From Theobroma cacao (lineage: Eukaryota; Streptophyta; Magnoliopsida; Malvales; Malvaceae), in the NCBI RefSeq assembly GCF_000208745.1, contig NC_030856.1, positions 11,387,804 through 11,451,803 on the forward strand: a stretch of 64,000 nucleotides of DNA. Direction: 5' to 3'. The notes beneath the pieces were generated by a model. The model made no database searches and was not told the DNA's origin. It saw only the letters and a program-made list of their open reading frames with translations. The translations under genes were made by a program, and so were the position numbers. Positions 1 through 64,000 of this stretch are shown piece by piece (within the stretch, counting starts at the first letter, position 1; each line of letters starts with the position of its first letter).

Positions 1-1008
1 TTTCTTCTCTTTAAAAAATGCCATGGTTGGTATATGGATGAGCCCCAGTACCTTTGTAATTAACGTAAGCACTTTTTTTGTGAAATTACCAAGGTTCAGA
101 CTCGAGAACATTTTCAATAGGTCAGACAAGACAGCACAGGTAATTGGTTCGCCGTTGGGAGGCAAATCCTCTGGTCGGAGGCAGGGGGGTTCTTTGGTTA
201 AGCCATCAGGGTGTGTCTCGCCATTATCCTTTTTAAACGTGATAGAATGATACAGAAGATCCAACAAATGTTGGTGCTCTAAGACTTTGTCCAGCGTTCG
301 AGTGGTGGTACTCCACTCCAATTTGATCGGGGAGACCTCGTCGCAAAATTTCTTCAACATGTCATACAATAGTTGGCCGGGGAAGTAGTAGTTGATCCTT
401 TCCAGGATCACTTTTAAAACGAACATGGGAATCTGGTTCTCGAGCTTCAGTACATCTTTAAGTATGGCATAAGCCTCGGGCTGCTTTTTCCCTGTAGACT
501 GTTGAGAAATTTCTCCTGTGTTGATAAAAGTGTTCAGCAGGTCAAGCAGGAAAAGACCGTCAATGGCCATTATCCAGGATATTATATCATGATTAGGAGC
601 AGTTAAGCCACGATAACACTTGCAGATATGTGGCACTTGCTTGACAATCTCTTCAATGAGGTTTTCAAATTCAGAGAGCTGGAATACTGGCGTGATTGCC
701 CTCTTGACCGCAGCAAGCTTGTAATGCTCCATCTCATAGAGCTCAGGCTGGAAATGGTGATAAGGTCCCAATGCTATCAGCTGCGGCCTGTAGGCTTCGG
801 GCTTCACATCGACAAGAGGCTTGGGCACCAGAAAGATGCAAACAGGCATTTCATAGTCGCTCTCAAGGTCAAGGTTGAGGGCATCACGAATCTCAATGAA
901 CCATTCATTATCTTTTTCAGTTGCTTGGACGGTTCTCCTTGATGCATCCGCATGGGCTGATCCTTTTCTTATAGAAGAAATACTGATAATTGAATCTGTA
1001 GAGGCCAT
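1..1008 (-). CDS. DUF247 (UPF0481) family protein, 3' end beyond window
   Basis: A continuous frame of 336 codons runs from the ATG at 1006-1008 to the left edge without a stop. Near the N-terminus (about residues 54-80) it has the family signature: IFLVPKPL, then KPEAYRPQ, then ALGPYHH. Further motifs typical of the family follow, including WIMAIDGLFLLDLL (about 165-178) and VLKLENQIPMFVL (about 211-223). DUF247 proteins are plant-specific, usually 400-550 residues, and often end in a membrane segment; that C-terminus would lie outside the window. Some family members at grass S/Z loci act in self-incompatibility, but most have no known role, and I infer none here. No intron is seen. The ATG was chosen because it is the first one below a TATA box with a short leader; the frame is also open upstream but has no other ATG close by. 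Base composition is richer in GC than the surrounding repeats. This is the only host gene I see. Confidence 0.93.
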   Translation of the reverse strand, partial: MASTDSIISISSIRKGSAHADASRRTVQATEKDNEWFIEIRDALNLDLESDYEMPVCIFLVPKPLVDVKPEAYRPQLIALGPYHHFQPELYEMEHYKLAAVKRAITPVFQLSEFENLIEEIVKQVPHICKCYRGLTAPNHDIISWIMAIDGLFLLDLLNTFINTGEISQQSTGKKQPEAYAILKDVLKLENQIPMFVLKVILERINYYFPGQLLYDMLKKFCDEVSPIKLEWSTTTRTLDKVLEHQHLLDLLYHSITFKKDNGETHPDGLTKEPPCLRPEDLPPNGEPITCAVLSDLLKMFSSLNLGNFTKKVLTLITKVLGLIHIPTMAFFKEKK

Positions 1009-1070
1009 GCTGCAATGTTTGTTTGAATGTTTTGTTCGATCATCAATGGCTCCCGATTGCCAGACTCCTC

Positions 1071-1078
1071 CTTTTATA
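1071..1078 (-). promoter_or_regulatory. TATA box of the DUF247 gene
   Basis: On the minus strand this reads TATAAAAG, followed by GAGGAG. It lies 70 bases before the ATG, so a start site about 30 bases downstream would give a leader of roughly 40 bases. No other good TATA box was seen close by. The assignment is by position and sequence only. Confidence 0.6.
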
Positions 1079-1904
1079 GAGGGATCATCATTGTGGGGGC
1101 GGGCGAGGGGGGTGCAAATTGTTGCCAAGATTAACGTTTCTGGTTGTTAGGGTCAGTTGTTGAGTGGTGTTTTTTTTGTTCCAATAAAGTAGTCGACATT
1201 CGTGACCATGTCCACAAATGTCAATGTCTCACAATAATAAAAGAGAAATACAAAGTTCAGCCCAAATCCAACCTGTCCTAGGTCGTGCTTATATTTATAT
1301 TTAATAATTTTACTATCCGGACAAGTGAAGGGGAAGGTAGATACAGCCTACAGGCACAAGGTTCCTGTGGGCCTGCAAACGGCTAGTGCTCTGTACTTTA
1401 CCATTAATCTGTTTTTTGTGACGCTCTTTTTTAAGCCTAGTACTTAGTTTCTTCAACAAATTTGCTGTATGCTAATTTACAGTAGACAAGCTAAGGCTTC
1501 TGAGTGTATAGAGGACATAGTAGAGAGTAGATGCTGTCAACGACCTTTTTGAGCGTTCACAACTTTTGTAATTGTTGAGAACTCTTAAACTTCAGAGTTA
1601 ATCTTTCAAGACTTATTATGACCTATTAACTGTTGAGATTTCAATAAAATATTGCCTTTTTAAAAAATTGTTAAAATTTTTGTCTGATTCATAGGCCCAA
1701 AGCTAATTCATTAAATTTTTATATGGTTAAAATTCATATTTAAACAATTTACCTTCACTTTTTTTTCTAGTACTTTTCCATTTTTGAAAAATAAGTAAAA
1801 ATTATATTACCAATTTAATTAATTATATTCTATTTTTATATAGCTTTATCTTTTTTTTTTATGTAAATTTCCGTTATACCCCATTGTTTCCGTACTTTTC
1901 CTTT
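1079..1904. other. intergenic DNA upstream of DUF247, no gene seen
   Basis: This AT-rich stretch presumably holds the rest of the DUF247 promoter. I see no convincing coding frame, RNA gene or repeat here. Open frames on the plus strand across 23-1150 are shadows of the minus-strand gene. Confidence 0.5.
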
Positions 1905-2570
1905 TCATTTTTATTAAAGTAATTATATTATATAAATTCCCAAGGAAGTAGTAGAGCAATTAGATAAAAATACAAAAAACATTCCTATGGAATAGGTCAT
2001 CATTAAAAAAGAAGATCCATTTCATTACTTGGGAATTGATTTGCAACTATAGAGACTACGATGTAGTTGGAGTGATTGATTTACACATTAACAGTAGAAC
2101 TTTGCTTAAAAAATAAATATGGAGATACGGTAATTAAAAAAAGTAGTCTCTAGAGAACCATTATAACGGAGAAAAGTGATGCCAATATTTCAAACTTATT
2201 GTCGGCCTTGAAAGGGTGGTATGAGGGTATCAATTATCAACCCTATGGCTAACATGATTAGTCTTGTTTTCTCGAAATAATGGATACTTTCCATGTGTTA
2301 CTAAAGGATTGGGATACGTAGTGGGGAATGGAAGGAGCATATCCTTTTGTACCGATGAATGGATCAAAAGTATGCACCTTAGATAAGAGTTCCCTACAAT
2401 TTTTACACTTATAGTCAATAAAATATGGAAAATAAATGAATTGGACCTATGGGAGAACAACAATTGGAAATGAAGGATTGGTCTAAGAGGACACCTCTTT
2501 GATTGGGGGATTGATCAATGGAACCGGTTGTACCATGTTAGGTGGGACTTCTATCTTCATATGGACATGG

Positions 2571-3850
2571 TGTTGAATCCATATGTTTTTTATAAACAAC
2601 AAAACATTCCTCATTCATTAATATCTAACTTCACTATTTAAGTGTACATGATTAAGTTAATCCCCTTAATAAAATTAGTGTTTAAAGGCAAGATCACATA
2701 ATAGATTGGTTAATTAGTTAGAGTGAGAAAGAATGAAAGGGTTAGTGAAGATAGAATTTTAGTAACTGATTAACAAGAAGCTTTAATTAGTTAAAGCATG
2801 ACAGTGCGCCAGGTTGAAGCATAACAGTTGTGTGCTAATTAGTTAAGGCATGAGGTTAATCGGTTAGAGCATAAGACTTGAAGAACCTTAAAGCGCTAAA
2901 ATTCAAATTCAAAATAACTTTGACCATTGAAAGGAGCCAAAATGGAGAAATTTAAAATTCAAAGAATTTATAACTGATTAGAGCTTGTGTTAATAGGTTA
3001 AGACTGAAAGAAGTGATGTTCCAACTAGTTAAGGGGAGAGTTAATCAGTTAGAGGAAGTCTATTGAAGTAGAAAAACTTGAAGACAGAGATCTTTTAATT
3101 AGTTAGAGTCTTCAGTAATTAGTTAACGTAGAGTACACAGCAGCAAGACAATGCAAGGCAGAGAAACTGTAATCAGTTAGAGTTGCTTGTAACCAGTTAG
3201 TCAATTTAAATTTAAACACTAGAAGATAGAATAACAGTTAGAATGACGTCAGAGTTGTCTTTAATGGCTAGAATTTGTCTTGAACAAAAAAATCTATCTC
3301 TTGAAGTATAAATTAAAGCTCCAATGATGAAAGAAGTGAGATTGAAGCACAAAAGTGCTATGTTGAGTAAAAAGCCAAAAACCTTCACCAAAAACATTTG
3401 TTCTTTCCTATTCTAGAAAAAGTGTTTGAGGTTGCTTGTAATATTTCCAGATTTGTTAAGATTTCTAGTTGTACTTCTTTTTCTTCTTATTCTAGGGAAC
3501 TTGGAGTATGGGAAGCACTCTAGAAGTCATTGTAAGGGATTAGAGCTTGGGTTAGAAGCTCACTTTTTAAAGCTTGGTGGAAGCTATCAATTCCATTGGT
3601 ATAGTGAAGTTGGGTTGAAAATCCTTGATTGGGAGATCAAGGTAGTGGATGTAGGTCAAGGGGACCAAACCACTATAAATACTCTAACATTTTCCACTTC
3701 TCTTTACCTTTCCTTACTTGGTGCTTTTTAATTCTGACGAGTTCTAAACCATCCTTCCTCATGTTGATTAAGAGCTTTACAAGCTGAAAAGTGTAGACTT
3801 TAAAATTTTTAGTGCTATTCACCCCTTCCTGCATTCCATTGGGACCAACA
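2571..3850 (+). mobile_element. diverged copia-type solo LTR inserted in the LINE
   Basis: The stretch begins TGTTGAATCC and ends GGGACCAACA. It shares the layout of the Copia-A LTR: a variant of the AAAACATTCC...GTCTAA start, then GCTTGGTGGAAGC, AATCCTTGATTGGGAGATCA, GTGGATGTAGGTC and GTGCTATTCACCCC near the end. No internal region follows, so it is a solo LTR, 1,280 bases long. The flanks CATGG (2566-2570) and TATAG (3851-3855) differ by two transitions and fit a decayed 5-base duplication, because the LINE reading frame joins across them. Inside, at 2708-3200, are many variants of TTAATTAGTTAGAG and TAACTGATTAG. Confidence 0.75.
2708..3200. repeat. interspersed short motif TTAATYRGTTAGAG inside the solo LTR
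   Basis: About ten loosely spaced copies of a degenerate palindrome-like motif occur (GGTTAATTAGTTAGAG, GTAACTGATTAAC, AGTTAATCAGTTAGAG and similar). It occupies the same part of the LTR as TTAGTCGACTAA does in Copia-A. Confidence 0.6.
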
Positions 3851-4347
3851 TATAGAAGACAAAATGGTTTGGAAAGGCTCGATAAGTGGTAGCTATTTTG
3901 TAAATTGTTTTAATAGAATTGTCTTGACATGTAATAGTGTGAAAGCAAACTACTGGGAGAAGATTGGGATGGGTTTTACACCTCATAAAGTGGAGGTGTT
4001 TGTTTTACTGGTGTTAATGGGTTAGGTGGCCGTAAGGCAGAAATTAGTAAAGAGATGAGCGTTAAGTAGACATTTGGCATTTTGTCTTCTATACAAGAAG
4101 GAACTATAAAGTACTAGCCATCTCTTTTTTACTTGTAGTGAGTCTATGAAACCCCAACCTTTAAGAAAGGTTAAATTTATAACTTAGCTTGGTGAGCATA
4201 TAAAAAAAAATTGATTTCCAAATGATATTTTTGAACATTTACAGTCAAGAAAAGGGTGTTTTAGTTTCCAAATGAGTTTATCTGAAAGTTAGGACATAAA
4301 GAGTGTCAAATGTTTTGGTTTTGGTCTTGAAAACTATATTCTAGAAC

Positions 4348-4498
4348 AAAAGTATCCATACTTGTTTATAAGGTATCAATACTTGAAGCCTAGAAATGCA
4401 TCTTGTGAATGAAGTATCGAGATTGGATGAACAAGTCTTGATACCTTCAAACTCAGATTAAAAGTATCAATACTTACTTCAAAAGTATCGATACCTTC
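4348..4498. repeat. cluster of AAAGTATCGATACTTT-type palindromes
   Basis: Copies include AAAAGTATCCATACTTG, AAGGTATCAATACTTG, AAGTATCGAGATTGG, AAAAGTATCAATACTTA and AAAAGTATCGATACCTTC. The centre is TATCGATA, often decayed to TATCAATA. A second cluster of the same motif lies at 18697-18839. Confidence 0.75.
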
Positions 4499-5389
4499 AA
4501 CGTAGATTGAAAAAAAATAAAGGTAAAATAGACTTTTCTCTAATATTTTAAGCCCTAAAAACTTAAACTTTGTCCCAAATGGTTAAAAAACATTTTCTTT
4601 CTATTTCTTAACCTTTCTTTTCTTTCTTTCCTTTTTTTTTTTCTTTTTCAAACCATCTTCAAGGGATTCAAGCATTTTAAAAGCATATCCAAGTTTAGAT
4701 TTTGATTTCAAAGGCTTCTAGAGGTAAGGTTTCCTCATCTAAAACATCTAAACTTGTGGTTTTGATTTCCATAAACTATGGATCATTGAAATTTGTTTTA
4801 CTTTTTAAAACTTAGGTTTTTGGAGTGCTTTTCGTACTCTCAAGCTCATCAAGGTAAAGTGCTTAAACCCCTAAATAGTTGTAAAACGACACCTATAGTT
4901 AAGTTGGACTTTAGTTGTTGATTTTTTGATTTGAGATTGAAAGGAGAAGTTGGTAAAAGGATTTATGGTTATTGATGAAAGTTATACCTAAAGAACAAAG
5001 TATTAACAATGGATTAATCTTGGATAGGTATTGTTTGAAATGTTGGCTTTTGGAGAAGTCGAGTGTTTGTAGAAAGGTGCTAAAGGAAAAGGCATGCATC
5101 ATCCAAGTGAATGGTTACCGTGTTTTCAAAGTATTTTGTTATATAAATACATAAACATGTTTAAAATAGCATTGTGAATGCTTTTGATGTTTAAAATAGC
5201 TTTGGGAATGTGTTTGATAAAAATAAAAATTTTGTGGATTGAATGATGATTGTCACCATGTTTTGAATATGGTGTTGAAATGCGAATATGTTATGTATAT
5301 ATACTTATATATGTATAAAAATGGTTTTGTGGGGAACAAACCTTTCAATGCTTTTACTCTTCAAAATGTGAATTGAGTTCGAATTGTGG

Positions 5390-5870
5390 ATGATGTTTGA
5401 ACTACATGCCTTAGCATGTTTTGAGAATATAGTGAATGAGATCACATGCTATTAGCATGTTTTGGTATGATGAGTGTTTAGTTTGTAAGCTAGATTATGA
5501 TTTACATGAATTATAATTTGAATCACATAACTTTCGTATGTTTCGAATGGCTATCTTGTGGCTTGAATGTTTAGAATATCATGAGTGCATCATCACCATG
5601 ACTCACATTTTCATAGCATGTTTTGAATATCAACATCATTATGGGTTACATGTCCCTAAAATGTTTTGGTACATGCCATGCCTCGCTTGGATAGGTTACA
5701 TATCCCTAGCATGTTTTGAACCTACTCGCCTCATCACGTTTTGAAACCATGTGCTTTGCCACGTTTTGAAACCACGTGCTTTGCCACGTTTTAAACCTAC
5801 ATGCTTGTCACATTTTGTACATGCATTGCATGTTTTGGATCACGTGTTAGACACATGTTTTTAAAACATC
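5390..5870. repeat. degenerate tandem repeat with core GCATGTTTTGAA
   Basis: Units built on CATGC...(G)CATGTTTTGAA recur many times. The clearest neighbours are two copies of about 25 bases at 5744-5795, each reading CACGTGCTTTGCCACGTTTT with small changes. The copies are irregular in length, so this is an old, drifting array. Confidence 0.6.
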
Positions 5871-6006
5871 ATTAAAGGAGCATTGTTGGCTCTCTTAGTT
5901 TTTGATGATAATAAAACATTCCTATTTCATTTGTGTCTAATATTATTACTTGAGTGTGCAGGATAAAATTGTATGAAAATAAATAATCAATCATTAAAAG
6001 GCACAT

Positions 6007-8960
6007 TGTCACGACCCGGTACACCCCTCGAGCGCGTGATAACTGCCGCGGTGTCCCGGTAGACACTTATTGCCCGGAATGTCAACCCGAAACCCCGCAA
6101 GACTTTACTATCAATTTCTCTGTTCCCTTGTGAGCAACCATTGTCAAATATCGTGTTCTAAAAGATTTTAGGCTGTTTCCAACTTTAAACAAATAAGATA
6201 TTAATTTTTCGTCTCACAAGTGTATTTTGGTCATTTTTCTCAAATTTTCGAATCTGGCTAAAACGTAATATACAAGTACAGAAACACATAATTCAATTCA
6301 AAATGAGTTTAAAAGTCTAAAATCTTCATTTAAAACGAAATTATGGTTATTTGAATATAATAAGAAAATAAAAGAAATATTAAGTAAAATATTCTATTTT
6401 CTTATAAAACAATATTTATAGAGTTATACGTGAATAATTTTTATAACGTAAAAGCTAAATAAATTTATACATACTTAAATACAGTAAGCCAAAATATTTA
6501 ATTTAATTTACAATAACAAGAGTGCCCCCGAATAAACAAAAGTAAAGAGGACTGTGAACCTACGGTTTGGAAAATGCAGATCCCACTGTAGTCCTCGATG
6601 AGATCAGCTATCTACAGTCTATACTGAACCTGAAATGGGTGGAAAGGAGGGTGGTGAGATTATAAAATCCCAATGAGTAAACAAACATCATCATAAACAT
6701 CTAGAGTTGAGTACATGGAGACAATAAAGTAAATCATCATAAACTGGGTTATAGCATTAGAACACATTTTGTTCAAAACACGTAAAGAGGCTTATGAATC
6801 TCATAAAAATCTAGGCTTGTGCCATAAATCCATTCTCGGGGACACCTTGGCCGAGGCATCCTACCGAGACCGCCAAGGCTATTAAAATTCACATTTCACA
6901 TAAATCATGTTTTTGTTTTGAAAACATAGCCGTTCCTTGGCGTTGGCTGAGTTCCCCCTCACGTGGTGGTTTAGCGTGAAGTGAACCCTAAACTTTACCC
7001 CAGGAGATACCCTACGCGCCTCTCCGTTCGAGGTAAGAATATAATGGGGTTTACCGTGCCCCTCTAAAAGGCTGGTCCACAGAAACCCCCTACTGCAGTG
7101 ATTAATTAATATATAATCCACCATATAATAAAACTCAATAACATGATATGGCAATTTTGTAATTCGTAGTTTTTCAAGGTAACCAAACAATTCGCATTTC
7201 AATACAATTGCCAACTAGCCAATCATGCTCGATTTATCATAAGCCAGTTAATTTAAACAATCAAATTGCCACAATTAACAGTCTCCGTGTACTCTATTTT
7301 TCAAAATCACTATTAATTTCAAAACAATTTATAATTTAATTTCATTGAAACTCATTTATTCATAAAACATGAAAATTTATCTTTTTAAATTCCTTTTTCC
7401 ATAGAATTCATGAAAGCATCTAAAAACCACCCTAGATAATTAAAATGACAGTAAGTTTACTCACAATGTCTAGAATGCAGACTTTCGAAGCACTCTGTCT
7501 ACTGGTCCTCGGATGCAATTTCCTTGCCTTTATCGGAGGACTCACCACCTTGACACAGTACAAAATCGAGAGTTTCACCAAGTTGGTACTAAATCAAAAT
7601 TAAACTAATTTAGATTACCAATGCATGATATGGAATTCAAAAATGCACTGGTAACTATCTAAACCCGGTATTGGCCTAATTCGTCTTATCACCCGATTAA
7701 ATTCCTAACGGGTCCGTTTAAACTCCAATTTAATTCTTTTCAGTTTCTATACCTCAATTGCACCCAAATTAACTTAATGTCCCTCAGTGTGGTGCAAATT
7801 ATCAGTCCCAACAGCAAATTACGAAAATACCCCTAGTGGGTAAAAATTCGTATTTTTGCTCCGAAAATTCCCATTATTTTTCTAGGCTCATAATTCATTA
7901 TTCCTTAACCAATTCTCCTAGAATAAAATCAAACTCATCCTCACTCACTACATGGTAAATTCAGCCATTAATGGTTGGGGGAGAAAATAAATTCTTTTCT
8001 TGTTGTTTTGTTTCTAAATATGCTAAACTAACTAAAAACACTAACATAAATTAAAATCAAATAAATCCAACAACTTTCTCTCTCCTAACCCATTTTTTCA
8101 GAATTGAATTCATCATGAAAACATGTAATTTAATCATGGAAAATAAAGAGAAATGCTTGGGAATAAGAAAACTCAAGCTTAATAAAAAAAACTCACCTTT
8201 TTCACTTAATTTCCTTGAAAATTCACACTTTTTCTTTGATTTTCTCTCTCTAGGGTTTTGTTTTTGTTTTCTCTCTCTTCTTGCTGGTTTGGCCGGCCAT
8301 GGGGTGGAAGATGGGCTGATTTTGTGCCTTTTAAAAAGGAAAATAATAAATTAATAAAGGCATGACACATGGCATCATGTCATTGGCCCGTTTTTAAAAT
8401 TTTAAAAATTTAAACATTTTATCTCCACCACATGTTTAGTCAAGGGTCAAAGATGAAGACAAAGGAAGACCATGTGCTGGAAAAAATATCCTGGTGGTGG
8501 AAAATTACAATTTTGCCCCTGAGGTGGCAAAATTACCATTTTACCCCTATACTCCAAATTATACCGAAATTAAAATTTTTCACTTCTAAACCTCAAATCA
8601 TACTTCAATAAGTCAAATTATACTCTAATAAGTCAAATGGGGTCAAAAAAATCTTTTCTAAAATTTCCATTTTGTCCCCAGGTGGCAAATGACCATTTTA
8701 CCCCTAGATAGTGAAAATTCCGATTTGACTCCAAATTGATCCTCAAACTCCAAATTACCATTTTAAGTCATCCATGAACTGTGAAACTCTTAATCTCACC
8801 TTAAAATTCCTATTTGATCTAGTTCGAGGATTAAATAAACTTTGTTGTACCTCTAGGTACAATACTGACTTTTGTAAATTTTTCGGGACTCTCCTAGCAT
8901 GCAATCATGCTATCATCACATGTATGTCATGAATAGTATTTTATAAGGTCGGGCTTTACA
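6007..8960 (-). mobile_element. F1 solo LTR (minus orientation) inside the Copia-A 5' LTR
   Basis: This is a 2,954-base insert beginning TGTCACGACCCGG and ending GGTCGGGCTTTACA, flanked by perfect CACAT duplications (6002-6006 and 8961-8965). It matches the LTRs at 36263-39213 and 43383-46337 along its length, and those of the F1 element at 21277-28631 in reverse complement. It has no internal region, so it is a solo LTR. Features shared with other F1 LTRs are the GGCCGGCC box (8290-8300) and repeated GGCAAAATTACCATTTTACC-type motifs (about 8500-8705). ORFs at 6882-7214 and 8115-8354 fall in this non-coding LTR. Confidence 0.92.
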
Positions 8961-9101
8961 CACATATCAAAGAGCATAGAAATAAGAAAGTCATAATTGA
9001 TCAATAAGACAGAAGCCCCATAGTCAATTAATAAAGAGTTAGTTAGTTAAAATTCAAATTAGAAGAATGGTGGGCTGAAGAGTGTTGAGAAATAGAACCA
9101 A

Positions 9102-9219
9102 CTTAGTCGACCAAGAAGTGGGTTAGTCGACTAAGTGCACACTGCTGGAACTGTTAGAAACTAGGAACAGAAGACAGAGACGACTTAGTCGACTACGATG
9201 TCAGTTAGTCGACTAAGAG
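9102..9219. repeat. TTAGTCGACTAA palindrome cluster, Copia-A 5' LTR
   Basis: Four sites occur: CTTAGTCGACCAAG (9102), GTTAGTCGACTAAG (9122), ACTTAGTCGACTACG (9183) and GTTAGTCGACTAAG (9204). They come in two pairs about 20 bases apart, and the pairs are about 80 bases apart. Confidence 0.85.
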
Positions 9220-9908
9220 AATTTTGCACTAAAAGACTGATTAACGGCTAGAACCAACTCCCAACTGTTTCCAAAGGTCAGAAAACTGTCAAACTGCCAT
9301 CAGAGTTGTTTCTCCAAGTGTAAAAGAGGGTTCCAACGGCTAGAAATGTATTCAAGACTTCCAAGAACATAAAAAGAGCTGAAAGACCAAAAAATACTTG
9401 CTGCTCATTTACTGCACTCAACTTCTATCCTTTGTAATTGTGATCTGCACTTCATTCGTACCACTTAGATAAACCTTGTGATCATAGGTACACTCTTTTT
9501 ACCGCTCTCTTTATATTCTTAGAGTGAGAGAGTCACTCTAAGTGATTAATTCAAGCTAGGATTGCTTGGATGACCATAAGTTTTAACTTAAACTTGAAAA
9601 GTTAGGTGTTGGGTTATAGTTGAGCCCAGGAAAAACTATTGTGAAAAGTTTGGCTGACCCTGGTAAAAGCCATTATATAAGCTTGGTGAAAGCTTGTGAA
9701 TTTCACCAGTTCATAGTGGATTAGTTTTAAAAATCCTTGGTTGGATAATCAAGGTAGTGGATGTAGGTCTTGAACCGAACCACTCTAAATTCCTGCACAT
9801 TGTCTACTCTATTTTTATTTTCATTGCTTTTAAATTAGTTCCTCATCTTGACAAGAGTCAAAAAGTGCTATTCACCCCCCTTTAGCACATTTATTTGAGA
9901 CCAACAAC

Positions 9909-9922
9909 TGGTATCAGAGCCA
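9909..9922 (+). promoter_or_regulatory. Primer binding site of Copia-A (initiator-Met tRNA)
   Basis: TGGTATCAGAGCC starts three bases after the end of the 5' LTR. This is the usual complement of the 3' end of plant initiator-Met tRNA, which primes minus-strand DNA synthesis. Confidence 0.93.
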
Positions 9923-9964
9923 ATTCCTTGTTCTTAAGGTTTAACACCCTTTGGGAGGATCCAA

Positions 9965-11640
9965 ATGGCTCTCTAAAAATCCATAATTGCTGAAGGACAA
10001 TCAACAAATAGACCACCTCTGTTTGATGGCTTTAACTATCCTTATTGGAGTACTAGAATGTCAATATATATTAGGGCAATTGATTATGAAATGTGGGATG
10101 TTATAACCGATGGACCATTCATTCCTTCAACCTTGAATGTGGTTATCAATGAGATGATCCCTAAGCCAAGGTCTGAATGGACTGAGGCTGAAGCTAAAAG
10201 AGTCCAGACCAATTTTAAGGCAATCAACAAATTGCATTGTGCCTTAAATCCTACCGAATTCAACAAAATATCAAGCTGTACAATAGCTAAACAAGTGTGG
10301 GATAAACTTAAAATTATCCATGAAGGGACTTCTCAAGTCAAGGAGTCCAAGATAGCCCTCTTGACCCATAATTATGAAATATTTAAGATGGAGCCTGGTG
10401 AAGATATCACCAGCATGTTAGATAGAGTCACAAATATCACAAATAAATTAAGTCAGCTAGGCAAACTAATACCCGAGCATGAGATTGTTAAAAGCCTTCT
10501 TAAAAGCTTACCAAAACATTGAAAGCCTAAAGTAATTGCAATTCGAGAAGCCAAGGACCTAAATGTTATTACTCTAGATGAGATTTATGGTTCTCTCCTC
10601 ACTCATGAGTTAAAACTCAAGGAAGAAGAAGAAGAAGATAGGAGGGAAATATAAAAAAAAAAGAGCATTGCTCTAAAAGTCAGCATTCTTGAAAAAGAGC
10701 TGGAAGAGTTATCCTGTGATGATGATGAAGAGTTGGCGCTGGTTGCAAGGAAGTTCAGAAAGCTTATGAGCAGAAGAAACCAGAGACTAGGTAGAAGAGG
10801 GTTTAGAAAAGATCAAGGTCCATCATGGAAAACCAAAAACAAAAATGACTTCAACAAAAAGGAGGAGTTAACCTGCTTCGAATGTAAGAAACCTGGACAT
10901 TTCAAGTCCAAATGCCCATTGCTGAAAGATGAGACTCTAAAGAAAAACAAGAAATCAAAGAAGGCAATGGTGGCAGCTACTTGGTCGAATAGTGACACAT
11001 CAAGTTCTGAAAGTGAGGAAGAAAAAACTGAGGAAAGAGCAAACTTGTGTTTGATGGCATAGGATGATGAATCCAAAGTATCCTTATCCACTTGTGATAT
11101 TTTTATTGATGATTTACAAGAAGAGTATGAGTGCCTTTATGATGAATTTGAAAAACTCTTTTCAAAATACAAGACTTTAAAGAAAAAAACTATATCTCTT
11201 GAAAATGATTTGAAAAAGTTAAGAAAAGAGTTCAGTTCTATTTTTGAGCAAAGAAATATTCTGCAAATTGAGTTAGAACACTCAAAAACAGATTTTGAAG
11301 TTTTAAAATTAGAGCTGGACAATAAATCTGAAGCTTTGCAAAAAACACTTGATGAAAATATAGCTCTTAAAAGTTTGAAAAATGAAACTTCAAAAAGAAT
11401 GTCTACTGCAAGAAAAATTATGCTAAATGCATTATCTAGATGCTATATTTGTGATAAAATTGGTCATTTATAATATGATTATTTTAAGAAAAAAAGCACA
11501 CAGAAAATAAGGAAAATATGGGTTCCAAAAGGATCCTATATTGCAACTAACAATCAATGACCCATCAAGGTATGGGTACCTATAAAGAAAAACTGAAATT
11601 TTTTTTTGTAGGTTGAGCTGCATTTAAAGGAGATATGTTC
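9965..11640 (+). pseudogene. gag of Copia-A (decayed)
   Basis: A single frame starts at the ATG at 9965, near RPPLFDGFNYPYWSTRM (about residues 19-35), the usual start of a copia Gag. Retrotransposon-Gag signatures follow (TIAKQVWDKLKIIHEGTSQV at about residues 110-129), then an acidic and basic linker. A zinc knuckle CFECKKPGHFKSKC lies at about 10878-10919. A second knuckle starts CYICDKIGHL at 11442 but has lost its last cysteine. Between the knuckles (about 11130-11400) the sequence is rich in K, E and L heptads and predicts a coiled coil, as reported for Sirevirus Gag. In-frame stops at 9974, 10520, 10652, 11060 and 11471 break it. Gag would form the particle that packages the RNA; this copy cannot. 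Confidence 0.9.
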
Positions 11641-11659
11641 AAGAGCTCAACTCAAGAAG

Positions 11660-12052
11660 AAGCAGCCTTGGTACATGGACAGTGGCTACTCACAGCACAT
11701 GACAAGAGATGAAATGCTATTTGGTCAACTGGACAAAAAAAAGGGAGGAACAGTATCCTTTGATGATGATTCAAAAGGTAGAATTCATGGTATAGGAATA
11801 GTTGGTAAGAACTCCCAAACTCAAATCAATCATGTGTTATTGGTTAAAGGCTTGAAACATAATTTATTGAGCATTAGTCAATTATGTGATAAAGGATTTA
11901 AAGTATGCTTTGATTCAAATAAGTGTGAAGTGATAGATATAAGCACTAATAAAGTCTCATTTATAGGGAGAAGATTAAAGAATATGTATGTTGTATTTCT
12001 TGAAGATCTTGAAATAAATTGTGAAATGTTTAGTGGCAAATGTTGTATTTAA
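11660..12052 (+). pseudogene. protease domain of Copia-A Pol
   Basis: The frame is the same as gag. The catalytic aspartate triad appears as MDSGYSQHMTRD at 11675, followed by the family's KGLKHNLLSISQLCDKGF (11846-11899). The domain would cleave the Gag-Pol polyprotein. A TAA stop at 12050 separates it from integrase. Confidence 0.9.
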
Positions 12053-13252
12053 GCACTAGGACATGTGAGCATGCATACTATGACAAAATTAGTTAAGAAA
12101 AATCTAGTTGTTGGACTGTCGGATATAAAATTTGAAAATGATAAAATATGTGATGCTTGCCAATTATGAAAACAAGTTAGAACATTTTTTAAGACTAAGA
12201 AGATTGTATCCACATCTAGACCTCTTGACTTGTTGCACATTGATCTATTTGGTCCAAATAGTACAATTAGTATAGGAAGAAAATCTTATAGCTTTGTGAT
12301 AGTTGATGACTACTCTAGGTACACTTGGGTTTATTTTCTTGCTCATAAGAATGATGCTCTACCAGCATTTATAAGTCATTGTAGGAAAGTTGAGAATGAA
12401 AAAGGACTAATTATAGTTAGCATTAGGAGTGATCATGAAGGAGAGTTTGAAAGTGATGAATTTGAGAAATTTTGTAATGAAAAGAGGTTGGATCATAATT
12501 TTTCTACACTTAGAACACCCCAACAAAATGGAGTTGTGGAGAGGAAAAACCGAACCTTGAAGGAAATGGCTCGAACTATGCTATGTGAGAATAACTTTCC
12601 AAAATATTTTTGGGCTGAGGTAATAAACACAGCAGCATATATACTTAATAGAGTCTCAATTAGAGCCATGATATCAAAGACTCCATATGAACTTTACAAG
12701 GGTAAGAAACCAAATATTTCACACGTTAGGAGTTTTGGTTGTAAGTGTTTTGTGTTAAACAATGGAAAACAATCCTTAGGTAAGTTTGATGCAAAGAGTG
12801 ATGAGGCAATATTTTTAGGATATGCATTAAACTCAAAAGCTTATAAAGTTTTCAACAAAAGGACTTTAACTGTTGAAAAATCAATCCATGTAGTTTTTGA
12901 TGAGTCCAATGCCTTACAAAAGGAAATTCATGTTGATGATGATGATGTAGAGATCCTAGAAAAGCAAATGGAAGAAAAAAGCTTAGAGAACAATAAGAAT
13001 AATGAATAAAGCTCACTTAGAAGAGAAAATGAAACTCCACCTCTAGAAAGTTTGCAAAGAACAGAAGATCAGCATAATGATCTTCTAAGGAGTTAGAGAT
13101 ATGCAAAAGATCACCCACAAGAACTAATCATAGGTGATATTTCACAAGGTGTTAAAACTAGAAGAGCAACAAGAGAGACTTATGAGTTTTCAATTTTCAT
13201 ATATCAAATTGAGCCTAAGACATTTGAGGAAGCAGAAAAAGTGGAAAGCTAG
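12053..13252 (+). pseudogene. integrase of Copia-A Pol
   Basis: The frame continues from the protease. The N-terminal HHCC zinc finger is partly visible (LGHVSMHTM, then CDAC at about 12152), with a stop at 12167. The catalytic core carries the DDE residues: D in HIDLFGP (12236), D in IRSDHEGEFE (about 12430) and E in PQQNGVVERKNRTL (about 12539). A further conserved block is RSFGCKCFVLNNG. More stops lie at 13007, 13094 and 13250. It would insert the cDNA and make the 5-base duplications seen around these elements. Confidence 0.92.
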
Positions 13253-13951
13253 ATTTTGGCAATGCAAGAGAAACTTGATCAATTCAAAGAAACTGTGTGT
13301 GGTCATTAGTCTCTAGGCCTTTAAACCACCCAATTGTTAAAACAAAATGGGTGTTTAGAAACAAGGTAGATGAGCAAGGAAATGTAGTTAGAAATAAAGC
13401 TAGGTTAGTAGCCCAAGGATACAACCAAGAGGAAGGAATTGACTATGATGAAACCTTTACACCGGTTGCTAGGATTGAAGCCATAAGGTTATTGCTTGCT
13501 TTTGCATGCTTTATGAATTTTAAATTGTACCAAATGGATGTAAAGAATGCATTTTTAAATGGATTCGTTCAAGAGGAAGTTTATGTTGAACAACCACCAA
13601 GATTTGAAGACTTTGAAAAACCAGATCATGTTTACAAACTTCATAAAGCCTTGTACTCCTAGAGCTTGGTATGAAAGGTTTTCAAAATTTATGACTGAAA
13701 AAGGTTATGTTAGAGGTAGTATTGACACAACATTGTTTATCAAAAGATATTTAAATGATTTAATTGTTGCTCAAATTTATGTGGATGACATTGTATTTGG
13801 TGCAACTAATGAAGCTTTATGCAAGAATTTTGCCAAAGAGATGCAGGGTAAATTTGAGATGAGCATGATGGGTGAGTTGAAGTACTTTCTTGGCCTTCAA
13901 ATCAAACAAAGTGAGAAAGGAATCTTCATCAACCAAGAAAGGTACATTTAA
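13253..13951 (+). pseudogene. reverse transcriptase of Copia-A Pol, two frame breaks
   Basis: The first RT block (VKTKWVFRNKVDEQGN, NKARLVAQGYNQEEGIDYDE, YQMDVKNAFLNGFVQEEVYV) lies in a shifted frame from about 13287, consistent with a one-base loss there. A second break at about 13661, where roughly 14 bases appear to be missing, returns the reading to the original frame. That frame carries the active-site block YVDDIVFGATNEA (about 13780) and MMGELKYFLGLQI. A stop lies at 13949. Both breaks together explain the frame changes exactly. Confidence 0.93.
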
Positions 13952-14728
13952 GACATGCTCAAAGAGTTTGATATGCTGAAGCAAAAACCAATCTGTACAC
14001 CAATGAGTTCATCCACCAAACTTGATGCTGATGAGAAAAGAAAAAGTATTGATCAAAAGCTCTATAGAGGTATGATCGGATCATTGCTCTACTTAACAGC
14101 AAGCAGACAAGATATTCAGTTTAGTGTGTGTTTGTGTGCTAGATTTCAATCACGGCTTAAAGAATCACACTTAACTACTGTTAAGAGAATTTTTAGATAC
14201 CTCTTAGAAACACAAACCTTAGGAATATGGTACTCTAGAGAATTATCATTTAATCTTGTAGGTTATTCGGATGTAGACTTTACAAAAAGTAAAACCGATA
14301 GAAAGAGCACTAGTGGAACATGTCAATTTCTAGAAAGTATGCTAGTATCCTGGTCAAGTAAGAAACAAAATTCTGTAGCACTTTCTACAGTTGAAGTAGA
14401 GTATATTTCCTTAGGTAGTTGTTGTGCTCAGATTTTATGGATCAAACAATAACTAAGAGATTTTGGAATAACAATACATAATGTATTAATATTCTATGAT
14501 AACACAAATGCAATCAATATATCAAAAAATCTTGTGTAGCACTTTAGGACTAAACACATTGAAATTAGGCACCATTTTGTTAGAAACCATGTAGTGAAGG
14601 GAGATGTTAAAATTGAGTTTGTGAATACTTTGGATTAATTATCTGACATCTTTACCAAACCTCTAAATGAAGATAGATTTTGTGAAATTAGAAGGAATTT
14701 AGGGATGATTAACATACAGAAGTTGTAG
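13952..14728 (+). pseudogene. RNase H and C-terminus of Copia-A Pol
   Basis: The original frame holds TPMSSSTKLDADEK, the GSLLYLTASRQDIQFSVC block, and RNase H motifs GYSDVDFTKSKTDRKSTSGT (about 14261-14320), VSWSSKKQNSVALST and EVEYISLGSC. The end, DIFTKPLNEDRFCEIRRNLG, closes with its own stop at 14726. Premature stops lie at 14450, 14537 and 14636. RNase H would remove the RNA template strand. Confidence 0.92.
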
Positions 14729-15121
14729 GAAAATTTGTGACTTATACACATAAAACAGAAGGCACTTAGTTGACTAAAGAGAATCTTAGTCAACTAAGAG
14801 CATTCTGTTTCATTAAATAATAAGACTTAGTGAAGTTAAAGGTATAGGGAATAAAATAATGAAAAAAAATGCCATCTGGGAAATAAAATTGAGGAGAAAA
14901 CTGCCCAAACCAAAAATAAAAATTAAGAGGCAGTTTTTGAATTTTGAAAGGGGAGTTACTAATTTTCCTTAAAGAAAAGAAGTCAGATAGTTATCTTTGA
15001 TCAATTAAATCGCTCTCAACCTATTCTCTCTCCATTTTCTCTCTATTGAAACTGACTCCTGAAACTGAAACCCTTACCCTTGAATAAGTCAAAACCCTGT
15101 TTTGAAAATCTTCAAAATCGA

Positions 15122-16664
15122 ATGGGTAAAACCTCTCAAAGCAAAGAGATTATTGAGAAGAAGAAAGGCAAATGGCCAATGGAAGAAAGTCTACAAGCTG
15201 AAAAATTGAAGAAAAAGAAGAGGAATGAGTCGGGTTTTGTAAGTAAAGAATCTGGAAAATCGAAGAGCCACAAATTTGAAAAGAAGAAAGAAAAGAGCAA
15301 ATCGCACAAGAAAGGAACTCCTGAAAATAGAGTGTGATGAGGGAGAATTTGAATTCCCTGAGAAGTATGACCCCTCATCCTTGTGGGAAGTTATCATATG
15401 GAAGAGAGAAAAGTATTTTTCCAAGAGCAATGTCAGGCTTATTACAAGTCCACAAATAAGGATTCTGCATTATTTTGTTGCCGCCAATATTCATGGCAGA
15501 AGTGGGAGCTTAAGTTACATTAGCCTCCAAGATTTATGGCTAATGGAACATGCATGTAGTGGTGTGGCACTTAATCTGGGAAGGTTCATGATTGAAAGAA
15601 TGAGAGGAGCATGTAGACTAGAAAAGATAAACTTGCATTATGAAAATGTCATCACTTCTTTAGTGCAGAAGAAAGGAATTTGAGGTTCTAAATATAAGGC
15701 AGACAAGGTTAAAACTAGAGACCAAGCCATATATCTAGGAAGCTTGCCAAAAATGGGGTACAAACTTGATGGAGAAAGTTACATTAAAACCCCCAAGACT
15801 GGTCCAAGAAAAAAATCCTTCTTACTTGCTCAACCAGAGGCAGCGCCATCTTAATTCTCAAATGAAGTAATCTTCAATCTGCTAATGAGAATTGATGGGA
15901 AGCTCATAGATCAAGGGGCAATAATTCAGAAAATTGAAGAAAGGATAATAGAAATGGAAAGCAAAATGAAAGAAAAATAAAAAATGCCAACTGAACAAGC
16001 TGCTGCAGACAACTTTGCAACTCTTGGTTTGGCTCTAGCAGGACAGGAAGCTGAGGTGCAAGCTGAAGGATATGAACCTAAGGTGGAACAACCGAGAAAA
16101 TCCCCCTCACCTAAGGCTTAGGACAAGGATGAATCTGATTAAGGAACTGAGGTGCTTGGATCACTTAATGAAATTCCTTCCATTGAACCCCAACCTCAAC
16201 TAGAACCTCAACCATCTCCTCCACATTCTGGAGAAGTTTCAATCATGGGACTTTTCCATCAAATGGTTCAAGAGGAGCAAGCTGAGAAAGAGGTAGCCAA
16301 GGCAAAAACTTAGCAGGTAGCATCTAAATCAGCTCCTACTGCAGAAGGGCAGTCAGGGAAAGGAAAAGAAAAAGTTGCTGAAAAACCACAAATAAAGTCC
16401 AAACCACTAGTCACTAGCAAGAAAACAATGGTAACTAAAACAAAGTTCTTCAAAAGGAGGAAATCATCTAGATTGGCTGAGAAGGCCAAGCCAGCACCAA
16501 TCTCATCTCCTTAACACCCTCTTAAGATTTCATCCCCTGAACAATCCCCTAAAAAATCACCACCTCAACCCTTTCTTCCACCAGAATCCTCTCCTTAACC
16601 CCTCAATGTCAAATACTACACTAATGATGAGTCCTCTCCCTCATCTTCCTTAGAAAGTGATTAG
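15122..16664 (+). pseudogene. third ORF of Copia-A, downstream of pol (plant retroelement accessory protein)
   Basis: One frame (codons starting at multiples of three) stays readable from about 15330 to 16664 with only single-codon stops, which argues for a former real gene of about 515 codons. The N-terminus (15122-15330, adjacent frame, so one break) is very rich in lysine. Next is a globular part: EFPEKYDPSSLWEV, RILHYFVAANIHGRSG, SLQDLWLMEHACSGVALNLG. Its layout resembles the domain called 'putative plant transposon protein' in plant databases, by my recall only. A likely coiled coil follows (IIQKIEERIIEMESKMKEK), then a long proline- and charge-rich tail. Stops: 15681, 15852, 15978, 16119, 16140, 16311, 16512, 16596 and 16662. 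The frame continues to 16889 with a hydrophobic stretch that may or may not belong. The function is unknown; the ORF position is where some Sireviruses carry an env-like gene. Confidence 0.7.
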
Positions 16665-16889
16665 AAGCTGATGATGAAAAAAAAGGGAAGAAGTATAGCA
16701 AGGATCTTAAGGGAGATAGGAAGTAGAAACTGTTTAGGGGCAATTGGGAAAAATAATATTATTAACTGTTACTTTTTGTTTTTCTGCTATTTTTCCCAAC
16801 TGACAGTTGAACACTTGATTTTAACTTTGGTGTTTATGTTTTTGTGTGTAAAATGGGATGCTAATATGTTTATGTTATTTGGTTATTGA

Positions 16890-17250
16890 TAATTGAATAT
16901 CTAATGATATCTTACTATCTATGATATTTTGACTGCTGCTGATAAAAATTTGGTGCTGTACTGATATTGGGAAAGTATGCTGATGACTGATTTTTATTAT
17001 GATATTGTGAATGGATTGTTTTTGTAAATACATAAGAATGCTGAGTATATTATATTTGATGAATAATTAATGGCAAAGACAAAATCTGGTAACAATACAT
17101 TGTTGACAGATACTGTTGAAATAAAGATGAAAATCTATCAACATTCACTTGCTGCAAATCACTTTATATTTCTGCATATGCATAGTCTGAATGAATAATG
17201 TCATTTTCTATATGACATGAATAAAATTTACTAGAATGAATAAGTAAAAT
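16890..17250 (+). other. 3' untranslated part of Copia-A
   Basis: AT-rich DNA between the third ORF and the purine tracts. I see no coding frame or repeat. Confidence 0.5.
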
Positions 17251-17257
17251 ATGCACA

Positions 17258-17377
17258 CACTAAGGGGAAGCACACATTTAGGGGGAGCAATTCCCATTTT
17301 CTGTAGGATTAAAAAGAATAAAAAGACACTGTATTATTAATCAAGCAATGTTTTGTTATCATCAAAAAGGAGGAGAT
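17258..17377 (+). promoter_or_regulatory. Multiple polypurine tracts of Copia-A
   Basis: Three purine-rich stretches precede the 3' LTR: TAAGGGGAAGC (about 17259), TTAGGGGGAGC (about 17278), and AAAAAGGAGGAGA ending right before the LTR at 17377. The last is the primer for plus-strand synthesis. The extra G-rich copies match the multiple-PPT pattern described for Sireviruses. Confidence 0.85.
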
Positions 17378-18461
17378 TGTTGGCTCCATTAGTTTTTGAT
17401 TATAATAAAACATTCCCATTTCATTTATGTCTAATATTGTTACTTGAGTGTGCAGGACAAAATTGTATGAAAATAAATAATCAATCATTAAAAAGCACAT
17501 ATCAAAAAGCATAGAAATAAGGAAGTCATAATTGATCGATAAGACAAAATCCCCTTAGTCGATTAATGAAGAGTTAGTTAGCTAAAATTTAAATTGGAAG
17601 AATGGCGGGTTAAAGAGTGTTGAGAAATAGAACCAACTTAGTCGACCAAGAAGTGGGTTAGTTGACTAAGTGCACACTACCAAAACTGCTAGAAACTGGG
17701 AACAGAAGATAGAGATGACTTAGTCGACTAAGATGTCGGTTAGTTGACTAAGAGCATTTTGCCTGCAAGTTTGAATTCTGCACTAAAAGACTGATTAATG
17801 GCTAGAACCAACTCCCAACTGTTTCCAACGGCCAAAAAACTGTCAAACTGCGATCAGAGTTGCTTTTCCAAGTGTAAAAGAGGGTTCCAAAGGCTATAAA
17901 TGTATTCAAGACTTCCAAGAACACAAAAAGAGCTGAAAAACCAGAAAATACTTGCTGCTCATTTTCTGCACTCAACTCCTATCCTTCGTAATTGTCATCT
18001 GTACTTCATATTTACCACTTAGATCAACCTTGTGATCATAGGTACACTCTTTTTACTTCTCTCTTTATTTTTTTAGAGTGAGAAAGTTACTCTAAGTGAT
18101 TAATTCAAGCTAGGATTGCTTGGATGACATAGGTTTTAACTTAGCCTTGAAAAGTTAGGTGTTAGGTTATAGTTGAGCCTTGGAAAAACTATTGTGAAAG
18201 GTTTTGGCTGAGCCTAGCAAAAGCCATTGTATAAGCTTGGTGAAAGCTTGTGAATTTCATCGGTTCATAGTGGATTAGTTTGAAAAATCCTTGGTTGGAT
18301 AATCAAGGTAGTGGATGTAGGTCTTGGACCGAACCACTCTAAATTCCTGCGCATTGTCTACTCTATTTTTATTTTCATTGCTTTTAAATTAGTTTCTCAT
18401 CTTGCCAAGAGTTAAAAAGTGCTATTCACCCCCCTTCTAGCACATTTATTTGGGACCAACA
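17378..18461 (+). repeat. 3' LTR of Copia-A
   Basis: 1,084 bases, TGTTGGCTCC...GACCAACA, uninterrupted. It matches the two halves of the 5' LTR with scattered differences, mostly transitions. It carries TTAGTCGACTAA-type sites at 17554, 17637, 17657, 17717 and 17738, several decayed to TTAGTTGACTAA. Confidence 0.93.
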
Positions 18462-18466
18462 AGCAT

Positions 18467-19472
18467 GTCACATATTGCATAATTCATGGGGCATGGCATG
18501 TGAATATTACAATCTTTTTGTATAATATGGATTGTTTGGATGATGATACATATTTTTTTAAAATGATCTAATGATCTAGTGCTTAAACATGTATTTAAGT
18601 TGAATAATATTTAGAAATTGACTTAAAAAGTCAAAGGTTGAATTTTTTTTTTGGATTTTGCTTAAAAGAAGTTAAAAAATTGGTTATAGGGGGTAAAGGA
18701 TCAATACTTGTTCAACAAAATGCTTTGGGAAAGCATTCTGGATGTATCGATACCTTTACCCAAGTTATCAAGACCTTGAAAGTAGAAAACATTCTACTTG
18801 AAAAGTATCGATACCTTGGATACAGGTATCAATACTTAGTTGCTAACTTGATGACTTCCACTTTATTTGAAGGGTTTTATACTCCATTATGATTGGGTTA
18901 TCTCTCTTAACACTTGAGAGGCTTTGTTGGACTTTGTAGTATCCTAAGGTATAAAATGTATGGATGATTGACATCGGTTTGAGGAATATGCATATTTATT
19001 TTAAATAATATTTGCAAATACTCCTCTATTTCATTTGTTCCCCTTCCCTATTTTTAGTCATTGAGATTTTATGTCACCACATGCAAATTATACTTTGTTT
19101 CATATTAGTAGACCTTGATTGGCATTGTTCGAGAGTTATCCTTCCATCCCTCTTTGCTAGGTGGTCATTGAGGCTCCAATTTGGTTAAAGTTTTTTCACC
19201 ATGTGTAACTATGCTGGTCGAGTCTTCCATTGTCAAATGTTTATTCTTGGTATAGTATTTGGTATTGGTCAATGTATGGCTCTAGATTTTGGTTATGTTA
19301 TAGTTATAAATTTATAATGTTGTTTTTGTACAATCAAATTGGATTGCTTTGAATGTTAAATGTTATCAATTGGATATTTGGCTTAATTAGAAGTATATAT
19401 GAATACATGTATGTGATGATATGCGTCTCTCATGTTTTAATTAATTGGTTTGACAAATGATTCATTTGGAGG
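18467..19472. other. unclassified old repeat DNA, right flank of Copia-A
   Basis: Continues the sequence at 4210-5883 across the Copia-A insertion. It has no coding frame beyond chance. It holds a second cluster of TATCGATA palindromes (18697-18839: GTATCGATACCTTT, AAAAGTATCGATACCTTGG, CAGGTATCAATACTTAG). It ends at the Copia-3 element. Confidence 0.4.
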
Positions 19473-20500
19473 TGTTGAAGTGTTAGCTTAATGAATAAGT
19501 AACAAGAATATTCAAGATGGGGTTGAATTGGACATTAAAAATTCAATAATGTGAGAATCAAGTAACTATAGTTGACTATAAGGTAGTGCTAGTCGATCCT
19601 AGATCACAGAAATAGTTTTCAAAGCTTGTAAAAGAAATTCCGAGGAAGATTTTGATGCATGTGCAAGTCTTTTGCAAAATTACTCAATTAAACACTAGCA
19701 AATGATCATTCTTGAATTACTTAAAACATGTTTTAAATGTAAATCATACAAGAGTATTTGAAGAAAAATGTTTAAAGAAATCATTTTGTCAAGTGATAAA
19801 CAAGTAATTATAATAAAGAAGGACATGATAAAAAAAAATGAAAACTAAGATATGAAGAATATGGATCAAACCACAAGCAATTTATGAAAATGGTTTTCTT
19901 GAAATAAAATGTAGCAATCTAAAACAAAAATAAGAAAGAGGACACAAGTGTTTTATAGAGGGTTGGCTTTCTCAAATGCCTATGTCCTCTCCCTTAGCAA
20001 GCAAAGGAGCTTCAAATCCACTCAAGGAATCATGCTTTTTAATGGGAACAAGCATTAAATTCTTACAATGGGTTTTTCTGAAAGCAACCACAATCCTTAC
20101 AAATGCCTTTTAATGTTAGCAAGCATAATCCTCACAATGCGTTTTAATGGGAACAAGCATAACCCTTACAATGATTTTTAACGGGCTCAACCACAAACTC
20201 ACTAACTTTTCAAGGATGAGTTAAAACCTTTACAAGAATAACAAGAGTGCCTTTATGAGGTGGATTTTTCTAGTTTAGTGCAATGATGGAGGAATGGCTA
20301 ACGATGAGCATAAAGATAGGATATATGTTGGCTCTATTAGTGTTTGATGATAATAAAGCATTCCCACTCATTTATGTCTAACTATGCTACTCAAGTGTGC
20401 AGGATGAAAAATGTATTTTAATAATAAGATAATCACTAAAGTGTAAATATAAAATCCCATAAGAATGGAGAGTTGCAAGTGAGTTGCAAAAATAAAAGCC

Positions 20501-20775
20501 ACTTAGTCAGATAAAGATGGGAGTTAGTTAGCTAAAATTCAAAAATGGAGTGGACTAAGAGTTTAGATTAATCGACTAATCTGAAACAGAATCAACTTAA
20601 TCGACTAAGAAGCATAGTTAGTCGACTAAGAGCTTACTGTTAGAAACTAAGTTTAGAGACATAATCAACTAAATCAATTAAGAAGAATGTTAGTCGACTA
20701 AGAACTCACTGTCTGCAATAGGGGTTAGAAGATAGAATCAACTTAATCGACTAAGAAGCAAGTTAGTCAACTAAG
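20501..20775. repeat. TTAGTCGACTAA palindrome cluster in the copia solo LTR
   Basis: Sites include ATTAATCGACTAAT (about 20568), ACTTAATCGACTAAG (20594 and 20740), AGTTAGTCGACTAAG (20616 and near 20689) and AGTTAGTCAACTAAG (20761). They are again arranged in pairs about 20 bases apart. Confidence 0.85.
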
Positions 20776-21878
20776 AGCTCTCTGTCTGCCACCTCAAACT
20801 TGGATGCTAGAAGACAAATTAACGGCTAGAACTAACTCCAAACTGTTTCCCAACTGTCAGAATCTATCAAACACCCATCAAAGTTGTTTCTTTAAGTATA
20901 AAAACCCTTCCTAATGGCTAAGAACAAGATTTGGTGCTTCCAACATAAAAAAGAGCTCAAATATAGCAAAAATCCTCTGCATACTTTCTGCACTTCACTT
21001 CTATCCTTGCAAAAGATTCAAACACTTCACTTTATACCACTTAGATCAAGTTAGTGATCATAGGTACACCCTTATTTCTCTTCTCCTTGTATACTTAGAG
21101 TGTGCGAGACACTCTAAGGGAATTTATTCAAGTTTGGATTGCTTGATTGTGTGTATAGGTCATAACTTAGCCTAGAAAAGTTAGTTTGGGTTTTGGTTGA
21201 TCCCCGAAAAAACCATTGTATAAGGTTGTGGCTAACCTTGCTAAAAGCCATTGTAAATGTCACAGCCCAAATTCCATGTCAAACCCTGTTCTATAAAATA
21301 ATTACGATGTCATTTACATGCTCAATAGAATGTTTGCATATTTAGGAAGTTCGAGGAATCGTTAAAAGATGATATTGCCCCTAATGGTACCATTAAGTCA
21401 ATTAAGCCTCGAACTAGTTCAAATAGGAATTTTAAGGTGAAATTAAGAGTTTCACAGTTCAGGGATGACTCAAAATGACAATTCGGAGTTCGAGGATCAA
21501 TTTGGAGTCAAACCAAAATTTTCACTATCTAGGGGTAAAATGGTCATTTGCCACTTGAGGACAAAATGGGAATTTTTGAAAAATATTTTTTGGCCCCATT
21601 TTACTTATTGGAGTATGATTTGAGGTTTAGAAGTGAAAAATTTTAATTTTGGTATAATTTGAAGTATAGGGGCGAAATGGTAATTTTACCACCTCGGAGG
21701 CAAATCGGTAAATTTTCACCCCCGACACTTGTCAAGACCAAGGGATTTTATTCATCATGGAAATGGATAAACATGATAAATTTGTGGTGGAGAATTAAAG
21801 AATTAAAAGTCAAATATTTAAAATTTGAACCAATAAGGAAATGTCATGTGTCATGTTTTTATTATTTTATTATTTCTT

Positions 21879-21886
21879 TATAAAAG
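21879..21886 (+). promoter_or_regulatory. LTR promoter TATA box (F1 5' LTR)
   Basis: TATAAAAG in the F1 LTR, with the same box at 26447-26454 in the 3' LTR. About 140 bases downstream lies CAAAGGTAAAAT, which resembles a plant splice donor. Confidence 0.6.
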
Positions 21887-22372
21887 GCAAAAAAATCAGC
21901 CCATTTCTCCCATAGTGATCAGCGAAACCAGAAGAGAAGAGAAACCAAGGAAGAGCAAACCCTAGGTGGGAAAAATCAAAAAGAAAGTGTTGAAATTCAA
22001 GGATTTGATCAAGCAAAGGTAAAATTTCTTTGATTTTGCTAGTGATTTACCTTAACCATGCCTTTTCCCTTAATTTCCATGGTTAAATTACATGTTTTCA
22101 TGATGAAATCATGGCTGGTCAAAATGGGTATGGAGAGAGAAAGATGTTGGAATTATTTGATTTTGAGTTATGTTGGTGTTTAGAATTAGTTAAACATGTT
22201 TAGAAACAAAACAACAATAAAAGAATCCATTTTCCCCATGAACCTTCAATGGCCGAACCCTATGTGAAGTGTAGAAGTAATGAATTGATTTTGTGATCAA
22301 GTGAATTGGTTGAAAAATTGATGAAATGATGATTTATGGTGAGAAAATGGAATGGGAAAATTTTTAGTGATA

Positions 22373-22908
22373 NNNNNNNNNNNNNNNNNNNNNNNNNNNN
22401 NNNNNNNNNNNNNNNNNNNNNNNNNNNNNNNNNNNNNNNNNNNNNNNNNNNNNNNNNNNNNNNNNNNNNNNNNNNNNNNNNNNNNNNNNNNNNNNNNNNN
22501 NNNNNNNNNNNNNNNNNNNNNNNNNNNNNNNNNNNNNNNNNNNNNNNNNNNNNNNNNNNNNNNNNNNNNNNNNNNNNNNNNNNNNNNNNNNNNNNNNNNN
22601 NNNNNNNNNNNNNNNNNNNNNNNNNNNNNNNNNNNNNNNNNNNNNNNNNNNNNNNNNNNNNNNNNNNNNNNNNNNNNNNNNNNNNNNNNNNNNNNNNNNN
22701 NNNNNNNNNNNNNNNNNNNNNNNNNNNNNNNNNNNNNNNNNNNNNNNNNNNNNNNNNNNNNNNNNNNNNNNNNNNNNNNNNNNNNNNNNNNNNNNNNNNN
22801 NNNNNNNNNNNNNNNNNNNNNNNNNNNNNNNNNNNNNNNNNNNNNNNNNNNNNNNNNNNNNNNNNNNNNNNNNNNNNNNNNNNNNNNNNNNNNNNNNNNN
22901 NNNNNNNN
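22373..22908. other. assembly gap (536 N)
   Basis: A run of N inside the F1 5' LTR. The matching part of the 3' LTR is about 26942-27468, so roughly 525 bases of LTR sequence are expected here. Open frames across the gap are artefacts. Confidence 0.98.
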
Positions 22909-24074
22909 ATAAATTGATTTGTAAAATAAGAATGTTGGATTTGAAAGTTTGAGTAATTGAAGACCATGTGATTTATTGTAAATTATGATTTGAATTAAAT
23001 GGCTTGTGATAAATTAGCATGATTGGCTGAATTTATACCTGTGTTGAAAAATATGAACTGTCTGTTTTGCCTTGATAAATTGGTTAGTAATGTAATTGCC
23101 ATGCTATGCCATTGAGATTTGATCAATTGGTGGATTAAAGATTAGCTACTGCATGGTGGGGGGTTCCGTGGACCAGCTTATTAGAGGGGCACGGTAAACT
23201 CCTTTATATTCTCACCTCGATCGTAGAGGCGCATAGGGTATCTCCTGTGGTGGGCTTTTTGAGTGCACTTCAAGTTAACCACCGCGTGAGAGTGAGACTC
23301 AGCTAACGTCAAGGAACGGCTGTGTGTCAGATGCGAAAACATGTTTATGGGTATAGGACATTTAACAGCCTTGGGGGTCTCAGTGGGATACCTTGACGAA
23401 GGTACCCTCGAGAATGATTTTGGCAGGAGCTAAGTTTTGAGAAATTCACGAGCCTTATTGATTATTTGGTTGAAATGAATATTCGTGTTATGAAAATTTT
23501 GCTGAAATGAACTATTTTTAATTGTTTTTCTTTACTCGCCTTTAGATAGTTTAGATGGTGTCTGTTTACTCACTGGGATTATGTAATCATAATCTCACCC
23601 CTCTTCCTATCCATTTTTCAAGCTCAGGACAGTTTGTTGATAGTTGATTAAGATGAGAATTAATCTCGGAGTTGCATCTTAGAAAGTAAGGGTTCGTAGC
23701 CCTACACCTTCTTAGTCAGTTGAGGGCCCACGTGTCACTGTAAAAGTAATTTTATACTTCAGTTATCTGATTTAAAGTATGTATGAACATATTTAGCTTT
23801 TCCACCATGTTTTTGGCGGGTTTCGATATTTTTGAAAAAAAAATGACGAAAATGCCCCTATGAGCCAAAAAATAAAATTTTATTGTTTTGATTTCGAAAC
23901 GGCTTATGATTTGTTGAAATGTGAGATTTAATAACTGTTGCTCACCGGGGAGATGCGGAAGCTAATGCTAAGCCTTGCGGGGTTTCGATCGGCATTCGGA
24001 GTAATGAGTGCCTATCGAGACGTCGAGGCGGTTGTCACGGGCCCGATAGAAGTTATGGGTCGTGACAATTAGAG

Positions 24075-24086
24075 TGGTATCAGAGC
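24075..24086 (+). promoter_or_regulatory. Primer binding site (Met tRNA) of the plus F1 element
   Basis: TGGTATCAGAGC begins seven bases after the LTR end TGACA, within AATTAGAG followed by the site. Confidence 0.92.
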
Positions 24087-25830
24087 GTGGTTTAAAGATC
24101 AGAGATTTTGATTTTAAAGCTTTGGATTTTAAAGTTTTCGGTTTTAAAGTTGTTTTAAGAAATCCACACTGACATTGCGTGGCCCCGAGTTAGGTTAAGT
24201 TAGGTTAGATTGAATAGGATGAGATGAATTTGAAAATATCTATTTTACTTATTATATGTGATAAGCACAAGAGGATATAAATGGTTATGGAAATTGTGAC
24301 GTAAGCTTGAAGGGAAACCAAACGGTCGAGAATGATTAGTGTAGTAACCTTAAATATAGATGAATAACATTGATCAAGTAAACTCGAATAGCCACCGTGC
24401 CGCGGTGCTAAGAACACTTCATGTCTAGGACGCATGAATAAAATGAGACAGATGTGAAGTTGAATTCATGAGTTGACCTAAGGTCATTGAACTTGATTCT
24501 AAGTTTTGGTAATTGGAGTTTTAAGGTTTTGGAAGGTATCGATATGAATGAGTTAAAGGTGTTCCCTTCGGGGGAAGTAAAAGGCCTAGGGTTCGATACT
24601 TGGTGTATGCGGTCTTGCAAGGTCAGGAAGCCAAGGGGATCGATACAGATATAACAATACCTTGAAGTGGGCCCCGGATGGGGAGGTCACATGGGTGGGC
24701 CTCGAAGAGAATGCCACATAAATGGCTAAGTTACAGGTTAAGTGATCACATGTTGTGAGACATAAGTTTAAGATAGATATCCCTAAGGAAATACTTAAGA
24801 GAAGTTCTGCCGTGGATCTTGTAAAAGCAAGCACTAAGTTATGTGATTATAAAAAGGAAGCTATAAGCTGAGAGTGATATTAGTATTAATATTGAAAAGT
24901 ACTTGAGGAGAATCTAGTTTTCAGTCTTGCAATTTCAAGTACAATTTGTAAATTGGTTAAGGAAGAATGATGTTATATTCGTATGAAATAGTGGAACTTT
25001 ATTAAGGAAGCGTATGGAAAGGCATAAAAGAATATATTAGTTTGACTTATTATAAGAGGGCAAAAGTTGGATGGCCATGAGTGGCTTGTAGGTAACCTAG
25101 GAATGTATAGGTAAGTGTGCAAGGGAGCTATGATCGATAGATAAGGGTAGAACATTAATGATGAGACAGTGTTCGCTGCGTTAGACCTTGAACTATAAAA
25201 TATGGATATGTATCCACCTTATGAATACTCTGATGTGATAAATTCGAAAGACTTTTCGCAATGAGAAAACATTAAAGCTTAAGGAGCAAATGGCTGTACA
25301 GTAAAGTTAGACTCATGACTGACATGTCACATAAGTATGAAGATGGGATACAAAGCAATATAGAGGCATGAAAGATGATTGAGGACAAAGGGATGACTCT
25401 GAGGAATTGTGATACTGCATCGTATTCAATGATCAAATCAAGGTAGATCTTGGAAGCATAAATGGGATTATAAGGCATATACACATATGTGGGGTTGATA
25501 TTATGATCAACAAAAATGAAGAATGATTTTTAGTGAATTAAGATTCAAACTTAATATATGATGAGTGATGTAGGTAGTATAATGATAAGAAATTTTATCA
25601 GAAATTGAACTATGTGGACATAAGAGACTCTAGGAAATAGTCAAGGAGATAATATCAAGGAAATAGGATCTATAGCATGGTTAAGCTGTACGAGATGGAT
25701 TAATATGATTAAGAAGATTGATATTTCATACCTGTGAGATAAATAGGAAGTATGTGGAAATAATGGAAGAAAATACCTCACATTTTCTTTTAGTTTGATA
25801 AGTGAAATTTTGAGGACAAAATTTTATTTT
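24087..25830 (+). other. non-coding internal region of the plus F1 element
   Basis: No frame with protein similarity is seen. The first 150 bases match the same place in the minus F1 element. The part at 24710-24960 matches 40610-40860 in reverse complement (shared CACATGTTGTGAGACATAAG). The part at 25010-25350 matches 60690-61130 of the F2 element in reverse complement (shared TTGGATGGCCAT). So the region is conserved DNA found in elements with different LTRs. Confidence 0.75.
24550..24720 (+). repeat. possible tRNA-derived SINE-like segment in the F1 interior
   Basis: AGTTAAAGGTGTTCCCTTCG is followed by a B-box-like GGGTTCGATACTTGG, then CAGATATAACAATACCTTG. The minus F1 element has the matching block at about 39350-39515, with GGTTCGAAGCTTGG. 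The RNA polymerase III B-box likeness is suggestive only; no clear A box or tail was found. Confidence 0.35.
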
Positions 25831-25844
25831 AAGGGGGGTAGTGT
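25821..25844 (+). promoter_or_regulatory. Polypurine tract of the plus F1 element
   Basis: AAGGGGGGTAGTGT directly precedes the 3' LTR, after TTTGAGGACAAAATTTTATTTT. Confidence 0.85.
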
Positions 25845-28631
25845 TGTCAAACCCTGTTCTATAAAATAATTACGATGTCATTTACATGCTCAATAGAATG
25901 TTTGCATATTTTGGAAGTTCGAGGAATCGTTAAAAGACGATATTGCCCCTAATGGTACCATTAAGTTGATTAAGCCTCGAACTAGTTCAAATAGGAATTT
26001 TAAGGTGAAATTAAGAGTTTCACAGTTCAGAGATGACTCAAAATGGTAATTCGGAGTTCGAGGATCAATTTGGAGTCAAACCAAAATTTTCACTATCTAG
26101 GGGTAAAATGGTCATTTGCCACTTGGGGACAAAATGAGAATTTTTAGAAAATATTTTTTGGCCCTATTTTGACTTATTGGAGTATGATATGAGGTTAGAA
26201 GTGAAAAATTTTAATTTCGGTATAATTTGGAGTATAGGGACGAAATGGTAATTTTACCACATCGGGGGTAAAGCGGTAAATTTTCACCCCCGACACTTGT
26301 CAAGACCAAGGGATTTTTTTCATCATGGAAATGGATAAACTTGAGAAATGTGTGGTGGAGAATTAAAGAATTAAAAGTCAAATATTTAAAATTTGAACCA
26401 ATAAGGAAATGCCATGTGTCATGTTTTTATTATTTTATTATTTCTTTATAAAAGGGAAAAAAAATCAGCCCATTTCTCCCATAGTGATCAGCCAAACTAG
26501 AAGAGAAGAGAAACCAAGGAAGAGCAAACCCTAGGTGGGAAAAATCGAAGAGAAAGTGTTGAAATTCAAGGATATGATCAAGCAAAGGTAAAATTTCTTT
26601 GATTTTGCTAGTGATTTACCTTACCCATGCATTTTCCCTTATTTTCCATGGTTAAATTACATGTTTTCATGATGAAATCATGGCTGGTCAAAATGGGTAT
26701 GGAGAGAGAAAGATGTTGGAATTGTTTGATTTTGAGTTATGTTGGTGTTTAGAGTTAGTTAAACATGTTTAGAAACAAAACACTAAGAAAAGAATCCATT
26801 TCCCCCATGAACCTTCAATGGCCGAACCCTATGTGAAGTGTAGAAGTAATGAATTGATTTTGTGATCAAGTGAATTGGCTGAAAAATTGATGAAATGATG
26901 ATTTATGGTGAGAAAATGGAATGGGAAAATTTTTAGTGATAGTGCACCACAATGGTTGAAATTTTCAAGAAGAATTGTGAGGGTTGTTAGGATGAATTTT
27001 AGATTATTGGAATTGTATTTAGTAAATTGAAATATTAGAAATGAAATGGAGCAATTTGGAGCCAAATCGGACACAATTGTCATTTAATTGGGTAATAGGC
27101 CGAAGTAGGTCAGCACCGCATTTAAGCAGTAGTCGGATAAGTTGTATATCATATCATGCATATACACTGAGCCTGAATTGATTTTCTAATGGTCAAGCAT
27201 TGATGTGGCGAATTATGTATTGTACATTGTGGATAGGTGGTGAGTAAATTACACTGGTAAAAGTACAAAGATTATGCTTAGAGACTGGGATTAGGAGTAC
27301 ATCGACTCCTAGAACTGTGAGTAAACCTATTATCGTCTAAATTATCTAGAGTAGTTTTTATTCAATTTTGTGATTTGTGAAAATTATTTTAAATGATGAA
27401 TTTCTTGTTTTATGAGAAAAATATGAATTTATAAAATAAATAAAATTATAAAATAAATTGAATTTTTTTTAAATTGATTTGAAAATAGAATGTTGGATTT
27501 GAAAATTTGAGTAATTGAAGACCATGTGATTTATTGTAAATTATGATTTGAATTAAATGGCTTGTGATAAATTAGCATGATTGGCTGAATTTATACTTGT
27601 GTTGAAAAATATGAACTGTCTGTTTTGCCTTGATAAATTGGTTAGTAATGTAATTGCCATGCTATGCCATTGAGATTTGATCAATTGGTGGATTAAAGAT
27701 TAACTACTGCAGTGGTGGGGGGTTTCCGTGGACCAGCTTATTAGAGGGGCACTGTAAACTCTTTTATATTTTCACCTCGGTAGTAGAGGCGCGTAGGGTA
27801 TCTCCTGAGGTGGGCTTTTTGAGTGCACTTCAAGTTAACCATCGCGTGAGAGTGAGACTCAGCCAATGCCAAGGAACGGCTGTGTGTCAGATGTGAAAAC
27901 ATGTTTATGGGTATGGGACATTTAACAGCCTTGGCGGTGTCAGTGGGATACCTTGACGAAGGTACCCGCGAGAATTATTTTGGCAGAAGCCAAGTTTTGA
28001 GAAATTCACGAGCCATATTGATTATTTGGTTGAAATGAATATTCGTGTTGTGAAAAATTTGCTGAAATGAACTATTTTTAATTGTCTCCCTTTACTCACC
28101 TTTAGATAGTTTAGATGGTGTCTGTTTACTCATTGGGATTATGTAATCATAATCTCACCCCTCTTCTTATCTTTTTTTCAGGCTCAGGATAGTTTGTTGA
28201 TAGGTGATTAAGACGAGAATTAATTTCAGAGTTGCATCCTAGAAAGTAAGGGTTCGTAGCCCTACACCTTCTTAGTCAGTTAGGGGCCCACGTGTCACTG
28301 TAAAAGTAATTTTATACTTCAGTTATCTGATTTAAAGTATGTATGAACATATTTAGCTTTTCCACCATGTTTTTGGCGGGTTTTGGTATTTTGGAAAAGA
28401 AAAAAAATGACGAAAATGCCCTTATGAGCCAGAAAATAAAATTTTATTGTTTTGATTTGGAAAGGACTTACGATTTCTTGAAATGCGAGATTTAATAACT
28501 GTCGCTCACCGGGGAGATGTGAAAGCTAATGCTAAGCCTTGCGGGGTTTCGATCGGCATTCGGGATAATGAGTACCTATCGAGACGTCGGGGCGGTTGTC
28601 ACGGGCCCGATGGGAGTTCCGGGTCGTGACA
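25845..28631 (+). repeat. 3' LTR of the plus F1 element
   Basis: 2,787 bases, TGTCAAACCC...GGGTCGTGACA, complete and without gap. TATA box at 26447-26454. It supplies the sequence missing in the 5' LTR gap. Confidence 0.93.
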
Positions 28632-29311
28632 TTCTAGGCTATGACCGATGCATGGGCCCAATGGGCATAGCCCAATAAGCCCAAGGTAGCCTGTTTATGA
28701 AATCTCAATCATCATTCCAAACCATCATTTCTCAAACCCATATTGTAATTCTCAACTAAAAAATATTTCAATAACATTTTATAGTAACCCAATACTCACA
28801 ATTGTATTATGCTAACATAGTATCACTCATTTGCCACCTTACAGTGGCTTTAGTAATCAAACATACATATTTGATTTTTTAACATGAATCTTAGTGGTTT
28901 TCATTACTTATACATGTACATAAGCATAAGACTCTTGACCGTTAGCGGAGTGACTCTAGGTGAGGATACAGCTACTGAGATGCCATAGTACCTACCAAGA
29001 AGGCGAGCATATGTGTGCGACTCAATCTAGGTCCCAACTGCCTCCAAAACTGAAAACATGAAGTTTAAAAACATGAGTATAAAACTCAGTGAGTGAACAT
29101 AAGAAGGGAACAAACAATCAATAGGAAGAATTTGGAAATCATGATGCACTTGTTTCAAAAACAATGCAATTGATTTAGTTTCTTACTAAAAACCCCTCAT
29201 TTCAAACTTTGATTTATAACCTCATACTGTTGCAAAACCCAAGATCAATCCATGAAGTTAAATGGGTGAAAATATGGCAAAATCAAGCAAGGTAGCAAGC
29301 ATGGCAGCAAG

Positions 29312-29690
29312 TTTCTCGCTGCAGCGAGATTTAGGCGGCCAAAATAGAAAGTTTATCGCTGCAGCGAGAAATAGTGTCAGTTTGCATATGTTTCAGTTTT
29401 TCTAGCATATCTCCCTCTACAAAAGTTCAATTGATCTGATTTTTGGACCATTAGAAAGATAAGATGCAGGGATATAACTTTTATGTTTATCACTTTTCCC
29501 AGTTCGGACGGGAAAGTAGTCAAAATCATCATCTAATTGAAAGCACTGCATTAGAATTTGAGAGTTTCTCACTGTAGCGAGATTTATTTTTGCTGCAGCG
29601 AGAACCAGGCTAGTGTAACTTTCCTCCAACTAGAGAGTTTCTCGCTGCAGTAAAAATGAACCTCGCTGCAGCGAGAAATAGAGCAACTTA
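29312..29690. repeat. CTCGCTGCAGCGAG palindrome cluster in the F2 solo LTR
   Basis: Six or so sites occur. TTTCTCGCTGCAGCGAGA at 29312 and TTATCGCTGCAGCGAGAAA at 29353 are nearly perfect. Decayed copies lie at about 29563 (TTTCTCACTGTAGCGAGA), 29590, 29637 and 29661. The full 14-base core is a perfect palindrome. Confidence 0.88.
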
Positions 29691-29869
29691 GCTAAAAAGG
29701 GTCTTGTTACATCAAAAGCCATTTTCTTGTTGAAATGAAAAGCAATTTGGGATCAATTAGCAATGCTAACACACAACACAATCACAATTATTTTCATAAA
29801 CTTTCTATAGCACACATATCTATATACGTATATATATATATCCATCATCATGCACACCATCCCATCATC

Positions 29870-30040
29870 ATCAGCTCATGTGCACTCCCTACTCGCACAT
29901 AGCGAGGTCAGCATCAGCTCATGTGCACTCCCTACTCGCACATAGTTGGGTCAGCATCGGCTTATGCGCACTTCAACTCACACATAGCTTGGTCAACATC
30001 AGCTTATGCGCACTTTTACTCGCACATAGCCGGGTCAATA
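29870..30040. repeat. 43-base minisatellite, four copies, in the F2 solo LTR
   Basis: Units start at 29870, 29913, 29956 and 29998, each reading ATCAGCTCATGTGCACTCC-like then CGCACATAG. The other F2 LTRs have related units: several at 57081-57265, and only one or two at 34740-34835. Copy number thus varies between family members. Confidence 0.85.
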
Positions 30041-30795
30041 TCATTACACAATATTATTCATCAATGCGCAACATATATTTATATATATATATACATACAT
30101 ACCAGCATAATATAGGAGCACATGGATTCATCCTTTTGGACATTTCACATTTTAGCAACATCAAAACATTTTATCAAGGGCTTGTTCCTCGGCACACATT
30201 TTTGAAGAAAAGTTGGTTAAAATCATTCAAATGTTTTGTGCAAATACATTCACATTCCCAAAACAAATTTGAAATGCAAGTTCACTCACCGGTCTCGTTG
30301 ATTCTTTAATCGATTCTAACTTCGATTATTGCTTTAAATGGACATGGAGGCCTCGTTGGAACCTATCACACACACACACACAACATCACTACCAACCCAA
30401 TTTGCATAAATACATTTCTAAAAGCTATTTCTTAAATCGAGCTCTACTTGTTATTCCTAACTAGCTTTAAATTACCTTTTGATTAGCTATCTATTGTCTC
30501 TACTCTAGTATCACTAGAAATAAATAAACAAACCTCAATAATAAAACAACTCACAACTCCAATTACTAGCCATTATCAACAACCTAAAATCAATCCTCAT
30601 TCATTACTCACTTTGGTGGATTTGTAGTTGAATTCCTTCTTAAGAATACTCAAGCCATCATGAAAAATCTCTCTTTCTCTCTCTAAACTTCCAATTAGTG
30701 AGAGAAAGTGTTGAAGAAAGACTTTTAAGGGTTTTAAGGTGAGAGAGTGAAAGAGCACAACGGTTCTATGAAAAAGTGCACAAAAGCATAAAAAT

Positions 30796-30796
<1 letters not shown>

Positions 30797-30841
<45 letters not shown>
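30797..30841 (+). repeat. (AG)n microsatellite
   Basis: About 22 uninterrupted AG units, then GGAGGGAGAGAGAG. A shorter CA run is at 30367-30382. The ORFs over it are low-complexity artefacts. Confidence 0.95.
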
Positions 30842-30846
<5 letters not shown>

Positions 30847-32769
30847 AGAGAGAGTTATGGAAGTTGTAAAACAAGCTTCCATGGAGGATAAAAGGAAAGT
30901 GAAAGGGGAGGAAGAAGAAGAAGGAGAAGCTGCTGGAGCTCAGATATTTATGCTTCCAGTTAATCCAAATTTCCACTGAAATTACCAAAATGCCCTTAAC
31001 ATGGTGGCTTTATCTTCCTCCCATCCTTTGTGCAACCTTTTGGCTCTGTTAACACCGAAACAAAGTCCATAATAGTCTAAAGGTACTCGAGTTCATGAAA
31101 CTTAAAAATTTAGACTCGAGATGCAAAATGACCATTTTACCCTTACCATGGAAATTATCATTATTTTTATCTTCCTCATTTATTTACCATCATAAACATC
31201 ATTCATTCATTCCTTAGGCCTATATAGACCTTAATAGAATAAAAAAACCCACTCGTAAGAGCTGACCAAGAGAAATTACGAAATTACACTTGGTTCGCAT
31301 TATTGTGTCTACTTCTAGCTATGTGCCTATGGAGATCGAGATTTCATAGGTTCACTTCTGAATTACCCTTTTAACTTAGTAATTAACCTAAATTGGCATT
31401 TGTAAACTTTATTAGCCATCGTATCAAAATACGGGGTACTATAGTAAAGCTTGGTGGGAGCTTGGGAATTCCACTATTTTTAGTGAGTTGATTTCAAAAA
31501 TCTTTGGTTGAGCAATCAAGGTAGTAGATGTAGGTCTTTGACCGAACCATTATAAATTCTTATGTGATTGTATGCTCTGTTTTTAGTTTCTTATTCCTCT
31601 ATAAATCTTTCTTTTATCTTGCATTTGTCCTCAATTAGAAGTCAATTTTAGCAAGAGCCAAAAAGTGCTATTCACCCCCCCTTTAGCACCTTTACTTGGG
31701 ACCAACAATATAAAGATTGGAGTGAAAGCATAAAAAAGACTTCAGCTCAAGAAGGCTTGGTTTTGCTTAGTTTTTCTCTCTTTTTTCTTCAAGATTTTGA
31801 TTATCAAGAGTTTGGCTTTTTTTCTCTTTTCTTCCTCACTTGAAAATGCTCCCAAAGGGTCTTTTATATAGTTGGATAAGTCATGTAGCCGTTAGAGATG
31901 AATTAAATAAGAATCTAGCCATTAGACAAAAATTTGGAACAAATCTAGTCATTGTTGAAGCTTGAAGATTGACTATATGGCTCCTAGGATCGACTATGTT
32001 TTTTAAAATTTTTAAATTAGTGCTTCTTTATTTAAGTATGAACTTCCTTTACTTGATCTATTTCCTAGGAGCGTGTAACTTTGAAGTTCTGGGCTTGAGA
32101 ATCGACGACCAAGCCTTGGGATCGATTGTGACTCCTTGATATTGAGATTTTCGCGTGCCTACCATTCAAGTATCTACTACTACTCATTAGGATCGACTAC
32201 AACTCCTTAAAACTTAATTTCCCATTTTTTATTGTGCTAGGATCGATTAGCAGTCAAAGAAGATAAACTAAGGCTTTCTCTTCTTGAGTTTTCACACCTC
32301 TTCAACCATTGGATTGACTGGAGCTTTGTCTCCTCAAGATTCCTTGTCATTTTGACTCTTGACTTCAGCTATATCTTTCTTGAGATCAAATGTTGAGTTG
32401 AAAGTTTGCTTGTTGGCTTGAGACACCTTTGTTGTTACGTAGATTGATGATCTTTGAATGCTTTGAAATAATCTCCATCACTTGTGAACCTATCTTGCAA
32501 TTTTAACATCTTAAAAATGAATATTAGAGGAATCATAAACACTCATACTACTAAGTCATTCAAGCTTGTAGACATTTATGAAGTGATTGGGTGAAAGGTT
32601 TATAACTTCAAGAATTCACACAATGAAAACAAACATGCTTGTAATCATGTAAGAACAAATGTAAGAAAGTTAATCATTTCAAAAACTTTTCGAGGATCAC
32701 TTAAGCAAAGGAAATGCAAATTTGAATCATTTTGTCATAATTAAAACTGTACTCATTTTCAAGCTAACA

Positions 32770-33151
32770 ATCTCTCCTTTTTTGATTTGACAAAACCATG
32801 AGCATAATTTGCATTTGAGATCTCATTTCAAGGCTCCCCTTAACTTTATTAGTCTTTAAGTCCTTGTTTCAAATCATTTAAGCTAAAGTGAGAAGGATTT
32901 TGTAGTGATGTTAAACTTAAAATCTCCCCCTTAGCATATGCATCAAGGTTTCAAATTTGCTCATAAACTTTCTCCTTTTTTTTATTATATAAAAAAAGTT
33001 TAGAAATGTGAACATTAAGACACTTAAGTTCAAGAGACACTAAGGTCACAAGACATCAAGTTATGCATAAAGCCATTTAACCGCTTAACTACAACCAAGA
33101 AAGGTAAGCACAAAGATTTTCAATAAACACATAAACCATAATTTCAATAAT
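32770..33151 (-). other. 3' end of Copia-3 interior with purine tracts
   Basis: On the minus strand, CAAAAAAGGAGAGATTG runs straight into the LTR at 32769. Further in are CTAAGGGGGAGATT (about 32922-32935) and TTAAGGGGAGCC (about 32832-32843). The repeated G-rich tracts are the same Sirevirus sign seen in Copia-A. No coding frame seen. Confidence 0.75.
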
Positions 33152-33519
33152 TGTTAGGAATATTAGCTCAATAATGATGAGGAAAATATCCAAGAGGGGG
33201 GTGAATTGGATTTCTAGAAAAATCTTTTCAATAAATCCAACTTTTAAAGAAGGCAAGCTTGAAGATAAGCTTTCAGATTTGTTTTTACTTTAAAACATAT
33301 AAAAAATGATTTAGAAATCAAATTAATGATCAAACAAGTTGAAAACAAAATTTTCAAAACTCTTCGAGGTGAAATGCACAAGTATGTTAAAGTATAAAAT
33401 AACTTAAGGAGTAATTTATAGAATGAAATAAAGTAGGATAGATTTTCAAGAACTCTCCAAATCAAGTTAAAAAGCATAAGTGTTTCAAAGTAAATCAAAG
33501 GTGATTTGAAGAGTGAGTT

Positions 33520-36047
33520 TGTGAGACCTTGATCTTTATAGACTCGTAGCTAGAAGTAGACGCGATATCACTAACTAGGGGTAATTTCGTCATTTCTTTA
33601 GTGAGCCCCTATAAGTATGCTTTCAAATATTATTAAGGCCTAAGTAGGCCTAAGGCATAAATGAATGATAAAAATAAGGATAAAATGACAAAAGAAATAG
33701 AAATAATGATGATTTCCAAGGTAGGGGCAAAATGGTTATTGTTCATCTCGAATTGAAATTTTTAAGTTTTCATGAACCTGAGCATTTCTAAACTATTATG
33801 GACTTTGTCTCAGTGTCAAAAGAGTAAAAAGATTGCACAAAAGATTAGAGGAAGACAAAGCCAACTTGTTAAGGGCATTTTCGTAATTTAAGTGGAGTTT
33901 GGATAAGCTTTAGCCATAAATATCATTTTTTAGCAGCTTATTCTCATTTTACTAGCAACTTCTTCCTTTTCTTTCTCCCATCTCACGTTTCTTTCATCCT
34001 TCATGGAAGCTTGTTTTGAAACCTCCATAACTTCTCTCAAGTTAGCTCCAATTTTCGTGCTTTTGTATACTTTTTCATAGAACCTTTTGTGCTATTTCAC
34101 TCTCACTTTAAAACCCTTGAAAAGTCTTACTTCCATACTTCCTCTCACTAGCTAGGTGTTTTAGAGAGAGAAAGAGGGAGCTTCTATAATAGCTTGAAAA
34201 TTTTTGGAAAAGAATTCAATTGCAAAGCTACCAAGGTGAGTAGTGAAGTAGACTTGATTTTTAAGTGTTGAGAATGGCTAGTGAATAGACTTGTGAGTGT
34301 TTTGTAGTTGAGGTTGTTTATTCATTTTAGAGTGATTAGGATAGTAAAAATAGATAGCCACTTAATGGCAATTGGAAGCTAGTTAGGGATCACTAGTAGA
34401 ATGATTTAGAATATAACTTTTAAAATTTATAATTATATGAATTAAGTTAATTGTGATGCTATTGTGATGATAGGTTCCAACAAAGCCCCACCACCCCATT
34501 TGGATCATTAGAGGAATTTGGAGTTAGGTAAAGATTTAACAAATACCGGTGAATGAACTTGCATTTCAAAATGTTTTGGGAAGTGCCTACATGTTTATAT
34601 AAATCATTGGAAAGTTTCATTTGTTTTTGCTTTAAAAATGTACTTGGGGAACAAGCCCTTGATGAAATGTTTCTGTCTTGTGAAATGTGCAATATGAATA
34701 GTTATTATGCTTTGGATGCTTCTTTTGTGTGATAATGATGACCCAGCTATGTGCGGTGTGGGAGTGCACATGAGTTGATGATGATGATATTGCATTATGC
34801 ATGTAGGGAGGGCACATGAGCTGAGTGTGGCGGGATGGTATGCATGATGATGTATTTATATTTATATGTTATAGAAAGTTTATGAAAATAATTGTGATTG
34901 TGTTGTATGTTGGCATTGTTAATTGCTCCCAAATTGCTTTTCATTTCAGCAAGAAAATGGCTTTTTGATGTAACAATACCCCTTTTAACTAAATACCTCT
35001 GTTTCTCGCTGTAGCGAGATTCATTCTTGCTGCAGTGAGAAACTCTTGGGTTAGGGAGGGGGGGTTTCATTGGCCTGGTTCTCGCTGCAGTGAGAAATCT
35101 GCTAAACATTCTCGCTGCAGAAAGAAACTCTCAGGTGGTTCCAAGATTTTGGTGCAGTGCTTTCAATTTGACAAAGATTTTGACCACCTTGCGATCAGAA
35201 CTGGGTAAAGTAGTAAACATCAAAGTTGTATCTCAGTCTCTTAGCTTTCTAATGACCTAAAAATCATACAAATTGGACTTTTGTAGTGGGAGTTATACTT
35301 GAAAAACTAAAGCATATGCAAACTAAGACTGCCTCTTAGCTACAGCGAGAAAACGCTCTGTTTGTTTGTCTTGCTTGGTCATTGCTGAAATTTTCATTCT
35401 ATTCAAATATATGGCTCATCATGGGTTTTGAAACATTAAGGGATTAAACATTCAAAGTTCGAAATGAGGGGTTTTAACCAAAAAATTAGACTAAATTGCA
35501 TGGTTTATTGTAAGTGCATCATGTTTCCTAAAACATTCCTTGTCATTGCTTGTTCCCTTCTTATGTTCACTCACTGAGTTTATACTCACTCTTTTAAATT
35601 GCATGTTTTCAGATCCGTAGATAGTTGGGACCGAGACTAAGGCATCCACTTGCATTCACTCTTGGTAGGTATCATGGCATTCGATAGCCGTACCCTCACC
35701 AAAGTCACTCCGCTAGTTGTCAGAAGTCTTTCATATGAGTACATGTACATTAAATGTAAATTACTAGGAATCACTTGCCAACGATGCATGTATAGTTTGG
35801 AATAATAGTGCCATTATGAGAAGGCTATGAATAACCTTATTTTGAGATCATACAAATATAACTTTTTGGTATCGATGTTGTATTATGAAAATACGTATAG
35901 TTGCAAATTACAAATGGGGGTCTAGTAATGGTGATGAAAAATTGATGGGATAGTGAACGGGATTACGTAAAGAGGCTTGCTTGGGCTTAGTGGGCTACAT
36001 TCACTGAGTCTATGTGCCGGTCATGGCCTAAAATTTGGGTCGTGACA
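33520..36047 (+). mobile_element. F2 solo LTR (plus)
   Basis: TGTGAGACCTTGATC...GGGTCGTGACA, 2,528 bases, perfect GAGTT duplication (33515-33519 and 36048-36052). It matches the reverse complement of 28637-31443 and 56191-58768, but its 5' end lies inside theirs: it lacks the first 45-110 bases that begin TGTAGTACCCCGTA. No interior, no genes. Confidence 0.9.
35001..35352. repeat. CTCGCTGCAGCGAG palindrome cluster in the plus F2 solo LTR
   Basis: TTTCTCGCTGTAGCGAGA (35002), CTTGCTGCAGTGAGAAA (35026), TTCTCGCTGCAGTGAGAAA (35079), TTCTCGCTGCAGAAAGAAA (35109) and CTTAGCTACAGCGAGAAAA (35335). The position within the LTR is equivalent to the cluster at 29312-29690. Confidence 0.85.
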
Positions 36048-36262
36048 GAGTTGAAGAGGATGCAAGCTCAAAATCAAATACTCAAATCTCTTCATAGCAA
36101 AGTAAAATGCACAAGTAAAGAGCAATGAAGGGTAAAAAGCTGTAAAGAATTTTCTAAAAGCTTTTTAAGAACAAAATGCATAAGATAAAGAGTAATGAGA
36201 AAAGAGAAAATACACAAAGCATTTATAGAGCTTTGGCCATCTCCATAGGTACCTACATCATC

Positions 36263-39213
36263 TGTCATGACCCGGTACTCTCCTCGAGCATGTGACAATC
36301 GCAGCGATGTCTCGATAGACATTCATTGCCCAGAATGCCAATTGAAACCTCGCAAGACTTTAATATCAGTTTTCTCACCTCCTCTGTGATCAACAGTTGT
36401 AAAATAACATGTTTTGATAGGTTATAAACTATTTCCAAATAAAAACAATAGAAAAATAATTTTCGTCTCATATGGGCATTTTGGTCATTTTTCCTCACAA
36501 ATCTCGAAACCAGTGAAAAATGTAGAATACGAGTGGAAAACACATATTTCACAATCAAAAATAAATTTAGATGTCTAAAACATTCATTTAAAGGGAAACT
36601 ATATCTATTTGAATATAACAAAAATATTCAATAAAATTTACTATTTTCTTATAAAACAATATTTATAGAGTTACCGATAAAAAAATTTTTTGTAGCGTAA
36701 AAGCTAAATAAATTCATACATACTATAATACAGATAACCAAAGTATAAAATTTAATTTACAGTGACACGTGGGCCCACAATGACCAAAATTATCAAAAAA
36801 AATGAACTTACCATTTTTTGATGATGCAAGTCCAACTGCAGTCATCGACGATATCAGCTATCTACAGTCTATTTTGAGCCTGAAATGGGTGGAAAGGAGG
36901 GTGGTGAGATTATAAAATCCCAGTGAGTAAACAAACATTATTTAAATAAGCTAAAGCTGAGTAAAATGAGACAATCAAAATATCCCATCACAATACGTAT
37001 TTTACAACTTGAAAATTCATCCCAACCCAGGCAAACGATTGTATTTTATTTAATTCCTCAATAAGGCTTATGACTTTCATAAACATTTGACTCATGCCAT
37101 CAAATAGTAATCGGTGACACCTTGATTAGAGGCATTCAACCGATCTCGCCAAGGCTGTTAAAAATTTCATATACACATAAACATATTTTTAGTAAAAGAA
37201 ACACAACCGTTCCTTGGCGTTAGTGGAGTTCATCATCACGAGGTGGTTCCGCTTGACGTGAACTCTATCCATACCTCAGGAGATACCCTACGTGCCTCTC
37301 CGACCGAGGTACATATATATATCCGGATTTTGTGCCCCTCTAATAGGTTGGTCCACAGAATTCGCCCACTACAGCAAGCTAAACCCACCATACAATAAAT
37401 TGAATAATAGCATTGGCAATTATTTTATTCTACAGCCTCTCAAGGCAAATTAACAATTCATACTTTTTAAGTACATTCACCAAATCAATCATTCATGCCA
37501 ATATTGCCATAAGCCAACCAGTTAAAATCATAAATTTACAATACATCAAGTGGTCTCCAATTACTCTATTTCAAAACTGTCATTTAATTTCAAGACAACT
37601 TGTAAAATCTCTTCATCTAAACACGTTTTGTTTATAAACATAAAGATTTGCCATTAAAGGTCATTTTCATAAAATTTCACCAAAATTGAATAAAAACATA
37701 CTTTAGATAATTAAAATGATGGTAAAGTTACTCACAGTACTAGGAGTTCGATATACTCCTATTCCTGGTCTTCGGGCATAATCTCTTTATCCTTGTTAGA
37801 GGGCTCACCACCTATACATCATACGTGACACGAATTTCAATAAATTGTGTCAATTTATCATAAACTATTTCAGGCTCTATAAATCTATATGAATGCACGA
37901 AATGTGATGCAAAATGTCCGAAGAGCCGTTTAAATACTGTATTCGACCTAATTCGTACTATTCTCGGTGTAATTGGTTAAAACCTCCAATTTAACTCCAA
38001 ATCGATTTCTTTCACTTTCTACACTCCAATTATACTTAAAATACCTCAATGATTGTGAATATGATTCAATTTATCAATCTGAACCATAAATCGCACATGT
38101 CTATACATTAGGTAAAAATTCAGATTTTCATGCCAAAAGTTTCCATTAAATTTGTAGCCTCACCAATCATTAAATACCACCAAAATATCATGAAATATCA
38201 TCAATTTCAGCCTCAATATCCTCCTTAGAAAATTCGGCCAATGATGGGTAATGGGAGAAAATAAATTTTCTTGTTGGCTTTTCATGCTACACATCACTAA
38301 CTAACTAAAAGCACTAGAATATCTTAAAATCTAACCAAAACATCATCAAATTCTCTCTCCTAGGTGTTCGGCCAGGAAGGGTTTATCATGCAAACTTGAG
38401 TTCTAAGCATGGAAAATGAAAAAGAAAGCATGGGTAGTGTAAATCACAAGATAAAATCAAGAAATTTTACTTTTGATTGCTTAATTACTTGAAATCCCAC
38501 ACTTTTTCTTCAATTTTCCCACCTAGGGTTTGTGTTCTTTCCTTTCCTCTCTTTGTTCTTGCTATGGCCGGCCATATGAAGAGAAATAGGCTGATTCTAT
38601 GTTAATTTATAAGCTAAATAATAAATGGTTATAAATTTGACACATGTCACCATTCCATTGGTCCATGTGTCATACTTAGCCATTAAGCAATCTCTCTCCA
38701 CCACTTAAATTTTCTCAATTATCCATGATAATATTGGGTAAATTCCATATGCTGGACAAGTGTTGGGTGTGTAAAATTACAATTTTTCCCCTAAGGTGGC
38801 AAAATGACTATTTTACCCTTTATGCTCAAATAAATACCAGAATTAAAATTTTTCACTTCTCAAACTCAAATTATACTCCAAACGATCAATCTTAGTCAAA
38901 AATTTCATCCAACACTCACGTCTTAACCTCGGATTGCAAAATGATCATTTTGCTCCCGGATCATGGAAATTTTAATTTGACTCCAAATCGGTCCTCGAAC
39001 TACGAATCACCATTTTAAGTCATTTTGGGAATTTAAAATTTTCAATTTCACCCTAAAATCTTTATTTGATCTAGTTCGAGGCTTAAATCAACTTTATTGT
39101 ACCTTTAGGTACAATATCGACTTTTGTAAATTTTTCAAGACTCTCCTATCATGCAAACATGCTATCCATCACATGTATATCATGACAAGTATTTTATAAG
39201 GTCGGGCTTTACA
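36263..39213 (-). repeat. 3' LTR of the minus F1 element
   Basis: TGTCATGACCCGG...GGTCGGGCTTTACA, 2,951 bases. It contains ATGGCCGGCCAT at 38574-38585 and the GGCAAAATG...ATTTTACCC motifs around 38790-38960. Confidence 0.93.
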
Positions 39214-39240
39214 GCACTACCTCCCTTAAAATAAAATTTT
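39214..39240 (-). promoter_or_regulatory. Polypurine tract of the minus F1 element
   Basis: On the minus strand, TTTTATTTTAAGGGAGGTAG then TGC runs into the LTR start at 39213. It matches the tract of the plus F1 element. Confidence 0.85.
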
Positions 39241-42200
39241 GACCTTAAAATTTTAATTACCAGATTCCAAGAAAAGATGTGGATATTGGTCTCTCATCTG
39301 GTACTCGACTTCCCACGTCATCTCTTCCATTCGAGCATTCTGTGGCATCCCCCTCGAGGGCCCACTCGAAGGTATTGTTATATCTGGGTCCCCATCACTT
39401 GACTTACTCATATTCTCCAGGCCTAAGGGTGGCACGACAGGCCCTGTAGGACCTTCTCGCCAAGCTTCGAACCTGAGACCTTTTGTTCTTTCCGAAGGGA
39501 TCGTCTTTAACTATTGGGATGTTTTTATTCCTCAACACTCAATCATTTCGATCTAGAATATGTATGGGTTGGATCTAAGTCAAATCATCCTTAAATCATC
39601 AATCATGCATGTTTACTTAACTATCCACAATTTCTATACCTTGACCTTTTATCAAACCTTCCAACATTCAAGTATTTATTTCACCATTAATTATGGGTCT
39701 AAATGGTCAACCAACTTCTATTCCGTTTTACATACCTCCTTGCAAATTCTATTCAAGCATTTCATAATACATCAGGATCAAACACCTTTTATTTATCCAT
39801 ATACATATATTTAACATCACAGATAATTTAAATTTAGTAACCATTAGTAACCATATTCTCAAAAAGAAACGCTCGTATTTTTATGATCAAGTACTTATTA
39901 AGTAGATCTCGACTATTACCACAATACATTTAAATAAATAAACATACTTTTGGATGTATCCTTATGGACTTAATCAATCCTTAAAATTCCTAGGTCATAA
40001 TCATTTGGTTAGTTATACGTCACATACAAACATATTCAACTTGTGATTCCTCAAATTTACATCCAGACACTAAATCTCATGGCTTCATTAGTTTATCAAT
40101 CTGGAAATGAAAATAAACATTTATCTCCCCTCACGTACACTTTAAAATCAAAGTATCATTTATTAAGATTTTTTTTATATCAACTTCCTTCAGTCCCTTT
40201 TTCCTTAGAAGATTAAATCCGTAATTAATCATTTTGAGTCATGGGCTTATGCCAATCAAGGTAGATTTTCACACCTTTGATTACATGAATTCGATTGCAC
40301 ATATTCACCTATAAGCTATAAACCTTTCCTTAAATCTTTTTACATCAAAACTGATATATTATTTATATCATTTCCAATCATATGCTTGAGTTTCATCATG
40401 CTATATCCTCACATCACAATGTCATTAATCACATCACACTTGTTAAATGTCACTTAAAAACTTAGACTAATTTGAATCATGCATGCCTTAAGCATTTTCA
40501 AATTCCAATTTCCATACTACCTTACGAAATTTTCATTATTAGCTTCATTTTTTAAATTATTTTCCATCATCCTTTGTTCTATTCTTCCATATTAATATGA
40601 AATCACTCTCCCTAGACCAATCTACAATTGTACTTAAAACTGCAAGACTTGAAATAAGGTTTTCCTTACGTACCTTTCAATGTCAATATGAATTTCACTT
40701 CCAACTTACGGTTTCCTCTTTATAACCACATAACTTAGTGTTTGCTTTCATAAATCCATAGTAGAACTCCTCTTGAGTATTTCCTTGGGGATACTTATCT
40801 TAAACTTATGTCTCACAACATGTGATCACTTAACCCGTAACTTAACCATTAGGCCCCTCAGCAAGTTTTAAAAAAATCTCACATTTTATACTTGTCGTGT
40901 ATGATTAGAAATTTCTTTTCAAAAGATACTTGTGCATTTCTAAAACACTTAATCTTTTATTTGCTCCTTAAAATCTCGAGCATATCGTTCTACAGACATG
41001 CACTTATTCTTAAAGGTATATAAATACGTACTCACCCATTCAATTGCCAACTCATTTTCATAGGTTCCTAGGGTGCTACGCAATTGACGTCGTGTTGTTA
41101 CTAACCCTTGTCGTTTAACTGAGTCAAGACAATAATTGTAAATTCTCATAATGATATTCTATATAAACTTGTTTTCTATACCACCCTTATAATCCTTCAT
41201 TCACACTTTTATCACTTGGTATTGACATCTCTTGTCAATATCTCATACATTCATCTAACCTTTCTTTCTCTTACATACCAATAGATAAGGCAATAAAGAA
41301 ACTTTGCAATTTCACTCATCATCTTTATCTTAATACCTCTCCAATGCACTAAAAACTCCAAACGACAAAGCTTAGGATCAAAACCAATGACTATTCTTCG
41401 ACTCGTGAGTTCATCTTCATGTCACTCCCAATTTGCTTGTACTTTCTAGCCATAAAGGTTTCTTAACCAATTATATTTATAAAGTGGATAATTTACTTAC
41501 TTATTACTTCTCGTCTTTGCAGTTATAAGATCAAGATATCCTAAATTTAGGACACAGGAGTTACCTCCTAGAGCATATCCAAAAATCTTCATTTTTCAAG
41601 TCCTATCTTAGGACATCTTTCCCATATGGTATAATGAATTCACCATACATATATCACCCCACATATAATTTGCTCACTGTTTCTAGCATTCCTCAAATTT
41701 ATTATCATCCATATCTAATTATCTTCCTATAATGTTATGGTATCATTTTATACTTCCTCCACCCTCAAGCTTACAATATTTGACTTTATCACATAAATTT
41801 CTCCAAATGTCATCTAGAGCCTTATTGATTTTTTTTCCATATCCTTTCGAATTGTAACCACAGTTAATATTCCCAATTTCACATCTCCATGATTAATTGT
41901 TAGTCTTACCTCACTGTCTCCTAATATCTCGTGCAATTTCAACCTACTGAACCCGTTTATTATAACATAGTCCCCTAGTTCAATGTGTTTGCTCGGGATT
42001 CATCTTCTCAGATACAATTTATCTCATAAACCAAAATTTTATTTATTTAGCCTTGCATTCGAAATTATATCAAAACTCACATACTATGATAAGTAATAAT
42101 TTCCAACAATCCTCATCAATTCAAATGGTCCTTTATACCTCGTCAAAATCTAAGATTATCACCCCAAAAGTTCATCATGTTAATTGGTATCCATTTCCTA

Positions 42201-42589
42201 GTACTGCAAAATATATTCATTGTTAATTTAGGTAATTGCTTAAATCATCAATGACTTTCCACATCAATCTTCAATAATTATTTAAGATAATCAACCATGC
42301 CACTATTATAAATATCTTTCCTTAATAGTCATAATGCTAATCCACTTCTGTCCTACCAAAAAATTCTCGTATCCATCCAGTCATTTAAACAACTACTTTA
42401 TAATACATTCTAGTCATATACTTTAAAAGCCCAACTATTAACTTCTTTGTACAAATAACTATTATCTCCTTTATACTACATCTACCTAGAGTTAAAGTAG
42501 CACAAACTCTTACAAAAATATTACATATCATTAAGATCATTATCTTAATATGATCTTATCGAGAGATTCTACTCCAGGTCCTCCTCCTC
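39241..42589 (-). other. non-coding interior of the minus F1 element
   Basis: AT-rich, no protein-like frame longer than chance. It includes the SINE-like block (about 39350-39515). The stretch 39560-39660 matches 59040-59130, and 40075-40340 matches 59425-59690 (shared CATTAGTTTATCA and TATGCCAATCAAGG), both in an F2 element in the same orientation. Confidence 0.7.
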
Positions 42590-43135
42590 CTAAGATTTTC
42601 TCTTTTGTTCCCCAATCCAGGCTTGTTGTATCCTCCAACATTCCTCATCACTCACAGGTGTAACATTTCTTCCACATTCGGGAGGAAAATGTTGTACAAC
42701 ATTCACCCCCCTACGGGGTTTACTTGCAACTGTTACTTTCTCCTCATTCTTTTCTTGTTGTCCGCTTACATTACTCCCACAGCCTAGAGGAAAGTGTCAG
42801 ACAACTGTCATGCTCTTCCTAGAACGAATATATCCCTTTGTAATTTCCTCCCTCGTCCATTCTCTATGGTACTCTTCAGATTGTTTCAAAAGGAAATCGT
42901 TTTCAGTTTTCGGAGTATCAAAGCTACTCTCACTTTCAAAATTCTCGCTACTCTCAAAGCTTTCCTTATTACAAAACCATTCTGCTAAGTTCGGAGGAAT
43001 TCTATTAATAGGAATTTGAGATGGACCACTTTTTGAATTACCTGGATCAGGGCGCCATTGGCTTCTAGCAGTGGAATCTAATGATCCTTCACTAGCACTA
43101 TGAGGGGTATCGGGACTATCGCCTCTTCTAGACAT
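42590..43135 (-). pseudogene. unrecognised 181-codon ORF of the F1 element, one internal stop
   Basis: Starts at the ATG at 43135 (an earlier in-frame ATG is at 43162), 230 bases after the primer site, where gag normally lies. The frame is open for 112 codons, meets TGA at 42797-42799, then continues in the same frame to TAG at 42590-42592. The N-terminus is rich in Ser, Arg, Asp and Pro (MSRRGDSPDTPHSASEGSLD). The middle is acidic with many Glu and Ser. A short block repeats: a VV.HFPLGCG-like copy spanning the stop and VVQHFPPECG about 37 residues later. No zinc knuckle, capsid or protease motif was recognised. It may be a shortened Gag-like protein or something new. The plus F1 element lacks it. 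Confidence 0.6.
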
Positions 43136-43363
43136 GGTGTGTATGTCACCAGTGCACCTCAAAACCTATATGCAACCAAGTAGTAATTACTTAATCATTC
43201 ATGCATCCCAAGAGTAGGTAGGTTTCTATATGTAGATGCATGCATTCTATTCAATCTAACCTAACTTAACTTGGGGACACACTGACACTGTAAATTTTAA
43301 AACAACTTTAAAACAACTTTAAACTAACTTTAAACTCAAAAGCTCTGATCTTTAAAACCAAAA

Positions 43364-43375
43364 GCTCTGATACCA
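43364..43375 (-). promoter_or_regulatory. Primer binding site (Met tRNA) of the minus F1 element
   Basis: Minus strand TGGTATCAGAGC, seven bases from the LTR end at 43383. Confidence 0.92.
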
Positions 43376-43382
43376 ACTGAAT

Positions 43383-46337
43383 TGTCATGACCTGGTACTC
43401 TCCTCGAGCCCGTGACAACGGTCGCGATGTCCCGATAGACATTCATCGCCCAGAATGCTGATCGGAACCTCGCAAGGCTTTAATATCAGTTTTCTCACCT
43501 CCCCTATGATCAACAGTTGTAAAATAACATGTTTTGATAGGTTATAAACTATTTCCAAATAAAAACAATAGAGAAATAATTTTCGTCTCACAAGGGCATT
43601 TTGGTCATTTTTTCTCACAAATCTCGAAACCAGTTAAAAATGTAGTATACGAGTCGAAAACACATATTTCATAATCAAAAATAAATTTAGATGTCTAAAA
43701 CATTCATTTAAAGCGAAACTATATCTATTTGAATATAACAAAAATATTCAATAAAATTTACTATTTTCTTATAAAACAATATTTATAGAGTTACCGGTAA
43801 ATAATTTTTTTGTAGCGTAAAAGCTAAATTAATTCATACATACTGTAATACAGATAACCAAAGTATAAAATTTAATTTACAGTGACACGTGGGCCCACAA
43901 TGACCAAAAGTATCAAAAGAAATGAACCTACAGTTTTTGGATGATGCAAGTCTAACTGTAGTCCTCGACGATATCAGCTATCTATAGTCTATTTTGAGCC
44001 TGAAATGGGTGGAAAGGAGGGTGGTGGGATTATAAAATCCCAGTGAATAAACAAACATCATTTAAATAAGCTAAAGCCGAGTAAAAGGAGACAATCAAAA
44101 TATCTCATCACAATACGTATTTCACAACTTGAAAATTCATCCCAACCCAGGCAAACGATTGTATTTCATTTAATTCCTCAATAAGGCTTATGACTTTCAT
44201 AAACATTTGGCTCATGCCATCAAATAGTACTCGGTGACACCTTGATTAGAGGCATCCAACCAATCTCGCCAAGGCTGTTAAAAATTTCATATACACATAA
44301 ACATATTTTTAGTAAAAGAAACACAACCGTTCATTGGCGTTAGAGGAGTTCATCATCATGAGGTGGTTCAGCGTGACGTGAACTCTATCCATACCTCAGG
44401 AGATACCCTACGAGCCTCTCCGACTCAAGGTACATATATATATCCAGATTCTGTACCCTTCTAATAGGCTGGTCCACAGAATCCGCCCATTACAGCAAGC
44501 TAAACCCACCATACAATAAAATTCAATAATAGCATGACATGGCAATTATTTTATTCCACAGCCTCTCAAGGCAAATCAACAGTTCATACTTTTTAAGTAC
44601 ATTCACCAAATCAATCATTCATGCCAAAATTGCCATAAGCCAACTAGTTAAAATCATAAATTCACAATACATCAAGTGGTCTCCAATTACTCTATTTTCA
44701 AAACCATCATTTAATTTCAAGACAATTTGTAAAATCTCTTCATCTAAACACGTTTTGTTTATAAACATAAAGATTTGCCATTAAAACTCATTTTCATAAA
44801 ATTTCACCAAAACCAAATAAAAACATACTTTAGATAATTAAAAAGATGGTAAGGTTACTCACAGTACTAGGAGTTCGATATACTCCTATTCTTGGTCTTT
44901 GGGCACAATCTCTTTACCTTTGTTAGATGGCTCACCACCTATACATCAGACGTGACACGAATTTCAATAAATTGTGTTAATTTATCATAAACTATTTCAG
45001 GCTCTATAAATCTATATGAATGTACGAAATGTGATGCAAAATGTCCGAATAGCCGTTTAAATACGGTATTCGACCTAATTCGTACTATTCTCGGTGTAAT
45101 TGGCTAAAACCTCCAATTTAACTCCAAATCGATTTCTTTCACTTTCTACACTCCAATTATACTTAAAATAGCTCAATGATTGTGAATATGATTCAATTTA
45201 TTAGTCTGAACCATAAATCGCACATGTCTGTACATTAGGTAAAAAGTTAGATTTTCATGCCAAAATTTTCCATTAAATTTCTAGCCTCACCAATCATTAA
45301 ATACCACCAAAATATCCTGAAATATCATCAATTTCAGCCTCAATATCCTCCCTAGAAAATTCAGCCAATGATGGGTAATGGGAGAAAATGAATTTTTCTT
45401 GTTGGCTTTTCATGCTACACATCACTAACTACTAAAAACACTAGAATATCTTAAAATCTAACCAAAACATCATCAAATTCTCTCTCCTAGGTGTTCGGCC
45501 AGCAAGGGTTCATCATGCAAACTTGAGTTCTAAGCATGGAAAATGAAAAAGAAAGCATGGGTAGTGTAAATCACAAGATAAAATTAAGAAATTTTACCTT
45601 TGATTGCTTAATTACTTGAAATCCCACACTTTTTCTTTAATTTTCCCACCTAGAGTTTGTGTTCTTTCCTTTCCTCTCTTTGTTCTTGCTATGGCCGGCC
45701 ATATGAAGAGAAATAGGCTGATTTTATGTTAATTTATAAGCTAAACAATAAATGGTTATAAATTTGACACATGTCACCATTCCATTGGTCCATGTGTCAT
45801 ACTTAGCCATTAAGCAATCTCTCTCCACTTAAATTTCCTCAATTATCCATGATAATGTTGGGTAAATTCCATATGCTGGACAAGTGTTGGGTGTGTAAAA
45901 TTACAATTTTGCCCCTAGGGTGGCAAAATGACTATTTCGCCCTTTATGCTAAAAAAAATGTCGAAATTAAAAATTTTCACTTCTCAAACTCAAATTATAC
46001 TCCAAATGATCAATCTTAGTAAAAAATTTCATCCAACACTCACGTCTTAACCTCGAGTTGCAAAATGATCATTTTACCCCCGGATCATGAAAATTCCAAT
46101 TTGACTCCAAATTGGTCCTCGAACTCCGAATCACCATTTTAAGTCATTTTGGAAATTTAAAAGTTTCAATTTCACAGTAAAATCTCTATTTGATCTAGTT
46201 CGAGGCTTAAATAAACTTTGTTGTACCTCTAGGTACAATATCGACTTTTGTAAATTTTTCGGGACTCTCCTATCATGTAAACATGCTATCCATCACATGT
46301 ATGTCATGACAAGTATTTTATAAGGTCAAGCTTTACA
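43383..46337 (-). repeat. 5' LTR of the minus F1 element
   Basis: 2,955 bases, TGTCATGACCTGG...GGTCAAGCTTTACA, nearly identical to 36263-39213. ATGGCCGGCCAT at 45691-45702. Confidence 0.93.
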
Positions 46338-47054
46338 TCATTTTCCTTGGCACACTAAGGAGTTTGAAATTCACTATGAAAACTACTTTTTAAAGAACCT
46401 AGCATAACCTTTACAAACCATTGCTTTTCATGGATTAAGAATAACTTTTACAATCCACTGCCTTTCTTGGATTAAACATAACCTTTGCCTTTTTAAGGAA
46501 CAAGCATAGCCTCACTACTTTTAAAAGATTAAGCAGAAGCTCACTACTATTTAAAGGATCAAGCATAACCTCTTCCTTTCAAGGATCAAGCATAACCTTA
46601 ACCTTTTCAAGGATAAGGCAAAACCTTTACAACACTACCTTTCAAAGGTTAAGGTATAACCTTTCTCTCTTACAAAGTTCAAGCAAATATGCCTCTGGAA
46701 GGTTGATTTTGCTATGTGAGAATATGGAGGAGGAGTTTGGAAGTGCTAAGAAATTATTACAAAAGATATGAGTGAAAGCACTAAGAATTTGAAGCTCAAA
46801 CATAACTCATAAGCTTTTTGGAAGAATATGAGTGGCTTGCTTCAGCTTGGTTTTTCCCTTTTTTTTTCCTTTTCTTTTAATTCCGGACCAAATGATCTTT
46901 TTCTCAACTATTCTTTTGCCCAAAATGTGTTGGAGAAGCCCTTTTTATACTTAGAAAAGGTTTATAACCGTTAAAGATGACTTGATGGAGAAACTAGCTA
47001 TTTTTCTTATCTTTTTTGTGTTTAACGGCTATTGAGAATTGACCTTTTCTTCTT

Positions 47055-47755
47055 AAGAATCGATTTTTCCTTAGTCTAGAGCTTTTGCTTTTTGAGAATC
47101 GATTCTTCATTCCTAAGGTGTTGATTCTTCTTATCAGAGAATCGATTCTTGCTTTTTTAGAAGTTGATTCTTTTTGCCTTACTTAAAGCTTGAAGCTTAT
47201 TGTTTTTCTCGAGAATCAATATTTTCTTCACCGGGTGTCAATTCTTCATCAATTTTGGGTGCCAAAATTTAAATTCAAATTTTGTTTTGGACGTTCCATT
47301 CTTATCCATTCTTCCTAGCTCTTTTTTCCCCAAGTTCCTGATTTTTCTCTTTGAAGCTTCAAGAATTGATATCTCGCTCCTCAAGTGTCGATTCTTGATG
47401 TTCAAACTTATGTTTTTTGCCTTCTTCTCTTGAGAATCAATATCTTCCTTTCTTTGGTGTCGATTTTTCATGTCATCTTTAAAATCTACACCTTTTTGTT
47501 TCATAAGAATTGATATGTTCTTCACTAGGTATCGATTCTTCATGCTATTCTTCAAAAGTGGCATCTTTCTGTCTTCAGTCTTGGATTTGCTCAATTTGCT
47601 TTTTATCTCTCTAGAATCGATATGTGCAACTTGAAGTGTTGATTTTTGATCTTTAGCACTTCTAGGATCGATTGGGAATTTTGAATCTTCAAGATTTCTA
47701 CACTTTCTATCCTTGGATCGATTGTCCTTATTCTAGGATCGATTAGAGCTTTGTT
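47055..47755. repeat. AGAATCGATTCT palindrome cluster in the Copia-3 type LTR
   Basis: More than twelve sites. AGAATCGATTCT is perfect at 47095-47106 and 47138-47149. Others are half-sites or decayed forms (AGAATTGATAT, GTGTCGATTCTTCATG, AGGATCGATTGG). They often come in pairs about 20-25 bases apart. The other two Copia-3 LTRs carry AGGATCGACTA-type sites in the same place. Confidence 0.85.
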
Positions 47756-48081
47756 TCTTCAAGATTCCTTGTCATTTTAGTATGTATCATCGCTATGTCT
47801 TCCTTGTGAGCTATGACTTAGCATCTTCACTTGAATTGAACATGGTGTTGTGGAAATTGATGATCATTGCATGCTTTGATACAAACTTCATATTTGTGAA
47901 CCTATCTTGCAACTTTAACATCTCAAGACTGAATTTTAGATAGATTATAAGCTTGTAAACATGTCAGAATAATGTATGATAGTTAAAAGATTTAAAAACT
48001 TGTCAAGAATCACTCAAGTAATGTTTAAGCAAATTTGATCATTTTGTCATAATTAAAACTATATTCATTTTAAAGCTAACA

Positions 48082-49925
48082 CTAATATTTTGCTCTAATG
48101 CTAAGTGTTAAAACTCAATATGCTAATTGATAGATATATGTAAAATCTCTCCCTTTGGAAAAACAATTAAGCACAAAATCAATTTTGAGGGATAAAATCA
48201 TTTTAAAGCTCATTATATCAAATTGGTAAAACTCTAGCAAAGGCTCCCTATTTTGAAAGGACTTCAAGCATACCAAGCATATTAATTTGTAAAGTTCAAG
48301 CACATTTAACAAAGATATGATCAATTAAAGCTCAAATGAGAAGAGATAATATAAATCTCGATGTGAAGTTAAAGCTAGATGTTGATAGAGAATACCTAAC
48401 ACTTGATACCAATGGTTAGAGTGAACTTGATATTAATTATGTATTTCAACATTCAAGCAAAAATGAGAGACATTAAAGAACATTTAGTATTAGAAAGATG
48501 TTATCGATAATGAATAACACCATTTGGTTGAATTCTCATCACAGCTTGTTGTTGAACATACCAAGTGCTAATGATACCATCTTTGATAAGCACCCCCTTA
48601 ATAAACCTAAAGATCATAAGGTCTATACAAGACCATTTTTTAGAAGAGATCAAGCTATAATAGATGAGCATTTAAGTAGATATTCAATCATGCATCAAAT
48701 ACTCATATTTGAAAGGTAGATCCTAGTCATATTCAAGGTATCATTAGTTATCAACTATCATTCCTAATCATTTTCAAGCATCAATAAGCATTATTTATTT
48801 TTATCAAGCATAATCATCAAGCATCATCAAGCATTATCAACCAAGGAATATTAATCATCTCATAAGAATTCTCCAATTTATATAAGAATGACAATTCATA
48901 AAGAATTTCCACAATAATAGCATATAATCAAATATCAATAAAATATCATTATTAAGCACTATCAATCATCTACTATTCATTTGCAACGAAATCATTTGAT
49001 AAATACTTAGTTTTGCTTTTCAAAAATTTGTACTTGAAACATCTAAGATTTGAGTTGAACATACTTTGTGCAAAATCATGAGCTCAATGTTATTCAATCT
49101 TATTCAATTATGCTCTAAATGATTTATGAAATGGGTAATGAACATAATGAATCATGTTTATGCATGTCAAGGGTTAGTTCTAAATCATGTGTAATTGTGT
49201 ACACAAATGCCCTTATGATCAATCAAGATTAAAAGTAAACATGCACATCTAATGAAAACAAGTTAAAAATATTTCCATTATGCAGCAAACTTGTTCATAA
49301 ATCATTACAGGCTCAAATATGACAAGTATTTCATGCAAGATACTGATTCAAGTAGTCAATTCTTATCATGCTCAAATATAACCCATATAAACTATTCAAG
49401 CAAGTTCTAAAATGTAAATCAAGATTGTTCAAATGATCAAATTATCATAGGCACAAGAAAATTAAAAAGTCAACTTTTTAAGCTCAATTTTCCTTGTTAA
49501 GACTACTAGAATGCAAATGAACAATTATGCTCATATTGCCATTATGTCATCAACATCAAACCATTATGCTTAAATGCTCAAAAATCATTTTTCCTTAAAC
49601 AAATAATATGAAAACAATTTCACAAATCATGAGGAGATTTTATAAAAACAATTTTTGCAGTCAAGCAAACTCAAGAAAATAAGGAAGGTGATGATATATT
49701 CAAAATCAAATATAAATGCATACTTTTGGTTTTATAGGTTCATACTCCTTTTAAGATTATGCAATTTATAACATTTATCACATTTAAATCAATTTTGCAT
49801 AATCAAGATTTGTTAATGAAGCTCAAAGAAGAATTATGCACTCAATAATTAAGCAAGAATGGACAATCAAATTCTCAATTAAGAAAAACAACTATCTTTA
49901 AGAAACCAAGCTAATTCAAAGCAAT
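48082..49925 (-). other. AT-rich interior of Copia-3, no pol recognised
   Basis: Where integrase and RT would be expected there is AT-rich sequence with irregular TCAAGCAT/ATCATCAAGC repeats (about 48770-48850). I recognise no pol motif on either strand. A plus-strand frame at 48498-48719 has no family likeness. Confidence 0.45.
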
Positions 49926-50123
49926 TCAAGAAAATAAGAACAAACAACCAAAATTCTCAAATAAAAGACTTTTGGTATAGAAATCACCCATTTTCCATTG
50001 TGTGTCTAGAGACCATTCGATCCCCAAGAGTTTGTTCTTCCTTGCTCTAGCACACCTATAAGAGACATTCTCCTTTGATTTTTGATATTCACATTTTTTT
50101 GGATCCTTGAAGGTTAGTGTCAA
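49926..50123 (-). pseudogene. protease remnant of Copia-3
   Basis: The minus-strand frame includes IEWSLDTQWKMGDFYTKS, which aligns by position and pattern with the copia protease start (aspartate followed by HMTGD-like residues), but the DSG triad is altered to DTQ. Nothing downstream is recognisable. Confidence 0.5.
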
Positions 50124-50219
50124 CCAATATATGCTGAAATAAACATTCTTTAAATAATGAATGCATTATGAGACTTCCTACTTCTAATTTCTTATCTTTC
50201 CTTTCCCTTCACAATATTT

Positions 50220-50886
50220 TTTAATTTTTAATTTTCTTTTTTTAACTGATCATAATTTCTTTGAAACATTTCAACATCAATTTTTAGCTGATTTTTTTCT
50301 TCTATCAATGATTCATTTTTAATTCTAAGCTTTGAAATTTGCTCTTTTAGACTTAAGCTTAGATCTTGAAATGATAAAGCTAGCTCTTCAAACACATTTT
50401 CCAATTCATTATTTGAAAAGACAATTGACTCACAGGATGAAGAACTTACCTCATAGCTTAATGTTAAACCTAGAAATTGTCGAAGCCCTTTATCTTCACT
50501 TACTGAACTTTGATCTAAAAGATCATATTCTTCTAACTCTCTTCCTAAAGGTTGTCAACAAAGCTCACCTAGCTTTTCCTATATCTCTTTGGCACTTCCA
50601 TAACTTTGGACTTCCTTGCATTAATTTTAACCAAGTCCATTAAAGATAATATGCATGACTTTGGCATTGAGTTTGATCAAGTCTAGATCATGTTCATTCC
50701 ATTCAACAAGTTCTTTCTTTATTTTGTATGGATTATTCTCAATTTGTTTTTAAGCTTGATATTTTTGGCAATGATGAAGTGCTGCATTCTATATCTCCTA
50801 ATAAAGAAATCTTCACCATTAAAATGTGGAGGCTTTAGAAGTGATGGTTTTTCCTCAAAGGTTGGTTCATGGAAGTTGGTGGCCAT
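50220..50886 (-). pseudogene. gag of Copia-3 (decayed)
   Basis: The ATG at 50884-50886 opens a frame with LLKPPHFNGEDFFIRRYRM, typical of the copia Gag start. A frameshift near 50765 follows, then WNEHDLDLIKLNAKVMHIIF and KEVQSYGSAKEI, matching the Gag core, then a long leucine-, lysine- and glutamate-rich stretch (ELALSFQDLSLSLKEQISKL, IEEKNQLKIDVEMFQRNY) that predicts a coiled coil. That order, core then coiled coil, fits Sirevirus Gag. Stops and shifts make it inactive. Confidence 0.8.
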
Positions 50887-50942
50887 TTCTTAGAGCTAAC
50901 AAGGATCACCAAAGGCAGTTAGACCTACAAGATTGATACCAA

Positions 50943-50954
50943 GCTCAGATACCA
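50943..50954 (-). promoter_or_regulatory. Primer binding site (Met tRNA) of Copia-3
   Basis: Minus strand TGGTATCTGAGC, two bases from the LTR edge at 50957. One base differs from the usual TGGTATCAGAGC. Confidence 0.88.
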
Positions 50955-50956
50955 CA

Positions 50957-52746
50957 TGTTAGAAGTGTTAACTTAATGAATAAGTAACATGAATATTCAA
51001 GAGGGGGTGAATTGGATATTAAAAATTCAGCAATATAAGAATCAAGCAACCATAGTTGACTCTAAAGTCATGCTAGTCCATCCTTTTTATTAGAAAAATT
51101 GTTTTCAAAGCTTGTAAAAGAAATTCCAAAGAAGGATTTGATGCATGTGTAAGTCTTTAGCAAAACTACTTAGTTAAAAACCAGCAAATGATCATTCTTG
51201 AAATACTTAAAACATTTTTTAAATGTAAATCATACAAGATTATCTTAAGAAAAATGTTTAAAGAAATCTTTTTGTCAAGTGATAAACAAGTAATTATCAC
51301 AAAGAAGGACTTCATAAAGAATCAAAACTAATACATGAAGAATATGAATCAAACCACATGTAATTTATGAAAGGGGTTTTCTTGAATTGAAAATGCAACA
51401 ACTAAAGCAAAAATGAGAAAGAAGACACAAGTATCTTATGAAAGTTGGACTTTCTCAAATGTCTATATCTTATTCTTTAGCAAATTAAAGAGTTTCAAAT
51501 CCACTTAAGGAATCATGCTTTTTAACGAGATCAAGCATTAAACCCTTACAATGGCTTTTTTTCAAGAGTCACCATAACCTTTACAAATGCCTTTGAATGA
51601 AAGCAAAGATAACCCTTCTAATGCCTTTGAACGGTAGCAAGCACAACTTTTACAATGGCTTTTAATAGGCTCAACCACAAACCCACACTAACTTTTCAAG
51701 GATGAGTTATAACCTTTACAAGAATAACAAAAGTGCCATTAAGAGGTGGATTTTACTAGTTTAGTGCAATGGAGGAAGAATGACTAACAATGAGTATAAA
51801 GATAGGATATAAAGATTGGACTGAAAGTGCAAAGAAAATTTCAGCTTAAGAAGGCTTGGTTTTTTCCCTTTCACTCTTATAAATTTTGATTCTCAAGAGT
51901 TTGGACTTTTTTTTCTATTTTTCCTCACTTGAAAATGCTCCCAAAGGGTTTTTTATATAGTTGGAAAAGTCATGTAGTCGTTAGAGATGAATTATATAAG
52001 AATCTAGCCTTAAGACATAAGTTTGGAACAAATCTAGCCATTACTGAAGCTTTAGGATCGACTACAAGCCTTCTAAGATGGACTACGTCTTTTAAAATAT
52101 TCAAATTTAGGCTTCAATAGTCAATTATGAACTTCCTCTACTCAATCCACTTATTGAGAGCATGTAACTTTGAAGTTTTGGGCTTGATGATCGATTTCTA
52201 AGCCTTAAAGATTGACTAGGACTCCTTGAAATTGAGATTTCCATGTGTCTATTGTTCAATGATCAACTACTACTTGACGAGGGTCAACTACAACTCTTTA
52301 AAACTTGATTTTTGATTCTTTAATATGCTAGGATCAACTGGTACTTGAGTAGGATCAATTAGGGCTTTCTCTTCTTGAGTTTTCACACCTCTTTTACCAC
52401 CGGATCAACTGGAGCTTTGTTTTCTCAAGATTCCTTGTTATTTTTACACTTGACTTCAATTATATCTTTCTTGAGGTGAAATGTTGAGTTGAGAGTTTGC
52501 TTTTTCACTCGAAACACCTTTATTGTTGTGTAGAATGATTATCTTTAAATGCTTTGAGATAATGTCCATCACTTGTGAACCTATCTTGTAATTTTAACAT
52601 CTCAAATATGAATGTTTAAGGAATGATAAGCACTCATACAACTTAATCATTCAAGCTAGTAGACATTTATAAAGTGAATGTGTGCAAGGTTAATAAATTT
52701 GAATCATTTTGTCATAATCAAAACTATACTAATTTCCAAGCTAACA
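50957..52746 (-). repeat. 5' LTR of Copia-3, uninterrupted
   Basis: 1,790 bases from TGTTAGAAGTGTTAAC to AAGCTAACA. It is the clean reference for the two broken copies at 19473-32769 and 33152-48081. Confidence 0.9.
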
Positions 52747-53102
52747 AAAAGCTTGCTTGTGTCTAACGGACTATCTCCATGTGGATCCTTGCATCAGTTA
52801 TGGCTCCAAAATTGGGTCATGACAAAGTTGGGGTCAAAGCTCTAAGTTGTCTAAGTTGCAAGCATTTTTTTGTCTAGTGGATTATCGAGTCTGTATATGG
52901 AATTTTGATCATCATTTATGAACAGCAACAAATTTTTCAAATGGAATACCACATAGATTCTCATGTTTGTTTAAAAACCTTCCTTGCTAACCGTTAGTCG
53001 GTAATTAAGTATAGTATTTGCTCTTATCCAAGTAAAGATGTCATTTCAAACTTGAGCAATGGCTAAAGGTACGGTAAAGTAGAATTCTCTTATTGAAGAC
53101 TT

Positions 53103-55336
53103 CAATTAGGCCACCTGCGCCCATTCTTAGAGGCCGTGGTAGGCGTGGTAAGGCCACTAAATCTGTGAAGTTTAAGACGCTTAGAGACAAGCACTCGAAG
53201 TTTTAGTCTCTTTCTGATAAGGGTAGGCACCTAACTTTGGGCTTTACTATTGAGGATTTGGCTGTAGGCTTGCAAAAGTTTAATAAAGCCATGAAAATGA
53301 CTGCCAACAAGTGGATGCCATGTGAAAATGGGTTGAGAGGCATCAGGTTAGGAACAATTCTCCTAGCTCTCATGAGCATGAGGACCTTTAGCAGACTGAC
53401 GTGGTGTAGATCAAATGAGAGGTTTCACTTCATGACTTTCTTAAGTTGAAGCCTTTATCTTCTTAGGATCATTTGTGATTGAGGATCCATAGCTGTTCAT
53501 TGATGAGATAGAGAATATATGCAGAGCTTTGAGGTGTTCTAGTGAAAGATTAATAGAGCTTGTTGGATTTAGACTATAGGGTACAACTCATTAGTGGTTA
53601 CAGTCTCTTCTTAGGGGAAGACCACAAAGGTCACAATAGTTGACATGGGAAGAGTTATATGAAGCTTTCATGGCTAGATTTCTACTTAAGGCGGTGCAAG
53701 ATGCTAGGGCCTAGAAGTTTGAGGGTCCTATATAGACCCTAGGGATGTTTGTATCTAAGTATGATGTACATTTCACGCAGTTGGTGAGATTTGTGCCTTA
53801 TCTAGTGTTTACTAAGAGGATGAACATGAAATGTTTTGTTAATGGGTTAGTGGCCTCACTGTATAAGGTTGTAACAGTTTAGAGATTTAGCACTAACCCT
53901 TCTACTGTTAGGTGGGCGTTGATGATGGAGCGTAGGAACATGAAGAGCTGTAGGGCTCGATAAAGGACTAAAAGAGCTTTGACAAAAAGCTAGCAAAGTG
54001 CTAAAGAGAATGGTGCTAGTGAGGGTTTTGCGTCTATGGGCCGTCAAGGTTAGTAGAGGACTTCTTAAACACAAGGCTACCAGTAAAGGAGTGAGTCGTT
54101 TAGTATTAGTAGCCAATAAAATATGGCTATTGGTACATCATTGAAGTAAGAAGCCTCTGGTTATGGTGGTTGTTCTATTTCATCATGCCCTTCATGTTGG
54201 AAGTTTTGTTGGGTTTGGCTATGGACGACATGATAGAAATTACGGAAAAAAAAAATTAAAAATTAAAAAAAAAACATACATCCACCAATAGATCACTATG
54301 GTGATATTTTAACACATAAAATAGCATACAAAATCATAAAATTTGAAACTAACCTTGCCAACATTCTTCTGATCGGAATAGCAATCTCCTTAATGCAACC
54401 CGTGAACACCACAAGAAGCAAGAACCGTAACTAATCAAGCTCTTGGCTTCCAACAGTAGTATACACGATTTCACTTGAACCTTTCAACAAAGGAGAGAGA
54501 TTTTAACTATGCTTTTGTGCTAGCAAAAGGGGACAACGTTTGTCTCTTTCCACTTCACACAAGGATGGTTGAATCACACATTTAAAAAATTACTTCAAAA
54601 ATAATTTTTCTTTTTCACAAAGTGGGTGATGGCACACAAGGAGAAACCCCTTTTTCTTCTTATGTAGAAAAATAGTTAAATGTGATTTATATAGCTAGGT
54701 TAAAATTAACTTTAATTTTACAATAAGGCCTTCTAAATTATAACACATTACAATATAGGCCTATGACTTAATTAAACTATTTTAATTAAGGCTAATGGAA
54801 AAAAAATGGAAATAATTTCCTCTATATTATTGCAATTTTGGCATTATAATTATTAATTACTTAGCATGTGATTTAAGTCCAACTTAAATAATTACTCTCC
54901 TAATTTAATTCAAATGCAATCATTGTGTGTGACCCATTAGGTTCCTAACAAGTTGGCCAGTCTTTAAGCATCATTGATGTCTAATCTTAATGATACATTA
55001 ACTAGGAACATTTTGACATTATGCTTTGATGTATAGGGATCTCATAACTTCAACCCATTACAGTTCCCTTGAAAGGCATATTAATCTCACAAACTTCATC
55101 TAATTAGACATATAACTCATTATAATTAATGTCTTATTGATGAAGAAAAACCTTTAATTATTCAATATGAATAATATCATTGCATGATTGGAACCAAGGC
55201 TTGACCAATCTCAATTGGCTAGAGGGCTCATCCTAACAAGTTTCATAAGGGTTCATGTCATTGTACTGTTGGACTTTGCTTTGAGTGTGGATAGTTAGGG
55301 CATATGAAGAGGGATTGCTTGAGGTTGTCATCTTAA
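53103..55336 (+). pseudogene. gag of the Ty3/gypsy element, split by a solo LTR
   Basis: The start region reads PPAPILRGRGRRGKATK (53108). A frameshift near 53440 follows. The retrotransposon-Gag core then shows FIDEIENICRALRCSSERLI, LTWEELYEAFMARFLLKAV, KYDVHFTQLVRFVPYLVF and KRMNMKCFVNGL (about 53490-53850). The first zinc-knuckle-like part breaks at 54206, exactly where the solo LTR sits. Reading resumes at 55239 with HKGSCHCTVGLCFECG and GHMKRDCLR, the knuckle. Many stops lie at former Trp or Gln-like positions. Confidence 0.85.
54207..55238 (-). mobile_element. 1-kb solo LTR inside the gypsy gag
   Basis: TGTTGGGTTTGG...CCTAACA, 1,032 bases, perfect AGTTT duplication (54202-54206 and 55239-55243). 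The gag reading frame joins cleanly across it (CWKF then HKG). In minus orientation it starts TGTTAGGATGAGCCC, like small copia LTRs; orientation is a guess. No genes inside. Confidence 0.88.
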
Positions 55337-55349
55337 GGAGCTTCACATG

Positions 55350-55684
55350 GCACAACTTAGCATATTTTGCTAGAGGCATTTATGGTAGAGCTTGAGTATA
55401 GAGCTTGTGTGGTCCGAACTAAGGATAAGGACATCCAAGCTACTTTGATATTATTGGACATGTTGGATTTTGATGTTAGACTAGGTATAGATTTGCTTTC
55501 TCCCAAACTATGGTAGTATGGATTGTCAACACAAGTTAGTGACTTTTGATTTCCTAAGATAGCCATCATTTACCATCCAAGATGATCGTAGTACGACACC
55601 AACCAATGTGATATCTGCCATGGTGGTGAAGAGGTTATTGAGCAAGGTTTCCAAGGATACTTGGCGGTGGTCATGGATACCTAA
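55350..55684 (+). pseudogene. protease region of the gypsy element
   Basis: Residues LLEAFMVELEYRACVV and LLDMLDFDVRLGIDLLSP (about 55450-55505) match the C-terminal half of gypsy aspartic protease (the D-F-D-V-x-L-G-x-D-x-L pattern). The catalytic DTGAS-type triad was not found. Two stops follow. Confidence 0.75.
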
Positions 55685-56045
55685 ATGAAAAGGGGTAAGA
55701 TGATTAATGTGCGAATTGTTGAAGAGTTCTCCAATGTGTTTTTGAAAGAATTATCAAGTTTTCTTACAAAGCAGAAGGTTGAGTTTTGTATCGATTTAGT
55801 GCAAAATACTAGGCCAATATCCATACCACCATATCGTATGACTCTGAAAAAGTTTAGAAAGCACAAAGATCAGTTGGAGGATCTACTAGATAAAAGTTTC
55901 ATACACTTTAGTGTGTCACAATGGGGTGCACCAGTCCTATTCATAAAGAAGAAGAATAGATCACTCAGGTTTTGTATCAATTTTTGATAGCTAAATAAGT
56001 TAACTATAAAGAAAAAAAATCCTACCATGGTGATCTATCCTTCAA
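55685..56045 (+). pseudogene. reverse transcriptase N-terminus of the gypsy element, truncated
   Basis: An open 100-codon stretch reads EEFSNVFLKELSSF, then KVEFCIDLVQNTRPISIPPY, DQLEDLLDKSFIHFSVSQWG and APVLFIKKKNRSLRFCI, the classic start of chromovirus-type RT. A stop at 55987 and loss of the rest remove the YxDD active site. Confidence 0.92.
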
Positions 56046-56190
56046 GTTAACTAGTGGTAACTTGATCTTGGTAGAGGATATTTTTGAGTTGGAAGTGCAT
56101 GGGAAGTTTAGCCCATATATTCATTGATGGTGCACTCAAGTCAATTAGTGGTAACTTGATCATCTTGGGTATCATTGGTAAGAGACCATT

Positions 56191-58768
56191 TGTCACGACC
56201 CAATCCTGGGTCATGACCGACGTAAGGGCCTAATGGGCTCAGTCCACTAAGCCCAAGCAAGCCTACTTAATTGATCTTATACATTAATCCCTATTCCTTT
56301 AGAATCCAAAGCTAGAAATGTTCAAATACCGTTTCTTTGAAAACGATTCATAAAAACCAATCATACATTCATAATGGCATCATCCACCAATATATTCATA
56401 AATAGATTAACAAATGATTCTTAATGTTTCACATTAAATATTCATATATACATAATTAGACCTTGACCGTCAGCGGAGTGACTCTGGGCACGATTGATAA
56501 TACTTAGTGTCAAGTTAAACCTACCGAGCAATGTATAGGGAGGAGCACCTTGTTCTAGGATCCAATCACCTTTAACTCAGAAAAACCTAAAACATGAATT
56601 TTAAAATCGTGAGTACAAACTCAGTGATTGAACATAGGAAGGTAACAAGCAATATAATAAGGAAAAGTTTGAAATCATAATGCACTTATTTGAAAACGTT
56701 GCACTTTAGCTTAAGTCTGTATTAAAACCCTCAATTGAACCCTTGGTTGCTAAATCATGTGACGAAAAAGAATTCATATTCAACATGAAATTGGAGAAGT
56801 GGAAAATATGGCAAAAATAAGCCAAATGATAAGCGGAACAGAAAGTTTCATTCCCACTGTAGCTAAAAATAGAGAAACAAGAAAGACTTCTTTTCATTCC
56901 AAATAAACCATTTCACTGCAATGCAAATCAACTTGGAACACTAAAAAATATTGCTCAAGGTTCAGCAAGCAGGACTCCACATACATTGTAGTCACACATG
57001 TTACTCATAAAATCTTTATTGAATTAATACATGTGAACATATGCAAACATATATGTATATATATATCCATCGCTTCCCCAGCTCATGTGCATCCCCCCAC
57101 ATCGTGCACATAGCTGGAGTCATCGTGTGCATCCCTCCACATCATGCATAGTCAGTGCCATCGTGTACATCCCCCCATATCGTGCACACAAGCACTATCA
57201 TCATCCATCTCCCTTACCACCGCCATCACCGGCATGTGCATCCCCCCACATCGTGCACACACATGGTTATAATTATCACACAATATCAACTATCATGCAC
57301 AACATATATATATATATATATATCAACATAATGTAGTAATGCATGAATCCATAATAGCCGCATTTCACAATATAAGGACAAATTTTCAAGGGCTTGTTCC
57401 CAAGGCACCCGTTTAAGAAAAGTTGGATAAAATCAATCAATGTTTTATATAATACATTCACATTCCCAAAATCATTTTGAAATGCAAGTTCACTCACTTG
57501 TCTTTGTTGATTCTTAAAGTAGCTCCAAATTCCACTAATGCCCCGAAGGGTGATATGGGATTTCGGTGGAACCTATCACACATTGGCATCACAATCAACT
57601 CAATCACATAACCATAATTCTAAAAGCTATCTCCTAAATCATGTTCCACTAGTTATTCCCAACTAGCTTCCAACTACTATTAAGTGGCTATTTATTTGCA
57701 CTATTATAATCATACCAAAATGAATAAACTACCTCAACTACAAAACACTCATAAATCTAACTATTAATCATTCTCAACAACTAAAATATCAACTCAATTT
57801 AAATTCTCACCTTGCTAGATTTGCAATTGAATATCTCCTCAAGAATTCCCAACTATTATAGAAAGTCTTTCTTTCTCTCTCTAAAACCCTAGTTAGTGAG
57901 AAAAAGTATTGATCTAAGACATTTCAAGGGTTTTAATGTGAAAGAGTGAAAGAGCATAAGAGGTTCTATAAAAAAAAATGCACAAAAGCATGAAAATGAA
58001 GGCTAACTTGAGAGAGTTATGGAAACTTGAAGAGTACTCCCATGGAAGGTGAAGAAATGTGGGATAGGAGAAAAAAGAAGAAGATAAAGTGCTAGAAATC
58101 TGAGGAAGGTGCTGGAGAATGAAGATATTTATAGTTAAATCTTATCCAATTATTCATGAAATTATAATAATGCCCTTAGCAATGCCACTTGTCTTCCTCT
58201 TATTCTTGTGAAATTTTTTACTCATTTGACACTAGGGAAAGGTCCAAAATCCTCTAAAAGAGGTCCCTTAAGTAGCCCCCAAAAGTCCTAGCTTCAAAAA
58301 CCCCAAAATCTTGTTATTTGTAGAATTTACGGTGAGGGCTGAGCTCTTAATTTCCAACGCCGCGACACTCAAACATTCTGCCAATTTCAGTTCTTCTAGC
58401 ATAGTCATTTCACTTAGATAAAGATTTTGACCACCTTCCCGCCAGAATTGAGAAAAGTGGTAAACATGAAAGTTGTAGCCCTGCCTCTTAGCTTTCTAAT
58501 GGTTTAAAAATCATGTTATTTGAACTTAAAAAACCGAAATATATGCAAATAGAGCTACTATTCGTTATGCACCTTTCTCCGCCAATTAAAATTATTTTTG
58601 ATCCTACTCCTATAACGACATAAAATAATTATAAGTAACATAAAACTAGCATCATTAGCTCAAATTAAACCTTTAAACGTAAGTTCCACCTCGAGTTATG
58701 CGTTTATGAAGGTCGAGGTTTCACACGTAAGCTTTATTAGCCACCATATCAAAGTACGGGGTACTACA
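56191..58768 (-). repeat. 3' LTR of the minus F2 element
   Basis: TGTCACGACCCAATCC...GGGGTACTACA, 2,578 bases. It contains minisatellite units (57081-57265), a TA run (57304-57323) and decayed CTGCAG motifs (near 56857 and 56916). Confidence 0.88.
57081..57265. repeat. minisatellite in the F2 LTR
   Basis: Four to five irregular units of GTGCATCCCCCCACATCGTG followed by CACATAG-like DNA, related to the 43-base units at 29870-30040. Confidence 0.8.
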
Positions 58769-58802
58769 GTCTCCCCCACTTAAAATGAATTCGTCCTCAA
58801 AT
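58769..58802 (-). promoter_or_regulatory. Polypurine tract of the minus F2 element
   Basis: Minus strand GAGGACGAATTCATTTTAAG, then TGGGGGAGAC meeting the LTR at 58768. This layout is typical of Tekay/Del chromoviruses. Confidence 0.85.
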
Positions 58803-61445
58803 TCAATTCAGCATAGTGTGAATAGTAAAAGTTCTAAAATTCTGCCACATCACTTTTGTTGAGCATTCTTAACATAAGATCTTGGTTTATGTATTATATC
58901 GACTTCCAATCTTTATAAAAAATTCGACAATATCATAATACATTTAATCAAGGGTACTACTTTTGTTGGATCAAAACAATATCATTCTTCATCTTATGAA
59001 GAGAATTCAAATATGCTATTAATTCTGGTCACACCTCAATTAAATTATCTTTAAATCATCAATTATGCATGTTTACTTAACCATCCACAACTCCTCTACC
59101 TTGATCTTTTATCAAACTTTCCCACATTCAAGCATTTCATAATACGTAAGGGTCAAAACACAAATCTCAACTTATACCACCAGGCATTTCAATAAACCAT
59201 GACATCCCACATACTTGCTTATGATCTTAACCAATTTCTTTAATCAATAACCCAACCACTTAAGGTTAAAGTTGCTCAAAATTTTTCCTTTAAAGTTCAT
59301 TTCCTAGTCTTGTCTTGATTACTAATCATCTCTATATTTCCAATGTCATAGCTAATTTGTTCGTCGTTAACCACATACAACATATCTAACTTGAAATTCC
59401 TCAAATCTACTCCACATGTCAGATCTCATGGCCTCATTAGTTTATCAGTTTGAGGATGATATTAGGCATTGATCTTTCCTTAAGTATAGTTTAAAATCGA
59501 GGAATCATTTACTAAGACATTTCCGAAATTAACTTCTTTTAGCCCTTTTTACCTTAGAAAATTAAATCCAAATCATTCATTCTAAATTATGGGCTTTATG
59601 CCAATCAAGGCAGATTTCACACTTTTTCTTACACGAATTCAAATGCACACCTTCACGCATAAGCTATAATCTTTCCCCTAAATCTTCATATATTATAACT
59701 ATATATTGGAGCTATATCAAAACTGATACATCATTTTCCATCGCCCCTTAGGATTTTAAATTCATGTCATACTTCTCTATTTGTGTACTTCATAATAGCC
59801 TCACAATTAAGCTAGTTCAGATGCCCAGCCTCTTAGGCTATATCAAGAACATCAAGTTTGATTACGATATAATAGAACTTTATGAACTCATACTAAAAAT
59901 ATAAACGCTGACCTTTAGGCTAACAGAATTATAATCAACTTATTCACTACCAAGATCACCGATGGATTATCTTAGTCATTACCTAATGTTATAACCACTA
60001 ATAGGATATCATCATCGAATCAAATTATAACCAACTCCATCTGAGTTCATTTTCACCCATATGCAATATATATATATCCATATATATTTTCAAAAATTTC
60101 GACTTCAAGTAGCCTTAAGCATATCAAGCTCAATAAGCCATCTGTAAAACCAAAATAATCGACAATCAAGTTTAGAATCATTTCTTCTTATAGTTGATTA
60201 GATCATGCTCATCATTTGTGGTGAATACACAAAGCTGCTTTCAATATTCCATTCTTATACGAGAGTCAACCACTAATTGGCACCATCCCCAAACATCACT
60301 TGTTTTATAGTCGATTTTCTTAGCCATAATTTATATTCTATTGTCATGCCTCTAAGTCATAGCTCATTACCAAAGTCTTTGCCCGTATAGGATTACTTAA
60401 AATCTTAAATCATCAACTATTTATAAGTGGATCTCTACAATTCCCGTAGCGTATTTCTATTCCTTCACCAAGGGTAGTATTATTTAATCAAAGCATATCA
60501 CCCTCATTGTCTAAACGTTCGTAACATAATGCAACCTTTGCCTACCCTTATCAGGCACTTTACCTTGATAATTCTCAAAATAAATTCAAACCTTGTATGG
60601 GGAAAAGAATGCGCGTTTCACAATTTATGCCTTGTGTCTACAGTATTCGAGACCGTAACTTCATAAGGTTTGCATAATGGTAAGATAATCATTGGTTTGG
60701 ACCAATATTTCTAGGAGTCCTTATATTTGCATCATATCTTTATACTTATGTGACATATCAGTCACGAGCCCCAACTTGACTATTATAGCCATTTGTTCTT
60801 TGAAATTTAATGTTTTCTCAGTGTGAGAGATCTCTCGAATTTATCTCATCAAGGTGTCCACAAGGTGGATGCAAGTCCATAACTTATAGTTCAATGCCTA
60901 AAGCAGTGAACATTATCTCACCGTTGGAGTTCTACGCTATGCCATATTAGACAAAAATATAATCTCATAACTATGACAATGAAATTCTAAGGTTCCGTCT
61001 TTATCTATCAATCATAGCTCTCATTTATGAGCATATACTTATACACTGCTTGATCGTTCACAAGTCACTTATGGCCATCCAAATTCGACCTCTCATGGTA
61101 AGTCGAACTAGTATATTGTTCTTATGTTTTTTGATATACTTCCCAAAACGCTTAAACACATCCTTTAATAAGATTTCGTTGAGGATTTAAACAATCAAAG
61201 GCTTAATCTCAAAGCCATTCATAACTTTAACAATTCAATGTATGCCCGATAACATTTTAGCTCATTGACCCCAATGGGCATTATTTTAAGATCTTCCAAG
61301 GTGTCCTCCTCTTATTTCGAACCGAGCTAAACTAATTTAGTATTTTTGCATTAATTATCCTTAAGCTCTTATGTTTGTTATAACAATATCCTTATTTCAC
61401 CCATCATTCATTTTAATGGCTTTGTTGATGTATATAGAGCCTTTC
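58803..61445 (-). other. non-coding interior of the minus F2 element
   Basis: No protein-like frame found. Long parts match the interiors of the two F1 elements (59040-59130, 59425-59690 and 60690-61130). Confidence 0.7.
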
Positions 61446-63324
61446 TGTCAAGCCTGACCTTATAAAGTACTTGCCAGGTCCTTCGTGTGATTGACAATAT
61501 GCTTGCATACTTAAAAAGTTCAAAAAATTGTCAAAAGTCGATATTGTACCAAATGGTACTATTAAGTTGAATTAAGCTTCGAACTAGTCCAAATAGAGAT
61601 TTTAAGATGAAATTGAGAATTTTAAATTCCCAGAATGACTTAAAATGGTGATTCAGAGTTCGAGGACAGGTTCGGAGTCAAATTGGAATTTTCATGATCC
61701 GGGGGTAAAATAGTCATTTTGCAACCCGAGGTTAAAATTGGAGTGTTGGATGAAATTTTTGACTAAGATTGATCATTTGGAACATAATTTGAGTTTGAGA
61801 AGTGAAAAATTTTAATTTTGGCATTTTTTTAGCATAAAGGGCAAAATAATTATTTTGCCACCCCAGGAGCAAAATTGTAATTTTACACCACCCAACACTT
61901 GTCCAGCACATAATATTTACCCAATATTATCATGGATAATTGAAAGAATTTATATGGTGGAGAGAGAAAGCTTAATAGTTAAGAAATTAAAAATGGACCA
62001 ATGGTAAGGTGACACATGGTAAATTTTTGTCCATTAATTATTTAGCTTAAAAATCAACACAAATCAGCCCATTTTCTCTTCATTATGGCCGGCCATAGCA
62101 AGAACAAAGAGAGGAAAGGAAAGAACACAAACCCTAGGTGGGAAAATTGAAGAAAAAGTGTGGGATTTCAAGTAATCAAGCAATCAAAGGTAAAATTTCT
62201 TGATTTTGACTTGTGATCTACCTTTCCCATGCATCCTTTTTCATTTTCCATGGTTGAGAATCAAGTTTTCATGATGAAACCTTGCTGGCCGAACACCTAG
62301 GAGAGAGAATTTGATGATGTTTTGGTTTGATTTTAAGATATTCTAGTGTTTTTAGTTAGTTAGTGATGTGTAGCAAGAAAAGCCAACAAGAAAAATTCAT
62401 TTTCTCCCATTACCCATCATTGGCCGAATTTTCTAGGGAGGATATTGAGGCTGAAATTGATGATATTTCATGATATTTTGGTTGTATTTAATGATTGGTG
62501 AGTCTAGAAATTTAATGAGAAATTTTGGCATGAAAATCTGAATTTTTACCTAATGTATAGACATGTGCAATTTATGGTTCGAACTGATAAATTGAATCAT
62601 ATTCACAGTCATTGACGTATTTTAAGTATAATTGGAGTGTAGAAAGTGAAAGAAATTGAATTGGAGTTAAATTGGAGGTTTTAGCCAATTACACCGAGAA
62701 TAGTACGAATTAGGTCGAATATCGTATTTAAATGGCTATTCGGACATTTTGCATCACATTTCATGCATTCATATAGATTTATAGAGCCTGAAATAGTTTA
62801 TTATAAATTGACACAATTTATTGAAATTCATGTCACGTATGATGTATAGGTGGTGAGCCCTCTAACAAAGGTAAAGAGATTGTGTTCGAAGACCGAGAAT
62901 AAGAGTATATCGAACTCCTAATATTGTGAGTAACCTTACTATCATCTTAATTATCTAAAGTAGTGTTTATCCGATTTTGTGATTTTATGAAAAATGAGTT
63001 AACTGGTGAATCTTTGTGTTTTGTAACCAAAATGTATTTAAATAAAATGATTTTATAAATTGTCTTGAAATTGAATGATGGTTTGAAAATAGAGTAATTG
63101 GAGACTGTTTTCATGTGTTGTAAATTCATGATTTGAATCAAATGGCTTATGACAATATTTGCATGAATGGTTGAATTGGTATTTGTGTTGAAATGTATAA
63201 ACTGTTTTTTGCCTTGAAAGGTTGTGAATTACAGTAATTGCCATGTCATGCTATTGCAAATTTTATTGAATTGGTAGATTATATATTAATTAATCACTGC
63301 AGTAGGGGGTTTCTGTGGACCAGC
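61446..63324 (+). mobile_element. F1 LTR (plus), cut by another F1 LTR
   Basis: TGTCAAGCCTGACC at 61446 matches the F1 LTR start and continues through ATGGCCGGCCAT (62085-62096) to CTGTGGACCAGC at 63324, where the match breaks. It includes the perfect 20-base palindrome GGCAAAATAATTATTTTGCC at 61840-61859. Left flank is CTTTC. Confidence 0.88.
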
Positions 63325-64000
63325 TATAAAACTTGACCCTATAAACACATGTCATGACATACATGCATTGAGTAGCATGTTATTATGCTAGGAAAGCACC
63401 TAAGAATAGACGAAACCTGGTATTGTACCTAACGGTACACTTGAGTTGATTTAGCCTCGAACTAGTTCAAATAGGAATTGTAGGATGAAATTTAATATTT
63501 TATAGTCCAAGAATGACTAAAAATGATTGTTCGGAGTTCGAGGATTCATTAGGGGTAAAATTAAAAATTTTGATGTTTCGGGGCAAAATCGTCATTTTGC
63601 CACCTAAGATAATAATTTGATAATTGAGTGAAATTTTTGACCAAGATTAACTATTTGGAGTATAATTTAATGATAGGAAATGAAAAAGTTTAATTCTGGT
63701 GATTTCTGGAGTGTAAGGGAAAAATCATAAATTTGCCACCCGCGGACAAAATTTGAGATTTTGAGAGAATTTAGATCAAATTTGACAAATTGGAGAATGG
63801 TATGAGTATAAGGGATGAAAAATATGTCTATGGGTAATTTTTCAGTTTTTTGGGCAAAAATGTAATTTTTCACTTTTACGGGGGCAAAAGTGTAAATTTC
63901 AAAAATTACTCCACCGAGACTTTGGATAAGTCTGAGAATTTTATCTAAGCTATGGATATGTGGGACAAGTGTATGGTGAAAATTTGGAAACAAATGGATG
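63325..64000 (+). mobile_element. start of another F1 LTR, inserted in the previous one
   Basis: TATAAAACTTGACC matches the F1 start TGTAAAGCCCGACC with four transitions only. The match continues (TGTCATGACATACATG, GTACCTAACGGTACA, CTCGAACTAGTTCAAATAGG) to the window edge. It is older or more decayed than its neighbours. Confidence 0.82.

Follow-up and report, generated by a model that had tools for sequence, protein, structure and literature searches.

Palindrome arrays with helix-turn spacing in copia and gypsy-type LTRs of Theobroma cacao

Results

The window analyzed here, a 64,000-nucleotide stretch of Theobroma cacao contig NC_030856.1, holds nested LTR retrotransposons whose LTRs carry repeated short palindromes. 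Arrays were assessed by a local array score that allows at most two mismatches within 250 bp and is set against dinucleotide shuffles; 17 of 20 regions were scored. Element A, on the plus strand, is a Sirevirus (Ty1/copia) by its tested features: copia gag and integrase domains (PF14223, E 2.1e-25; PF00665, E 6.9e-13; PF25597, E 2.9e-25), a 5-bp TSD AGCAT at 5879-5883 and 18462-18466, a PBS junction CAACA-ACTGG-TATCAGAGC at 9902-9920 that is one base from the published CA/ATTGG-TATCAGAGC, a PPT AGGAGGAG-AT/TG where the LTR begins at 17378, flanked by inverted-repeat arms judged by eye, the tract itself being one base from AGGGGGAG, and a poly-C integrase signal CTATTCACCCCCC at 18422-18434, close to the LTR end. 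Its 5' LTR is interrupted by an E-type LTR (6007-8960) and is found as a first piece at 5884..6006, beginning TGTTGGCTC (5855-6006 matches 17348-17500 at 89%), and a second at 8961..9906 (90% to 17496-18462); the 3' LTR spans 17378..18461. Both LTRs carry arrays of TTAGTCGACTAA, with four units at steps of 20/62/20 at 9103..9216 (score 10, reached by 0/100 shuffles) and five units at 17555..17751 (score 11, 0/100), the latter at LTR position 178-374 and followed by the TATA match TATAAATG at 518. A pair of 1-mismatch units 20 bp apart (14766/14786; 14766..14797) lies between pol and the env-like region; it supplied the top-scoring word for the internal region 9908-17347, whose own score is non-significant (16/40).

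Two related Sirevirus-type LTRs lie on the same strand: A3 (20326..21255), with an array at 20568-20774 (score 14, 0/100), and A' (2641..3850, the 5' limit being approximate), with TTAACTAGTTAA-like units at steps of about 20-21 and 51-54 (4/100). Exact copies of TTAGTCGACTAA stand at 9123, 9205, 17720, 20618 and 20690, and the positions given for it by an earlier, sequence-only reading of the window (9102, 17637, 20594) turn out to be 1-mismatch copies at 9103, 17638 and 20597. A LTRs hold 4-6 box copies in the window, 8 in the copies L007, L008, L013, L016 and L021, and 10 in L011, the RM-box criterion being at least 8.

On the minus strand, the B LTR (46341..48094; score 8, 0/100) carries one array of AGAATCGATTCT at 47056-47149, exact at the 47095 and 47138 already listed for it, and another of ATCGATT at about 47528-47750, with TATAAAAA downstream. 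Near-palindromic AGGATCGACTA units occur in B2 (50957..52746, minus strand) at about 52054-52411, with steps of 21, 50 and 51, and AGGATCGACTA units recur in B3 (31709..32769, minus strand) at about 31960-32320; B3 has a PPT AGGAGAG-AT/TG and an inverted repeat just outside, adjoining 32769. B appears to be Sirevirus-type, its link to B3 being LTR similarity alone, with no coding domain tied to either. The five motif types had been presented as unrelated; TTAGTCGACTAA and AGAATCGATTCT both sit in LTRs of Sirevirus type, an assignment based for A on the features tested and for B on that similarity to B3.

The C LTR, gypsy-type and on the plus strand, occupies 4147..5883, with an array of AGTATCGATACT at 4351-4495 (steps 21/41/50/21; score 8, 0/100), and resumes beyond the nested A element at 18467..19472, with a second array at 18697-18836 (score 5, 0/100). 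A perfect AAAGTATCGATACTTT, named earlier as its motif, was not found in the window, where the 10-bp core GTATCGATAC stands at 4485, 18744 and 18805 among decayed neighbours. Its classification draws on the window together with 200 kb of flanking DNA (264 kb), in which one copy (L026, at 81297 in 264-kb coordinates) sits downstream of a PPT and a gypsy integrase tail, with PF24626 SH3_Tf2-1 (E 9.1e-21) upstream of the PPT and TGTGAGACCCC. A non-LTR reading, raised by a LINE-like junction in three copies, was set aside because of this copy with its PPT and gypsy pol tail. The C motif (GTATCGATAC, AAGTATCGATACTT) is not private to one family, as had been proposed: AAGTATCGATACTT is present in gypsy-type LTRs and in a Sirevirus-like group resembling the B LTR, and comparison of motif-masked flanks showed no link between the two.

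Motif D, CTCGCTGCAGCGAG, forms arrays in D1 (28632..31440, minus strand, orientation taken from where the PBS lies in related copies) at about 29314-29674, exact at 29315 and 29662, and in D2 (33497..36047, plus strand) at 35006-35123 (score 6, 0/100); the site near 35002, also put forward as a copy, carries a mismatch. A D1-related LTR (70% over 573 bp) is followed by a tRNA-Met PBS and by PF03732 (E 2.7e-14) and PF08284 (E 4.1e-12) of gypsy gag/protease, which suggests that D is gypsy-type by way of this one LTR; the LTR itself has no D array, just one remnant by eye, and the flanks of D copies that were tried tied no gypsy coding region to a D copy. The proposal that palindromes occupy the same part of each LTR holds for the Sirevirus-type A and B, where the array lies upstream of each LTR's single TATA match, but is not supported for the gypsy-type C and D, where no TATA box clearly follows the arrays.

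Motif E, the spaced quasi-palindrome GGCAAAAT-N4-ATTTTGCC, belongs to a gypsy-type LTR of which 61445..63324 (plus strand) is a part. It is exact at 61840 (61840-61859), where it had been reported, and at 63582 (63582-63601, beyond that block), and has 34 copies against 0 of the reversed control in 264 kb. It had been counted as part of the same design and was rejected from the phased set: helical phase is absent from its steps of 28, 37, 99, 135-137, 148 and 165 bp, and it forms no arrays. E is a separate, unphased feature.

The palindromes are real, in that their clustering exceeds chance. An unbiased scan of 3648 palindromic 12-mers over the 264 kb, whose flank was unseen by the sequence-only reading, gave 24 clusters against 6 for mirror-symmetric control words and, at a score of at least 8, 16 against 0; all 16 are built from four motif families that the reading had named, and its claim of clustered, often paired palindromes in copia and gypsy LTRs is borne out. 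Genome-wide, three of the motifs count 2991, 2244 and 183 against 27, 0 and 0 for reversed controls. The shuffle comparison that had been called for upholds the claim in nine regions (A1, A2, A3, C1, C2, B, D1, D2 and F0, each 0/100, with a top-scoring word in D1 and F0 that differs from the motifs first named), with A' and E1 (4/100 each), E2 (3/100) and E3 (1/100) following; it fails to do so in F1 (24/100), in B3 and B2 for perfect palindromes (68/100 and 91/100) and in the A internal region. Plain palindrome counts lacking the local window (A1 1/60, A2 and A3 0/60, B 5/60, D2 5/60, C2 6/60, C1 7/60) were dropped as a measure, being too weak for B, C and D. Symmetric unit cores measure 12 bp in A, 14 bp in C and about 16-18 bp in D.

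A spacing check, likewise called for earlier, uncovered a feature that had gone unnoticed. Units are mostly 20-22, 30, 39-41, 50-53, 61-63 or 71-74 bp apart, and within a 7-16 bp range the best period is 10.1-10.5 bp, close to the helical repeat of DNA, in eight of nine motif sets; those eight form arrays and E none. In a phase test of unit-unit distances at a 10.3-bp period, using distinct spacing vectors only and random placement as reference, scores were 0.67 for A, 0.68 for C, 0.56 for D and 0.27 for the Sirevirus-like L065 group (0/2000 each), 0.51 for A' (7/2000), 0.75 for B2 (0/2000) and 0.59 for B3 (1/2000), the words of these last two having surfaced through a filter that requires phased steps, and 0.56 for B (17/2000) with a shorter word, AGAATCGATTCT itself peaking at 13.8 bp (7 units). 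The phase is absent from 97 other tandem-repeat periods within the same 264 kb (mean cosine -0.04), and other local 12-mer repeats, with 165 steps, give 0.14 at 10.3 bp and a weak peak of 0.18 at 10.1 bp, for which degraded arrays and a 50-bp satellite are partly responsible. Eleven basic steps, chosen by us with rare classes and sums omitted (51, as 21+30, is in this set and out of one of nine; 73, as 20+53, is omitted), have a mean cosine of 0.83 at 10.3 bp (p 1.5e-5); a conservative version pooling C and D as a single origin (n=6) gives p about 0.001, and taking all 33 step classes lowers the mean cosine to 0.25-0.34 (p 0.001-0.012).

Pair counts show the same steps. With distances of 13-43 bp allowed, exact A pairs number 224 genome-wide against 0 for the control, and among the matches listed all 50 pairs fall at 20 bp (48) or 21 bp (2) with 22 different spacer sequences; exact D pairs number 414 against 0, with all 50 of the matches listed at 20-22 (26), 30 (5), 39-40 (18) and 34 bp (1), the 39-40 step falling 1-2 bp below four turns. 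A, A', B2 and B3, all Sirevirus-type, have a common 20-21/50-54 layout. Among related Sirevirus LTRs the letters change but the spacing persists; the regularity is therefore inherited in part, and the arrays lack statistical independence. Because copies and repeat units share descent, any p-value computed as if vectors or steps were independent is too favourable.

Discussion

Helical spacing is the strongest mechanistic clue in these data, and what is new is a geometry in which letters differ by family and spacing follows helix turns. From palindromy, clustering, genome enrichment, spacing and, in A and B, position relative to TATA, all seen directly, we infer with moderate confidence that the arrays consist of putative sites for a homodimeric protein, set out in helically phased rows on one DNA face and bound cooperatively. 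Each palindrome would take one dimer of a DNA-binding protein, with some two turns (20-22 bp) between neighbouring dimers and more distant units near whole turns (about 30, 40, 51, 61 and 72 bp); whole-turn spacing would align the bound proteins on one face and make cooperative binding possible. The arrays probably act as an LTR enhancer: upstream of the TATA box in Sirevirus LTRs they would have the role of an enhancer or of an upstream activating array, and a second palindrome pair precedes the env-like region. Growth may have proceeded by duplication of pair-plus-spacer units (73 bp in A), and letters may have been rewritten in each family in following different factors or in escaping sequence-specific silencing, with the spacing kept.

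The parallel design is not explained by ancestry of letters alone, as the sequence-only reading had held, and we regard descent without function as unlikely. One old array module would have spread through LTR ancestry and inter-family recombination, its steps inherited from a few ancestral duplications while the letters drifted. The common layout of the Sirevirus-type A, A', B2 and B3 fits this, as do the C motif in a B-like Sirevirus-type group and the unit mismatches, which are mostly one-sided and, in A and C, most frequent at the central CpG; yet drift should sooner break palindromes than create new ones, gypsy-type D has the 21 and roughly 51 bp steps with a different core, differences near 10 bp between several steps (53 vs. 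63; 21, 30, 40, 51) are no prediction of drift, and the masked flanks of gypsy-type C and Sirevirus-like C-motif LTRs gave no link. We give still less credence to an RNA-level account, proposed for maize Sireviruses, in which adjacent self-complementary units pair in the transcript, the dsRNA is diced and the arrays are a host recognition mark. Small RNAs are reported, in the excerpted text of PMC5311732 and PMC10760457, to map on maize Sirevirus palindromes. Folding z-scores here reach -6.9 and -8.4 in D, -5.1 and -5.8 in C, -6.3, -3.6 and -1.3 in A, -3.0 in B and -2.0 in E, against -1.4 and -0.9 in two control regions, but any repeated palindrome yields strong folding, hairpins need no 10-bp phasing, and no compensatory arm change within units beyond column composition, the sign of hairpin selection, was found. 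Rotational positioning of a nucleosome by the arrays is highly improbable: half a core particle spans 73 bp and the period on nucleosomes is 10.2 bp, matching the best period of C and D and the 73-bp repeat of A with its many 146-bp distances, but A is better fitted by 10.4, and positioning requires phased dinucleotides, not 12-18 bp dyads.

Returning to phased dimer sites, a further step, which is speculative and which we doubt more than believe, is that copia and gypsy elements of one genome reached or exchanged a single helical ruler for homodimer sites; selection would act on the spacing and leave the letters free, since each family would track its own fast-evolving factor, possibly a VANC-like element-encoded anti-silencing protein. 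If this is true, plant LTR retrotransposons would possess a general cis-regulatory grammar that has gone unrecognised. A helical spacing rule that extends to gypsy-type LTRs and persists as letters change predicts directly that half-turn insertions abolish function, separates DNA-level from RNA-level explanations, and would let further families be found via spacing rather than sequence.

Sirevirus LTR palindromes themselves have been in print since 2010. According to the excerpted sections of Bousios et al. 2010 (PMC2829016), RM boxes are family-specific palindromes that cluster upstream of TATA within the LTR's upper half and have additional copies ahead of env; the A cluster upstream of TATA and the extra pair before its env-like region are alike, and the Tnd-1 box ACAATCGATTGT is close to motif B, another box, of a Vitis element, being CGGTCGACCG. 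Twelve of the 13 published boxes have a CGG-CCG core, Tnd-1 being the exception, whereas that core is absent here, the cores being GTCGAC in A and ATCGAT in B. Among the copia elements examined there, RM boxes are reported only from Sireviruses, whereas C and D lie in gypsy-type LTRs; the same sections hold no discussion of inter-box spacing that we found. Among the titles and abstract openings of the literature matches listed, none reports gypsy palindrome arrays, and PMC8282616 and PMC6911290, to judge from their excerpts, concern LTR ends and insertion sites. The VANC target arrays of VANDAL elements (Hosaka et al. 2017, PMC5735166) are likewise built of short motifs specific to each family, which lie in noncoding tandem repeats and co-change between related elements; VANDAL elements are, by contrast, DNA transposons with a known binding protein, and "palindrom" does not occur in that paper's main text. 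Maize Sirevirus palindromes (Bousios et al. 2016, as excerpted in PMC5311732 and PMC10760457) form fast-evolving clusters in the cis region with strong predicted secondary structure, and resemble the cacao arrays in their LTR clustering while differing in host and motif; unlike the small-RNA reading given to them, the phasing of the cacao arrays favours DNA binding.

Palindrome Clusters Recur in LTRs beyond Chance

Nested LTR retrotransposons fill the window (G000:C7:11387804-11451803), and the palindromes listed by an earlier, sequence-only reading are present there, albeit at slightly different coordinates and, for AAAGTATCGATACTTT, only as decayed copies surrounding a perfect 10-bp core. 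When local clustering was scored against 100 shuffles per region (17 of 20 regions scored), the clusters proposed by that reading exceeded chance in several regions but were borderline or null in others. Here letters denote the palindrome families and their LTRs: A1, A2, A3, B, C1, C2 and D2 scored above 100/100 shuffles with the listed motif or its core, as did D1 and F0 with other words; A' was borderline (4/100 shuffles reaching its score), as were E1, E2 and E3 (4, 3 and 1 of 100), and local clusters in F1, B2, B3 and the internal region of element A were not significant. Palindrome counts taken without a local window gave a weaker signal than the local cluster score.

We further joined the window to a contiguous 200 kb flank, unseen in the earlier reading, and scanned the resulting 264 kb for all palindromic 12-mers with at least four G/C, which yielded 24 clusters versus 6 for mirror-symmetric control words, and 16 versus 0 at scores of at least 8. 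All 16 strongest clusters use family words: TTAGTCGACTAA (A), TCGCTGCAGCGA (D), AGTATCGATACT or GGTATCGATACC (C), and AGAATCGATTCT (B). Across the genome (324.85 Mb, 431 contigs), TTAGTCGACTAA occurs 2991 times versus 27 for its reversed word, CTCGCTGCAGCGAG 2244 versus 0, and AAGTATCGATACTT 183 versus 0.

Most Palindrome Units Lie Near Whole Helical Turns Apart

Neighboring units lie mainly 20 and 53, but also 63, 73 and 82 bp apart in A; mainly 21, 29-30, 40-41, 50-51, 61 and 71-72 bp in C; and mainly 21-22, 30, 39-40, 49-52, 60 and 72 bp in D; each family also has a smaller share of other steps. When distances between units are analyzed by periodogram, the peak lies at 10.4 bp for A and 10.2 bp for both C and D; for B, with its 12-bp word and 7 units only, it lies at 13.8 bp. 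In a phase test of nine motif sets (duplicate spacing vectors removed, 2000 random placements as null, 7-16 bp scanned), eight form arrays of at least three units with best periods of 10.1-10.5 bp, each matched by at most 17 of the 2000 randomizations, and the ninth, E, forms no array of three or more. The Sirevirus-type B2, B3 and A' LTRs of the window keep a 20-21/50-54 layout despite quite different letters. A genome-wide search for exact A pairs at distances of 13-43 bp gives 224 versus 0 in the control, and among the 50 listed all are spaced by 20 or 21 bp, with 22 different spacers. Exact D pairs number 414 versus 0; among the 50 listed, 26 are spaced by 20-22 bp, 5 by 30, 18 by 39-40 (1-2 bp less than four turns) and 1 by 34; 37 of the 50 fall in phase, within 1.5 bp of whole turns.

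Other repeats provide a baseline: in the 264 kb, the periods of 97 other tandem repeats give a mean cosine of -0.04 at 10.3 bp, and for 165 steps drawn from the remaining local 12-mer repeats the value is 0.14; these steps peak weakly at 10.1 bp (0.18), a rise to which degraded arrays and a 50-bp satellite contribute. Descent is common to copies and to steps, so p-values that treat them as independent are too favorable. With basic steps, which we selected ourselves leaving out rare classes and sums, as the statistical unit, p = 1.5e-5 (11 steps) or 1.4e-4 (9 steps) at 10.3 bp, about 0.001 when C and D count as a single origin, and about 0.0009 for the 11-step and 9-step sets at 10.5 bp; all 33 step classes give p = 0.001-0.012. 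The B2 and B3 words came to attention by way of a filter favoring phased steps. E is a counterexample to the phasing rule, since its units are enriched (34 versus 0 of the reversed word in 264 kb) but unphased.

The Arrays Belong to Two Superfamilies

Element A is a Sirevirus by the features tested: copia gag and integrase domains, a PBS, an AT/TG attachment site with inverted repeat, a poly-C signal, a palindrome array upstream of its LTR's one TATA match, and a 20-bp-spaced palindrome pair ahead of the env-like region. That region (window 15243-15680) has a weak PF20167 (Transposase_32) match under the curated cut-off. The A' and A3 LTRs are similar to A. We treat B, B2 and B3 as Sirevirus-type on LTR features: B3 has a PPT, an AT/TG site and an inverted repeat, and B and B2 are similar to it. 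An E-type LTR (start TGTCACGACCCGG) is inserted in, and splits, the 5' LTR of element A at 6007-8960; E-type LTRs and window 61445-63900 hold strongly enriched, unphased GGCAAAAT-N4-ATTTTGCC quasi-palindromes with up to three mismatches.

C is gypsy-type from one copy: its start, TGTGAGACCCC, comes directly behind a PPT and a reading frame that carries PF24626. D is gypsy-type via one related LTR (70% over 573 bp), itself without the D array, downstream of which lie a PBS for tRNA-Met and reading frames carrying PF03732 and PF08284. Three C LTR copies have an upstream junction in common (at window 3851-4146 and in stretches L030 and L040), which suggests that a composite was copied; the fragment at this junction looks, by eye, like a LINE reverse transcriptase at its zinc-binding end. 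The D1 LTR also carries a 42-43 bp tandem repeat (TCAGCATCAGCTCATGCGCACTCC..., 29865-30043) with its own CAGCTG dyad, distinct from the D array, and stretch L041 holds, from about 5466, an apparently satellite array of 50-51 bp period (CTACCACTTTAAAATCAATTTGAAAAATAAA...).

The five unrelated LTR types first proposed thus reduce to two superfamilies, A and the B-type LTRs being Sirevirus-type and C and D gypsy-type. Nor are the motifs private to each family, as had been supposed: when 20 genome stretches and six local ones bearing AAGTATCGATACTT were grouped by their flanks with the motif masked, four groups and six singletons emerged, and one group (L065, L073, L077 and L079) resembles the B LTR, L065 at 64% over 272 bp (E 7e-24) and the others by shorter matches.

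Discussion

Cooperative homodimers binding on one face of DNA need dyad-symmetric sites at whole-turn spacing, and the arrays, whose spacing mostly matches, are candidate sites for such proteins. RNA hairpins, as an alternative, do not require whole-turn spacing; most arrays are predicted to fold strongly as RNA, and compensatory changes between palindrome arms were absent within families. Unit mismatches are instead mostly one-sided and, in A and C, commonest at the central CpG, a pattern that fits decaying and presumably methylated copies. The A and B arrays lie about 100-340 bp upstream of a TATA match, which is an enhancer position, and may act as enhancers.

Thirteen palindromic boxes upstream of TATA have been described in Sireviruses, of which Tnd-1 ACAATCGATTGT is the sole one without a CGG-CCG core, and among the copia elements surveyed only Sireviruses carry them (PMC2829016); the available portion of that paper treats neither box-to-box spacing nor boxes in gypsy LTRs. 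In what is accessible of later accounts, maize Sirevirus palindromes are linked to small RNAs (PMC5311732, PMC10760457) and VANC target arrays are described (PMC5735166, PMC10398659). Among the titles and abstract openings listed, mostly outside the subscription literature, none pointed to gypsy LTRs with phased palindrome arrays. The Sirevirus-type arrays presented here are further members of an already known kind of box; what is new relative to the known boxes is that such arrays also occur in LTRs of gypsy type and that their units follow a helical spacing rule.
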